Source: Buxus sempervirens
Taxonomy: Eukaryota; Streptophyta; Magnoliopsida; Buxales; Buxaceae
Assembly: GCA_947561395.2 (NCBI GenBank)
Contig: OX387187.1
Location: 25,091,829-25,155,828 of the forward strand
Length of the DNA: 64,000 bases
Direction: 5' to 3'
Shown here: positions 1-64,000 of the stretch, piece after piece
Position numbering within the stretch: the stretch's first letter is position 1
Layout of the letters: every line of letters begins with the position of its first letter
Made by a program: the position numbers and the translations under genes
The notes under the pieces: model-generated
The model's database searches: none
The model's input: only the letters and a program-made list of their open reading frames with translations
What the model was told of the DNA's origin: nothing

Positions 1-749
1 ATGATCTGTTGATCTAACCTCATGCCTTCACTACCCTTGATATCTTCTTCATGCCTTTTTGCTGCCTCAATAAATCCTTTTTCATGATTGAAGAATTGGG
101 AACCCTTGTTTAACAGAGAAAACATGCAACTGCTTCGAAGCTTCTTTTTTTTTTTTAAATCCGAAGACTAATGCTTGTCTACTTCTTCCAGATGTTTTAA
201 TTCATTTCAATGAAAACCCAGAGGGAAAGACGTTGAGCATGCCCCAGTTTTGATTGCTGGAAGAAGTATTTGCCCCTCAGCAGAGATGATCCTCTTTTTT
301 GTTTTTTTTTTCTTTTTTTTCTTTTTTTTTTTCTCTCCCTTTTTTTTATTTTTTTTACCTTTGACAAAAAGAAACCCTAATAAAAGAATGCAAATGCAAA
401 AAATAAGAAAATATGTTTTATACTAGTGGCCTTAGAATCCTCTAATGCTTGCAAAACCAATGTTTTATGAAAAGATATAGATGTTCATCATAGGCCAAAA
501 ATATAGTTTTTGCTCTTTTATTTTCGTGTTTTGTATTTTTGTATTTATTTATTTTTTTTTTTTGAAAATGATCCAATCACTTATTAGCATATAGTCCCAA
601 AAGAATTACAATCAAGTTGAATAATGAGAAGATTATTTCAGAAAATGAAGAAAGACCAAAATAAGCCTTTAGAACCTTTAGAATCATTCCCACGACCATT
701 TGCTGGTCAATTGATGCTCCAGATATGACGATTCTTTCAATCTCACTAT
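1..749 (-). mobile_element. Element B, 3' untranslated spacer (left part)
   Basis: No coding capacity was found. Positions about 380-749 align by eye with 23,010-23,310 of element A, the spacer that follows integrase there: both share the tracts around 'gcttgcaaaacca/gcttgtaaaaacaa', 'ttttatgaaaagtat/ttttatgaaaagata' and 'catcataggcc/catcactggcc'. This places the segment in the 3' part of element B (minus orientation). A T-rich stretch lies at 290-350. The segment is interrupted at 749/750 by solo LTR C1 and resumes at 3,132. B's 3' LTR must lie left of the window, if it survives. Confidence 0.7.
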
Positions 750-3126
750 TGTAGTGCCCCGAACCCAGTTCGCTACTGTAACAACCCGAATTCAGTTTAT
801 CAACCAAATCCGAGATGTTACTGGCCCATATCAAATAAACATCAAGAATATAACAGACTAAAGAACTAAATGATCCATTCATTAATTAACTATCAGAGTG
901 CGGAACATGTATGTGCGGAAGTATAATCTAAAAATCCTCAAGAAACTAATATAGTTAACCATCAAAATCAATATTAAAGTCTGGTAAAATAAAAGGGTCA
1001 CTAATCTCTCGTCTCTCTAATACATCAAACCAAAATGAATAATAATCTGATCAAAATAACTAAATCTATATCAATCCACAACCTCAAACAATATCCGGAT
1101 AAAAGTACTCCTCCGGCGAATAATCAGCTAGCTCTCCCTAGAAATCACTATTATGATCCCCCTCTCGCGTATCAACTGAAAAATGAAATAAAGGCAGGTG
1201 AGATACGAATACCCCAGTAGGTAATACATGCATGTTTAAACAGTTCATATAAGTAAAATAACAGTTCATGCATGATTAAGCAATCTCGACTGAGCAGGCT
1301 CGTATAACCATTCGTATCGATCAAAAATACAAAATAGTATAATAAACAGTTCTAAATATGAATTTCAACATGTTCTATTATAGGAATCCAATATCAGAAA
1401 TCAATAGCATAATCCATAAGTTACTAGAATGCACTAAATAATCACATCCAACCAATATACCAATTACATGCCTCCAGCATGTATGCAACAGTAACAACAT
1501 GTGTTTATGATTTTAGTGTCATTGTAGGACTCACAAAGATAGATAAATCTTTTTAGATGACTCTCGACCAATCGCTATACCACCGTGCGGCTTAGGAACA
1601 ATGCCACTAATGATACTCAAGTCCCATGCAGCGCAGCTTAGACAATAGCCGTAATCACTGACTTATTGCACACGTACCCATCAGAGTTGGCATGTACCAC
1701 CAGCATGCAGCACCAGAATCAATACATAGAGATGGTCGCTTATCCACATGTATAGGGAATCACCAGCGGCTCACCGGGCTGTCCCTCCAGACATAGGACC
1801 TTCCCAAACAAACCAACTTGCAAAGGAAGCGCGCTAGCACAAGGGAGAAACTCAACCCAAATGAAATATCCCTTAGCTATCTAGCCACAACTATGGATCC
1901 ATAATCAGCTATGCCCACTAGACTCCAAATATCCCTAAAGTCTAATAATTCTATAAGGGTTGGTGCCTAGCGGCATATAAAGAGTAAATCTGACATTTCC
2001 TTCAATATTCGGGTTAACTGAGTTGAACTTATGATCTGAATTCTCTTTATATATTTATCTGGTTTATAGTGTAATTTAGAGATGTTCTGGTAATCAAATA
2101 ATAGGTCAAATCTTCCAAATACTAGATTTCACAGTTTCATACAAAGTTTGGCAACTAGTGTCCTAAATATCTCCCTAATTTATTTTTCTGTAAAACAGGG
2201 AATTTGATAAATTATTTTGGTCTTAAAACATCTTAATTAATGATTAAAATTGACTAAAAATAGTTTGGAATTGAATCAGGGTTTGAAAATACGAAATTCT
2301 AAAATTTCTGCATAGAGCACCTAGGATCGCCCCGGGGTCTAAGGTAAGCGATAGTTCATTTTAGGTCGCCGATGATAAGTCATCTAGCGGTCTCGGGCGG
2401 TCTCAAAATTTTTACTAGCACCTAAGAGCGCTAAGGATCGCCGAGCACAGTAAGGTCGGAGGTCACTCAAAAACGATCAGAAACAGTTTAAAAATGTGAT
2501 TTTTCACGTCCAAGATTATTCTAACATACATATAACATGATTATCTTACTGAATACATGATTATATCATATAAAAACATGCTTTGGAGATTAAACACACG
2601 TAAATCCAAAAATGAACGATCAAACGGTGTCACCTACCTTGTTCGCGTTGTTTTTCCTTCTCCTCTTGAACAATGATGACCACTATCACCCAGCAATGCT
2701 CTGGACGATGAAGAGCACAAGACACGAGTCCTCTCTTCCTCCTCCTCCTTCTTCTTCTCTTCCGGTCGCATAGTCGCTCTCGGTCGTTTCTGTCTTGTGG
2801 TTGTCGAATACGAAGAGTATGAGCAAATACAATTAGGTATTCCCCAAACATATTCTTCTAGGGTATTTAACTTGTATATATACTCTCTGATCCCACACAA
2901 CCCATGCACAAAACTAAACATACATCGCCCAATCAGAATAAATCTAAATTAGCGTATCAATCATACCTCGATATCTCACGATCAAACGGTCGGATCTGCA
3001 CCCAACTCTGGATCTCCACTATTTATATTATCCCCTACATTATTAAAATATTTCCATCAATTAAAATTCCCAAAGATATTATTTATTAATTTATTATATT
3101 ATTTAAGGAAAATTCGGGGTTTTACA
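750..3126 (+). mobile_element. Solo LTR C1 (Ty3/gypsy-like, 2,377 bp)
   Basis: Starts TGTAGTGCCCCGAACCC and ends TTCGGGGTTTTACA, so it has TG...CA ends. It is flanked by a perfect 5-bp duplication ACTAT (745-749 and 3,127-3,131). No internal retrotransposon domain lies between the ends, so it is a solo LTR left by unequal or intra-element recombination. A TATA-like run (tgtatatatac) lies near 2,872. It is inserted in the 3' spacer of element B. A second copy of the same family (C2) lies at 6,291-36,749 in the opposite orientation. The GC-rich block at 2,325-2,465 with repeated 'ggtcgcc' and 'gcggtctcggg' is the only unusual internal composition. Lineage within Ty3/gypsy is not assignable from the LTR alone. 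Confidence 0.9.
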
Positions 3127-3131
3127 ACTAT

Positions 3132-4832
3132 TTTGCCGCAGTCTGGAAAGACATCTTCCTTCATCCAATTGAAAAGCAATTGTTTCTCCATCATATCCAT
3201 GATATGAGAATTTATGACTTCAACTTCAGCAACAATTTCCTAATGGCAATTTTGATGGCCATCGACTTGTTCACAGTTGCTTCATATCATAGTTCTGATT
3301 ATGTTGCTTCAGTCTTGAAAAGAGAATTTTCCTCAATCACTTGAAAAGTGACTATATCTCAAAATAACCACCAACATGAGGACTTCACCTGGATCTATGC
3401 CAATTCTAGACTATCTTCTCTGACGATTTCCCTCTTGTAGATAGCTGATTATTTGCCATGTAGCGCCCTTCCCGGTTTTCACTACATTTTCTCCATTTTT
3501 CCTTTCTTTCTCCTTTTTTTTATCCTTCATCACCAGCAACTATGTAGTTAAAACTGCCTTAATTCAAAATTTCTTAATCAAAAAGGACTTATGAATGGGA
3601 CGAAACGAAGGCTTGGTGTTTGTTTAGAAAGAAAAGGAATAAAAGGCTCAAATACCATATGATCAAATGGGTTAACTGAAATTGTAATTTTTAAGGCATT
3701 TTTTTCCCTTGGAATGAATACAAACTTGCCCCCAGTAATGAAGTTCTTCCCTTACTTTCATTTCTTCATTTGAAACTTATTCTCTAGTATTGAACTTCTT
3801 TTTCCATTCTTCTCTTCACAATTTTGAAGACATTCTCCAAATATCCCATAACATTTGATGATCTCTTTTTTTCTTTCTTCCTTTTTCTTTTTCCTTCTTT
3901 TTTTTCATTTCTTTGCCCCCTTTTCTGAAAACATCTTCGAAATCCCTTTTGAACTTCAACAATTGTCCCTTCATTCCTTTTTTTTTTTTAATGCCTTAAT
4001 AAATTTGCCCCAGTGTGGGGTTACAATTCTCAGTTTAGGTTACTTGGAAAAATGTACCAAGCTCAAAAGGTCTAACTAGGGATTTCAAAATTTTTGGGGA
4101 TATAAGAAAAAAAGGCCTCTTATCATTTTAAGAAAAAATTGAATTTTCAGACTTGATAAAGTTGTACTATATGACTGGTTTAGGAATTTTTTCTTCTTTT
4201 TTTTAATCAACTTCTATCAAGATAAAAGCCTCTTCAAATAGAACCTCTGTTATGAACAAGTTCTTCACCTTTTGATCAATCTTATGAATTTGGATTCTTT
4301 CCATCAAATGATGCCCAATTCTATTTCCAAAGAAAATGTCAAATCTTCTCCCATTTTTTCGAGTGCAAAGCTCCAAAATTTCTTCAAACAATATTATCAA
4401 CTTCCCTTTGAACAAATCAGCAAGTGATGCGATCCTTTCTGTATTCTAATGAAGGAACTTCAAATCTTCTTCTATCTTTTTTGTTGAAGACTGTGGGTCA
4501 TCTTTAGTTCCAAAGGTCATAAAATTGGTCATTTCATAATTTTGCAGAATATTCTTCTCATGACACTTAAAAGGATTTGAATTTTCATATAAAATGTCTT
4601 TTTCTTCGATTTTGGTCTCAAAATTGAGCCCAATGTCAAAGTCATATTCAACTTAATGAAATTCAATGGGAGATATAACTCATAAGTAAAAAGGACCTTG
4701 TAGAAAACTTCTTTCTTTTTTCTAGAAAAATGTTAAAGGGAAAAATCTTTTTTTTTTCTTTTGAAGACCCTTTATTGAAACCACTTCCTGAGAACAAGGC
4801 TCCTTAAGATCCTCAGGAAATATGCATTCTTT
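3132..4832 (-). mobile_element. Element B spacer after gag; pol missing
   Basis: Positions 3,440-4,100 align with element A 23,400-23,850, downstream of integrase (shared blocks: 'cggttttcac' followed by a T-rich run, 'gggacgaaa', 'gggattt(c)aaaattttt'). Positions 4,620-4,830 align with A 27,280-27,475, the stretch between protease and reverse transcriptase. The roughly 3.4 kb that encodes reverse transcriptase, RNase H and integrase in A is therefore absent from B, and the two edges are only about 500 bp apart (4,100-4,620). No open frame in this stretch resembles pol. I infer an internal deletion rather than poor preservation, because flanking homology stops abruptly on both sides. Confidence 0.7.
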
Positions 4833-5543
4833 TTATGGGGTTTTCTTTTCAAAGAACGTGTGAGTTCGAAAATTGCCTCTGTTCTTGAAGGCAGAAGCTG
4901 ACTTTTCTTCCTTTTTTAGAAAATATCTTTCTCCTACTGAGTGAGGCATACCTCTATGATTTGGGATGATCTCCTTCTCTGGGGCATTATGCTCAGTCTC
5001 TGAAAGAAGTGACATTCCTTGATATGGAATCTGGATTGCAACCCAGTCAATCAATGGAAGCTTAAACCTAGCCTCAATCATTTCATTTGAATCTTCTTTT
5101 TTCTTTTCTTGGAATTTTCCTTTTTCAATTACCTCTGCTTCATTTTCTTCTTGTATGAAGAATGATTCCATACCCTTCAGACAATCATTATCGTCCATAC
5201 TGAATTCCTGTTCAACATCCAATGCTACGCCATTTGTTTGCTCAAACTGCTCAAAGGGAATTGTTTGCACCTCCTCTGCCCTTTCTTCTGTCATTTCATT
5301 TTCTTTCAACTTCATCTTAAAATCTGCCCCTGTGTGAGTCTCTTTCTCCACATGGCCCCATTCATCTTCTTTTTCAAAATAAACCCGGACTATGGTACCA
5401 ACTGGAGCAATAACTTGAGAAGGGTCAAATCTTTTTTTTCCTAAAAAAATTGACCCTATTTCATTTGAGCTACCAGCCCCATTGTTATTAGTAGATGGGA
5501 TGGGTATGACTAAATTGAATGATAAGGAACTATTATCTAACAA
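4833..5543 (-). pseudogene. Element B gag C-terminal part, protease deleted
   Basis: The 236-codon frame aligns with element A's gag-protease protein in two blocks: the region after the zinc knuckle (FDPSQVIAPVGT here, FDPSQLIAPVGT in A) and the last ~100 residues (LPLIDWVAIQIP here, LPFIDWAAVKVP in A). Everything between, including the aspartic protease and G-patch segments of A, is missing, yet the frame is continuous across the junction. The frame ends in TAA where A's gag-protease frame ends in TAG. A degenerate knuckle with the spacing C-x2-H-x4-GH-x4-C (CDYHMSTLGHTTDRC) lies just upstream at about 5,585-5,630, out of continuous frame. This is a gag remnant without enzymatic function. 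Confidence 0.75.
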
Positions 5544-5775
5544 ATCCTAGATTGCATGCTTTAGGCCAAGCAACGATCTGTAGTATGCCCTAGAGTGCTC
5601 ATATGATAATCACAGATTGCAGATGAATCATAATTCTTTCCCTTGCCTGTATGAGGATTTGGCAACCTCAAAGTCACATAACCCTTCTAAAGTAAGTTAG
5701 GCAAAAGTCAGATGGTCTCATAGGCAGTTTTGAAAACTCCCTTCTCTTCCTTACTTCTATTTCCTCATTTACAGG

Positions 5776-6290
5776 CTATACTGAAGGTACATTTATTTGA
5801 ATGGGAAGTAAGGGAGCTGGATGAATGGGTTTGGAAAGAATGGGGGACTTGACATTGATTTGGAAGGGTTGTCTAGGTGGCTGCACCATATTTACTTCTG
5901 CTTCTCTCCTTTCCTCACTCTTCTTTCTCCCATTACCATTCTCCTTTTTATGTGTAAAAAAAGTGGTGGAAGCTTGCTGGTTCATCACTGTAGAGTAATC
6001 AGCTATTTTCCCAGACTTGATCCCATCTTCAATACTATCTGCCACTTGCACTAGGGCAGCAAAGTTGGTGGTGGTCTGACCCACAAGGTGATTGTAGAAG
6101 GGCTGCCCCAATGTCATGATGAAAGTTGAAATCATTTCTAGTTCTCCCACTGGTGGCCTGACTTTTGCAGCTAACTCCCTCCACCTTTTAGCATATTGCC
6201 TTATGGTCTCTTCATTTCTCTTGCTCATCCTCATCATGTCGTACCGGTCTGACACGATCTCCGAGTTAAACTTGTATTGAGACAAGAAGG
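5776..6290 (-). pseudogene. Element B gag core, split by LTR C2
   Basis: About 170 codons match the Retrotrans_gag core of element A: QYKFNSEIVSDRYDMMRM, then QYAKRWRELAAKVRPP, then GQPFYNHLVGQTTTNFAAL. The frame stops at 5,776 after a region that in A continues into the zinc knuckle. At 6,290 homology breaks inside a codon. The missing upstream part is found at 36,755-37,388, 30 kb away, because solo LTR C2 (with D and A nested in it) was inserted here. The 5-bp target duplication is GAAGG (6,286-6,290) and AAAGG (36,750-36,754). The protein would be a capsid/nucleocapsid precursor; this copy is broken. Confidence 0.88.
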
Positions 6291-7913
6291 CATAAAACCT
6301 CGAATTTTCCTTAAATAATATAATAAATTAATAAATAATATCTTTGGGAATTTTAATTGATGGAACTATTTTATTAATGTAGGGGATAATATAAATAGTG
6401 GAGATCCAGAGTTGGACGCAGATCCGACCGTCCAATCATGAGTTATCAAGGTATGATTCATATTTTAAGTTGTTGTATTCTGATTGGCCAGTGTGCATAG
6501 GAAAACTTGTAAGTGAGCTACATGAGATCAGAGAGTATATATACTTGTTTATTACCCTAACCTTATACATTTTGGAATACTCGTTCGTATTCAACAGCCG
6601 CAAGAGACAAAACTGAGAGAGCGACTGTGCGACTGAGGAAGAAGAAGAAGAAGGAGGAGGAAGAGAGGACTCGTGTCTTGTGCTCTTCATCGTCCAGAGC
6701 ATTACTAGGTGATAGTGGTCGTTGTTGCTTAGAGAAAAGAAGGAGAAATAGCGTGAACAGAGGTAGGGGACACAGTTTTACGTTCGTTTTGTATTTACGT
6801 GTGATTAATCTTCAAACCATGTTTTTATGATCTAGATATATGTATAAAGCATGATATAATCGTTATAAGTATTGTCTGATTGCTTAGAATATGAAAAATC
6901 ACGTTTTTAAACTGTTTCTGTTCGTTTTCGAGGGACCGCCGACCTTATTGTGCTCAGCGATCCTCAGCGCTCTTAGGCGCTAGTATAATTTTTGAGACCA
7001 CCCGAGACCACGAGACAACTTATCGTCGGCAATCTAAAATGAACTACCGCTTACCTTAGACCGCCGGGGCGATCCTAGGCGCTTTGTGCAGAAAATGCAG
7101 AATTTCGTAATTTCAAACCCTGATTCAATTCCAAACTATTTTTAGTCAATTTTAATCATTAATTAAGATGTTTTAAGACCAAAATAATTTATCAAATTCC
7201 CTGTTTTACAGAAAAATAAATTAGGGAGATATTTAGGATACTAGTTGCCAAACTTTGTATGAAACTGTGAAATCTAGTATTTGGAAGATTTGACCTATTA
7301 TTTGATAACTAGAACATCTCTAAATTACACTATAAACCAGATAAATACATAAAGAGAATTCAGATCATAAGTTCAACTCAGTTAACCCGAATATTGAAGG
7401 AAATGTCAGATTTACTCTTTATATGCCGCTAGGCACCAACCCTTATAGAATTATTAGACTTTAAGGATATTTGGAGTCTAGTGGGCATAGCTGGTTATGG
7501 ATCCATAATTGTGGCTAGATAGCTAAGGGATATGTCATTTGGGTTGAGTTTCTCCCTTGTGCGAGCGCGCTTCCTTTGCAAGTTGGTTTGTTTGGGAAGG
7601 TCTTATGTCTGGAGGGACACCCCGGTGAGCTGCTGGTGATTCCATGTACATGTGGATAAGTGACCATCTCCATGTATTGATTCTAGTGCTGCATGCTGGT
7701 GGTACATGCCAACTCTGATGAGTACGTGTCCAATAAGTCAGTGACTACGGCTCTTGTCTAAGCTGCACTGCATGGGACTTGAGTATAATTAGTAGCATTG
7801 CTCCTAAGACGCACGGTGGTATAGCGATTGGTCGAGAGTCATCTCAAAGGTTTATCTATCTTTGTAAGTCCTACAATGACACTAAAATCACAAAACACAT
7901 GTTGTTACTATTG
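6291..7913 (-). mobile_element. Solo LTR C2, first segment
   Basis: Reverse-oriented copy of LTR C: it begins with a mutated terminus (CATAAAACC in place of the expected TGTAAAACC) and then reads the reverse complement of C1's 3' end. Three segments belong together: 6,291-7,913, 13,372-14,037 and 36,641-36,749, about 2,398 bp in total against 2,377 bp for C1. The first gap is filled by element D, the second by element A. The host target is the gag gene of element B, with duplication GAAGG/AAAGG. The TATA-like run mirrored from C1 is at about 6,533-6,545 on the minus strand. Confidence 0.87.
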
Positions 7914-10173
7914 TGTGCGTGCCTGACTTCGGGTGTTGCACTGGGTAAAAATGGAAAATTGGAGTCGCCACCACCTGATGGGGTGCAGGCGGACACCTGG
8001 GTGCCTAATTTTGTCTATTTGGCCTGTGGCTTGAGATTCTAAGCAAGTTCTCGGTTACAGTTCGGGGAAGTCCGTAGACACCCCGGTCCGCCCCGTCGAG
8101 TGACGGGTCCCATAGGTTTCCCTGGTTTGAGTCAACTTTGGTCTCTCACTCACCCAATTCCTATTCCAGCATGCAATTTGATTAAGTATGGTGGGACCGC
8201 CAAAGTGGTGTGGGTCCCTTTACTTGATTTTATCTTCTTAGCTTTAAAGTGAAGTGAGTCTGATTGGGTGGGCCCCGTTAGAGGGCCCACGGATCCCTTG
8301 GTGGACCAAGCGTGGCCCACATGTTCCCTTGGCGGGCCTCGGTCTAAACCTGCGAGGCCTTTTGGATTTTGGTTTGGTGAATTGATTTTATTTTGAAGTT
8401 CAAGTGTGATTATTTAGTGGTTTCCATGCAAAGTGAGTCGGGACTGCTTTGTGGGCCCTCAAGCGGGCCACACATGGTAGCCAAGTGATTTATTGGATTT
8501 ATCTTGTTTAAGTTTCCAAAATGGGCTAGGCCTTGGGCTTGGGGCCCTTTACCTGGGCTTGGGCTTGAAAGCCCAAGACTTCCAGGGTTAGGGTTTTGAA
8601 ACCCTAACCTTACTCGGTTTTGTGGGCTTAGTGGGCCCGACAGGCCCTACCCGTGGTCTCGGCCAAACCATGTCTAAATTAAGCATGTTTCCAGAATTGG
8701 GCATTGGCGGGCCTCAAAGGGTCTGGCCCGCTCAATTCTTTTAATTATCTTATTTAAGCACAGTTTAATGGTTCGGGCCGGGTGGGCCCCGTTGGAAGGC
8801 CCACTGGAAATCAAGTTAGACCGGTGGTCTGAGTCCCATGTGGGGTTTCCGGGTGACCCGGAAACCCTATTGGTTCATTTGGTTTAGTTCGAAAGTGTCA
8901 CCTACATGCAATAGAAATCATAGAATGTACAAGAAATCACAAATACACAAAATATACAAAAATCACATAATCTGGGTCCAAGGGGAGGGACCTAGGGCCC
9001 GAGGTCCCTCCCTGCGCAAAGGAACGAGTTGGACGCACGGAGAACAACAGGGTTGCGGGGAGCGGGGGGCGAAGCCCCCCGCGGTATGGTACAAGGGTAT
9101 TTTAGGATTTTTCAAAAAACAAGGAAATCGGCCTAAAAAGGGGGTGCGCTGGGCGCGAGGTCAACGCGAGCCCGGCGGACCGAAAACGGTAGAAAAAGCG
9201 CCTACGCGCGCGCTCGGCGCAAGCTTAGTGCGAGCTCGGCGGATGCAAAAGTGCTCCGCGCGAGCTCAGCACATACCCCCGACGAAACTCGATCTTCTGT
9301 TTCTTCTGAAACTCACTATTTGGCTTGATTTTCAAGCTCTGTAACCACTTTTTGGCAATCCTTAGACCCCCAGAAGACCTTCGAACACCACTTGAAATTA
9401 ATTTAAGCTACCCTATATCACAACTCAAGATCTCCTCGCACACACCCCAAATCTGAAAACCAAACAAATAGAACATGACTAACGAAGAAGGGAACAGGGG
9501 GTTTTATATCGGGGTACATTGGATGAGATTACCATGGGGGAACATGCTTCGCCCTCGAATCAGACAAGCAATGGCAATAAACAAAATGCTAGAGCAGAAT
9601 GGGAAGCCTGATTTATATATATATTAAACAAAAGAACAAGGAGAGCTCACCTTGGTTTCAGACCTTTGTAGAGTATGTGGGAGGATTCCTTGGAGTGCAC
9701 GAGCAGCTGCCGGAGCCTCCTTCTTCTCGCACCAACAACAAGTCTCCTTTCGGTTTGTCGAGGAAGAAGAGGAAGGGAGAGGCCAAGGGTGGAAAGGCTT
9801 CGAGTGATGTGGGGTGGTTGGGGAAGCACGGAGTGGCAAAGGAAGCTGGGTTCCGTACCTGGAACCAAGCAAGGAAGGGAATGACGGGGTTTGTCACCGG
9901 CAACCAAGGAATCGACGAGGGAAGAGCGGAACCAGGAAAAGAAGCCTCCGGAGAAAAAAGAGCCGAACCAGCACACCCGAATCGCCAAACCCCTTCGCAA
10001 GAAGGGGGCTGCGGTATTTATAGATGAGCAAATGGGGAATCCGCTGAGCTCGTGTGAACTGGCACCGAGCGCTTTTCGCTCAGAGCGAGCGACACAATCA
10101 TTGAAAACCAATAAAGCGGCCACGGATTTGTCCGAAAAATCTGAATTTTAAGATTTAGTCCCTGGTGTACGCA
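7914..10173 (-). mobile_element. Element D, left LTR-like unit
   Basis: Begins TGTGCGTGCCTGACTTCGGG. The outer end of element D is defined by the duplication TATTG (7,909-7,913), matched by TGTTG at 13,367-13,371; the uninterrupted C sequence reads TGTTG, so one base has changed. The first ~230 bp (…ggtgcaggcggacac…aagttctcggttac…gccccgtcgag) are repeated with divergence from 10,210, which shows that D contains two related units in the same orientation. A TATA-like motif on the minus strand lies at about 10,015-10,022 (tatttata on +). The inner edge at 10,173 is set by similarity of 'TGCGTACACC' (minus) to the LTR start TGTAAGCACC and is approximate. Open frames here (8,838-9,344; 9,599-10,123) show no recognisable protein. 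Confidence 0.6.
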
Positions 10174-10903
10174 CCTAAAATCGGTCGCACGACGAGGCGC
10201 ACGTGACGATGTGCATGCCTCGGGACTATTTTGGAGTTGCCATTGCCTGAGAGGTGCAGGCAGACACAAGGGGTGCCCAAACAGGTCTATTTTTACTGAT
10301 CTGCGGCTTTTAGAGATTCAAGGTAAGTTCTCGGTTACGTCCAGGGAAGTCCGAAGACACCCTGGCCCGCCCCGTCGATTTGACAGGTCCCTCGGGTCTC
10401 CCTGGTTTTTGAGTCAGTTTCACCCTTCCTAGGCCAGCATGCCACTTGGTTTGGTCTGGCGGGACCCTCTGGAGGTGTGGATCCCTTTCTATTTTATTTT
10501 ATCTTCTTATTTAGGCGAAGTGGGTCGGAGGCGGGTCCCGTTGGAAGACCCATGGATTGCCAAGGTTGGGCTTGAGCCCAACAGGGGTATTGGGTAACCC
10601 ATTTTGGTTATTTATCTAATTAAATTAAACATGCTAAGGGCTTAGTGGGCTTGGATTTGGCCCATTAACCAAGGGTCAGATGCCTTGGGCCCATTTGTTA
10701 AAAACGGGCCTGGTTTGGGCTGGTCAAAGAGGTGGGCCCTATAGGTGGGCCCATGGGATGCCTTGGTGGGCCCATCTAGGCCCATGGTCCAAAAGTGGAC
10801 TTAAAACAGTCCAAATTACTCATAGGGTCGGGTCAAAACCAATTCGGGTCGGATTTGGATCCAACCGGGTCAAAAAGAATAATTTTTGGTTGTTTATCGA
10901 ATT

Positions 10904-11013
10904 GACCGCATTTACTATGCAATCTGGTCTAAACCGTAAATGCAGTGCGGTTTAGACCAGACCGCATACCAAGTGCGGTCAAGTCCAGACCGCCCTGAGT
11001 ATGCAATTTTTGC
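10904..11013. repeat. Inverted-repeat cluster in element D
   Basis: The strongest member has perfect 12-bp arms TGGTCTAAACCG / CGGTTTAGACCA around an 11-bp loop (10,925-10,959). Next to it are ACCGCA/TGCGGT and GCGGT/ACCGC pairs, and the cluster ends with GACCGCCCTGAGTATGC. The CCTGAGT centre recurs in the palindrome clusters of elements A and E, although the arms differ completely. Confidence 0.7.
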
Positions 11014-12294
11014 CCGAATTTGCTGTTTTGCTCCGATTTCGGCCGGGATCGCTTCGTTTGCTTTTCAGGGAGGTCCGACAACGTCCGTCGGGATTTTTAG
11101 CATCTTCACAGCAACACACAAGCTCCTTTCTTAGTCATATTTTTCTTCTTTTCTTCTTCCTTTTTCCTTTGCTCTTCATGTAGTCATTCTTTGCATGGGA
11201 ATCAAGAGAGGCACCAGAGATTCTTTTACCATCTTGCTATGATCATAACCACGTATTCACCTTTGCTCGCGAAGATAGAAAGTTGGCAAGAGGATGATTT
11301 GTCTCTTTTTATTTTGCAAGGACTAATGACATCTTATCTTAGATGACTTTTGCTCATTATATCCTTGACAAAATTCTCTCCTTTCACCCTTTAATTGGAT
11401 CTTGTTTTCAACATGAGATGCTCAGTATCGTACACATTAGAAGCAAATGGAGGTGAGAAATAAGTAATAAAACAAGTAATAAATCAAGCTTAAAAAGAAA
11501 AGAAAAGAAAAGAAACTTGATATGTATTGAATGAAACAACCTACTGTTTATTGTTACCTTCTTGTTTTTTACAGGTGATGGTTCTCCGATGATTTCAGCA
11601 GCGCTTCCGCACCCTCGTAGAATTCCAAGAATGGATTTGAAAAGGGATTCCCCACTTCTGGGTTGAAAGGAATGAAATGGAAAGGGGGATGGTGCAATCC
11701 AAGGGTATTTTGGGTTTTGGTTTTGAGTGAGGCAGAGTTTGGGCAGGGGTTGGACGTAGAGAAAAAAAAAGGACAGAGCTAAAGGGAGGCCAGCCTCTCT
11801 TGATTGGAAATCAAGGAGGGAGAGAGAAGGGAGGGGGTGAGTGAAGAAGAGAGCAAAAGGGAGAGAGGAGAAGGGGTTTGATGCCTCGAATGGAATGGGG
11901 GGTGGCCCCCCTTTTATAGTTGAAAAATTGTCCTAAAATTGAATTTTAATCACCTTTCTTGACTGAATTTTAATTTCATAACCAAGGTAACTAAAATTTA
12001 ATTTTCATCCTTATCCATCCAACACATCATTCTTATCCATATTATGGACATGTGGTTGTTATTTTTTGTTTATTTTTTATTTATTTTAATCTTAAGATTC
12101 TTTTAAGTTTTATCATTATTTTATTCTTAAGATTTGTTTGTTAGAAGACACTTGTGTTTTCTATTTTCATTTTATTTTTGATTTAGTTTAATTGTTAGAT
12201 ATTTACAAAATATTATTATTTTATTCTTAGATTTTTATTTTTTTTCCTTGCTTCAATCTTGCCATGTGTGCAGATTTTCCGAAACTTTGACTGC

Positions 12295-13215
12295 TCATAT
12301 TTCTTTCATCTGGTATCCGATTTCAGCAAACTCAGTGGCATTGGAATCAGCTCGAGATTCCCTATCCACTAAACTGGAGTTTGGCAGCAAACTCGGGCTT
12401 TTTAGCAGAAGTGCAGACTCGCGTCCCGGAGCCAGTTTTGCTCATATCTCCTTATCCGGGACTCCGATTCCAGCAAACTCAGTTACGTTGGAGTTGTGTC
12501 GATGCACCCTTTCTGCTGATATCCAATTGAGCAGCTAATTCGGAGTTCTGCAGAAAGTTGATTTCTGCTATTTCCAGATCTGACCAGCCCATAACTTCTT
12601 CATCCGGACTTCAATTTGAGCAAACTCAGTGGTGTTAAAACCGTATCGGAATCCTCTTTCCAATGGTATGAAGTTTGGTGGTCAATTTGCACCCGATCAA
12701 AAAGTCAACTTTTTGAGCCCTTCAGGTTTGACTTTTTCAATTACGGTTTTATTCTTTCATTTTTTTGGGGTTCAAAAATTAGGTGCTGACACCTGGGATA
12801 TTTTGATTTAATCCAATATGCTTGGATATTTGCAGATTTAGTCCCTGAGATATTTGGGATGTTTGGATATTTATGGATTTGATCCCCAGGATATTTTCCT
12901 GCGCAAGTTTCCACGTGTGCAGCTTTTGCCACGTGTGCAGTTTCGCCAGTTTTGCCGCTCGGAAACTTTGTCAGCTCATATCTTCTTCATCCGGGCTCCG
13001 ATCTGGGCAAACTCAGTTGCGTTAGAATCGTATCGGAGCCCTATATCCAATGGCATGGGGTTAAGCACCTGGATTGGGGTTTAGCAGAAAGTCAACTTTT
13101 AGCTCCCCCTCAAGTTTGACGGGCTCATGGATCCTTCGTCTGGACTCCGATTCCAGCAAACTCAGTTGCGTTAGAACCATGTCGAGATTCTCTATCTAAT
13201 GAGATAAAGCAAGGT
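12295..13215. repeat. Five diverged copies of a short motif in element D
   Basis: Copies begin near 12,295, 12,432, 12,590, 12,976 and 13,127. Each reads roughly 'ctcatat/ataa-cttc-atccgg-ctccgat-gcaaactcagt-gcgttagaa-cgtatcg', followed by a variable stretch; two also carry 'gatcaaaaa(g/t)tcaactttt'. Spacing varies from about 140 to 390 bp, so this is a degraded tandem array rather than a recent one. Confidence 0.6.
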
Positions 13216-13371
13216 GGTCAATTATCACTTGATCAAAAATTCAACTTTTGTCCCCCTCAGGGTTTGAATTTTCTGCTGTCTTTTAGCACATTTTTTGTTT
13301 TCTTCTTTTCTTTTTCCTTTTTTTTTCTTTTTCTTTTTTGGTTTGATCAAAATTTGGGTGCTTACATGTTG

Positions 13372-14037
13372 CATACATGCTGGAGGCATGTAATTGGTAT
13401 ATTGGTTGGATGTGACTGTTTAGTGCATCTTAGTAACGTATGGATTATGTTATTGATTCTGATATTGGATTCCTATAATAGAACTTGCTGAAATTCATAT
13501 TTAGAACTGTTTATTATACTGTTTTGTATTCATGATCAATGCGGATGATTATACGAGCCTGCTTAGTCGAAATTGCTTAATCGTGCATGAACTGTTATTT
13601 TACTTATATGAACTGTTTAAACATGCATGTGTTACCTACTGGGATATTCGTATCTCATCCTACCTTTATTTCATTTTTCAGCTGATACGCGAGAGGGGGA
13701 TCATAGTATTGATTTCCAGGGAGAGATAGCTGATTATTCATCGGGGGATTACTATTACCCCGGATTTTGTCTGAGGTTGTGGATTGTCATGGATTTAGTT
13801 ATTTTATCAGACTATTATATTCATATTTGGGTTTAATGTATTAGAGAGATTAGAGATTAGTGACCTTTTTTATTTTACCAGACTTAAATATTGATTTTGA
13901 TGGTTAACTATATTAGTTTCATGAGGATTTTAGACTATACTTCCGCACATACATGTTCCGCACTCTGATAGTTAATTAATTGAATGGATTATTTATTTCT
14001 CTAGTCTGGTATATTCTTGATGTTTATTTGATATGGG
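13372..14037 (-). mobile_element. Solo LTR C2, middle segment
   Basis: Resumes the reverse LTR C sequence after element D ('catacatgctggaggcatgtaattgg', also found in reverse complement at about 1,457-1,482 in C1). It ends at the duplication ATGGG (14,033-14,037), where element A begins. Three short open frames in it (13,264-13,836) are not conserved in C1 and are not considered genes. Confidence 0.88.
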
Positions 14038-16308
14038 TGTGAGACATGGGAAAAAATCACCGGAGTGATCGTCCCTCCGTCAACACACGGGCTCAACGCA
14101 AAAATTGGGAGAGTCGCCACCATTCATGATTTTGGGGTGAGAATGGACACCAAAGAGTTCAAAAATAGGCAAAATGGCCAAAAGAAACATTCTAGGGTAA
14201 AAATAACCCCACTTGAAAATAAAATCCAGAGATGGGTAAGGGGATTAGATTATGAACGGGGGAAGGTGTTAGGCACCCCCATTCATCCACACGAAGTGGT
14301 TGCCAAGTGTATGTTCATGCAAAAAATAAAGTAAGAAAGCTTGCTAAAAATCATAGAAAACCTTGAAAAAGGATTAATGTATGATATTTTCACATGAAGA
14401 TCTAAATGGATTTTAGATCCTCTCTTATGTCAATATCACTTCTGGAATATCTCAAAGGATGGAAATCAAAGTAGAGGTTGCATAAAACCAAGTTAAATCA
14501 AATCCGGAAAATTCGGTAAAAAGTATGCCATTTGCCTTAAAATCATTCAAATCCAATTCTAAATTGACCCAAACCAAATCCATTTGAAAGATTAGGGTAA
14601 ATAAGAGTCTCATACAAAATTTCACTTCATTTCGATGAAAAATCTAGGAGTTATGCTCCTTTGAAGTTGCTGTTGGGGATTTTTAAAAGTGGTAAGTGGG
14701 CAACTTTGGAAAATTGTCTAGAAAAATACACTACATATAAATCCGTGAAATTTGGTGTGATTGAAGTCTGTATGGCCATCTTTCAACAGAAACTAGCCTC
14801 ATACAAAAATCCCTTCGGGTGTGCCTTGGGTGGTCTCCCGAACAGGCCCCGAAGATCACAGATTTACCCAGAAAAATGCAAATGAGCAGTTCTGAGTAAA
14901 TCGGCTACCAATAATTCAAATGGAATCCAAAAATTATGAAACCAACTGGATTTGAAAATAGACTCAAAAAGGAGTACTCAGAAATAAAAACCACTCGAAT
15001 CGGACTTAAAACGAACACATGGCGGTCCGTCGAAGTCACAAGTTCTGTACTTGGACCTGAACTGTCCACTTAACTTCGACAGAGAGGTGTCAAAAATCGG
15101 CTAGATAGAAATTCATGAAATTTGGTGGACATAAACTAGACAGCCTCACCTTTCCCATGGTTCTGGAATCGCCCCAAAATTCATCCGGATGATGAAGTTA
15201 CGGACGTCCGAAGTAAGGGTACAGGTGCTGTCAAGCTAAGCCACTTTTAAGTAAAACCAAGTCCGAAAATTGATAAAAATGAAATTCGTGCAATATGAAC
15301 ACAAATGTTTTAAAATCATCCGAAAGGCATTTCAGAATTGATTGAGGTCATTTATTTGAGTTTTATCACAATAAATGCAATAAACCCCAAATATGAGCCT
15401 ACCCCGCCAAAATAGTGATATGTGTGCAAAAGTGAAAAAACCAAGCAAGATCCATACACATGCATATAGATTCAACAAAATAGGTTCTAGCATAGCCTAG
15501 GGTTCCGTTCCATTATCGTTTCCCTCTGTTCTCTTTAAGATAATCAAGGGTACTTTGAATATGGAACGGTTTACAATCAATCAAAAAGCCTTATGCTACA
15601 TGGGTTCTAGCACTAGGGTCAATCCCCAGTCTCGTTTCTCCTAGATCCGCCTTCACGTTTTACGGCTAGGGGAGTCTTGAGATACTTTGAGCCGGGGAAG
15701 GATTTCCACACATACAAACAAGGCTTTACACTACAGAAAGGTAGAAGAAGAGATCTAGATCTAGGAATGTAAAGACAGAAAATAAAAAGAAAAGTTGAGG
15801 CTTACCTGAGTGCTGGAGGCGATTCCACAGCGGTTTTCTTCTTCTCTTGGAGTTCTTCTTTGCGAGAATTCAAAACAAGAGTTGTGTGCCATTTGCTCAA
15901 GGAGGAGGCTCCTATTTATAGGCAAGGGCTAAGGTCATTGGTAGACACAAACTAATGTCTAGAACCCCTCAAACCTAAACCCTAAGGTTATTTCCGCGAT
16001 TTCCCCTCATTTAATGAGGGACATGATGGTAAAAGTGAAAACCTCTCGGAAAACCCTAATTTTGAGCAAACTTAAGGTATCCGGTACATCAGGCCGGATA
16101 ACAAAGTGCCTTAAGGTATCCGGTACATGGTACCGGATACGCTAAGGATCACACGTATCCGGTACGACTATCCGGATACGGGGAGGAGTACTTGTATCCG
16201 GATACTCTATCCGGATACAGGTAAAAGTTTATTTTCTTCAAATTCTGTGCTGGCTTTCCAGGAGATAATGATTTTTGATGATTGTTTGTGCAATTTGGGG
16301 TGTCTACA
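14038..16308 (-). repeat. Element A 3' LTR (left copy)
   Basis: TGTGAGACATGG ... GGGGTGTCTACA, 2,271 bp, nearly identical to 34,365-36,635. On the minus strand it starts TGTAGACACCCC. TATA box TATAAATA (minus) at 15,913-15,920. Palindrome cluster at 16,077-16,219, about 160-300 bp upstream of that TATA box. A block around 14,262-14,300 (ggtgttaggcaccccc…catccacac) is shared with LTRs B and F near the same LTR end. The 89-codon plus-strand frame at 14,065-14,334 exists only because both LTRs are identical and resembles nothing I recognise. Confidence 0.95.
16077..16219. promoter_or_regulatory. Palindrome cluster, element A left LTR U3
   Basis: Four ~25-bp interrupted palindromes with arms (G)TATCCGG and CCGGATA(C) and 8-11 bp centres, separated by 15-25 bp. 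The second and fourth have longer matched arms (GTATCCGGTAC…GTACCGGATAC-like and GTATCCGGATAC…TATCCGGATAC). The identical cluster is at 36,404-36,546 in the other LTR. The position upstream of the LTR TATA box suggests a regulatory role (inference). Confidence 0.8.
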
Positions 16309-16322
16309 ACTGCCCCTCTTTG
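16309..16322 (-). promoter_or_regulatory. Polypurine tract of element A
   Basis: On the minus strand CAAAGAGGGGCAGT immediately precedes the 3' LTR (TGTAGACACCCC). A purine-rich run abutting the 3' LTR is the usual plus-strand primer site of LTR retrotransposons. Confidence 0.75.
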
Positions 16323-16719
16323 TGGGAGCTGCGAAGCAGTGAGCTGCAAAGAGTAGACAAGCCCAAATTGCATTCCCTTGAGCATGATTTGCTCGGTTTA
16401 ATTCAATTTCTGTAGAAAACCATTTTTGAGTGGAGATTTGCCAAAAAGCCCTCACTTTAAGGGGGCATCTCTCCAAGAGTTCTTAAATTCCACCGAGCCC
16501 TTTGTGGCTGTGAAGTGGATTTTAAGCCCAAAAATAGGGTTTTTGAAAAACTGATTTTTTTATCAAACCAAGTTGAAAATTGAGTGGATATCATCCTTTT
16601 GACCAGGCACATTTCCCAAGGTTGTCCTAAATTCCACAGAGCTCTCGTGGCTGTGAGGTGGATTTCAAGACAAAAATAGGATTTTGAGAGAAAATAGAAG
16701 TTGTAGCACAAGTTTGCTT

Positions 16720-16850
16720 TTTCTTTTCTTTTTTCTTTTCTCTTTTTTTTCTTTTCTTCTTTTCTTTTCTTTTTTTCTATTTTTCCCTGTTTTTTCTCTA
16801 TTTTTTCTATTTTTTTCTGCTTTTTTCTATTTTTTTTCTTTTTTTTCTTT
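16720..16850 (+). repeat. Pyrimidine-rich low-complexity tract
   Basis: About 130 bp of T and C only, with few exceptions (ttttctttt / ttttttctat units), directly before a palindrome pair and the presumed 5' end of the antisense gene. The apparent Phe-rich open frame through it (16,684-17,115) is a composition artefact. Confidence 0.8.
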
Positions 16851-16851
16851 G

Positions 16852-16915
16852 GTATCCGGTAGGTGTATCCGGATAATGAAGGCTCTGCGGGTATCCGGCC
16901 TGAGTATCCGGATCC
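16852..16915. promoter_or_regulatory. Palindrome pair upstream of antisense gene 1
   Basis: Two units with TATCCGG/CCGGAT arms. The second has the centre CCTGAGT (GGCCTGAGTATCCGG). They lie about 30-100 bp before the GC-rich, UTR-like sequence that leads into the spliced antisense gene. I could not find a clear TATA box between them and that sequence. Confidence 0.7.
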
Positions 16916-16949
16916 CGCATGTTTACTTAAGTCGCGCGCGACCGCGACT

Positions 16950-18076
16950 TTTCATTTCTTTTCTTCAGTCTCCGACAACTCAGACCGGCCATCTCCTTCT
17001 TCTTCTTCACCCGACGACTCGTCCTGCTTCTCCGGCGAGCTCCAGCAACTCCGGCGACTCCTATTGCTGCCGGCGACGTCCTGCGACTCCGGCGACTTCA
17101 GTGATCGGCCATTGACAGCTGCAGTCGAGCCCTAGCTCGATTTCTTCCCATTTTCGGGGGTTCTCTCAACCCAATATCATTGTCTTTGCTCCGGTGATCT
17201 TCTTTGAACTCCGGGAATCCAATTTCACTTTCTCTATTGCCCATCAAACAGTAAGTGCAACTGGGCATCTTTATGTATTTTCTTGTTCATGCCGAATTGC
17301 CACTTGTTCTATGAATTTTCTGTTAATTTCATCTGATCACTTACTTCCCCTAGGCAAGAAGGATTCAGACCTTTCATTTGCTATTGAATTCTTGGATGAA
17401 CCATTTTCGGCCTAGTTCTTTGCTGCTGAAACTTTTCAGACTTAATGCCTTGTGCTTTGCTATGATCATGATTTCTTTCTTCTTTTGTGGTATCCTTGAA
17501 TTAATGCTATCTCAGAATTTTGGACTATCTGCTGCTGATATGAACTGATGATTTCCTGTTGCTCGCATGCCAATTTTGTATGTTAGAACAAACTTTGCTT
17601 TCCTAATTTGGTGTTGCCACAATTCTTTAGAACTGTTCCTGTGCCAATCCCCAATCGGATGGTTCACGGTAGGCTTTTCCAGCCTTGATGCCACATCTGT
17701 TTTTCTGGTCTTGCTCCTTCTTGATGTATGTACTAACTGCCAGTGGATTTACAAGCTTTTGCTTACTCCCCCTTTTGCTATGAATTTTTCTTAATTAACT
17801 GTCCAATCTGGATTTCTGCAATTCTGCTTGCTTTTGATGCCTTGACCTTCCCGCTTCTCATATCCTGGAACCATAACATACAGGAAATGTTAAGTATTGT
17901 AGGAATCTTTTAGAAAATGTTTCAAGATTAGAAACAGAAATATTCCTCACTTCAACACTTTAGAGGTAACTTAGGTGAGGTAAAATTCCCATAATTTCGA
18001 AAAATAATCATGTAAAACTAGATATGCACCATAAGCAAAGCCAACTTTGAAATTTATAAAACACTTCCCTGTGTAG
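16950..18076 (+). other. 5' UTR exon and leader intron of antisense gene 1
   Basis: 16,950-17,250 has the C/T- and CTCCGGCGA-rich look of a plant 5' UTR and ends at a strong donor (ACA|GTAAGT, 17,251). An acceptor (CTGTGTAG) ends at 18,076, directly before the ATG at 18,077. The implied leader intron is 826 bp. The transcription start is an estimate. The open frames within 17,194-17,794 do not connect to anything. Confidence 0.55.
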
Positions 18077-20758
18077 ATGGCTAGGGGTCGTTCCCGAGTT
18101 AGAGAGGAGGTTGACCCAGCTGATCAGCCCTCCAGTTCGCGGGCTCGGACAGAGGCGAGCTCCAGTGCCACCTTGTCTGAGCCATTGGATGTCTCTCGAG
18201 AGAGCTCTGCTGAGGTAGGCTTTCAAAATTTTTTTTTTCTTTCTTTCTTCCTTGTACAAATCTTCACGCTGTTCCTTTGCAATTCAGCCCGTGGTTGCAC
18301 CCGCTCGTGGTCGAGGCCGAGGCAGAGGCCGGGTTCAGGATCAGGCCCCTGAGGGCGAGAGAGGCCGTGTTAGAGGCCGAGGCAGAGCCAGATATATGGC
18401 TCCGGAGGGGGTTGCTGTAGCCCTTGCAGGAGTTCCTGAGGAGTTGAGGGCCTCTGTGCATGATACAGAGCTCCTCCATGGCTTGGATAGCCATCCTTCT
18501 ATGTGCATCCGGGCAGATGTGCCGCTTCCCTATTATTCCTCCCACTTACGAGGTAGCTGGGGCAGATTTAGTGATCTAGCTCAGTCGCTTTCTCCAGCAC
18601 TCAGGCGGGAGTTTGGGAGGTGTCATCTGGATCACTTCCTCAGCATTCCATCATTCAGAGCCGACCGTCCACTCATCTTTGCCATGATGGAGAGATACTT
18701 TCCAGAGACACAGTCGTTCCACCTGCCGGACGTGGAGCTGGGGATCCGCCCCTCCGATTTTGTGATGATTACTGGCATTCCTCTGACGGGGCGGACCATC
18801 GTCTTGGAGCGGCCTTCTGCGGAGGATATGGGACTTCTCCTGGGATATCAGGCCCTGCCTCCTACTGCTTGGGATGGGCGGAGTGGCCGGCTCTCCATTA
18901 GTTGGTTGCGGGAGAGTCTGGCTCGACATTTTGAGGGGAGGCACAGGACTGTGGCTGTGGATGATGCTGCATTTATTCCTATCTTCCGGCACGTATTCCT
19001 GCTGATGCTTGGGAGCTGCTTTTTCCCGGAGGATACGACCGGCGTCAGCCCACTTTTCCTGGATGCTTTAAGAGATCTCCATCAGACCCGCCAGCTAGCA
19101 TGGGGTCGGCTCATTTATGGGACCACCTTGGCCGGGCTGTGCCGTGCAGTTCGAGGTCTGGCATCCCCGAGAGGCGATGGAGTTAGCAGCCGGTTCTTCT
19201 GGCAGATTCTGCAGGTATTGAATTCATCTGTCTGGCTTAATTCCTTAGGCTATATCTTTTCTTGACTGATTTTTCTTTTGCTAGGTGTTCATGTACACCT
19301 ACATGACCTTCTTCCGACCCTCCCCGGTACCTGAGGTTGCGGATTTCCCTGTGGCCCTGCGATGGTCGGCCCAGGTTCGAGATGCCGATAGGAGCCAGCC
19401 TCGTACCGCTCGGGTGCACTTAGACCGTGCACGCCGATCTGATGTAAGTCCTCTATCTTTTTTCTTTTATTTTCTTTCCTGTACCTTGACTGTATCTGAC
19501 CACTTTGCTTCTTTGCAGCTCATTCTATCCCGTCCAGATGACGTGGATGTCGGAGTCGCCCGTGAGATGGCAGTACAGGATGCTTTTGAGCGAGATCTCC
19601 GACGTCAGTCTTACCAGTGCTTCCTTGGGAGGCTTGGTAGGGTGATGTACTTGGGAGAGCGCCTGTACTACCAGCACACTGGCGCACTTCGCAACCCCGT
19701 CCCTCCTCCTGCTGTGGGTCCCGACACACTCCTCCCGGGCTTTGATGTTGATCAGTTCGATCACTTCTTGGATGCGGAGGGGCTTACAGTAGCTGGAGAT
19801 TATGACGAGTGGTTCCAGCGGGTGTCTATTGGATGCTTGATGGATCGACCCACTCGTGCTAGGGTGACTGAGATTGGCGGGATCCGTATCCGGATCCATG
19901 AGGACACGGTAAGCCTTGTATTCTTCCCATTTTTATCCTCTTTTCCTTCCTTATGCCTTTTTGACCATGCTTCCGTTCTTGCTGGCAGGTACACGAGCTG
20001 AACTCCATTCGGGACCGGTTCGAGAGCCAGCGGGCTGCGATCGATGATATGATCGCGGAGCACGATGCGGTCGTGGCCCAGCGGGATGCCCGGATCAGGG
20101 AGCTGGAGGCCTTGGTTGCTGAGCTCCAGGCTAGACAGGTACTTGGCCTTCTTATATGTTCATTTCTTTCATTATTTTTCTGTTTCTGCTATTCTGATAT
20201 GCTTGTTTGACTTGTGCAGGGCCCGGTCCATGATCAGGATGCCTTCTTTGGGCATGATTTCCTGATTCCTGACCCATCTCCTGCCCGGGCCTCTGATCCC
20301 GAGGATGCCCCAGTGGCTGGTCTTGACGAGCCGGATCCTCCTGCTCCTTCTGCAGACATTCCTGGTATGATCTTCTTTTTATTCTCTTCTTTTATTCTTC
20401 CTTATATCTGAATCTTCTGATTTTTCTCTTTTCTGTGGACTCAGCTACTTCTGATCCTGGCCCCTCTGCTGCGGATGCTGGGCCTTCTGGAGCTGCGGGA
20501 GTAGAGGATGCTTTGGATGAGGGCCCAGTTGGGCCGGTTGCTGCTGAGCCCGAGACTTCTTCTCCAGATTCTACTCCTGCTCCTCCCCCGGATCTCGAGG
20601 ATTATTGCTTGGAGTATCATCTTCAGCAGGTGGTAGGTCGGCATCCTCGCCATGCGGCCGAGCGGATTCTTGCCTACTCTAGAGGCCGGGCCCTTTGGGG
20701 GAGACGCCGTAGAGGTGGACGCGGCCGAGGACGCGGGGATGATCCTGCACAGGAGTAG
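18077..20758 (+). CDS. Antisense gene 1: PMD (MAIN-like) protein, 7 exons
   Basis: Exons inferred from GT-AG borders with continuous phase: 18,077-18,214; 18,288-19,214; 19,285-19,443; 19,519-19,908; 19,989-20,138; 20,220-20,364; 20,445-20,758, giving about 740 residues. The N-terminus is RG-rich (ARGRGRGRGRVQ). The core resembles the plant mobile domain found in MAIN/MAIL proteins and many transposable elements (FLSIPSFRADRPLIFAMMERY, then SFHLPDVELGIRPSDFVMITGIPL). A short coiled coil follows (exon 5), then an acidic/proline-rich stretch and an RGG-like tail (GRRRRGGRGRGRG). It lies inside element A opposite to gag-pol, where Tat elements are known to carry antisense ORFs. All seven exons are open, so the gene looks functional. 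The biochemical role of PMD is unknown; Arabidopsis MAIN/MAIL1 affect transposon silencing and genome stability. Function here is inference. Confidence 0.8.
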
Positions 20759-20964
20759 ATTAGGATTATATTTTTCATTTTCATGTATTTTTATCATCCC
20801 TGTACAAAAACTTTCAGATATATATGAAAAAACTTTTTATTCATTCTATCATGTCTTGCACATCTTTTGCTCTCCATTCTATGCAATTATGACTTGTAAG
20901 CAGGTAAAACAGGTAAAAAATTCGGATTTTTTCATCCTTAGCTCTTTTTTTGCATTTTTTCTCG
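20759..20964 (+). other. 3' flank of antisense gene 1
   Basis: AT-rich sequence after the TAG stop with polyadenylation-like runs (tatatatgaaaaaac near 20,818-20,833). No coding potential seen. It separates gene 1 from the promoter-like block of gene 2. Confidence 0.5.
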
Positions 20965-21105
20965 GTATCCGGTCTGACATACCGGATACATGGATTGGTC
21001 TTTGTATCCGGTATGTTATACCGGATATTCATGGGATCCTTTGTATCCGGTATACTTATCCGGATATTACCAAAGCCTTTGTATCCGGTCTGAGTTACCG
21101 GATAT
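20965..21105. promoter_or_regulatory. Four-palindrome cluster before antisense gene 2
   Basis: Four ~25-bp units with arms GTATCCGG / CCGGATA(C/T), spaced 35-40 bp start to start. The last has the centre TCTGAGTT. The cluster ends about 12 bp before a TATA box (21,118), tightly upstream as in a promoter. Confidence 0.8.
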
Positions 21106-21117
21106 GTTAAAAGATGC

Positions 21118-21124
21118 TATAAAT
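21118..21124 (+). promoter_or_regulatory. TATA box of antisense gene 2
   Basis: TATAAAT, directly downstream of the palindrome cluster and 112 bp before the ATG at 21,236, leaving a plausible ~85-bp 5' UTR. Confidence 0.65.
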
Positions 21125-21235
21125 GCAACCAGTCTCGGGATTTGGGCATTTTTTTACGAGTTTTTGAGTTTAGAAACCCCCTTTTCCGCCTTTTTCTTCC
21201 TCCTCTTGAGTTCTAGCTTGCTCCCGTCAAATCCA

Positions 21236-22952
21236 ATGGAATCCGGATCATCTTCTGCCCCATTATTGTCTGTCCACACTACCTCCCCTGCAAAACAGCC
21301 TTTTAGATCAAAACCCCCAAATCTCACTAGGTACAACCCTGTGGATTCCTTTTACACCAGGTGGGTTAACTCTATGACCCTAGATGAGGAGAGGAGATGG
21401 GGTACTACTAACCTAGGCCATACCCTGCTCATTCCCAAGGTTCCCTTTAAGTGGGAGATTATAGAGGCCATGATTGGTCATTGGGTTCCTGATCTCAACT
21501 TGTTCCGTTTTGGGACCCATGAGATGACCCCAACCATTGAAGAGGTGGAAACCATCCTGGGCCTGAGGTTTGATGAGAAGGTGGTGAATCCACCTCTTAG
21601 GCCCAGTTATAAGAAGGAAGCTTCTACTTTTTTGGGCATAGGGAAGAAGGACTTGGGGGATTCTGACACCCTTTTGACCCTATCTAAGGCTTTTTTGACT
21701 GAGAAACTTTTGAGGGGAGAAGATAAGGAGGCCCGATTCAATGCCTTGACCTTGATTGTGGTCAACCAATTACTTTTCCCACGGGAGGATGACGAGGTGG
21801 ACTTGGCCTTGATTTCCGTGATATGCCAGGTTCGGGAGAGGGAGAGGTTGGCCCCTATGATTTTAGCAGGGATGTATCAGGCCTTGACCGACTGCTACAA
21901 CAGGAAGTCGAAACGCTTCTTAGCATGTGCCCAGATCCTGCAGGTAAACAAGTTTTTTTTTTTCTTTCTTTTTCTCTTTTTCTTTTTTCTTGCTTTTTGG
22001 CCTTCTTTTTGCCTTTTTTTTTTTTTTTTTTTTTTTTTGTACAATGTGCTGACACCTCTCTCTTCCTTTGCAGCTTTGGCTACTTGATCATTTGAGCCAG
22101 ATTGAAGAGATCAATCGACACTTCTTCCCGAGTCTGAAAGTCCCTTTGTTGATGAGCAACAGGGGGTGCCCCGATATTTCAGGGGGCAAACAGGGCTGGT
22201 TCACCTTCTTGGGCTCGCTTCAGGATGACCAGGTGAGATGGCCTGGTACTTATCAGCCCAATGCGGAGACAGTGATTAGCTTCCGTGACCGCAACTTTCT
22301 GATCCTAGCAGGCCTAAAGCATGCAGTGCTTTATCTTCCTCTGCGGGTCCTTCGTCAGTTCCGAGCGACCCAGGGGATTATCATCCCATATGGATACGAG
22401 GATCGTCTTGGGCCTCTTTCTATGAAGCTGAATGCCTGGTTGATGAAGGAGTGGTCTTATGTCCGCTTTATGCATGGTCCTGTCTTCTCGGAAACCCATG
22501 TGAAGGATTATTTCTTCTGGATCAAGGAACAGATACAGACTCAGGCCCCAGTACCCGAAGATCCTCCTGTAGTCTTGGCTCCCATCTATGAGGACATTCT
22601 AGAGTATGAGCGGGCTTCTCATAAGCGGCTTCAGCAGATATGGGTACGGGAGGCCCAGGAGCTCAGGATACAGAGTGCTTATCTGGAGAGGCAGCTTGAT
22701 GAGCAGACCTCACGCCGTATTGCCGTGGAAGAGAAGCTGGAGGAGCAGAGGCAGGCCCGTCGCTTCGAGGTCCGTATGATCCGGCAGAAGTACCAGGATA
22801 CTTTGGCCAGCCTTAGGAGTATGAGGATCCAGCAGGCCCTTTCAGATGAGGTCATTTCCTTCCTGAGTGATCCCGCTGCAGAGGGGGCTTCAGGAGTCAT
22901 TGCAGCTCAGGCAGCTCGGATTCGGGAGCTTGAGGAGCGGCTAGGAGATTAG
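21236..22952 (+). CDS. Antisense gene 2: PMD-like protein with coiled-coil tail
   Basis: Two exons, 21,236-21,943 and 22,074-22,952, joined across a T-rich GT-AG intron (CAG|GTAAAC … TTTGCAG) in the same phase; about 528 residues. The ATG at 21,236 is chosen because upstream sequence in that frame is the palindrome block and TATA box. Residues ~40-330 show a second, different plant-mobile-domain-like region (LTLDEERRWG-type start, then RFGTHEMTPTIEEVETILGL). Residues ~390-528 are predicted coiled coil (ERQLDEQTSRRIAVEEKLEE; AARIRELEERLGD). It is convergent with pol of element A, with stops 0.93 kb apart. Both exons are intact. Similar antisense genes occur in Tat/Grande-type elements; no function is established. 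Confidence 0.8.
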
Positions 22953-23884
22953 CTTTATTTCCTGCACATTTTTCATACCTTTGTACAAAATTGAACTCCA
23001 ATAGTGGAAATACAAAGGATTTAATTCAAAATAAAGTTTTTATATTATTGGCCTCAGAATGCTCAGATGCTTGTAAAAACAAAGGTTTTATGAAAAGTAT
23101 TTGATTTCTCATCACTGGCCAAAGTATAATTTTTCCTTTTTATATTTTTTTGTATTTTTTGAAATTTGATCCATGCACTTAATCACCTATAATTAAGGGA
23201 ATTAAAACCAGGTTAAATAATGAAAAGGGTAGTCCACAAAATACTGAGGGATCAGAACCGTCCATCTTAGGACCTTTAGAGTCATCCCCAACTGCCAAAA
23301 CTGCCCCATTCTGCTCATGCCAACTTTGCTTGAAGCTCGGATCCCCATGATCAACTCAACCTCTGATTTTCTTTCATTTTTCTTTTTTTTCTTTTTGCCT
23401 TTTTGCCAATATTGCCCCTAGCGCCAGTTACGGTTTTCACTAGGGCCGGCTTCTGAATTCCGTCATCACCCATCTTACTCTGATATTTGAATGAACAAGC
23501 TAAGATCACCGAGGGCTTAAAAATAGGACGAAATAAAGGCTAGGCTCAGTTTATGAAAGAAAGGGTATTAAAGGCCCAAAATTTTCAAGTGTGGAAATAG
23601 GTCAACCGGATTTACAGTCATGATAAATTTAACCCTTTTTCCCCAAATTGTATTTTTTGCATCTTTTTTCACACTTGGCTTTCATTTGCCATTTCCATTG
23701 CTTTTCCTCTCTTTTTCTTTTTCTTTCCTCACTTTTGCCCCAATTGATTTTGCCCCAATTTGACTGTAAATCCGGTTTAGGTTGATCAAAGAAACGAACC
23801 GGCTCAACTTGGCTAGACTAGGGATTAAAATTTTTGAAGGAAATAAAGAAAAATGGCCTCGGATCATTTCCTAGCAATATTCAC
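22953..23884. other. Spacer between antisense gene 2 and integrase
   Basis: About 930 bp without a gene, holding the facing 3' ends of antisense gene 2 (+) and pol (-). It includes T-rich tracts and has a recognisable counterpart in element B (380-749 and 3,440-4,100), so it is a conserved part of this element group. Confidence 0.7.
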
Positions 23885-25918
23885 TCAAGGAAAATACCTT
23901 TTTACCGCATCAGAGTTAATGGGCTCAGGAAAATCTGACCCATCCATTTCTGCTAAGATGAGTGCACCCCCTGATAGGACTTTCTTGACGACATATGGGC
24001 CCTCCCAATTGGGTTTGAACTTACCACGAGGGTCTTCCAAAAATGGTAAGATTTTCTTTAGCACTAAGTTTCCTTCTTGGAAAGTTCTGGGCCTCACCTT
24101 CTTATTGTAGGCCCGGGCCATTCTCTTCTGGTACAACTGTCCATGGCAAAGTGCTTTCAACCGCTTTTCTTCTATCAGGTTAAGTTGATCATGTCTCGAC
24201 TGGACCCATTCGGCTTCTTCTAGCTCTGCTTCCATGAGCACTCGGAGTGAGGGGATCTCTACTTCCACGGGCAAGACTGCTTCCATCCCATAGACTAGGG
24301 AGTATGGGGTTGCCCCAGTTGAAGTCCGGATCGAGGTTCTGTATGCATGCAGAGCAAGTAGCAGCATTTCATGCCAATCCTTGTAGCTCACTACCATCTT
24401 CTGAATGATTTTCTTTATGTTTTTGTTTGCTGCTTCTACTGCCCCATTCATCTTTGGCCTGTACGGAGCTGACTTGTGGTGGGTGATCTGAAACTGCTCA
24501 CACATTTTCTTCATGTCCTTGTTCTTAATATTTGAAGCGTTGTCTGATACTATGGCACTTGGCAGTCCATAGCGACAAATAATGTTGTGCTTCAAAAATT
24601 TAATAACATGGTTGCTAGTGATGTTTGCATATGAGGCTGCTTCAACCCATTTAGTGAAGTAGTCAATCGCCACCAGGATGAATCTGTGCCCGTTCGATGC
24701 CTTAGGGGAGATCATGCCAATAACATCTATGCCCCACATAGAGAAGGGCCAGGGTGATGTCATGTTGTGCAGCTCACCTGGGGGTGCATGCTTGTTATCT
24801 GCATAGATTTGGCATTGATGGCACCTCCTGACATGTATACAGCAGTCACGCTCCATGGTCGTCCAGTAGTATCCCAGCCTCAGGATCTTCTTAGCCAGCA
24901 TGTGCCCACTCATATGGGGCCCACAGACTCCTCCATGTACAGTCTCAATCAGCCTTTCCGATTCAGCCTTGGCAACACATCTGAGCAGAATGTCGTTATG
25001 TGACCTCTTGTACACATGTCCACCACTTAGCAGAAATTGACCAGCCAATCTCTGTATTGTCCTCTTCTCAGTAGCAGTGGCATTTTCTGGCAGACTCCGA
25101 TTGTTCAAGAAATTCTTGATATCTTGAAACCATGGTGTTTCTTCTTCTGGTGCTCCCTCTAGAACGAGACAGTAAGCCGGTTCATCTCGGACCTCAATTT
25201 CCAGCGGTCTGATGTCTACTCCTTCTAGTATGCTGACCATTGAAGCTAATGTTGCTAGAGCATCCGCAAACTGATTCTTGGCCCTTGGCATATAGTTGAA
25301 GGAAATTCGAGTGAAATTTGTGCTTATTTCTTCCAAGTACTGGTGATAGGGGATCAATTTGTGATCCTTGGTTTTCCACTCACCAGTTGTTTGGAAGATG
25401 ATAAGACTCGAATCCCCATATACGTCAAGTTCCTCTACTCCATGATCCATGGCTGCTTGCAATCCAATTATGCACGCCTCATATTCTGCTATGTTATTGG
25501 TGCACTGGAATCTCAGTTTTACTGCAATCGGGATATGTGAACCATCTGGTTTAACCAAGACTGCCCCTATTCCGTTCCCATTCATATTGGCGGTCCCATC
25601 GAAGAACATTTGCCAAGAACTCTCACTGTCCTCCTCTTCAGTGTACAGAATTGCCTCATCTGGGAAGTTGGTCTTCAAGGGTTGATATTCTGGCAAAGGA
25701 TGTGCAGCCAGGTGATCAGCTATGGCTTGACCCTTGATCGCCTTCTGGGTGATGTATGTGAGGTCAAATTCGGACAGTAGCAGTTGCCACTTTGCCGTCC
25801 TGCCAGTCAGTGCCGGTTTCTCAAATAAATATTTCAGAGGGTCCATCCGGGATATTAATAGTGTGGAGTGACTAAGGAAATAATGCCTTAGCCTCTGAGT
25901 GGCCCACACTAGAGCACA
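23885..25918 (-). CDS. Element A pol, C-terminal block: RNase H, aRNase H, integrase
   Basis: The frame continues the reverse transcriptase block after one in-frame TGA (25,919-25,921). Order: end of the ancestral gypsy RNase H (WATQRLRHYF), then a second RNase H of archaeal type (MFFDGTANMNGNGIGAVLV; NNIAEYEACIIGL; DSSLI) at residues ~95-225, then integrase with an N-terminal HHCC finger (CHQCQ), catalytic D (WGIDVIG, ~390), D (IVSDNAS, ~455) and E (NGAVEAANK, ~490), and a GPY motif (WEGPYVVKKV, ~635). No chromodomain follows. Two RNase H domains are diagnostic of the Tat clade. Product: RNA removal during reverse transcription and DNA integration. The SDNAS sequence lacks the usual glycine after DN. 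Confidence 0.92.
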   Translation of the reverse strand, partial: CALVWATQRLRHYFLSHSTLLISRMDPLKYLFEKPALTGRTAKWQLLLSEFDLTYITQKAIKGQAIADHLAAHPLPEYQPLKTNFPDEAILYTEEEDSESSWQMFFDGTANMNGNGIGAVLVKPDGSHIPIAVKLRFQCTNNIAEYEACIIGLQAAMDHGVEELDVYGDSSLIIFQTTGEWKTKDHKLIPYHQYLEEISTNFTRISFNYMPRAKNQFADALATLASMVSILEGVDIRPLEIEVRDEPAYCLVLEGAPEEETPWFQDIKNFLNNRSLPENATATEKRTIQRLAGQFLLSGGHVYKRSHNDILLRCVAKAESERLIETVHGGVCGPHMSGHMLAKKILRLGYYWTTMERDCCIHVRRCHQCQIYADNKHAPPGELHNMTSPWPFSMWGIDVIGMISPKASNGHRFILVAIDYFTKWVEAASYANITSNHVIKFLKHNIICRYGLPSAIVSDNASNIKNKDMKKMCEQFQITHHKSAPYRPKMNGAVEAANKNIKKIIQKMVVSYKDWHEMLLLALHAYRTSIRTSTGATPYSLVYGMEAVLPVEVEIPSLRVLMEAELEEAEWVQSRHDQLNLIEEKRLKALCHGQLYQKRMARAYNKKVRPRTFQEGNLVLKKILPFLEDPRGKFKPNWEGPYVVKKVLSGGALILAEMDGSDFPEPINSDAVKRYFP

Positions 25919-27472
25919 TCAAGTCTTCTCCAATGGTGAGTATTTGGCTTCATATTCTGTGAATTTTTTACTCAGATAGTAAATTGCCCTTTCTTTTCTA
26001 CCAGTCTCATCATGCTGCCCCAAGACACATCCCATTGATGTTTCCAATACTGACAAGTACAGGATCAGTGGTCTTCCTGGAGTTGGTGGCACTAGCACAG
26101 GCGGGTTCAGCAAATACCTCTTTATTGTGTCAAATGCCTGCTGGCAATCCTCATTCCAGACCGTCGGGTTATCCTTCCTTAACAGCTTGAAAATTGGTTC
26201 ACAGATAGCAGTGAGCTGTGCTATGAACCGGCTTATGTATTGAATTCTTCCAAGAAACCCCCTGACCTCCTTCTCGGTTCTGGGTGCTGGCATTTCAATT
26301 ATGGCCTTGGCTTTAGCCGGGTCAATTTCAATTCCTCTTCGGCTCACTATAAACCCCAGTAACTTCCCTGATGTAGCCCCAAAGACGCACTTAGCCGGGT
26401 TAAGCCGTAAACTGTACTTCCTGAGCCGATCAAACACTTTCTTCAGATTGATCAAGTGGTCCTCCTCTTTGCATGATTTGGCAATCATATCGTCCACATA
26501 GACCTCCATCTCCTTGTGGATCATGTCATGAAATAGTGCAGTCATGGCCCGCTGGTATGTTGCCCCAGCGTTTTTAAGCCCAAATGGCATGACTGTATAG
26601 TGGAATGTGCCCCAAGGCGTGATAAATGCTGTTTTCTCTTGATCCTCCTTAGCCATCTTGATCTGATTATATCCTGAGAAACCATCCATGAAGGAGAACA
26701 GGCTATGTACCGCAGTATTATCGACCAGAATGTCGATGTGTGGAAGCGGAAAATCATCCTTTGGGCTTGCCCTGTTTAATTCTCTATAATCCACGCACAT
26801 TCGGACCTTCCCGTCCTTCTTTGGTACTGGCACTATGTTTGCTAGCCACTCTGGGTACGTAGAGACTGCCAGAAATCCAGCTTGGAACTGCTTGACCACT
26901 TCGTCCTTGACCTTTAAGGTCCATTCAGGTTTCAATCTTCTCAGCTTCTGCTTAATCGGCTTAACCCCTGGCAAAATTGGCAACTTGTGCACCACCATGT
27001 CAGTGTCCAACCCCGGCATGTCCCGATACGACCAAGCAAACACATCCTTGTAATCTGCCAAGAACTGTGACATTTCATTTTTCTGCACATCAGACAAGCA
27101 TGACCCGATTTTCACAATTTTTGGGTCCTCTTCGGTCCCAAGATTTATGGCTATGGTCTCCTCAATATTAGGTTGGACCCCCTTTTCATGACGTTCCAAT
27201 TGGTATTCAATTTCTTTTGGAACGTCTTCTTCTTCGACCTCGGTCTCTTCTTCGACCCCCATGAGATCAAAGTCGAGCTCGAAGTCGAAGTCATATTCAA
27301 CCTGGTCCAATTCGGTCTGATTATACGGTTCATAAGTGGTTTGGACCTTTTTGAAAAAATTAAATTTTCTAGAAAAAATAGAAAAATCTTTTTGGGTTTT
27401 TTGTGGGCCTTCTAAACATAATTCCCCTGAAGACGAAGGCCCATTAGAACCTTCAGGGAAATGGCAATCCAC
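25919..27472 (-). CDS. Element A pol, N-terminal block: reverse transcriptase
   Basis: About 517 codons. An acidic N-terminal linker is followed by Ty3/gypsy reverse transcriptase: LRRLKPEW, IVPVPKKDGKVRMCVDYREL, FPLPHIDILVD, FITPWGTFHYTVMPFGLKNA, and the catalytic YVDD at about residue 322, then LGFIVSRRGIE and the start of the first RNase H (LYLSVLETSMGCVLGQ). It ends at an in-frame TGA (25,919-25,921) inside that RNase H. It lies in the -1 frame relative to the gag-protease frame, whose TAG (27,472-27,474) overlaps this frame's first possible non-ATG start by one base. An A9 run lies 6 nt upstream of the TAG, so expression as a frameshift fusion is more plausible than independent initiation. 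Confidence 0.93.
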   Translation of the reverse strand: MDCHFPEGSNGPSSSGELCLEGPQKTQKDFSIFSRKFNFFKKVQTTYEPYNQTELDQVEYDFDFELDFDLMGVEEETEVEEEDVPKEIEYQLERHEKGVQPNIEETIAINLGTEEDPKIVKIGSCLSDVQKNEMSQFLADYKDVFAWSYRDMPGLDTDMVVHKLPILPGVKPIKQKLRRLKPEWTLKVKDEVVKQFQAGFLAVSTYPEWLANIVPVPKKDGKVRMCVDYRELNRASPKDDFPLPHIDILVDNTAVHSLFSFMDGFSGYNQIKMAKEDQEKTAFITPWGTFHYTVMPFGLKNAGATYQRAMTALFHDMIHKEMEVYVDDMIAKSCKEEDHLINLKKVFDRLRKYSLRLNPAKCVFGATSGKLLGFIVSRRGIEIDPAKAKAIIEMPAPRTEKEVRGFLGRIQYISRFIAQLTAICEPIFKLLRKDNPTVWNEDCQQAFDTIKRYLLNPPVLVPPTPGRPLILYLSVLETSMGCVLGQHDETGRKERAIYYLSKKFTEYEAKYSPLEKT

Positions 27473-30400
27473 TATTGGAGTTTTTTTTTGGAAGCCGCGT
27501 CAGTTTGCCGAACCGACGCTGCTTCAAAGGTAAGGGGAGTTTCCTCCCAATTGTTCAGTACAAAATTTTGGGGAGCAGGGGAAATAGGGAAAGCCCGCTC
27601 CTCAAGCCCAGAATCCGATGCCATCATCACCGGGTGGGTACTGCCCTTTTCTGCTACGGGGCCCAATTCAGAAATGACCTTGTCTGGAACCTTTACTGCG
27701 GCCCAGTCAATAAACGGCAGTTCCATGTCTGCCCCTGTCTTTTCGCCTTCAGTCATGGCGAAGAATGCACCAACATCCTCAGAAAAGTCCACCTGCTGCT
27801 CGGGCTGTGGTCCAAGCCCATCCACTGCTCCCAGTATTGGAGATGGGTTATAGGGTTGTAGGGCCGAAACAGAAGGCTTTTGAAATGGGTTGACATTTCG
27901 GTATGGGGGTTTGGACTGGTCCATGGGAGGAGAAATTTGGATTATGTAGGAGGGTTTTGGAAAGTTCACCCTCAGATGCGGGAGTTTTCCTTTGCTTCTG
28001 CTCTCCCCTTCTTCATATTTCATTCTTCTCCAGCCTCTGGGCTTGAAGCCCAACCCTACCTTGGGGATCAGTTTCTTAGCCGTGATTGGCTCCACCATCC
28101 CCTGCAGATTGATCCCCAGGCCTTTCCCTGGGTGAAAGTGGTATTTCTCCATCACTTTCTTGACCATTTTTTCTGCAGTGGTCCCCTTTTCCTTCTTTTT
28201 ATCACACCCCCCAGGTATGTAATTGACCGCCTCAAATTGAAACGAGTGGAATGCAATCTTGTCGACAGTCAAGTCCACATTGATTAATGGTACATCAGGT
28301 GACACAATGGGCGGCACCAAGTTTTCGGCTAGGACTGTTATCACCCTTTGCCCTCTTACATATTTCACCCTTTGGTGGAGCGTGGATGGTATTGCCCTAG
28401 CCGAATGTATCCACGGCCTTCCTAGGAGCAGATTGAATGCTGCGGGTATATCCATCACTTCAAATGTGATGTTAAAGATATTCGGCCCAATTGTGACCGG
28501 CAGTTCAATCTCCCCTAGGGAGTGGGTCTTGGAGCTATCAAAAGCCCTCACTATCCGCCCATTCCGTTTGATCCTTGACTGGTCCAGGCCCAGCTTGGTA
28601 AAAGTGATTAACGGGCAAACGTTTAATGCCGACCCGTTGTCAATTAAAACCCGTGCAACCATGCAGCCCTTACAAAGCACAGTGATGTGCAAAGGGTCCA
28701 CATGATAACACCCACCTGGGCTGATCTCACCCTCTGAGAAACTTATCACATTATGTGACAAGATTTGACCAACCATTTTACCAAGCTGGTCTGGATCAAT
28801 TGTCTGGGATACGTGTGCACTCTGTAGCACCCTTAACAATGCATCCCTATGCTTTTCGGAATTCAGCAAAAGGCCCAGTATTGAAATCTGGGCCGGGACC
28901 TTGTTCAGCTGATCCACAAGATTGAATTCACTTTTCTTTATTATTTTTATGAGGTCGGCTGCCTCATTTTCTGCACCCTGGTGGGTGTCTTCTCCTATTT
29001 TATTTTTTCCCTTCTGTTTTCTTTTTTCATTTTCTTTTTCTTTTTCTGCTTCTGTCTCCTTTTCTTTCTCTTCACCCCCTGCACATCTCCCTGACCTCGT
29101 CATGAGGTTCACCTCCTCCTGGTTCTGGTTCCTGACCATTGGAACCGTAGCCGTGATTCCCTCGCTGTAGTTCCATGGTACAGCGGCCTCTGAATAGGCT
29201 AATTTAGGGATGTCAACCACTAGTGGCTGGAGTCTGGACCGGGATGTATGGGCCGGTTTAGGGATAGTATGGGCTGGCTGCACATTTACAACCAGGGGTT
29301 GAAGTTTGGATTTGGTGGGGACAGAAGAAGTGATGGAAGCAGTGGTGGGGTCAAGATTGATGACCAGTGGAGCCTTAGACGGCTTGGATGGAGAATAAGT
29401 GGGTGGACTGCAATTGAAGACCAATGCGGGCCTTGCAGTATTCATCTGGGCCATGAGTGAAGAGACCCGGTTTAGAGAGGAACTTATGTCCTCAGCAGCA
29501 AGATTATTATTTTTTTGAGAGACCATGTTGATCTCCTCCTCTTCCTCTTCTGGGAAAAATCGGACCTGGACTGTAGTCCCCACAGGGGCTATAAGCTGTG
29601 ATGGGTCAAAGGCCCTTCTGGTGGTGGATATGGCCGTGATGGAGTTGGATGGGCCTGCCCCATTGTGGTAAAGCAGAGGATTCTGCCCAATATCATTCCC
29701 GGACGGGGCCGGTGCAGCAGTGTTGAACACCAAGGCCTTCTGGTCCAACAGGTCCTGGACCGCATGCTTCAATACCCAGCAGGTATCTGTAGAATGCCCC
29801 GGTGCACCCATGTGGAAGTCACAGGTGACCGATGTGTCAAAATTTCTTCCCCTGGTGGCATTCGGGTTAGGCTCCTTCAGAGTCAAGTATTCCCCTTTCA
29901 GCAGGGTTGGCAGTAGTTGGGACAGAGATATGGGTAAAGGGGTGAAAACCCGGTTCTTTCTTGCTGCGAACCAGGCATCCCGCTCCTCCTTAGAAAAAGT
30001 CCTCCTTGTGTTAGCTGGCACAGAGGGAGGGAAGTTGACATTCAGCGGGGTCTGGTACGACTGCTGGGCCTGCTGGGCCTGTTGGGGTGTCGAGATGTTG
30101 ACGTGCAGTGGCTTCTTGGCTGGAGGAGCCTGGACCAAGTTCACCTCCCCTTCTTTTCGGGCCCCTGTCTTTTTAAATCCGGCCCCTTTCTTTTGGGCCA
30201 TGGAGGCCGAGGAATCAGACTGCCCAGCCAGAGTAGAGTAGTCTATCAGCCGTCCTGACCTGACCCCTTCCTCGATCCGGTCCGCTACCTGTACCAGGGC
30301 TGCAAAGTTGGTGGTGATCTGGCCCACCAGATGGTTGTAAAAGGGCTGGCCCAGTGTGCCCATAAATGTGGAGATCATCTCCGGCTCTTGCATAGGTGGC

Positions 30401-31173
30401 CTGACCTGGGAGGCGGCCTCTCTCCATCTCTTGGCGTACTGTCGTACCGGTTCATCTTTCCCCTTGGTCATCCTCATCATGTCGTACCGGTCTGGCACGA
30501 TCTCCGAGTTGAACTTGTACTGGTCCAAGAAAGCATCGGCCAAGTCCTTCCACCTTCTAATCCTTCCATGGTCCACTGTAGCGAACCACCGAAGGGCTGA
30601 CCCGGTCAGACTCCTCTGGAAGAGCTGGATCAGTATGCCGTCATCCCGGCCAAATTGGCATAGGGCCCCGCAGTATAGTTTCAAATGGCTTAATGGGCAG
30701 CCCGTGCCATCAAACTTGTCAAAGTCTGGGCACCTGAACTTAGCTGGTAGACAGACGTCCGGGTACAAGCACAGGTCTTCGAAGGTGGTGCCTCCATGGC
30801 TGCCTCCCCCCTTCACCTCTTTCAGCTCTGCCTGGATTCTTTCTATCCTCAGCAGCATTTTCTTTTCCATTTCATCTCTGGCCTTTTCTTTTTCCAGCTC
30901 TTTCTCAGACTCCGCCATATTTTCCCTGATCAGAATGGGTTCAGGGACTGGTTCAGAAATGGGCTCAGGCATGGGCTGAACCGGAGGCGGAATGTAAGCC
31001 TGAGGTGGCGGTGCCGGATGAGAAGTAGATGCCTGGTTCTGGGCTTGGGCCTGTTGGGCTTGAGCCGCCAGTAAGTCCCCCAGCATTTTGGCCAGACCGG
31101 CCACCTGTTCCTGCAGTTGAGTAAAGTCCTGAGCAGGGACGGTAGCTTGGGCTTGGTTCTCTTCAGTATTCAT
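27472..31173 (-). CDS. Element A gag-protease with G-patch-like segment
   Basis: 1,233 codons from the ATG at 31,173. Domains: Gln/Pro-rich N-terminus (QVAGLAKML…), a charged coiled coil (~90-120), Retrotrans_gag core (~135-285; LTGSALRWFATVDHG, GQPFYNHLVGQITTNFAAL), a CCHC-variant knuckle (CDFHMGAPGHSTDTC, ~448), a low-complexity linker, aspartic protease (VLIDNGSALNVCPL, ~841, with the DNGSA form of the active-site loop), and a G-patch-like block (HPGKGLGINLQGMVEP … VGLGFKP, ~1,005-1,045). Role: capsid, RNA binding and polyprotein processing. The whole frame is open, unusual for an inserted copy. G-patch-like segments after protease are known in some retroviruses and Tat elements; the function here is unproved. 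Confidence 0.93.
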   Translation of the reverse strand: MNTEENQAQATVPAQDFTQLQEQVAGLAKMLGDLLAAQAQQAQAQNQASTSHPAPPPQAYIPPPVQPMPEPISEPVPEPILIRENMAESEKELEKEKARDEMEKKMLLRIERIQAELKEVKGGGSHGGTTFEDLCLYPDVCLPAKFRCPDFDKFDGTGCPLSHLKLYCGALCQFGRDDGILIQLFQRSLTGSALRWFATVDHGRIRRWKDLADAFLDQYKFNSEIVPDRYDMMRMTKGKDEPVRQYAKRWREAASQVRPPMQEPEMISTFMGTLGQPFYNHLVGQITTNFAALVQVADRIEEGVRSGRLIDYSTLAGQSDSSASMAQKKGAGFKKTGARKEGEVNLVQAPPAKKPLHVNISTPQQAQQAQQSYQTPLNVNFPPSVPANTRRTFSKEERDAWFAARKNRVFTPLPISLSQLLPTLLKGEYLTLKEPNPNATRGRNFDTSVTCDFHMGAPGHSTDTCWVLKHAVQDLLDQKALVFNTAAPAPSGNDIGQNPLLYHNGAGPSNSITAISTTRRAFDPSQLIAPVGTTVQVRFFPEEEEEEINMVSQKNNNLAAEDISSSLNRVSSLMAQMNTARPALVFNCSPPTYSPSKPSKAPLVINLDPTTASITSSVPTKSKLQPLVVNVQPAHTIPKPAHTSRSRLQPLVVDIPKLAYSEAAVPWNYSEGITATVPMVRNQNQEEVNLMTRSGRCAGGEEKEKETEAEKEKENEKRKQKGKNKIGEDTHQGAENEAADLIKIIKKSEFNLVDQLNKVPAQISILGLLLNSEKHRDALLRVLQSAHVSQTIDPDQLGKMVGQILSHNVISFSEGEISPGGCYHVDPLHITVLCKGCMVARVLIDNGSALNVCPLITFTKLGLDQSRIKRNGRIVRAFDSSKTHSLGEIELPVTIGPNIFNITFEVMDIPAAFNLLLGRPWIHSARAIPSTLHQRVKYVRGQRVITVLAENLVPPIVSPDVPLINVDLTVDKIAFHSFQFEAVNYIPGGCDKKKEKGTTAEKMVKKVMEKYHFHPGKGLGINLQGMVEPITAKKLIPKVGLGFKPRGWRRMKYEEGESRSKGKLPHLRVNFPKPSYIIQISPPMDQSKPPYRNVNPFQKPSVSALQPYNPSPILGAVDGLGPQPEQQVDFSEDVGAFFAMTEGEKTGADMELPFIDWAAVKVPDKVISELGPVAEKGSTHPVMMASDSGLEERAFPISPAPQNFVLNNWEETPLTFEAASVRQTDAASKKKLQ
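27481..27489 (-). promoter_or_regulatory. A9 run, possible -1 frameshift site
   Basis: Nine consecutive A on the minus strand at the end of the gag-protease frame, 6 nt before its TAG. The run contains A AAA AAA in the zero frame, and pol is in the -1 frame. Programmed slippage and a homopolymer length mutation would look alike from one copy. In element B the homologous gag frame also ends at a stop at this point. Confidence 0.5.
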
Positions 31174-31329
31174 TGTTCTGGCTTTGGATCTAGTTACTGG
31201 AGCAATGATTGCAAGTGTACCTGGGTTGAATGTACCTGAGGAAAAAATGAATAAAACATGTTAGCTTCCATTTATCTTGAGTCACACCCCTATACATGTA
31301 AACCAGTAGGTTAGGTGAACACCAATCCA

Positions 31330-32545
31330 GATTTTTTTTTTTTTTGTTCTTTTTTTTTTGTTTTTTTTTTTTGTTTTGATTTTGTGTTGGAATATTCTAG
31401 GGCTTCCAAGGGTCCCATAATTTTTTGGTTTGATTGATAAAAATAACCAACCAAGGTATCTTGGAATATTCTATCCAAGTATCCCACAAATGTTTTGATT
31501 TGATTGATAAAAATAACCAACCAAAGGTGTCTTGGACTACTCTATCCAAGTATCCCACAAATGTTTTGATTTGATTGATAAAAATAACCAACCAAAGGTG
31601 TCTTGGACCACTCTATCCAAGTATCCCACAAATGTTTTGATTTGATTGATAAAAATAACCAACCAAAGGTGTCTTGGACTACTCTATCCAAGTATCCCAC
31701 AAATGTTTTGATTTGATTGATAAAAATAACCAACCAAAGGTGTCTTGGACTACTCTATCCAAGTATCCCACAAATGTTTTGATTTGATTGATAAAAATAA
31801 CCAACCAAAGGTGTCTTGGAATATTCTAGGGCTTCCAAGTATCCCACAAATGTTTTGATTTGATTGATAAAAATAACCAACCAAAGGTGTCTTGGACTAC
31901 TCTATCCAAGTATCCCACAAATGTTTTGATTTGATTGATAAAAATAACCAACCAAAGGTGTCTTGGAATATTCTAGGGCTTCCAAGTATCCCACAAATGT
32001 TTTGATTTGATTGATAAAAATAACCAACCAAAGGTGTCTTGGACTACTCTATCCAAGTATCCCACAAATGTTTTGATTTGATTGATAAAAATAACCAACC
32101 AAAGGTTTTCATTTTTTTTTTTTTGATTCGATTGATAAAAATAACCAACCAAGGTTTTCATGGAATATTCTAGGGCTTCCAAGTGTCCTACTTTTTTTGA
32201 TTTGATTGATAAAAATAACCAACCAAGGTTTTCATTTTTTTTTTGTTTGATTTGATTGATAAAAATAACCAACCAAGGTTTCCATGGAATATTCTAGGGC
32301 TTCCAAGTGTCCCACTTTTTTTTGATTTGATTGATAAAAATAACCAACCAAGGTTTTCCTTTTTTTTTTTTTTTTTTTGATTTGGTTGATAAAAATAACC
32401 AACCAAGGTTTCCATGGAATATTCTAGGGCTTCCAAGTGTCCCACTTTTTTTTGATTTGATTGATAAAAATAACCAACCAAGGTTTTCCTTTTTTTTTTT
32501 TTTTTTGATTTGGTTGATAAAAATAACCAACCAAAGGTTTTTTTT
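31330..32545 (-). repeat. Leader tandem repeats of element A (~72-bp unit)
   Basis: About 15 units built on 'ttgatttgattgataaaaataaccaacc' plus either a 'ggtgtcttggactactctatccaagtatcccacaaatg' spacer (~72 bp, 31,440-32,100) or a poly-T/poly-A spacer (32,100-32,540). Blocks with 'gaatattctagggcttccaag' punctuate the array. Several apparent minus-strand frames repeating IFINQIK are readings of this array, not genes. It sits in the untranslated leader between LTR and gag. Confidence 0.9.
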
Positions 32546-32844
32546 TTCTTCTTCAAATTTGCTGAATTTTCTCAGTTTTCAAGTTCCAGAGTTTGACTGA
32601 CACATGTTTGAGTTGAGTTGGTGTCAAAAAATATGACACCTTGGTTTCCTCTTTGATTTTCAAACTTGGGTTAAATCCTGAAAGAATATTTTATTTTATT
32701 CTTTTTTGTTTTTCTTTCTCTTTTTTTTTTGTATTTTGAAACATTTTTTATGCTCTTTTCGGGGTGCCTAAGGATGATCCACAGTGTTTTAGGCATTTTA
32801 TTATGAAAACTTGGGCTGAAAAGCCAATTTGTGCATTTTTGCAC

Positions 32845-32988
32845 GTATCCGGTATAACATTCCGGATAATAATATGCCTTATTGTATCCGGTTACCATAA
32901 CCGGATTCATGCATATGCCTTTTTATCCGGAAATATATACCGGATATGATTAGAGCTGTTATTAACCGGCCTGAGTTGCCGGTTATTG
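32845..32988. promoter_or_regulatory. Palindrome cluster in element A leader
   Basis: Four units: three with TATCCGG/CCGGAT arms and a fourth with the changed arms TTAACCGG / CCGGTTA and the centre CCTGAGTT. It is located in transcribed leader, downstream of the 5' LTR promoter. Confidence 0.75.
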
Positions 32989-34344
32989 CCGAAATGGCCC
33001 TTTTTGACTCATTTTTTTTCCAGATTAGTTTTTTTTCATTCCCAATTGATGTTCACCTTAATTTGACCTTCAAAACTTGCCCCAAATTGGGCTTGGACAT
33101 CACACTTGCAAAATTCCTCAAATTTAAGAAAAGGACATGGCTTTACCTTGCCACCTTGTATTACCTTCATTCAATATGGTATGCACATTATACCTTGGCC
33201 TGTAAAACATGCAAGCGGCCTTCCCACATTTACACCCAATTCCCCAAACGCAATTGTGTGCTTTTAGCTGAAAACGTGTTTCTCCACCTTCAAGCGTATG
33301 GTTTTTGGGTTTTGGCTTAATTGGCAACTTATAACTCAAGTCTAGTGATGCCCGGAATCGAATCACAGATCCCATTGTCATCACATCATTGACCCAAATT
33401 CTAAGGTAAATGTTTTCACTTTCGCTTTCCGAAGTCACGACCTCGGTGCGCCAAGCTACACACATTCATGGTTCAACTTCCTAATAGGTAAAGGGTAGGC
33501 TGTGCAAATTGTTTCAAGTGCTCAAGTGCAATTTTAAATCGTGGTAACATTCACAACGTCCCAGCCCCTTGCCACTCTTTTTCGTAGCCATGCATTCAAT
33601 TTCAAGCCAAGGTACATATGACAAAAATAATGAAGCTAACTACAAGCAAGCAAGAGCCAAAGCAACCAAATATGCACAAAAATATTACATGCCCAAAAAG
33701 TGTTCTACAAAACATGTCATTTGTACAAACAACAATTAAATCATGTAAGCATGCTTGAAACCCCAAAAGCATTCCTAAAATTCCAGATTTCATGCTCTTT
33801 TTCATGCTCAAAGTGTACCATTTCTACCCCAAATTGGAGCCTAAAATTTTAGCACTACTTGACATGGTTCAAAAGTGTTTCAATGAGGTAAAACATGCTT
33901 GAAATCCCCCAAATATACACTGAAATTTCCAGAATTTTCATGCTCAAAAGTGCTTCCCTTATACCCCAAATTAATGCCTACAAATTTAGCAACTACTTGG
34001 CATGATACAAAAGTGTCTTAATGAGGGAAAACATGCTTGAAAACCATCCTAATGGCTACTGTATTTACAGATTTTTGCTCAATGTTTTCATGCTCAAATC
34101 ATGGCACTAAGAACCTCCTACCCCAAGGCAAACAAAAACAAGTAGGCATGCACAACAAGGTAAGGCCCTAAACATGATCCTTAGCATATCCAAGCATACA
34201 CACATGCCTTCATCAATGTAAAATTTAAAAGTATCCCAATCAGATTTAGAATACACCAATATACACCAATAAAATAAAAAAATAGCAAGCATTCAAAAGT
34301 GATGAAAAAGCATGAATATACACAAATAGGCTTAAATCCACAAG
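32989..34344 (-). other. Element A proximal leader
   Basis: No gene. Positions 33,340-33,480 are strongly similar to 39,145-39,290 in element B's leader ('ccgaatcgaatcacagatcc', 'gtcatcacatcatt', 'ccaagctac'), much more than the surrounding leader. The rest holds diverged repeats of 'catgcttgaaa-cccc-aaa' and 'atgctcaaa' (33,740-34,110). Confidence 0.7.
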
Positions 34345-34362
34345 TCCCCAGCAGAGTCGCCA
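34345..34362 (-). promoter_or_regulatory. Primer binding site of element A
   Basis: Minus strand TGGCGACTCTGCTGGGGA begins two bases after the 5' LTR end. It starts with TGG, as tRNA-complementary sites do. Ogre-type elements are reported to use tRNA-Arg; I could not test the match. Confidence 0.8.
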
Positions 34363-34364
34363 GT

Positions 34365-36635
34365 TGTGAGACATGGGAAAAAATCACCGGAGTGATCGTC
34401 CCTCCGTCAACACACGGGCTCAACGCAAAAATTGGGAGAGTCGCCACCATTCATGATTTTGGGGTGAGAATGGACACCAAAGAGTTCAAAAATAGGCAAA
34501 ATGGCCAAAAGAAACATTCTAGGGTAAAAATAACCCCACTTGAAAATAAAATCCAGAGATGGGTAAGGGGATTAGATTATGAACGGGGGAAGGTGTTAGG
34601 CACCCCCATTCATCCACACGAAGTGGTTGCCAAGTGTATGTTCATGCAAAAAATAAAGTAAGAAAGCTTGCTAAAAATCATAGAAAACCTTGAAAAAGGA
34701 TTAATGTATGATATTTTCACATGAAGATCTAAATGGATTTTAGATCCTCTCTTATGTCAATATCACTTCTGGAATATCTCAAAGGATGGAAATCAAAGTA
34801 GAGGTTGCATAAAACCAAGTTAAATCAAATCCGGAAAATTCGGTAAAAAGTATGCCATTTGCCTTAAAATCATTCAAATCCAATTCTAAATTGACCCAAA
34901 CCAAATCCATTTGAAAGATTAGGGTAAATAAGAGTCTCATACAAAATTTCACTTCATTTCGATGAAAAATCTAGGAGTTATGCTCCTTTGAAGTTGCTGT
35001 TGGGGATTTTTAAAAGTGGTAAGTGGGCAACTTTGGAAAATTGTCTAGAAAAATCCACTACATAGAAATCCGTGAAATTTGGTGTGATTGAAGTCTGTAT
35101 GGCCATCTTTCAACAGAAACTAGCCTCATACAAAAATCCCTTCGGGTGTGCCTTGGGTGGTCTCCCGAACAGGCCCCGAAGATCACAGATTTACCCAGAA
35201 AAATGCAAATGAGCAGTTCTGAGTAAATCGGCTACCAATAATTCAAATGGAATCCAAAAATTATGAAACCAACTGGATTTGAAAATAGACTCAAAAAGGA
35301 GTACTCAGAAATAAAAACCACTCGAATCGGACTTAAAACGAACACATGGCGGTCCGTCGAAGTCACAAGTTCTGTACTTGGACCTGAACTGTCCACTTAA
35401 CTTCGACAGAGAGGTGTCAAAAATCGGCTAGATAGAAATTCATGAAATTTGGTGGACATAAACTAGACAGCCTCACCTTTCCTATGGTTCTGGAATCGCC
35501 CCAAAATTCATCCGGATGATGAAGTTACGGACGTCCGAAGTAAGGGTACAGGTGCTGTCAAGCTAAGCCACTTTTAAGTAAAACCAAGTCCGAAAATTGA
35601 TAAAAATGAAATTCGTGCAATATGAACACAAATGTTTTAAAATCATCCGAAAGGCATTTCAGAATTGATTGAGGTCATTTATTTGAGTTTTATCACAATA
35701 AATGCAATAAACCCCAAATATGAGCCTACCCCGCCAAAATAGTGATATGTGTGCAAAAGTGAAAAAACCAAGCAAGATCCATACACATGCATATAGATTC
35801 AACAAAATAGGTTCTAGCATAGCCTAGGGTTCCGTTCCATTATCGTTTCCCTCTGTTCTCTTTAAGATAATCAAGGGTACTTTGAATATGGAACGGTTTA
35901 CAATCAATCAAAAAGCCTTATGCTACATGGGTTCTAGCACTAGGGTCAATCCCCAGTCTCGTTTCTCCTAGATCCGCCTTCACGTTTTACGGCTAGGGGA
36001 GTCTTGAGATACTTTGAGCCGGGGAAGGATTTCCACACATACAAACAAGGCTTTACACTACAGAAAGGTAGAAGAAGAGATCTAGATCTAGGAATGTAAA
36101 GACAGAAAATAAAAAGAAAAGTTGAGGCTTACCTGAGTGCTGGAGGCGATTCCACAGCGGTTTTCTTCTTCTCTTGGAGTTCTTCTTTGCGAGAATTCAA
36201 AACAAGAGTTGTGTGCCATTTGCTCAAGGAGGAGGCTCCTATTTATAGGCAAGGGCTAAGGTCATTGGTAGACACAAACTAATGTCTAGAACCCCTCAAA
36301 CCTAAACCCTAAGGTTATTTCCGCGATTTCCCCTCATTTAATGAGGGACATGATGGTAAAAGTGAAAACCTCTCGGAAAACCCTAATTTTGAGCAAACTT
36401 AAGGTATCCGGTACATCAGGCCGGATAACAAAGTGCCTTAAGGTATCCGGTACATGGTACCGGATACGCTAAGGATCACACGTATCCGGTACGACTATCC
36501 GGATACGGGGAGGAGTACTTGTATCCGGATACTCTATCCGGATACAGGTAAAAGTTTATTTTCTTCAAATTCTGTGCTGGCTTTCCAGGAGATAATGATT
36601 TTTGATGATTGTTTGTGCAATTTGGGGTGTCTACA
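34365..36635 (-). repeat. Element A 5' LTR (right copy)
   Basis: 2,271 bp, TG...CA, followed by target duplication ATGGG (36,636-36,640). TATA box TATAAATA on the minus strand at 36,240-36,247 (TSS expected ~30 bp further left). Palindrome cluster at 36,404-36,546. Three base differences from the left LTR were noticed. This copy drives transcription of gag-pol toward lower coordinates. Confidence 0.95.
36404..36546. promoter_or_regulatory. Palindrome cluster, element A right LTR U3
   Basis: Same four TATCCGG/CCGGATA units as at 16,077-16,219, about 160-300 bp upstream of the LTR TATA box. In this copy the cluster lies in the promoter that would drive the genomic transcript. Confidence 0.8.
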
Positions 36636-36640
36636 ATGGG

Positions 36641-36749
36641 CCAGTAACATCTCGGATTTGGTTGTTGAACTGAATTCGGGTTGTTACAGTAGCGAATCGG
36701 GTTCGGGTCGGATGTTGGTTTTGCATTGACCCGGGTTCGGGGCGTTACA
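36641..36749 (-). mobile_element. Solo LTR C2, last segment
   Basis: Reverse LTR C sequence resumes after element A (ccagtaacatctcggatttgg) and ends GGGTTCGGGGCGTTACA, the reverse complement of an LTR start TGTAACGCCCCGAACCC. The target duplication AAAGG follows (36,750-36,754), then gag of element B. Confidence 0.88.
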
Positions 36750-36754
36750 AAAGG

Positions 36755-37388
36755 TGTCTGCCAGGTCCTTCCATCCTCTAATCTTCCCATGGTCAACTGT
36801 GGCAAACCACCTCAGAGCAGCTCTAGTCAAACTCCTTTGGAAGAGCTGGATCAGTATGCCATCATCTTGACCGAATTGGCATAGGGCCCCACAGTACAAC
36901 TTCAAATGGCTCATGGGGCAGCCCATGCCATCATACTTGTCAAAGTCCGGACACTTAAATTTTGCCAGTAAGCTTACGTCGGGGTATAGACACAAATCTT
37001 CGAAATTGGTGCCTCCAAAGTTATTCACCCTTTTCACTTCCCTCAGTTCATCCTAAATGATTTCCAGCCTATGCATGAACTTCGTTTGCATCTCATCCCT
37101 CATTCTCTCTTTTTCCTTCTCTTTCTCAGACTCAACCGTCTCCTTCCTGATCAGTATAGGTTCAAGGGTAGGTTCAGAAATGGGTTCAGGAATAGGTTGA
37201 ACTGGAGGTGGAATGTTGGCTTGAGGTGGGGGTGCTTGGTTGGAAGTGGAGGCTTGGTTCTGGGCTTGGACTTGCTGGGCCTGCACCGCCAGTAAGTTTT
37301 CTAGCATTCGGGCAAGTCCTGCCACTTGCTCTTGTAGCTGGGCAAAGTCTTGAATAGGAACATCGGCTTGATTCCCAGTGGGATTCAT
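36755..37388 (-). pseudogene. Element B gag, N-terminal part
   Basis: Starts at an ATG (37,388) with MNPTGNQADVPIQDFAQLQ, collinear with element A's MNTEENQAQATVPAQDFTQLQ. The Gln/Pro-rich segment, charged coiled coil and gag core follow (TNFEDLCLYPDVSLLAKF, LYCGALCQFGQDDGILIQLF). One in-frame TAG at 37,053-37,055 replaces a codon in the coiled coil. The frame is then cut inside the KDLADTF motif by LTR C2, and the rest lies at 5,776-6,290. Upstream in-frame codons to 37,493 are leader sequence. Confidence 0.88.
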
Positions 37389-37499
37389 GGTGTGAGATCT
37401 TGATCTAGTCACGGGAGCAATGGTTGCAAATATACTGGTACCTGGCAAAATAAAAATAAAGAAAAATATCAGTACCAATTTGATCTCAGTCACATACCT

Positions 37500-39808
37500 A
37501 TGAATGCCTATATGCAGGTTAGGTGAACACTAGTTTGGATTTTTATTTTCCTTTCTTTCTTTGTTTTTTTTTTTTTAGAATTGTTGGAATATTCTAGGGC
37601 TTCCAAGTGTCCCACAAAAATCTGAATTGATTGGTACAAAAAAGACCAACCAAAGGTTTTTTTGGAATATTTTAGGGCTTCCAAGTGTCCCACAAAAATT
37701 TCAATTGATTGATACGAAAAAGACCAACCAAAGGTTTATTGGAATATTTTAGGGCTTCCAAAGGTCCCACAAAAAAGAAAAAAGGATCTGAAATTCAAGG
37801 GCTTTCAGAGGCCCAAGGATATTTTTGAAAAAAAGTCTGAAATTCAAAGGCTTTCAGAGGCCCAAGGATTTTCTGAAATTCAAAGGCTTTCAGAGGCCCA
37901 TGGATGTTTTTAAAAAAAAGTCTGAAATTCAAAGACTTTCAGAGGCCCAGGGATATTTTTGAAAAAGGTCTGAAATTCAAAGGCTTTCAGAGGCCCAGGG
38001 ATATTTTTGAAAAAAAGTCTGAAATTCAAAGACTTTCAGAGGCCTAAGGATTTTCTGAAATTCAAAGGCTTTCAGAGGCCCAAGGATTTTCTGAAATTCA
38101 AAGGCTTTTAGAGGCCCAGGGATATTTTTGAAAAAGGCCTGAAATTCAAAGGCTTTCAGAGGCCCAGGGATATTTTTGCAAAAAAAGTCTGAAATTCAAT
38201 GGCTTTCAGAGGCCCAGGGGTATTTTTGAAAAAAAATGTCTGAAATTCAAAGGCTTTCAGAGGCCTAGGGATATTTTTGAAAAAAAAGTCTGAAATTCAA
38301 AGGCTTTCAGAGGCCCAAGGATATTTTTGAAAAAAAGTCTGAAATTCAAAGGCTTTCAGAGGCCTAGTGATTTTTTTTTAAGAAATTTTGTTTCACATTT
38401 TTATTTTATTTTGTTTTTTTTTTTTTGAAACATTTTATTCAAACTCATTTCCCTTTATCATCACTTAAAAGGTTAAAGGAACAAGATTTGGTGGGAAAAA
38501 ACCATTAAAATTGAATTTTCCGTGAAGCCCGTATATATACTACGGTCCGGCCCTGCCCGTACTTAAATTGCAGGCAAGGGTTGCCCATGTAGTACATATG
38601 GGTTTCGGAGTTTTTTTCATTTTTTTTTTCCATTTTTACATGATTTGATCACTTGATGTGCTCATCCAAATATACGGTTTACCCTTGCAAGGCTTCTAAA
38701 CTATCCCAAAGTGGACTTTGACCCTATTTTCAAAAATGCCTGCTCAAGAGGGCACATGTTCCCTCCAAATTAGACACCCTATTCAAGGATTTTTGTACCT
38801 TTGGTTGCCTCTTATATGGACTTTGGGTAAGATCAATTCTGATAAAAGTTAAAAACTCTTCCTATGGGCTACACCAATTTTAAGATACATGCCTATTTGG
38901 GACCAATTTCATCCCAAATAGATGGATACCATGACACGAAAATAATGCTAAATTTAAGGCTACCTTGTTACCTTGTTTTCCTTTAATATGGCATCCACAT
39001 TATGCCTTAGCTTGTGAACCATGCAAACGGCCTTCCCTTAATTACAAACCCATATCCCCACGTAATTGTGTACTTTAGCCAAAAACGTGTATCTCCACCT
39101 TCAAGTGTAGGGGTTTTGGGTTTTGGCTTAGTGGCAACTTAGAACTCAAGCCTAGTGATGACCAGAATCGAATCACAGATCCACATTGTCATCACATCAT
39201 TAGCCCAAAGTTCTAAGGTGAATGTTTTCACTTTCACTTTCTGAAGTATCGACCTCGTTGTGCCAAGCTACATACATTCGGGTTCAACTTCCTATAGGTT
39301 ATGGGTAGGCTATGTAAAAAATAAAATGTGCACAGTACATTTGTAAAAATTGGGTGCATTCACAATGTCCCAACCCCTTTGCCACTCTTTTTTGCAGCCA
39401 TGCATTATACAAACCAAGGCATAATAAGAAGCATATTTGAAGCAAATAAACATAAGTAAACAAGGCAATCCTATAGCACCTAAACATGCTCACAAAAATC
39501 ACCCAAACATGTCGACATATGTTCATGTTATACAACCAAAATACATCATTGAGAACATGCTGAAAATTAAAACATCTTTTTATTAAAATACAGCAAGAAA
39601 TCAGCATGGTTTATCAAAGCAAACCCCCTACACATGCATCTAGAAACAATCTTATAAAGCAGAATTAAGCATGTTTCTACCCCCATGAACTTTTAAACAA
39701 TAATTCAGATTTAAAACATATCCAACATACTTAAGAACAACAAAATAGCAAGCAAAACAAAAACATTAAAAACATGAACAAATACACCAAAAGGCTGAAA
39801 TCCAAGTG
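37500..39808 (-). other. Element B leader with ~48-bp tandem repeats
   Basis: Non-coding. 37,580-37,770 holds three units like those in element A ('gaatattctagggcttccaagtgtcccacaaa', 'gaccaaccaaagg'). 37,785-38,370 is an array of about 13 units of 'tctgaaattcaaaggctttcagaggccc(a)agg-atatttttgaaaaaa' (28-50 bp). A degenerate inverted-repeat block with 'tactacggtcc', 'cccgtac' and 'atgtagtacat' is at 38,527-38,608. 39,145-39,290 is the leader block conserved with element A. Confidence 0.8.
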
Positions 39809-39826
39809 TCCCCTGCAGAGTCGCCA
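39809..39826 (-). promoter_or_regulatory. Primer binding site of element B
   Basis: Minus strand TGGCGACTCTGCAGGGGA, one base different from element A's site, two bases from the LTR end. Confidence 0.78.
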
Positions 39827-39828
39827 GT

Positions 39829-42115
39829 TGTAAGACATGGAAAATCAATTTAATGACTTCCTAATCATCACACGGGATTCATTAAAAACAAAGAGTCGCC
39901 ACCATTCTGTTTAGGTGTGAATGGACACCAAAATATCAAATCAGCACAAAAAGGCAAAATTAGAGGGAAAATAACTCTATTTTAAAAAAAACAAAACAAA
40001 AACAACCAGAAATGGGTAAGGGGATTAAGTTATGAACATGGGAAGGTGTTAGGCACCCCTATTCATCCACACAAGGTGGTTGCCATATATTGTTCATGTT
40101 AAAATAAAGAATGCTTGCTTAAAAACAAAAAAACTTAAAAGTAACAAAAATGTATGGTTTTTTATATGAATATCCAGATTAATTCAGAACCTTCAATATG
40201 ATCATACCATTCTAAGGGTTTCATGATTAAAATAAAATTGAGATAAAAATCAGATAAAACCAATCTAAAGAGAAACCTGAAAAACTAGCTTTAGCCTAAA
40301 CCATTAAAAGGATGAAAAACTAGATTGAAATCTCTTGATTAAATCATTGAAGAATAAAGTTACTTGGAGTACAGATCTGATCCGGATCTCTCAATAGTGG
40401 AGAAATAGAACCCCTACTCAACCCATGTTGATGAAAAAACATCAAAAGGGAGAGTTTAGACCATAGGATCCTTTCTCCAAGATTAAAACAATTTCAAAAT
40501 CACATAATGAAACCCTACAAGTTACTTTCAGGCTTTTGGTTTTAGATCTACCATATTGATCATGGTAGATCCAGAATCCTAGCCAAATATCACCAAAATT
40601 AAGAAAAACAGTGATGTAGGTGCAATGGTGTGAAAAATCCAAATTATAGAGAGAAGTGGGGATCTCATGCTATAAACAACCTAGATCCATAGGATTCCTC
40701 CAGATTCAAAATAAAACCATTAAAATATTACCAGAATAGTAAAAGCAACCACATCTCACAGATTATAGCACATGGGGGTCTACCCTATGGATCCACCTGT
40801 TCTCTTTTCCCCTAGCTCTCTCTTCACGTTTTAGGGCTAGAGAAGAGTCTTGAGGTACTTGGAGATAGGTTTGGAGATACAAACACAATCAATGGCCTTA
40901 TTCTACAGAAATAAAGAAAAGGACAGATTATGGGATTCTATTCTAAGAATCCACCTGTTCCCCTTTCCCCTAGCTCTCTCTTCACGTTTTATGGCTAGAA
41001 AGGAGTCTTGAGGTACTTGGAGGCAGGTTTGGGAATACAAGTATAAACTAGGCATTATTCTACAGCAATGGAGAAAATTAGATTATTTCTAGAATTGAGA
41101 ATAGAAAATAAAAGAGAAAAGGGACTTACTTGGATTGAGAAAGCAGAAAATTAGGGATTCCCTTCTTCACTTGGAGCTCTTCAGACTTCAAATTAATGCC
41201 CATTTGCTTGAAGAGAGGCTGTCTATTTATAGGCAAACCCAGGGGCATGGTTGGTCCCAAGGGATATGCCAAAATCTTCCAATTGAGTTAAAAAAGGATT
41301 AAATATAAATCCATTAAACCACAGAGGATAAACAAGAGGATTCGAATCTCCCAGAGAGATATTTGAATGCAAATAAGGCTCAAAAATCGAAAAAGGATAA
41401 ATTCGCTCAAAAACACCCGTGCTCGTATATATAATACGGTCGTGCCTTGCCCGTATTGTTAATACGGTCATGCCATGACCGTATATCAATTGCGGGCACG
41501 ACCAGACCACAGATAAAATACGGGCATTTCATGTTTTACCAAATTTTACACTTTTTTGACCTGTTTCTGCACAGGCAATACTTATTTACATGTAATATCA
41601 TTTAAGTAAATGTCCTCGTATTTCTTAATCTCCATTTACTTAAGATATTACATGTAAATAAGCAAACACCCCCCCCCCCCAATTTGAATCCATTAAAAAC
41701 AGTTCTAGACCCAAATTCCAAGTGAATAAAAGTCAACTTTCCAATTCCAAGCTAAATTCCGGTTTTTCAAGTCCGGTAAAAAGATTTAACATGTTAATAC
41801 CAAGGTATTCATCAAGATTTAAAATCTCAAAAAATTCATTTATGCAATAACATTGCTAAAAGCCTGATTACCGGTAAAAATTATCTTGAAATCTTGCTTA
41901 AAAAAATATTTCATTTTTTGGGGTCAAAAGTCAACAAAATTCAACCGGAAAAAGTTTGACTTTGCGCAAAAAATTGAATTTGGGCCTTTTCCTTTGTGGT
42001 TCTGGATTCAAATGGGTTAAGGATCTCAAACCCAATGCTAAAAATTGAAAATTCCAATAAAATATTTCTATCCTTCAAGATTTATCAAAAATCGTGCAAT
42101 TTTGGGGTGTCTACA
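39829..42115 (-). repeat. Element B 5' LTR
   Basis: TGTAAGACATGG … GGGGTGTCTACA, ~2,287 bp, adjoining the primer binding site. TATA box TATAAATA (minus) at 41,224-41,231. A diverged duplicate of 'ctgttc-ccttt-cccctagctctct-ttcacgtttt-ggctag' occurs twice inside (40,797-40,895 and 40,945-41,045). Inverted repeats with ATACGG/CCGTAT arms at 41,423-41,523. A pair of ~31-bp inverted arms (cttatttacatgtaatatc… / …gatattacatgtaaataag, 41,581-41,662) is followed by a C10 run. The last ~480 bp are repeated downstream to 42,594. Confidence 0.88.
41423..41523. promoter_or_regulatory. Inverted-repeat cluster, element B LTR U3
   Basis: ATACGGTCATG / CATGACCGTAT is an 11-bp perfect inverted repeat around a single base. 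A second, weaker ATACGG…CCGTAT unit precedes it, and single arms follow (gcgggcacgacc; atacgggc). It occupies the same place relative to the TATA box as the TATCCGG cluster in element A. Confidence 0.72.
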
Positions 42116-42594
42116 CCATTTACTTAAGATATTACATGTAAATAAGCAAACACCCCCCCCCCCCCCCCCCCATTTGAATCCATTAAAAATAGTTCCAGAC
42201 CCAAAGTCCAAGTGAAAAAAAGTCAACTTTTCAGTTCAAGGCTAAATTCCGGTTTTTCAAGTCCAATAAAAAGATTCAACATGTTCATACCAAGGTATTC
42301 GTCGAGATTTAAAGGCTCAAAAAATTCATTTATGCAATAACATTGCTAAAAACCTGATTACCGGGAAAAATTATCTTGAAATCTTGCCTTAAAAAATTTT
42401 CATTTTTTGGGGTTAAAATTCAACCAGAAAAAGTTTGACTTTGCGCAAAAAATTGAATTTGGGCCTTTTCCTTTGCAGTTTTGGATTCAGATGGGTTAAG
42501 GATCTCAAACCCAATGCTAAGAATTGAAAATTCCAATAAGATATTTCTCTCCTTCATGATTTATCAAAAATCGTGCAATTTTGTGGTGTCTACA
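41632..42594 (-). repeat. Tandem duplication of the outer 480 bp of LTR B
   Basis: 41,632-42,115 and 42,116-42,594 are direct repeats (about 90% or more by eye), both ending GGTGTCTACA. Each contains a C run of different length (10 and about 18). The duplication includes the LTR terminus, so either end could be the original border of element B. Confidence 0.88.
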
Positions 42595-43254
42595 CCCTCA
42601 AAACACTTCTTAATCTTATTAAAACATGATAACAAACAAATTCTTTTTACAATTATGTTGAGAGCAATTTTTGGAAAAAGTCCTTCATCAAAAGTAGAAC
42701 AAAACTGATTCACAATTATTTCCAAAAAGTATCACTAATTCTTAATTACCTAGACTTTTACAACTGAATCAAGATTATTTTTAAAAAGCATCACTAAAAC
42801 CAATTTGTATCTTACAAAAGAAAGGGTCGATCACTAAAACCAATTTGTATCTTACAAAAGAAAAGGTCGATTGTGTAGCTTTACTTCCCCACAAAAAAAG
42901 GCAAGAAAAATTTGAAGCAAGCTCCCAATTTCTCTTCTCTCATGGGCAAGGGTATCAACATGAAGTCCAAAAAGTCTCTAGTCTTTCACAAGCTTAACAA
43001 AAATCTACAAACTAACCTTCTGGAAGCACACGGGGCTCGCTTTTCCTCTTTCCTTTCTTTTACTTCTATTTTCTCTTTTATAAGTTGGACTCATGCTCAC
43101 CTTTGATAAATGCGCTTAACGGTACCAACTATCCATATCATATCACATTACACAATCTAGACCGGCCAATATAACTATTACTCGCATTAATAATACCATA
43201 TCAAATTGAGCCCAATATTGTTTTTGGTGAAAAGATAACATCGTATAAATAGAA
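42595..43254. other. AT-rich intergenic sequence
   Basis: No gene seen. 42,789-42,868 holds a tandem direct repeat of ~39 bp ('cactaaaaccaatttgtatcttacaaaagaaa-ggtcgat' twice). Confidence 0.6.
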
Positions 43255-43500
43255 CTATAGTTTAACAAAACGGATCGTTGTCCAGCCAAGGTAATTAGTA
43301 GAAACGATTTGAGAAAGAGAACGGGGGAAATTTAACTTTCGAAGATAAGAAAAACTTTGGCAGGCAAAGTTTGCCAAAAAGTCCGCAGCCATGTTAGCTT
43401 CGCTGTACATAGATTCAAAATTGACTTCATCAAACCATTCATCTAAAGCATTGATGTTATTGCAGATGCCCTCCAATATGCCTATTATTGGCATTAACAA
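43255..43500 (-). pseudogene. RNase H-like fragment of a plant LINE-type element
   Basis: An 81-codon frame contains NFESMYSEANMAADFLANFA. It resembles the C-terminal end of the RNase H-like (RVT_3) domain common in plant non-LTR elements, whose typical motif is R/S-E-x-N-x-A-A-D-x-L-A. No reverse transcriptase sequence is adjacent. It is a short relic. Confidence 0.6.
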
Positions 43501-43719
43501 TATAGCCCAATATACCTATCATTGATGATACATTCAAACATTTATATCATATCACATTGTCCAATAATTATCAAATTGAGATACAAATTACGTCATCAAG
43601 TTATATAAACCATCATACTGCCCACCTCCGATTTGAACTTTATTAAGTATATTTTTCACCATGGAGGCATTATCAACATTTCATGCCATATATTCAATCA
43701 CAAGACATTTGTATTCATC

Positions 43720-43880
43720 TAGTACCATCTCATCTTCATCATGATCAAAAGCCAGTTCTCACCAAAGTGGAGTCGGAAACACGAATATTGTCAATCCGTC
43801 CCATTCTGTCAAAGATTATATCTTATGTTAATTTACGTCTTTGTAAATCATGTTTTATTAACTCCGTCCGTATGTATAGT
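43720..43880 (-). repeat. LINE (RTE-like) 3' tail, copy 1
   Basis: On the minus strand the sequence reads toward 'cgtgtttccgactccactttggtgagaactggcttttgatcatgatgaag'-type ends (shown in part), matching the better preserved tail at 58,570-58,645. Confidence 0.5.
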
Positions 43881-44777
43881 CACATCTACAACTCCTAATT
43901 ATTCATTACGAGACTCATCTCATTTTACATGTGGTAGTGCCTTAAATAGGTTAACGCAAATCTTTCAAATACAACTTCTAGAAGAAAAAGCTAATTTCTG
44001 GCTCAAGTGTTGGGAAGTAATTTTTTGCCCAATAAAATTCAAATTTTTTACAAGCAAATGCTAGGAGTCAGCTTTGTCAACTTCGATTTGTTGCTAAATG
44101 GGAATCCTACATAACCATGAGTTGTGCCATTTGTAGCATAATGAATTTGATGCAACAGATTATTTAATAGTTGTAATATTAATATTATTATTATTATACC
44201 CTTTTCAGAGTAGTTTCGGGTGTATATAACTTGAAGGAAACTTTGAAAGGGATGGGCCAACTGAATTAAACCATTTTTTTCATTTGGCTCAAGCAAAATA
44301 TTCCCATACAAATTCAAGTTGGCAGAAAGCCTAATTTACATTACAAAAGATACAATTTTTACATGATACCTGTGTTTAGGATATTTTTGTTATTCTCATA
44401 ATATGACAGCTAAAGAATCTATTGTCTCCTCAAAAAACAGCTAAAACATCAGCAGTGAAAATTAACTAATATATTAAGATTCGGTAGGAAGAAAGCTCAT
44501 TTAATGTATAGAGGACATGATACAAAAGGTACTTTCTAATATATTAGTTAGATATGCTTTGAGACATTAAAATTAATTATCAAAACCTAAAGACGAAAAA
44601 AATTTGAAAGGAAAAGAGAGACTACAATTTTAGGTCACTACCATAATTTCAGTACAAATACATTTGGCCAGTCCATGCATCCATGGGAATACCAATTTCT
44701 TTATTGATCAACAACTTATCCTTTTATTTTTCATAACATAGGTTCATAAAATAAAGAGGAATATAAGGAAACATACA
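43881..44777. other. 3' flank of the methyltransferase gene
   Basis: AT-rich, no gene seen. The 3' UTR and polyadenylation region of the methyltransferase gene must lie in the right part. Confidence 0.5.
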
Positions 44778-47700
44778 TCATTTCTTCTTAAATAGAAGAT
44801 GGCAAATCATTAATTCTTCTCCATTGTCATATTGAAATACCTCCATCATTATAATGCAGTAGACTCTCCAATAATTAATAAATTTCTTAGCTTCTTCCAT
44901 GCTCCCACAGAAAGTCTTAAGAACGGAATCCGCATCAGTGTCCAATCTCTTCAACCACTCTTCACTAAACCATATAAATCATTTATTATCTTCAATTAGT
45001 CTAAAAGAGATGATAAAAACAAAAATAAAGGATATTAATATTAATTTGATATTCATCCTTACCAAGTACGTGCATAATGCTTCCCACTCAAAGTCCAATG
45101 ATCTAGAACTGATAAGTCATCCTAATAAAATATGAGAAATTTTAATACCTAGTTAAAGATATGGCCATATATAAGAAAGAATTAAAAATAATTTAAATAG
45201 AGAAAATCAAAATGATAATAAATTCATTTAAAAATAAATTTATTTAAACCAAGATGTCTTATATTAATTTTGTGTCATTATTCAAAATCCTATTCCACTT
45301 GCTAATCAATGACCATACATATAATTTTGGTCCCTAGTTTTCTCAAAAATGACATAATGCATGAGATAAAATAGAAGGTAGCATACATCTATACTACTAT
45401 AAAGGGAATCGAACAAATTTTTGACTATGATTTGCGACCCAAAGATCCCCTCCCCTTTCTCCATATTGGCTTCTATATCCCTATTAGTGCATGCCACATA
45501 ATCACCTATTATAAAGGGAAAAAGGCAGATTCTAGATTAAGATTTCTTGCCTAAAGAGCCCTTCTCATTTTTTCTATCTTAACTTCTATGCCTCAATTAA
45601 TAAATTATACCCATCGTTCTGCATGCCCATGCATACATAAATAATTTCTCCATATTGACTTCTATATCCTAATTAATAAATTATATTCACGTTCTGCATG
45701 CCCATACATACATACATAATTTCTCCATATTGACTTCTATATCCTAGTTAATAAATTATTCAAACCCACGTTCTGCATGCTAACACACACACATATATAT
45801 CTGTGTGTATGTGCGTGTCTAATTTCCAATTAATATAGGAATAAAATATCTTATTCAATATCTCATACCTGAAAATATAGTAACATGGTAGCTGATGGTA
45901 CGAGTAGAGTTCCAGATGGAAACAAAAAGTCAATAGCACTTTCTTCTCCATCCATAGGCTGCAAGGTAAACTCTTCATAAAGTTTCATATGATTGCATTC
46001 AGATAATAACCATGTTTTAGGTAAGTAGCTAGGAAAATAAAAAAAAACCTTTTCAAGGCAAATAAGTTAGGTCATTAGTCTCTTGGAATGGCTAATTTAC
46101 TTGATTTATTGTACCTGCCCAAAGGGAACAATGTTTTTGTTACATACGTGTTGCACAAAGAGAAGCCCTTCATTTGTCATCCAATTTGATATCTTCTTAA
46201 GAAGCAACTCATAGTTCAACATGTGCTAAAAAAGTCCAAAAAAGAAAAAGGAAAAAAAGAAAATGTCCAATAACTCAAATCTAATTAAAAGCAATAAATT
46301 TCATTTGAAGATAAGGAGAAGACTTTTATACCTCAAGAAATTCGATAACAAGTACTCTATCAAAAGTGTCCTCCATTTCATGTGTTGATATGTCTGCTAA
46401 TGTGGCCTTCACATTTGATAGATTTAGGTTCTTGATTCTCTCCTCTATGAACTCTATCTGTGTCTTTGAATTAGAAATTGCCATAACATGGCAATTTTTA
46501 TACTTTTGTGCAATATATAGTGTCATAGCTCCCCATCCACAGCCAAGATCAAGTATGCATTGGCCATCTTTAATTTTTGCCCTTTCGCAATATAGTTCCA
46601 TCGTTGCTATCTCTGCTTCATCTATTGTCATTGAATCATCTTTGAAGTAGTTACAACTGTAGAATGTGTATGCAACAAGTGGATATTTTGAGTTATCAAT
46701 TCATCAAATGTCTTAGTTTTTTCTTCACATTAGGAAGTAATCTATACTATATATAATGAGAATATGCTACTTGGGAAGCATGCCAACAACTATGCATGAC
46801 TTCCCCGAAAAGCCCTTACTGCTCATTTTGTAAAGGCATCATTAAAATAGGATTAAGCTAGTCAAAACTTGGCCAATTTACTTAAAATCTAGACAGTTCC
46901 AGAACTGTTCCCTCCCTCTATGTGCAGTATTGCACATCCACCCCGCTCGTACCATAAAAGAAATAACTACAATGACATAGGCTACAAAATTTTCATTACA
47001 TGTCTCCATTCATTTAATTCTACATATTTGAAACTTTCTTTTTCTATGCAGTCCTCACCTATGGTTTGAAAAAGGTGTTCGAAAAAATAAGGAAACAAAT
47101 GAACTTCCTAAACAAATGTTTTCCAACAGTTAAGTGTTTTTTCAGACTAAAATTTCATAATAACATGTACAAGGTCAAGCAACCCAATTATAATCCCATG
47201 ACCAAAGTTCGAAAACTTCAATATTGTGTTTTTGATTTATTAAACTGGAGGTTTGTCAATAGAAAATCTAGAAACAAAGGAGTGTTGAAGAGGAACAACA
47301 AAATTGGAAACTAGATTAGCATTATCCCAAAGGCCTTGTTTCACGGCCTAATTTGAGAGATCACAATCTGTTCAAGAGATATGGATAGAACTAACTGTTG
47401 AAGATATAGGGAAGAATGAAGCAAATCAAGTTTTATGAGATACCAATATCTGTGATTATTTATATAGCTGTTGCTCTTTATACAACTTTACACAACTTCT
47501 TGTTCTATATACTAGTGGTGGCACGTGCATACTACACGTCCTCAATCCAATAATTGTAGCATAGAAGTATGGGTGTGTAGACACCCCAAAATTTCACAAT
47601 TTTTTAGAAATCTTGAAGGAGAGAAATCTTTTATTGGAATTGTCAATTCTTAGCATTGAGTTTGAGATCCTTAATCCATTTGAGTCCAAAACCAAAAAGG

Positions 47701-50700
47701 AAAAGGCATAAATTCAATATTTACCATTCATACCTCTCTCTGGGAGACTCGATCTCCCCTATTTGCCCTCCGAATCCTCTAGATTTACTCCAACTCATGT
47801 CTTAAAATTGAATTGGAAGAATCTAGAAAGGAATTTTTCCCTACGCTTGGGACTTTTGTACCCTTGGCCTTGCCTATAAATAGAGGGTCTCTCTTCTAGC
47901 AAATGGCTAGAATTTGAAGCTTAAAGAACTCCTGGAGAAGAAAGGACCCCCTACCCACTCAACTCTCTTAAGCTACCAAGGTGAGCCCCTGCTCTTCTCC
48001 TTTCATTTTATTTTAGTTTTAGCACAATCTCTCCTTCTACCTTTCTGTAGTGTAAGGCCCTGGATGTGATTGTAACCCAAAACCACTTTCAAAGTACCTT
48101 AAGCACCCTCTCTAGCCATAAAACGTAAAGAGAGAGCTAGGGGAAACGAGAGTTGGAATGGATCATATCCTTAGGTTAAAACCCTTTTTTGATGATACAC
48201 TTGCATGTTTTTTGTTTTTTTTTTATGCGCTTGTTGTTTTATGTGATCTTGCTTCAAATCTGGAGAATTTACATGGATCTATTCTCTCCATAGCATTAGA
48301 TCCCAATTTTCTCCTAAAATTTTGATTTCCCACACAACCACACATACATCACTCAATTTTTGGTAAAAATAGGCACAGATCTTAGATTTATCATGTTCAA
48401 TATGGTAGATATGAGATCAGAAGCCTTAGAACAAACTCTCAGGATTTTGTGAATTGATTTCAAATGGTTTTAATCTTCTAGAGAGGACCTTATGGTCTAA
48501 TCTCTTTTATTTGGATATTTTCCATCAATTTGGGTAGATTTGGCTTTCCCTCTCCAATTAATGAGAGATTTAAGCCAAATCTATGCCATAAATGTTTCTG
48601 GATGTTTTTCAATTCATTTCAAGTGATTTCAATTCAGATCACATGGATCATTCACACACATCCACTGTTTTGTCTTGATTTTCATTAAATTTTACATATC
48701 TGGACAGAACCTGTACCCTATCTTGGATCATTCATAACTTCATCATTCGGATGAATTTTTGAATGATTCCAAAGGCATGTGAAAGGTAAGGATGTCTAAT
48801 TGTTTTTTGTAAAATTTCAGCAATTTATATGGAGCCAATCTCTACGAATAGGATTTCAAAGTTGGCCACTCAGTGTTTTTACTGTTTTATAATAGTGGAT
48901 TTCAACAAGTATATCTTCTTTGATTTTTATCGGATTTAAGTGAAATTTTACTGAGTCTTCCATTTTATATAAGCTTTCAAATGGCTTTGGTTTTATTCAA
49001 TTTGAGTTTGGATTGAGAGACTTATGATTGGTTGAGTTTTCAAAGCTTTAATGATTTAATTTTAAGCTGATTTTTCTAGATTTGCTTTAAGTTTGCTATT
49101 GTTCGAGTTTTATTTTGATTTTTTACTTGATCACGAAGTCCTAAAGGTGATACATCTATAGAGAGAGTCCAGAATCTATTGGACTACTCATATGGAAAAA
49201 TCACACATATGATTTTTTTTAAGTACTTTTGAATGACTGTATTTGCAAGCAATTGATAAGCATGAATGACATTTGGCAACCACCTTGTGTGGATGAGTAG
49301 GGGTGCCTAACATCTTCCCCTATTAATAACCTAATCCCCTTACCCAATCTCTGGATTTAGCAATAAAGTAAAGCTACTTTCAGCTCTATTATTATCTTTT
49401 ATGCACACTTTGGTGTTCATTCACACCTTAACTTAAATGGTGGCAACTCCAGTATTTTTTTAACCCCGTATGATGATTAGGAAGTCATGTAGGTGATTTT
49501 CCATGTCTCACAGGGTGAGGTTTAAATTTGAAAGTGAAAAGAGGAGTGGCATGGTGGTTATAATTTGAGATTTTTTTTTAACTTGTAGAGGGTAATTTTT
49601 GGGAAAAAAAAAAGGGAGGGCCAGAATCTAGAGATTATTCTACCCAGTTGAATTTACTAATAGTATAGATATAGAACACATGTATGTTAAAGTCAAAAAG
49701 ATAGAAGAGTTTTACTCATCTTTTCATGTCATAGGCTAAAAGGTTTTAGCAACTTACATTTCAATCCAAGACGATAATAGAAAAATAAACTCAATGAGAC
49801 CTCCAATGAAACCTCCACGTTTTTTAACAAATTAATATGGCTAATGTCATTAGTCTTTAAGTATAAAAAGGTAAATTTATCCTTCAAATTACTTATTTAG
49901 CGAGTTAAGAAAATGAGTAAAGAAAGAGAATAAGTAATTGTTTAACAAATAAATGGAAGTAATTTTGTAGTAAAGTAGAGGGCGCCCTCTACTTTAAACA
50001 AAATCAAATAAAACATTTAGTTTAATAAGGATGAGCTCTTAAAGGTGAAAGATTCGTGCAAACCTGAATGGAGGTTTCTGTAATTTACCCTAAATAGTAT
50101 GAAAACTATCAAATCAAATTAGAGCATATATCAATGGTTTGTCCAAAGAAATTTTCAACCAACCTGTACTTTAAGTTGCTTCCGAACATACTCTTCAATA
50201 AGGAGACTGGCATTTCGTATGAATGAGAGTTCAAGGAATCTGTGTCTTGTGCAATTTTCATCTTTCGAAGGGCTGCATGGTTCAATTCATTAGTATTGTA
50301 TCAGAATTTTTTTTTTTCTTCTTTATTATTTTTTTTCTGGGAAAAACTTTCCCCTTGATTTAGATATGTGTGTGCGCACAAATGTTTCATAGTTGTGATG
50401 AAATATGGAGTCCCTCCAGCTGATATGCATGTGAGCGTATGGAGATGTAGAAATAGAAAGTGTTGTAAAAGAGCCGAGCTAAGTTGAGCTTTACACAACT
50501 CGGCTTAGCCTCAGAAACCTTGGGCAAATCTCTGGCATGTCTCAAGCTTGTCAAAAACTTTTGGGCTTAGGCTGAACTTAAACTCATTAAAAATCCTTGA
50601 GCTCAGTGTATGCTCACGTAATCTTGATCATTAATTTCTAGGCTTACAAAAGGCCGACTTACAAAAAATGACTTCAACCTATTGTTTGTTTAGATATATG

Positions 50701-51351
50701 TAGAGTAATTAAAAAAAAATACCAATCTACTCTGATGATCAACAAACATTCATTCTATAAAAAAAGTTATTAAAAAAATTCAGAAATGCTCTCTAAATTA
50801 ATTATAACTGTATAAAGTGTCAAGTCCTAATACATCGTATAGGAACAAAAGTATTCAAAAATTGACAAAAAAAACCAATGGATGATTGAAAAGAAGAGAG
50901 CCAGTAGACAACAACGTAAAAGTAAGAATAAAATAACCCAAATCTTCATTAAAGAAAAATAAATAAAAATTTACTCATTCAATTAATTATAATAGTATAA
51001 CCACCAGATCTTTAACCAACTCAAGCCAACCCAATCTTGGCTCAGGCTCCGGCTCGTTAACTCACGAGCTATTTTTGAGGCTCAAGGATCATGAGCCTGA
51101 GCCTAAAAATAGAGCTTAAGTTCAGCTAGTGCCCAAGTTGAACAGAGCTAACTCGGATCGTTGAGAACCCTTGAAATAGAGAGAGACAGATAGCAAGAAA
51201 GCATACACTTGACGATGTTGAGTAAGTCAGCAAGTTGCTCCTCATGGGTTGGTTTATAACCCCGTTTGAGACGTTCTTCACACTCAGTACGGGCAATCAG
51301 TCTGATCTCATCGTCGGGAAGGAACTGCTCCAAACTCTCGGCGGTCGCCAT
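44778..51351 (-). CDS. CNMT-like: Coclaurine N-methyltransferase-like (CMAS family), 7 exons
   Basis: Exons on the minus strand: 51,207-51,351; 50,164-50,272; 46,332-46,656; 46,115-46,225; 45,869-45,958; 45,063-45,121; 44,778-44,964, all with GT-AG borders. Phases close to 1,026 nt, 341 residues, near the family's usual 350-360. Evidence: N-terminal ERLKRGYKPTHEEQLADLL, then DSLNSHSYEMPVSLL, NYFKDDSMTIDEAEIATMEL, the S-adenosylmethionine loop ILDLGCGWGAMTLYIAQKY, DRVLVIEFLEHMLNYE, LDHWTLSGKHYARTW-like and the C-terminal HLLFKKK. The family transfers methyl from S-adenosylmethionine, to benzylisoquinoline nitrogen in characterised members; many plants without these alkaloids carry such genes, so the substrate is open. 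EFLEHM replaces the usual E-M-F-E-H-M, and FPSGTLLVPSATMLLYFQ keeps the family pattern. No stop or frameshift. Intron 2 (3.5 kb) contains solo LTR F. Confidence 0.9.
46741..46949 (+). mobile_element. Short Helitron-like element in intron 2
   Basis: Begins TCTATACTATATATAATG directly after A and ends with a GTGCA-gtat-TGCAC hairpin followed by a short tail (…CGCTCG|T). The expected CTRR end is altered to CTCG. The first ~110 bp are similar to 62,015-62,125, so two copies share a 5' end. No coding capacity. Confidence 0.5.
47512..47545 (-). mobile_element. Helitron-like 3' terminus
   Basis: On the minus strand a GTGTAGTATGCAC imperfect hairpin is followed by GTGCCACCACTAG and then T, the hairpin-CTRR-T pattern of a Helitron 3' end. 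The other end is not located. Confidence 0.4.
47576..49512 (+). mobile_element. Solo LTR F in the methyltransferase intron
   Basis: TGTAGACACCCC … CCATGTCTCACA, 1,937 bp, flanked by a perfect duplication GGGTG (47,571-47,575; 49,513-49,517). Related to LTRs A, B and E: same ends, TATA box TATAAATA at 47,875-47,882, and the conserved 'gggtgcctaacatcttccc' block near its 3' end (49,297-49,316). It lacks the U3 palindrome cluster and hairpin found in the other families: at ~47,715 the sequence passes directly from the U3 start to the block near the TATA box. It is antisense to the host gene, wholly inside intron 2, and leaves the exons intact. Confidence 0.92.
50460..51145. repeat. Possible degenerate MITE-like repeats in intron 1
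   Basis: Two stretches rich in 'gagcc(g/t)agc' and 'ggctcagg' type words in both directions (50,470-50,670 and 51,000-51,140) resemble non-autonomous DNA transposon relics common in plants. Terminal repeats and duplications could not be defined. Confidence 0.3.
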
Positions 51352-54300
51352 GTTTTTACTCAGCCTCCGATCACTCTCCCTTGCCTGCTCGCTGTGTCTC
51401 TGTTTGTGTTAGACCCAGAGGGGATCACAGTTTCTTGGCTATTACGAGGCGAGTATTGCTGTAATGGCTTGCTGTACTTGTCGTCTTCCTCTTATCTAAA
51501 ACTGCTCTAGTGATCGAGAAGAATGCATTTCCTCCGGAGCCAGATTCCGGTGGTCCAATGAAATCACCAACGTGGATGAAGTGTAGATGTGTGGGACCCC
51601 TTATTGACATGGGCATCCATCTGTTCATTTCAAGTTGGTTTCACTGAATGGCTCCAGACGAAACTCTCTCGATCGATCGAGAAAGGTTCCTCGATCGGGA
51701 AATAAAACTAACTTTTTTTTTTTTTTGGTAGAAGGGAAATAAAACTAACAGTTTCTCTTTCTTTTAAACGGTTTCATTCAATGTCCTACAATATTTTTTT
51801 TCTTTTTAATTAATATTATTATTTGTTTACGTATTTAATTTGTTTCAATCAATCTGTGAATCTTTGTTGGGATGGTTTCGAACGATACGAGAAAAGTTTT
51901 TCTTTTCTTTTGTTTTTTCTTAAGTTTGCTGGCTTCCTTGCTGCAAGTGTAAGGTATATGGGGCCTTCCTCGGAATCCTATCCACTTTCTAGGAACAGAA
52001 ATCATCTGCACCTAATTTCTCGTGCACCATTGCAGTAGCTACTTGTTATTGGTGCATCGATCCCACTTAAAAAAGGCATTTTATCTCTCATGAAATGATT
52101 CTTTCAAATGTAAACGTACTAATCACAACGATGTGGAAACTGCCGATTGCGATTATGGTAGGTTGAAGGTAGGGATGAAAATGGGCCCCTGATGGGACGG
52201 GTTTACCAAAGGAAATCTCTAACTTTGCTGGCGATTTATAATAACATAAATATTCACTTCGCAAACAAAGAATTTGGTGCTACTATTGTAAGATTATCAA
52301 AAAGAAAAAAAAGAAAAAAAAATGGGGCAATTTCCATCAGAGAAAATTGTTTTAATTCTTCAAGTTTATAAAAAAATGAGCATAATTTTCAGAACATGAA
52401 GAGCTACTAAGCTTCAATGATTTGGGAAAAGAGGAGCTCCTGTAAGATAGATAAAATCATTCATTCTACAGCCATGGTGAGGAGATTTGATAAATTAGAT
52501 TACCAGACTATTGAACCCAAATCACTGGTTGGTCAATGAGCCGAATGAATTAACAATGACTGGGGTGCACCCACCAGTGTGCTTAAGGAGTTGTCTACAG
52601 TCATTACCAATTCATTAAGTTGAACCCAACAAGGATCTTCATCCATGCCAAAAACATGAAGTAAACATAATTTTGATGATCAATGTCCACTCCACAATCC
52701 AATTCAAAAACAATGCACAGCCCCAGAGATTTTAATATGAGGGCCGCAGGGAAGACAAAAAGCCAATTACTGAATTTTTAATTTAACAATAATGTTTGAA
52801 TAAAATTTCTCACATATCCATGGCCTCTATTGCAAATATCCTGATTTTTTTAAGTATGTGGACAATCAATAACTGATCAATAGCTCATCAACCCCTTCCT
52901 CATCAAGAAACATTTCAAGTAGGTTTTCCAGTCACTAACAATTTCTGCAGAAGAATGAAGCTTTTACTATATATAGGACTTGAGATTGTAAATAAATTAA
53001 ATACCAATATCTCGAGGAGAGATAGGATATGTAGAGTTTGTGATCAAAAGTGCAGGAGGAGGAGAAACCAAAGAACCCAAGGCTTAGATCATCATCATCA
53101 TCATCATCAGTTCCCACCAAAGTGAGGTCGGCGATGATGATGATGATCTCTTATGACTCTCCATGCCGCTCTATCAAAAATCATATCTACAGTTAAATTA
53201 CATCATATCAAGAAAACCACATCAAGTTAATTTAGATTAGCACATTCACACGACACATTGGTGGGTCATCTGAAAATGCCTGTGCAGAGAATTACCTAAT
53301 CTTTCATGATTGAGGCTTAATAGCCCAACAAATGAATGCAATAGTTATGACAATGAGACTTTTGATGATTTCCTATATCAAGAAGAAAAAAATGTTTGAA
53401 AAGTCTCAAGCAATAAATATTAATATCTCAGCTAGTAATACAGGAATCCAAAAAAAATTAGAAGATGACAGGAAGACTTTGTAGGCTTAAATCATATCAG
53501 AGAAAGGAATATTACAGGACTTGCTTCACCCTTACAGTAAAGAAAGCTATGATACATCTCAAGAAGACTCATGATCTATAAATGATCTCTTAAAAGGAAT
53601 CCTAATAAGCTGTGTAAGCCAAGCATGAGAACAAATCCTTATTAATCAAGCATAATAAAGAGTATATGGAGAATACAGGAATTGACAAATAATTGCCAAG
53701 AAGATTTTTCAACAAGAATAATATTAACACTCAATAATTAGAAGAGACAAAAAAGATTGTTACAAGTGTTCCAAAAGGTCAGATCCATTCAAAAATAATG
53801 AAGGAAAATCCACATCAATCCATCATTTCATTGCACTGTGGGCATCTTATATATATGCTTTCAATATAGCCAGCTCATTTGACCTTAGTATTGCTAATTA
53901 TACTATCCCTGTATACCTTGAGGTTTGGGGTATCAACTCATGTGAATTGCTTGCTTCCTCGCTCGCTTGCATTCATTCACACATGTACGCATGCATGCAA
54001 ATATATATATAGATAAGAGATTCTGATCTGATTTCTACCCAAAAAAAAAAAAAAAGATTCTGATCTGATATTTGGGTTTAATAAGAACAAGTTTCAAATT
54101 GACTTAAAAATATATATATATATATATATAAACAACCCTAATTTTAGAAGCTGAAAATTTCAACTTTTAAAAATAGATAATCATTTTCTAATTTTTCTAA
54201 CGGAATTTTCATAATTTCTTGTATAATTAATCAAATCACTTATGGCTTCATTTACCACCACTACCACAACCTGCCACCACCTCCGTCACCACCGCCACTA

Positions 54301-55219
54301 TTCCCACCCATGGTCTCTAAGTAGTTTTCAATGATGTTCAAAATATAATTAATTTGAAATTATTATCCCATGTTAAGCAGCAGACTTCACGGCAATTTCT
54401 AATGTCAAGCAAAAATAATTTATGGCAATTTCTTATGTACATCTAGCATGCATGTGCACCCACTAGTTATATGTCCACACTATCACCACCATAGAGACCG
54501 TTGAAAGCTACCAAAAGGACCCCCAAGTCTACAATCAAGAAGACTGAAAAAAACTATTTGATTGGCTTGACCGACCTCATAGAAGCTTTTATGTGCCAAA
54601 CAAACACTCATCGATTCCCTAATAAGTTAAGACTACATTAGAATGTCCTCTTATAAGAAATCTAGATAACAGCTCTGGATAGAAGAAGACATGCCCATAT
54701 ATGAACACAGTAGAGTTCATTCTATTCAATTAGAGTCTCCTCCTGTATGACATTCCTAACAAACATACACAATATGTTATTGTCCCCCAAACAAAAAAAG
54801 GAAACAAAATAAAATACTAGTGAAGAAAAGTTACATGAGACTAAATCACTTCAAAATATAGCATTTTATTTACCATTCACATGGTGCACTATTAATCAAA
54901 GAATTCAACAATGTACAGTTTATTACAAAAATCAATGCCTGTTTAAATAAATCTCTATAGTAAAATGCAACCATACAGAGGGAAGAAAAGGATAATACAT
55001 TGTCACAGTGGGCCATCAGATCTCAAGTTTTTCTCGTCAAAGGTTCAGAGTTTGCCGTTACTCCAGAGTCATGAATTGAGGCGAGAGCTAATCATCTGAG
55101 TATCTGACAATCCACGAGTTAATAATCTGAGTATCTGACAATCCGCTTACCGGTTCGGGTGATCAGAGTTCAAGTTGTGATCCCGAAGTAATTGAATCCA
55201 AGAAAGAATGGTACCCTCT
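51352..55219. other. Intergenic: methyltransferase promoter to J-domain gene 3' end
   Basis: The two genes run in tandem on the minus strand, with 3.9 kb between them. A perfect 16-bp palindrome (TCTCGATCGATCGAGA) is at 51,667-51,682, about 320 bp upstream of the methyltransferase start codon. A LINE tail is at 53,095-53,200. An (AT)n run lies at ~54,110-54,130. The apparent frame with seven consecutive Asp codons (52,935-53,120) is a read-through of an (ATC)n microsatellite. Nothing else recognised. Confidence 0.55.
53088..53200 (-). repeat. LINE (RTE-like) 3' tail with (ATG)n, copy 2
   Basis: Contains 'gttcccaccaaagtgaggtcgg' flanked by (ATC)n, with further sequence matching the third copy in reverse; (GAT)n occurs on both sides (53,090-53,108; 53,133-53,147). 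Confidence 0.55.
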
Positions 55220-58200
55220 TCATTTCTCATCTTTCTTTGTTTTGACCTTTTCTATGGACTCCATTGCTTCTTCAAATGACTTCTGCTCATCAAATTCACA
55301 GAAATCAGTAGAATTTTCAAACTTTATTACTCTGTTTAAATCACTTGTCAATCCCATCTAACATAATACGCAAGAAGTTATGTGGAAAAAAAAATCATTT
55401 TGAGTAAGAGATTTTATTTAAACTGAATTCAACAGGATTGAGATGTTCAATTAAAATGGAATGTCAATATGCCATTTCAGTACAGTTAGGAAGTAGAACA
55501 GACAATCGTGGTAGAAGGTCACAAATATTGATGATAATAAAATGTTCAATAATAATAAAAACAAAACAATTACTACAGCATCACACAATCAGCTGCTAAA
55601 GACTGTAAACTATCCACCAGAGTCGGTTACTCAGGCATAGTTTTAACAAATTGTCAAACCCCATGGTTATTGAAGGAATGCGAATTGTTTATGTTTTTTC
55701 CTCCTAAGTACACTTTTTTATGGACTATTATTGAATAGCTATCCATTTTCAGAATCATTTGCCATGGCTTTGATGGAAAAGATGCCAATAACAGATATCA
55801 AAGGCGTTTCATCTAGAAAAACTCGAGATTTCCCCATATGTCAGCAAGAAATTTTTTTGTGTATCAAACATTCATTTATATAAATCCGTGACTTATAACG
55901 GAAAAAGCTTTAGAAAAAATGATAAATATCAATGAAGATGATGGACCGAGATATCATTTCGTGAGGCAGAGGGAAATTGCAGGTATATCAGAAATTGTTG
56001 AGTCAACTCGATTTCACCGCCAGCAAAATCCTTGTTCTATACTATAATTACAGGTATAATGTGAAGTATAAATTGTTATTTTGTCAGCAAGTATTGTAGC
56101 AAGAAAAAGAAATTAATAAAAGATAAAAAAGGAAATTAAAAACAAAATCCACAAGATATGGCCAATAGATCAATGAAACAGGCAAAAAAGTCATGTTACA
56201 TACCCCTGAATTATGCATCTTCCAGAGTGCATCTCGACTTGAATCAATCATAAACGTCCCACCCAGTAAAATACTGCAGAAAGTATTACCCGTTATGTTC
56301 CCTTAGAGCAAGCTAGAAAACTTTAAACTAAAAATGAACCTTGGATATAAGTAAGATCCAAAAAATATTACTTGTCATATAGCATATGAAAATGAATGTA
56401 ACACAAACAGATCAAGGAAAACCACAAAGAAAAGAGTAAGGAAGTTGTTACCTTCTGTTGTTTATCTCCTGAAATGCCTTTAGGTGATTAATTCTGTCCT
56501 CTCAAGTTCACATAACTTGTTAAAAAATCAAATTTGCCATCTTTCTGGCAATGCCAGATAAGGAAGGACTTATGCAGCTGAATGATGATCAATTTTCTAA
56601 TTTCTATCAATCTTGAAGAATCTAGATGGTAATACCTTAGCTAACACTGAATTTTGGTGGATCTATCAGCCAAAAATGTCAGGCAATTTTGTAAAATATT
56701 ACATCCAAATCCACAGCTCTATCTTCCAGTCCATAAAACTCATTAAAAAAAAAAAAAGTGAGCCCAACCTTTATCTCTCTATATTTAAGGTTCGAAATTT
56801 TTACTGATGAAATTGATCTGTTATCTATTTCGCACCTTTGTTTAATGGTTAATCACCCATTTGCATGGATACATACAGTTCAATATTAAGATCCTTCCTA
56901 TAGAGTACAATAATGGTCCTGAATAAAAAACTTGCTCTTTTTGGTAAGTGATGGCATCCAAGAGAATGCTGATGATTCTCAGAAAAATTATATATAATCA
57001 ATTCAGTTACATATTCCAACTCTGCTCCTTCGCTGACATTAGAGCTGGCAACTGGTCGGGTTCAGGTCGGGTCATAATCGGGTTGGGTGTTGCTCGAGTC
57101 AGGTTTGGGTTGGACTAAATTAAGGTGGGTTGGAAAACCCCAAACCTGACCCGCCAATAAACGGGTTCAACCCGCCAACCCATTTATTATTATTTTTTTA
57201 TTTTCCAAAAAATATGATTAAAATAGGGTTGGGGGTTAATTGGATCGGGTTGGGGGTTAATTGGGTCGGGGATGGGACACTTTTGCCACTTTTTAAAATC
57301 AGGTTGACCCGATTACTAGCGGGTTGGGGTTTCCCCAACCCAATTAATAAACGGGTCAACCCAAAGCGAAAAATGTTTTACACCCCTATTTCGTGCCGTC
57401 AGAGCAACAAAAAAAAATGAAATTATCATGCTATAAACCATATAGTAAGTAAAGATGAAAATAATTGACAAAATTTAATCTTATTGATAATTGATTGTCG
57501 TAGTCTCTTGTAGGTCATGTGGTATTTATTTGCATTTCTACAAATCAATTATGAGATTTAAACAAAAACCTATATCATTCCACTTGTCTTCATAAGTCTA
57601 TTAGTGGTGCCTTCTCTCTAATCCTTTTTCCTCCTAACATGTAAATTTTGGCTAATTGTTTCAGAGGCTCTATAACGAAAAAAAATTTTATTTGAATAAT
57701 AATATTCTATTCTTTAGTTGTATTTCTCTCATCTTAAGTCTATGTCAAAGAATACATACATTTACAACATAGGTTTTCTCATTCTCAAAATCACATGGAG
57801 TATTAGAGTATGTAGAGTTCTTAGGAATTGACTAATTTGAGGAACTTAACACACATGATGCCTTTCTCAAGATAAGGCAAAGTTAAGAGACAGGTCTTCC
57901 ATCCATATAGCACTTTCTCCTCTAACCAAAGCCTTCTAATCCATGCATTCCACTTCTCTGCGCACCCACCCATGGCAATAAGGGGCCAGTGAAGGAACAA
58001 AAAGCCATTTGTAAAAATTTTTAGTGGCTCTAAAGAAATCAAAACAACGGAGATATTTCAAACAAGAAGAAAAGCCATTGAGGGTGAATCTATATACCCA
58101 GTATTCATATGTTGCATGGTGGCTTAGAGTTTGTGGAACTAATTTCCTGAAGGATTGAGATATGATGGATGTTAATTATATGTCGAAGTTGCTATCTCAA

Positions 58201-60912
58201 ATAGGATCCAAGTCCTTTTGATAGTCCTAGTTGAATTCTTTGGAAAATAATTGTCATTTTTATTGCATTGTCTTGAGTCTTGCTAGACCACTACTAACCA
58301 AAAAAATAATAAAAAAATAAAAAACAAATCGGAAGTGTTGAGGATATCTCAACACTTTCAATTAGTAGGTGTAGTACAGGTTTATATGATGAGATAATGA
58401 TCAGTTTATTCAATCAATAGCGCAAGGGAAAATTTTAATGAGCCACAATCATTATTTTGTGATGCCAAAGCTTGTGAAAAGCCCACTTTATTAGTAGGTG
58501 TAGTACACATCAAATGCAATGAGAATGTCATATAGATGTTTAGTTTTTCACTGAAAATATGACTTTGGATAGAGTGGGTTGGAGAGACAAAATTCGTGTT
58601 GCCAACCCCACTTTGGTGGGAACTGGCTTATGATGATGATGATGATGATTGAAACAAATTCTTAATTGATCGAATTTTACAATAACCATTTTCTTGTTGC
58701 TTAAAATCGTCCCTCAAGCTGTTAACTTTAAGACATTCTGATTCTGATTGCCACAGCTTATGATATACAAAATTTTTATGGTTTCATTAAGCTTCAAATT
58801 TCTCATTTGACTCTTAATTATCCTTTATTAACTCATTCTTCAAATATATCGTCTTCATAGTGTTACTCATAAATCCTCTCAAATTCCACTAATTATATAT
58901 GAATAGCATCATCTGCAACCAAGTAGTGTTTCTGTATTCCATTTTTTAACCTTAAATTCTACTATTCTTATATTTTGCATTCAGATTAATCCAGTTTCAT
59001 GAGTAATTTTTCTTATCTTCAAAGCAGCCAGAGCCCAATTTCCCAGATTCATATTTTCATTACTTTTTTTGTCTACATGCTAAATATATTGTAGTATTCA
59101 ACTAATATTAGCATATGATTATTTTTCTATTTATTTATACATAGTAGGCCTGTACTTGTGATGTTATTCGTGCTGATCCTGGCCTTTGGAATGTATTCTT
59201 TAAAGCTATAAATCGCTGCCCTCATTTTTTTCATTGTCTACTACTTTTTGTAAGTAATTTTCCTTATCTTCATATCAGTCAGCTCGATCACCCAGATTTC
59301 AGATTTTCATGGTTTCTTATAAAAGAATTTTAAGTATTCACGTAGATTTAATAAATCTTAGTCTTGACGCTTACCCTCAATTCTGACCTCCAGAATATAC
59401 TGTTTGTAATAATAATACAGCTGATACTATATTTGTGCATTGAAACTGCATCAACCTACGTTTGCCGCCATGTTGGGAATTCAAATGATCACTAAAATTA
59501 ACATTTAGCATATTTTGTTCATTTTCACTGTAACATTTAGCATATTCCATCAGAATTAACATCTCAAAAGATTATAGTTGAATAACATTGAGATCAACAT
59601 ATAGTTCCTTGAGTTTCAGTATATTTTGGTTACGCTTGGTACTTTCTTTCTAATCTCTTTCTTGTTAGAATAGGATAACTTTCACAAACTAAAATCTCAA
59701 TGTACATTGATCACTCTATAGAATGTCATTTTTTAAAAATTTATGCATACTAATTACATTTCAGATACATGATTGACATTAAATCTAGAATTTTTCCATT
59801 CACCATGGTTCGTCATCTAAATGCTTAAATATTAATCTTGTAATATAAACATTAAATATATGCCAAACTAATCTCCTGGCACCTTTTAATTTTGTCCTTG
59901 GGATATTATTTCCCAACCAGTTCCTCTTCAGATTTCAGTATTCTCATCTTCAGGGGCAGAAAGCACATTATCTGATCTTTTTCCAAATATTAAGAGGATT
60001 GAATAAATAACATAAAGTGAAGGGAATCTATAGGGAAAAGATATCATATACACTCTTCCCATTATGAAAACTAGCAGGCCCCACGTGCAGTACTGCACGC
60101 ACGTAAAAAAGGGAGGGAGTAGTTTTAAAACTGCACGTGGAGAGAGAATAAATAGGAAGAGAGGGAATGGAGAGAGGAGAAGTGGGGGTAGTTACAAACT
60201 AATTGTTTTTGAACGAAAATAGTGAGTTGAGACAGGTATAGCCCTGTATTATTGAAACTAAACTATACAGGAGATGGCCATTTTGTGAAAGTTGTAACTT
60301 GTTGTTTGGCACAATTCCCAAAAAGGGCGCCTCGCTTTATATATAGTAGATATTCTAAAATTGGAACGAACATTGGGTTATTTTTATGTTTGAAATTACA
60401 TGGTTTTATATGTCAACTTCAAAAAGAAAAATTACATCCCCAAAAATGCAAAACTTTGAAGGATTTTTATTTTTGTGACATATCTAAAGATTTACAAGAG
60501 AGCTTTTTCAATGAGAGAAGTAACACCATGAGGGAAATTTTGGTGCCCTTTGAAGTGAGAAGTTCTGAAAATTGTCAGAAAATTAAGATTTTCTAATAGC
60601 ATTGCAAAGTCCCTTGCTATTAAATGGCTCATATTACATAGTCTCCCCCATTCTAACTTGAATCCTTTAAACAACATTTTCTAGATTTGGATTTCCATTT
60701 GCCATTTTTTCCCCTTCCTCTTTTCTCTCGCCTTGAATAAGCCCTTGTTATTATCAAAGAAAACTTGGCTACAAGTACCACATATGGGATTCAAACAAAA
60801 CCATGACCAACTTAATCCCCATCTTGGACGCTAATTACATGTGTCTATACCCATAAAAATTTAAATCCAAACCAGAACAAAAGGCACAGCAACTGCTAAT
60901 AAGAGTAAAACT

Positions 60913-60956
<44 letters not shown>

Positions 60957-61344
60957 ATTACCTTGCAAAGACAAGGTTGAGAAGAAACCCACGACTCGTA
61001 AAAAACCGAAGAGTTGCATCAAAACTTGAAACCCATTTGTCCCCACTCGAAGCATAGCTTGATCTGTATCTGGGTCTGTGAGAATTCCCGCTATAATAAC
61101 CATACCCATCTCCACCATTGAATGATCCCGATCTCCGATTGTATTCTGCACGTTTACGATCATCGATCAGAACCTCGTAAGCGTCCGAAGCCTGCTTGAA
61201 TCTGACAGTTGCTCCGTCCCGAACTGCTTTCGACGATTGCAAGTGCTTGTCCGGGTGGAATTTCAAAGCCAATTTCCTGAAAGCCTCCTTGATTTCTTCC
61301 TTCGTGGCGTTTCTGCTCAGCCCGAGAACTTTGTAATGATCCAT
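55220..61344 (-). CDS. ATJ72-like: J-domain protein (DnaJ 72-like), 3 exons
   Basis: Minus-strand exons 60,962-61,344, 56,204-56,273 and 55,220-55,282, with GT-AG borders and closing phases; 516 nt, 171 residues. The start is MDHYKVLGLSRNATKEEIKE (61,344), where the J domain begins; an upstream in-frame ATG (61,374) would add ten residues. HPD is at residues 30-32 (KFHPDKH). A Gly/Tyr/Ser-rich linker follows (~85-110), then a hydrophobic segment likely to span a membrane (~119-137, LLNLVFA + ILLGGTFMI, crossing the exon 1/2 border), then ALWKMHNSG and a C-terminal KSFEEAMESIEKVKTKK. This order matches Arabidopsis chaperone protein dnaJ 72. J proteins stimulate Hsp70 ATPase; clients of this type are unknown. 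Intron 1 is 4.7 kb; a (CT)20 run begins 8 nt inside it. No defects seen. Confidence 0.9.
57035..57395. repeat. GGGTT/GGGTC-rich repeat in intron 1 of the J-domain gene
   Basis: About 350 bp of repeated 'gggttgg', 'gggtcgg' and 'cgggt' words, bounded by 'tagagctggcaac' and 'gttttacacccctat'. Such sequences are typical of degenerate hAT-like non-autonomous elements in plants. I found no matching 8-bp duplication, so the class is uncertain. Confidence 0.4.
58555..58650 (+). repeat. LINE (RTE-like) 3' tail with (ATG)n, copy 3
   Basis: A readable C-terminal peptide, MTLDRVGWRDKIRVANPTLV, stops inside 'ggcttatgatgatg' and runs into an (ATG)7 tail. RTE-type LINEs in plants end with a WRxxI-x-V-A-D/N-P motif and a trinucleotide repeat, which fits. 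Confidence 0.6.
60071..60110 (-). mobile_element. Helitron-like 3' terminus in intron 1
   Basis: On the minus strand the perfect palindrome GTGCAGTACTGCAC (60,085-60,098) is followed by GTGGGGCCTGCTAG and then T: hairpin, CTAG end and T target, the standard Helitron 3' structure. The matching TC end is not identified with certainty. Confidence 0.5.
60914..60953. repeat. (AG)20 microsatellite next to a splice donor
   Basis: Forty bases of AG on the plus strand ((CT)20 in the transcript), starting 8 nt after the donor of intron 1 of the J-domain gene. Confidence 0.97.
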
Positions 61345-62714
61345 TGAATAAGTTCGAAGAAGAAAGCTCCGCACAAAGTCAGAAACCTTGTCCCAGAAAC
61401 CCCACTAAATAAAAATTAAAAATCTCCCTAAATTCCATGGATTTCGATCCAGAAACTTGATGTTACAGAGACCGGAGACTCAGGAACCACATGGGTTTCA
61501 TGCGGAAAGCTGAATTTGGAGAGAATACAGATACCAACTTCCGTATATCATGTACAATGACCTCGTTATCGATCAAACTGGGTTCATTAGGGCGATGGAT
61601 GATGAAGGAAAGAAGAAAGAAAAAGGTCAAAAGCACAAAATTTTGTAACTCCATTTAAAGGTCGGTGAGATCGTTTTGTAGGAGGGGAAGGCGAAGAGTG
61701 GAGGTGAAGAATCGAACTGCTTCGTGTTTGATTTGCTGCCATTGATGAGGCCGCACATTAGGAACGCGGGTACTGTATAACGATCCGGATAAACCCGGAC
61801 CGGGCCAGAATGATATTGTGCGGGCGTGCTGTGATCCTTCCAAGCATGCACGTTTCTTGTCTTCATCCTTCCTGCGAAGCAACAACCGTGTTTGTTTTCT
61901 TCTAAGGAACCTGAAGACCAGGGTTTATGCCACATCTTCATCTTCAAATATCAAAGATATTACAAATTGTATATGTAGGCATGCAGGTGCATCTCACACG
62001 AACATAGATACAAATCTAGACCATATATAATGGCTCTTTGAGAAGCGTGACAACAATTATGCATGACTTCTCCAAAAGCCCTAATTATTCATCGTAAAGG
62101 CATTATTAATATAGGGTTTGTAAATGACCACTTTTATAACTTGACACGTCACCCATATAATTATCTACCATGAATTATTTGTCACCAAACAAAGACAACC
62201 TGTCTTGGGTCATCTGTCACCCAACAAAGATAGCATGTCATGGGTTAGCCATTACCTAATAGAAATAATAATTAAATGTGGCATGGTTTATTTATATTAA
62301 ATGTAAAACTTATCTAGCATGTTGGAGTGGAGATCTCCGTCTTGGCGAAAGTCCACTTAAGGGGAGTTATTTGGTGGCCCTTAAAGCGTGGCTAACACGG
62401 ACATGAAGATCGTCGGCAGCCAGTGACGAGTCGTGGCATGTTTACCTAGAATGACAAAAACGTCAAGTAATCTATAGTGTCACATATTGACATGTAAAAC
62501 CCAATGTGTGCCAATTAAAGAGCTCTGTCCGCTATCATGTTAATATTTGCAAGCCTTATCTTTTATTTTATTCTTATCTTGAACCTAGACCTTTATGAAA
62601 CAAAATTTATGATAGACATGTAAACATTTCTAAAGCCTCAGATTGTTACAAGTATCACAATCCTAGAGACACATTCCATCTATAAATATGAGAACCATTT
62701 TCCATTTGAGGGCC
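61345..62714. other. Upstream region of the J-domain gene
   Basis: No recognised gene. A 63-codon minus-strand frame (61,463-61,654) starts with a signal-peptide-like run (FVLLTFFFLLSFII) and ends 120 bp before the J-domain start; I cannot match it and regard it as possible 5' leader sequence. A Helitron-like 5' end lies at 62,015-62,125 (TCTAGACCATATATAATGG), similar to 46,741-46,850. The rest is AT-rich. Confidence 0.5.
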
Positions 62715-64000
62715 TGTAGACACCCCAAAATTGCATGATTTGTTATAAATCTTGAAAGAGAGAAGTATTTTATTGGAATTTCCAATTCTTTGCATTGAGT
62801 TTGAGATCCTTAACCCATTTGAATCCAAACCGCGAAGGAAAAAGCCCGAATTCAACCTTTTGTGTAAACTTTTTCTGGTTGAATTTTGTTGACTTTTGAC
62901 CCCAGAAAATGAAATATTTTTTAAAGCAAGATTTCAAGATAATTTTTCCCGGTAATCAGGTTTTTAGCAATGTTATTGCATAAATGAATTTTTTAAGATT
63001 TTAAATCTTGACGAATACCTTGGTATTAACATATTGAACCTTTTTACTAAACCTGAAAAACCGGAATTTTGCCTTGAACTGAAAAGTTGACTTTTTATTC
63101 ACTTGGAATTTGGGTCTGGAACTATTTTTAATGGATTCAAATGGGGGGGGGGGGGGGGGGTGTTTGCTTATTTACATATAATATCTTAAGTAAATAGAGA
63201 TTAAAAAATACGATGACATTTACTTAAATGATATTACATGTAAATAAGTATTGCTTGTGTTAAAATTCAGATAAAAGCTTCTTTCCTTGTATCCGATGTT
63301 AATGTTCGGATACAAAACATCTTTATTGTATCCGACAGATAATGTCGGATACACAAAAGATATTTATTGTATCCGACAAATAATGTCGGATACAAAGAGT
63401 TTTGTTTGTATCCGACCTGAGTTGTCGGATACAAGTGTTTTGCTCAACATTAGGGTTTTCCGATAGTTTTCACTTTTTACTGTCTTATCCCTTATTTAAG
63501 AAGTGGAAATCTCGAAAATAACCCTAGGGTTAAGTGGGAGAATGGTAGACACTTCCTTGTGTCTACCATTAAGGTTCCCCCTAACCCTAACCTTTGCCTA
63601 TAAATAGGAGGCCTCTCCTCAAGCAAATAGCCAAGAATTTTTTCCAAGAGTTGGAGATTGAAGAACTCCAAGTGAAGAAGGGAAACCTCTGCCCCATTGC
63701 TTCCAGCACCCCCAGGTAAGCCTAAAACCCCTTTTCTTTTATGTTCTTAAATTCTAGAAATAGATCTTTCTTCTACCTTTCTGTAGAATAATGGCCTAAT
63801 CTGTGTGCTTGAAACCCCTTTCCCTACTCAAAGTACCTCGAGACTCCCTCTAGCCGTAAAACGTGGAGAGGGATCTAGGGGAAACGAAACTGGGAATTGA
63901 TCCTTAGTCATAGAACCCTCTTTAATAGCCTTATGTTCTGTGAAAACCGTTTCATATTCAAAGTACTCCAAAACTATCTCGAAACCATAAAAACGGAGAG
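62715..64000 (+). mobile_element. LTR E (B-like), cut by the window end
   Basis: Starts TGTAGACACCCCAAAATTGCA; the first ~450 bp are the reverse complement of LTR B's outer part. It has a G18 run (63,143-63,160), then the inverted arms 'cttatttacatataatatc…' and '…gatattacatgtaaataag' (63,167-63,249), then a palindrome cluster, then TATA box TATAAATA at 63,599-63,606, then 'ggaggcctctcctcaagcaaatagcc', as in A. The LTR end is not reached, so I cannot say whether it is solo or part of an element to the right. Confidence 0.88.
63289..63432. promoter_or_regulatory. Palindrome cluster in LTR E U3
   Basis: Four ~25-bp units with arms GTATCCGA / TCGGATAC; the last has the centre CCTGAGTTG. It ends about 165 bp upstream of the TATA box, matching the layout of element A. 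Confidence 0.8.

Follow-up and report, generated by a model that had tools for sequence, protein, structure and literature searches.

Family-specific arrays of palindromic units at control regions of Tat/Ogre-like retrotransposons in Buxus sempervirens

The window analysed here, a 64,000-nucleotide stretch of the Buxus sempervirens genome, contains element A, which is classed as a Tat/Ogre-like Ty3/gypsy element because it combines LTRs with gag-pol frames in which RNase H lies ahead of integrase, with Pfam matches to RVT_3, RT_RNaseH and the integrase core (Table 1). Elements of the Tat/Ogre kind belong to the largest retrotransposons of plants. Two antisense genes, each with a plant mobile domain (PMD), are located between pol and the 3' LTR, and gene 2 appears by eye to contain introns. 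Between families, tblastx pieces reach 42-62% for gene 1 and 59-68% for gene 2, gene 1 thus being the more divergent.

Table 1. Positions of element A, its genes and the palindrome arrays in the window.
Feature	Position	Strand	Details
Array D	10904..11008		GACCGCAn7TGCGGTC units, 28-bp spacing, partly decayed
Element A, 3' LTR	14038..16309	-	matches 34365-36636 base for base save two short places
Element A, 3' LTR U3 array	16078..16219	-	4 TATCCGG units
Element A, array at antisense gene 1 start	16853..16914	+	2 units; second ends CCGGATC
Antisense gene 1, PMD frame	18267..19262	+	Pfam PMD, E 2.1e-13; further exons around the frame
Element A, antisense gene 2 array	20965..21105	+	4 units
TATA-like box of gene 2	21118..21125	+	25 bp past last unit centre
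Antisense gene 2	21236..22949	+	first frame: DUF7745, E 7.5e-18; PMD, E 1.2e-13
Element A, gag-pol frames	23885..31173	-	open frames; RT-like, RNase H and integrase domains
Element A, leader array	32846..32985	+	4 units; unit 4 compensated, TAACCGG/CCGGTTA
Element A, 5' LTR	34365..36636	-	near-identical to 3' LTR
Element A, 5' LTR U3 array	36405..36546	-	4 units, same as 3' LTR
Element B, leader array	38529..38625		B-type, decayed; local alignment to B U3 array
LTR B, U3 array	41434..41535	-	ATACGG/CCGTAT, 28-bp spacing; two units clear, two decayed
LTR E, U3 array	63287..63434	+	4 units, TATCCGA/TCGGATA

The repeated unit of A is a 23-bp palindrome with 7-bp arms (TATCCGG/CCGGATA) and a 9-bp centre. 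Unit centres are spaced by 39 bp with a single gap of 38, and the arrays, which read as diverged 39-bp tandem repeats, lie in both LTR U3 regions, at both antisense promoters and in the leader. The five clusters of A listed by the first-pass annotation were found in place, as were those of LTR E and LTR B, and the decayed B-type leader array is an addition to that list. A search for adjacent inverted repeats with a common arm sequence returned 26 pairs in the window; 40 simulations gave 0.075 pairs on average and never more than 1. One pair falls at a GGGCCC-rich site (10733) and 10 fall in a tandem repeat at 37787-38360; the remaining 15 belong to A (11), B (1) and E (3). A count over the whole genome gave 28,399 exact A units versus 5 for a reversed control, and a second unit count gave 8,452 versus 2. 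The palindrome arrays are real and larger in extent than first noted.

The tandem repeat at 37787-38360 is made of TCTGAAA/TTTCAGA palindromes, which share the 7-9-7 shape yet have a period of 36-50 bp. They sit inside a repeat of the B leader and are provisionally treated as separate from the arrays.

Arrays of other types are also present in the window. The ATACGG units of B are found in both LTRs and in the leader, where the array aligns locally with the B U3 array with a score of 53 (at most 29 in 300 shuffles) and has no match to the A arrays. When the B U3 array is compared with tiles of the window, array D comes next after the B leader array (46). The units of B and D have the same 28-bp spacing, and both arrays include decayed units. 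Unit centres in LTR E are spaced by 39, 41 and 39 bp, and LTR F has no array, though its TATA box is intact. An equal distance to the TATA box had been claimed for the LTR arrays; measured from the unit centre, it agrees only roughly between LTR A (169 bp), LTR E (179 bp) and LTR B (214 bp). The gene 2 array departs from this, with a distance of exactly 25 bp kept in the window, in 5/5 other A copies and in an E-type relative.

Comparison of A copies, a sample biased by its selection through exact arm matches, shows differences at 28/2744 arm positions (1.0%), 289/1764 centre positions (16.4%) and 331/2352 spacer positions (14.1%). This contrast bears on the idea that the arms have no function and are kept alike through gene conversion or template switching between repeats. 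The tandem-repeat appearance of the arrays would fit such a process, and VANC targets are likewise reported to evolve via tandem repeat formation (PMC5735166, in the text available). Conversion should, however, even out centres and spacers along with the arms, and the places of the arrays at promoters stay fixed, which makes homogenisation a most improbable account. The centre motif CCTGAGT(T) does recur in A, E and D as the first-pass annotation described, but without a fixed unit or orientation: among units from the fetched loci and the window, TGAGT or ACTCA occurs in the centre of 24/106 exact A, 1/8 E and 4/24 G units. A fixed CCTGAGT in the last unit, pointing at the promoter, was rejected, as copies show it in other units and in both orientations.

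The first-pass annotation also proposed that the arms mutate in a compensated way and that the units are family-specific binding sites or hairpins through which the LTR promoter and the antisense genes would be coordinated. Compensated change is seen between families; within A, the arms are nearly invariant, leader unit 4 is the single compensated unit, and some copies show one-sided arm changes. Selection for pairing, with the units acting as RNA or DNA hairpins or cruciforms (in packaging, as a small RNA source or in recombination), would be consistent with the perfect arms and with the compensated leader unit, which is retained in 5/5 leader copies compared, the window included. Pairing beyond the 7-bp arms is nevertheless at chance level in A (22/56 inner pairs versus 18.7 expected, p 0.23), which leads us to prefer dimer half-sites over hairpins. 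The one-sided changes speak against hairpins as well; within a family the arm sequence itself is fixed, beyond mere pairing, and the U3 and gene 2 arrays stand upstream of their own TATA boxes. The hairpin part of the earlier proposal thus appears quite improbable, while its family-specific part stands.

The family specificity is best seen in relatives of A, with several sites examined in one element each of family G and the E-type. In family G the units read AACCGY/RCGGTT at all four places (U3, gene 1, gene 2, leader), and in the E-type relative TATCCGA/TCGGATA units were seen at U3 and at both antisense genes. Exact unit types are mutually exclusive: A holds 15 A units and none of the others, and three pieces of G hold 15 G units and none of the other types. 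Flank identity to A is 65-78% in G and 67-84% in the E-type relative, and gene 2 exon 1 remains a PMD throughout, with an identity of 76% for G across 215 aa, 81-88% for the E-type (two pieces) and 89-97% for six A copies. Unit spacing in G is mixed (23, 28 and 37-41 bp), and no TATAAA or TATATAA turned up in a 400-bp range around and downstream of its gene 2 array. The arms differ jointly at three to four separate sites per element, and that they are family-specific and differ in concert between related families is strongly supported. This suggests that a separate DNA-binding regulator may serve each family, and the element itself may perhaps encode it.

Short palindromic sites commonly serve dimers of host factors; AACCG is similar to plant MYB sites, and TATCC to MYB-related sites. 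The arrays could accordingly be enhancers for host transcription factor dimers, different families having recruited different factors, which we regard as unlikely though worth keeping in view. Their location at promoters is as expected on this account. So are TATCCGG arrays with flanks without homology to A at two loci (L026 and L044:3077), which may be clusters outside Tat elements. A change of host factor would, however, require that three to four sites within a single element switch at once, and by eye the window shows no enrichment of the lone TATCCGG half-site apart from its arrays.

We rather favour, as the probable reading, arrays that act as family-specific operators for one dimeric protein, likeliest an antisense PMD protein with an anti-silencing effect. 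Each unit would present two inverted 7-bp half-sites to a sequence-specific protein dimer, and neighbouring dimers may touch, as the regular spacing suggests. If a single protein reads every array of an element, any change in its specificity must be matched by the arms everywhere at once: in the LTR, at the antisense promoters and in the leader. We infer the antisense PMD proteins to be the best candidate binders, one of the two being the likeliest reader; as the promoters of their own genes bear the same operators, a feedback loop would result. Since the PMD core is conserved between families with dissimilar arms, it may not be what reads them, and the gene 1 protein or a host factor may do so instead. 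The mixed spacing of G and the missing TATA motif at its gene 2 array, the array-free LTR F and the TATCCGG arrays in loci unlike A also weigh against this reading. The likeliest effect would be to protect the control regions from silencing by holding them open, which would allow LTR and antisense transcription, as VANC does for VANDAL. The arrays, their spacing and places, the conserved and jointly differing arms and the PMD domains are observed; protein binding, the identity of the binder and the direction of the effect are what we infer.

Searches with gene 2 exon 1 gave 1125 protein candidates, none at E 0.001, and no match among PDB sequences; viral contigs held no confirmed relatives of this exon or of the integrase frame. 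Matches to a two-unit pattern in two viral contigs (L001 and L002) were dismissed as coincidence, being the same phage DNA with TTATCCGG repeats in a different layout. AlphaFold on gene 2 exon 1 alone gave a mean pLDDT of 39.6, and the model was left unused.

Three known systems offer a comparison, as far as the available text of the cited papers goes. VANDAL elements (Mutator-like, Arabidopsis) carry repeated short non-coding motifs read by the element-encoded VANC (PMC5735166, PMC10398659), and in both systems such non-coding motif arrays differ between related elements. Here, in contrast, the element is an LTR retrotransposon, the motifs are inverted half-sites of 7 bp, set at promoters with almost constant spacing, and the antisense frames match PMD/DUF7745 in Pfam where VANDAL has VANC. 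The MAIN/MAIL1 PMD proteins are likewise tied to a promoter motif, DOWN, and to transposon silencing; they are host genes, however, and direct binding to DOWN is left open in the parts consulted (PMC7156037, PMC9899485). The MORC1 form of DOWN, CATGCAGTTT, occurs 0 times on both strands of the window. Retand antisense ORFs and Ogre extra ORFs have a predicted DNA-binding or regulatory role (PMC11963269, PMC6317226), and PMD is found in 57% of Ogre elements (PMC6317226). As in A, Retand/Ogre antisense genes lie between pol and the 3' LTR, but A has PMD rather than Transposase_28, and palindromic operator arrays are not described in the accessible portions of PMC11963269 and PMC6317226. Among the titles and abstract openings listed by a literature search, none describes such arrays.

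We tentatively propose, by analogy, that Tat/Ogre elements may have an anti-silencing switch of their own, in which an antisense PMD protein binds the operators and both are replaced together at a family split. Joint replacement of the protein and all operators would restrict every family to waking copies of its own kind. If true, LTR retrotransposons would have evolved their own VANC-like self-recognition with PMD proteins as readers. The arrays offer a specific target on which the antisense proteins of Tat/Ogre elements can be tested, with families A, E and G as built-in specificity controls.

The difference between the 39-bp and 28-bp spacings is 11 bp, about one turn; helical phasing remains a suggestion because family G mixes its spacings. 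Comparison of the B leader array with tiles of the window also gave a score of 37, higher than the shuffles, for one tile near 4121.

Element A is a young Tat/Ogre-like element on the minus strand, in which two antisense genes separate pol from the 3' LTR. Gene 1 encodes a plant mobile domain (PMD; E 2.1e-13), and gene 2 encodes both DUF7745 (7.5e-18) and a PMD (1.2e-13). The palindromic unit of this element, TATCCGGn9CCGGATA, consists of 7-bp arms around a 9-bp centre. Its arrays comprise four units at the U3 of either LTR, at gene 2 and in the leader, whereas the gene 1 array has two. Unit centres lie 39 bp from neighbour to neighbour, with a single gap of 38 bp. Chance is excluded as the origin of the arrays, because the window holds 26 linked palindrome pairs, including 15 in the arrays of A, B and E, and none of 40 simulations gave more than 1.

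Principal features in the window and in contig 1 (C1); L047 is a fetched locus of family G
Feature	Position	Strand	Remarks
LTRs of element A	14038-16309 and 34365-36636	-	identical to each other save two short places
gag-pol frames of element A	31173 down to 23885	-	RNase H and integrase domains
Family G element	C1:58.004-58.026 Mb		AACCGY/RCGGTT units, the new type of the contig 1 sample
Two additional G units	L047:3484-3543		spaced by 39 bp; located between gene 2 and the pol end
E-type element	C1:9.628-9.633 Mb		TATCCGA units: U3 4, gene 1 2, gene 2 3 (sites read)

The conserved feature of the units is the sequence of the arms, not their pairing. Across copies of A (window included: seven for U3, five for the leader, six for gene 2 and four for gene 1), pairwise differences amount to 28/2744 in the arms, a conservation overstated because the places were chosen by exact arm search, though inexact units were also included. 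The corresponding figures are 289/1764 for centres, 331/2352 for spacers and 4.1-4.7% for the 200-bp promoter-side flanks of U3, leader and gene 2. The 39-bp layout of A also holds in the arrays excluded from this comparison, namely those of L007, L025, L026 (with one gap of 103) and, for their LTRs, L013 and L021. Among the 14 distinct A units, pairing of the arm neighbours is not above chance on the inner (22/56 against 18.7, p 0.23) or the outer side (14/42 against 12.6, p 0.35), and adding four E units leaves both non-significant (28/72, p 0.11; 25/54, p 0.08). Covariation in the combined set is confined to the arms (124/126 against 115.9) and reflects the difference between A and E. The compensated arm change proposed in the first-pass annotation stands as a difference between these families, and within A pairing beyond the arms stays at chance level.

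Arms differ in concert at separate, otherwise unrelated sites within one element, since family G, the E-type element and element B each carry their own arm type at several sites. Family G has six units at U3, two at gene 1, three at gene 2 and three in the leader, besides the two past gene 2; the part of A matching this last pair contains no exact A units. Its array flanks are 65-78% identical to those of A, and exon 1 of its gene 2 is 76% identical over 215 aa and retains PMD/DUF7745. Judging by their order and spacing, the G pieces, read on either side of 58.0135-58.0210 Mb, probably form one element. The exact units in these pieces are all of type G (15), with no A, E, B or D unit among them; likewise, the exact units of element A, also 15, are all of its own type. 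With the E-type element using its own arms at U3, gene 1 and gene 2 (flanks 67-84% identical to A), the suggestion that arms are family-specific is strongly supported. Element B has ATACGG/CCGTAT units in either LTR and a decayed array of the same type in its leader, next to sequence 79% identical to A. LTRs E and B resemble each other, with identities of 88-89% for the distal U3 and 71% for the core promoter, but no alignment was obtained between their arrays (score 4, shuffles averaging 7.4). The simplest cause of such concerted differences is one trans-acting reader.

In the whole assembly (676.5 Mb), exact A units number 28,399 (reversed pattern, 5), exact E units 8,452 (control, 2) and G units 15,414 (control, 1,171), the higher background of G being due to its looser pattern. 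Spacing was taken from the first matches listed for each type, all on contig 1 (A 90, E 50 and G 50 places). Among these, the gaps of up to 160 bp between adjacent places are 38-39 (49), 77-78 (8) and 103 (1) for A (n=58); 39 (12), 78 (3), 117 (4), 72 (1) and 103 (1) for E (n=21); and 23 (2), 28 (2), 38 (5), 68-69 (4) and one each of 56, 117, 118 and 139 for G (n=17). Of 20 evenly spaced 10-kb stretches sampled from contig 1, 8 contain exact units of one type or another, in three of these 8 a single unit that may be due to chance; arrays of at least three units with a common arm sequence occur at three loci (two TATCCGG, one of the new type).

The claim that units mark every promoter-like site holds in part. 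Arrays precede the TATA box at LTRs (by 169, 179 and 214 bp in A, E and B) and at gene 2, where the last unit is centred 25 bp upstream in the window and in 5/5 further copies of A, as it is in the E-type relative. A search for TATAAA or TATATAA in the gene 2 array region of family G found neither, and no clear TATA was seen by eye at gene 1 of A. The claim is unproven for the leader, as inspection by eye revealed no clear TATA on either side of its array.

We favour a dimeric DNA binder, predicted to be encoded by the element itself, which would read the arrays and act on its own family as an anti-silencing or activating factor. A PMD protein would be the first candidate, and VANC proteins of VANDAL transposons are the closest parallel (PMC5735166, PMC10398659). 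The host PMD proteins MAIN/MAIL1 have been linked both with a promoter motif and with silencing, in passages that do not settle whether they bind it directly (PMC7156037, PMC9899485). Against a PMD reader, PMD cores are well conserved among families with dissimilar arms; the more divergent gene 1 could be the reader instead. The main rival is binding by host factors. Two observations count against an element-encoded reader. Some TATCCGG arrays, as at L026:1000-2280 and L044:3060-3210, have CCTGAGTT centres and flanks without homology to A; their carriers are possibly other elements using A's reader. The second is LTR F (47571-49512), a naturally array-less LTR whose TATA is intact although the array is lost; its distal U3 is related to that of E, and the sequence beyond to A. 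CCG or CGG, a CG and CHG methylation site, is common to all five arm types and invites the idea that the putative reader may be methylation-sensitive. In the E-type element, 8/8 arm departures (counted by eye) consist of C-to-T or G-to-A changes, the pattern of methylated DNA in decay.

A search of titles and abstract openings, with preprints and most subscription papers outside its scope, found no description of such arrays. As far as the DNA goes, the arrays would work like a VANC-type system; membership is not claimed, because the antisense genes encode PMD proteins and the activities that define such a system are predictions here.

A different palindrome, AAGTCGCG/CGCGACTT, directly follows the gene 1 array of A (16929-16950), and similar stretches, GCGACCGCG, stand behind the gene 1 array both in the E-type element (L051) and in family G (L044). 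At L049:349-369, a D-type unit (GACCGCAn7TGCGGTC) about 200 bp upstream of a Tat-like TATA region, on the minus strand, hints that type D also belongs to Tat-like LTRs. The gag of B is apparently divided (5779-6293 and 36757-37484) by insertions of about 30 kb including A, and B seemingly has neither antisense gene (about 0.8 kb against 6.6 kb in A). The frame at 46329-46700 bears a resemblance to a plant N-methyltransferase of coclaurine type. The leader of B also contains a tandem repeat (37777-38377, period 36-50 bp), each copy with a TCTGAAA/TTTCAGA palindrome of the same 7-9-7 shape as the units.
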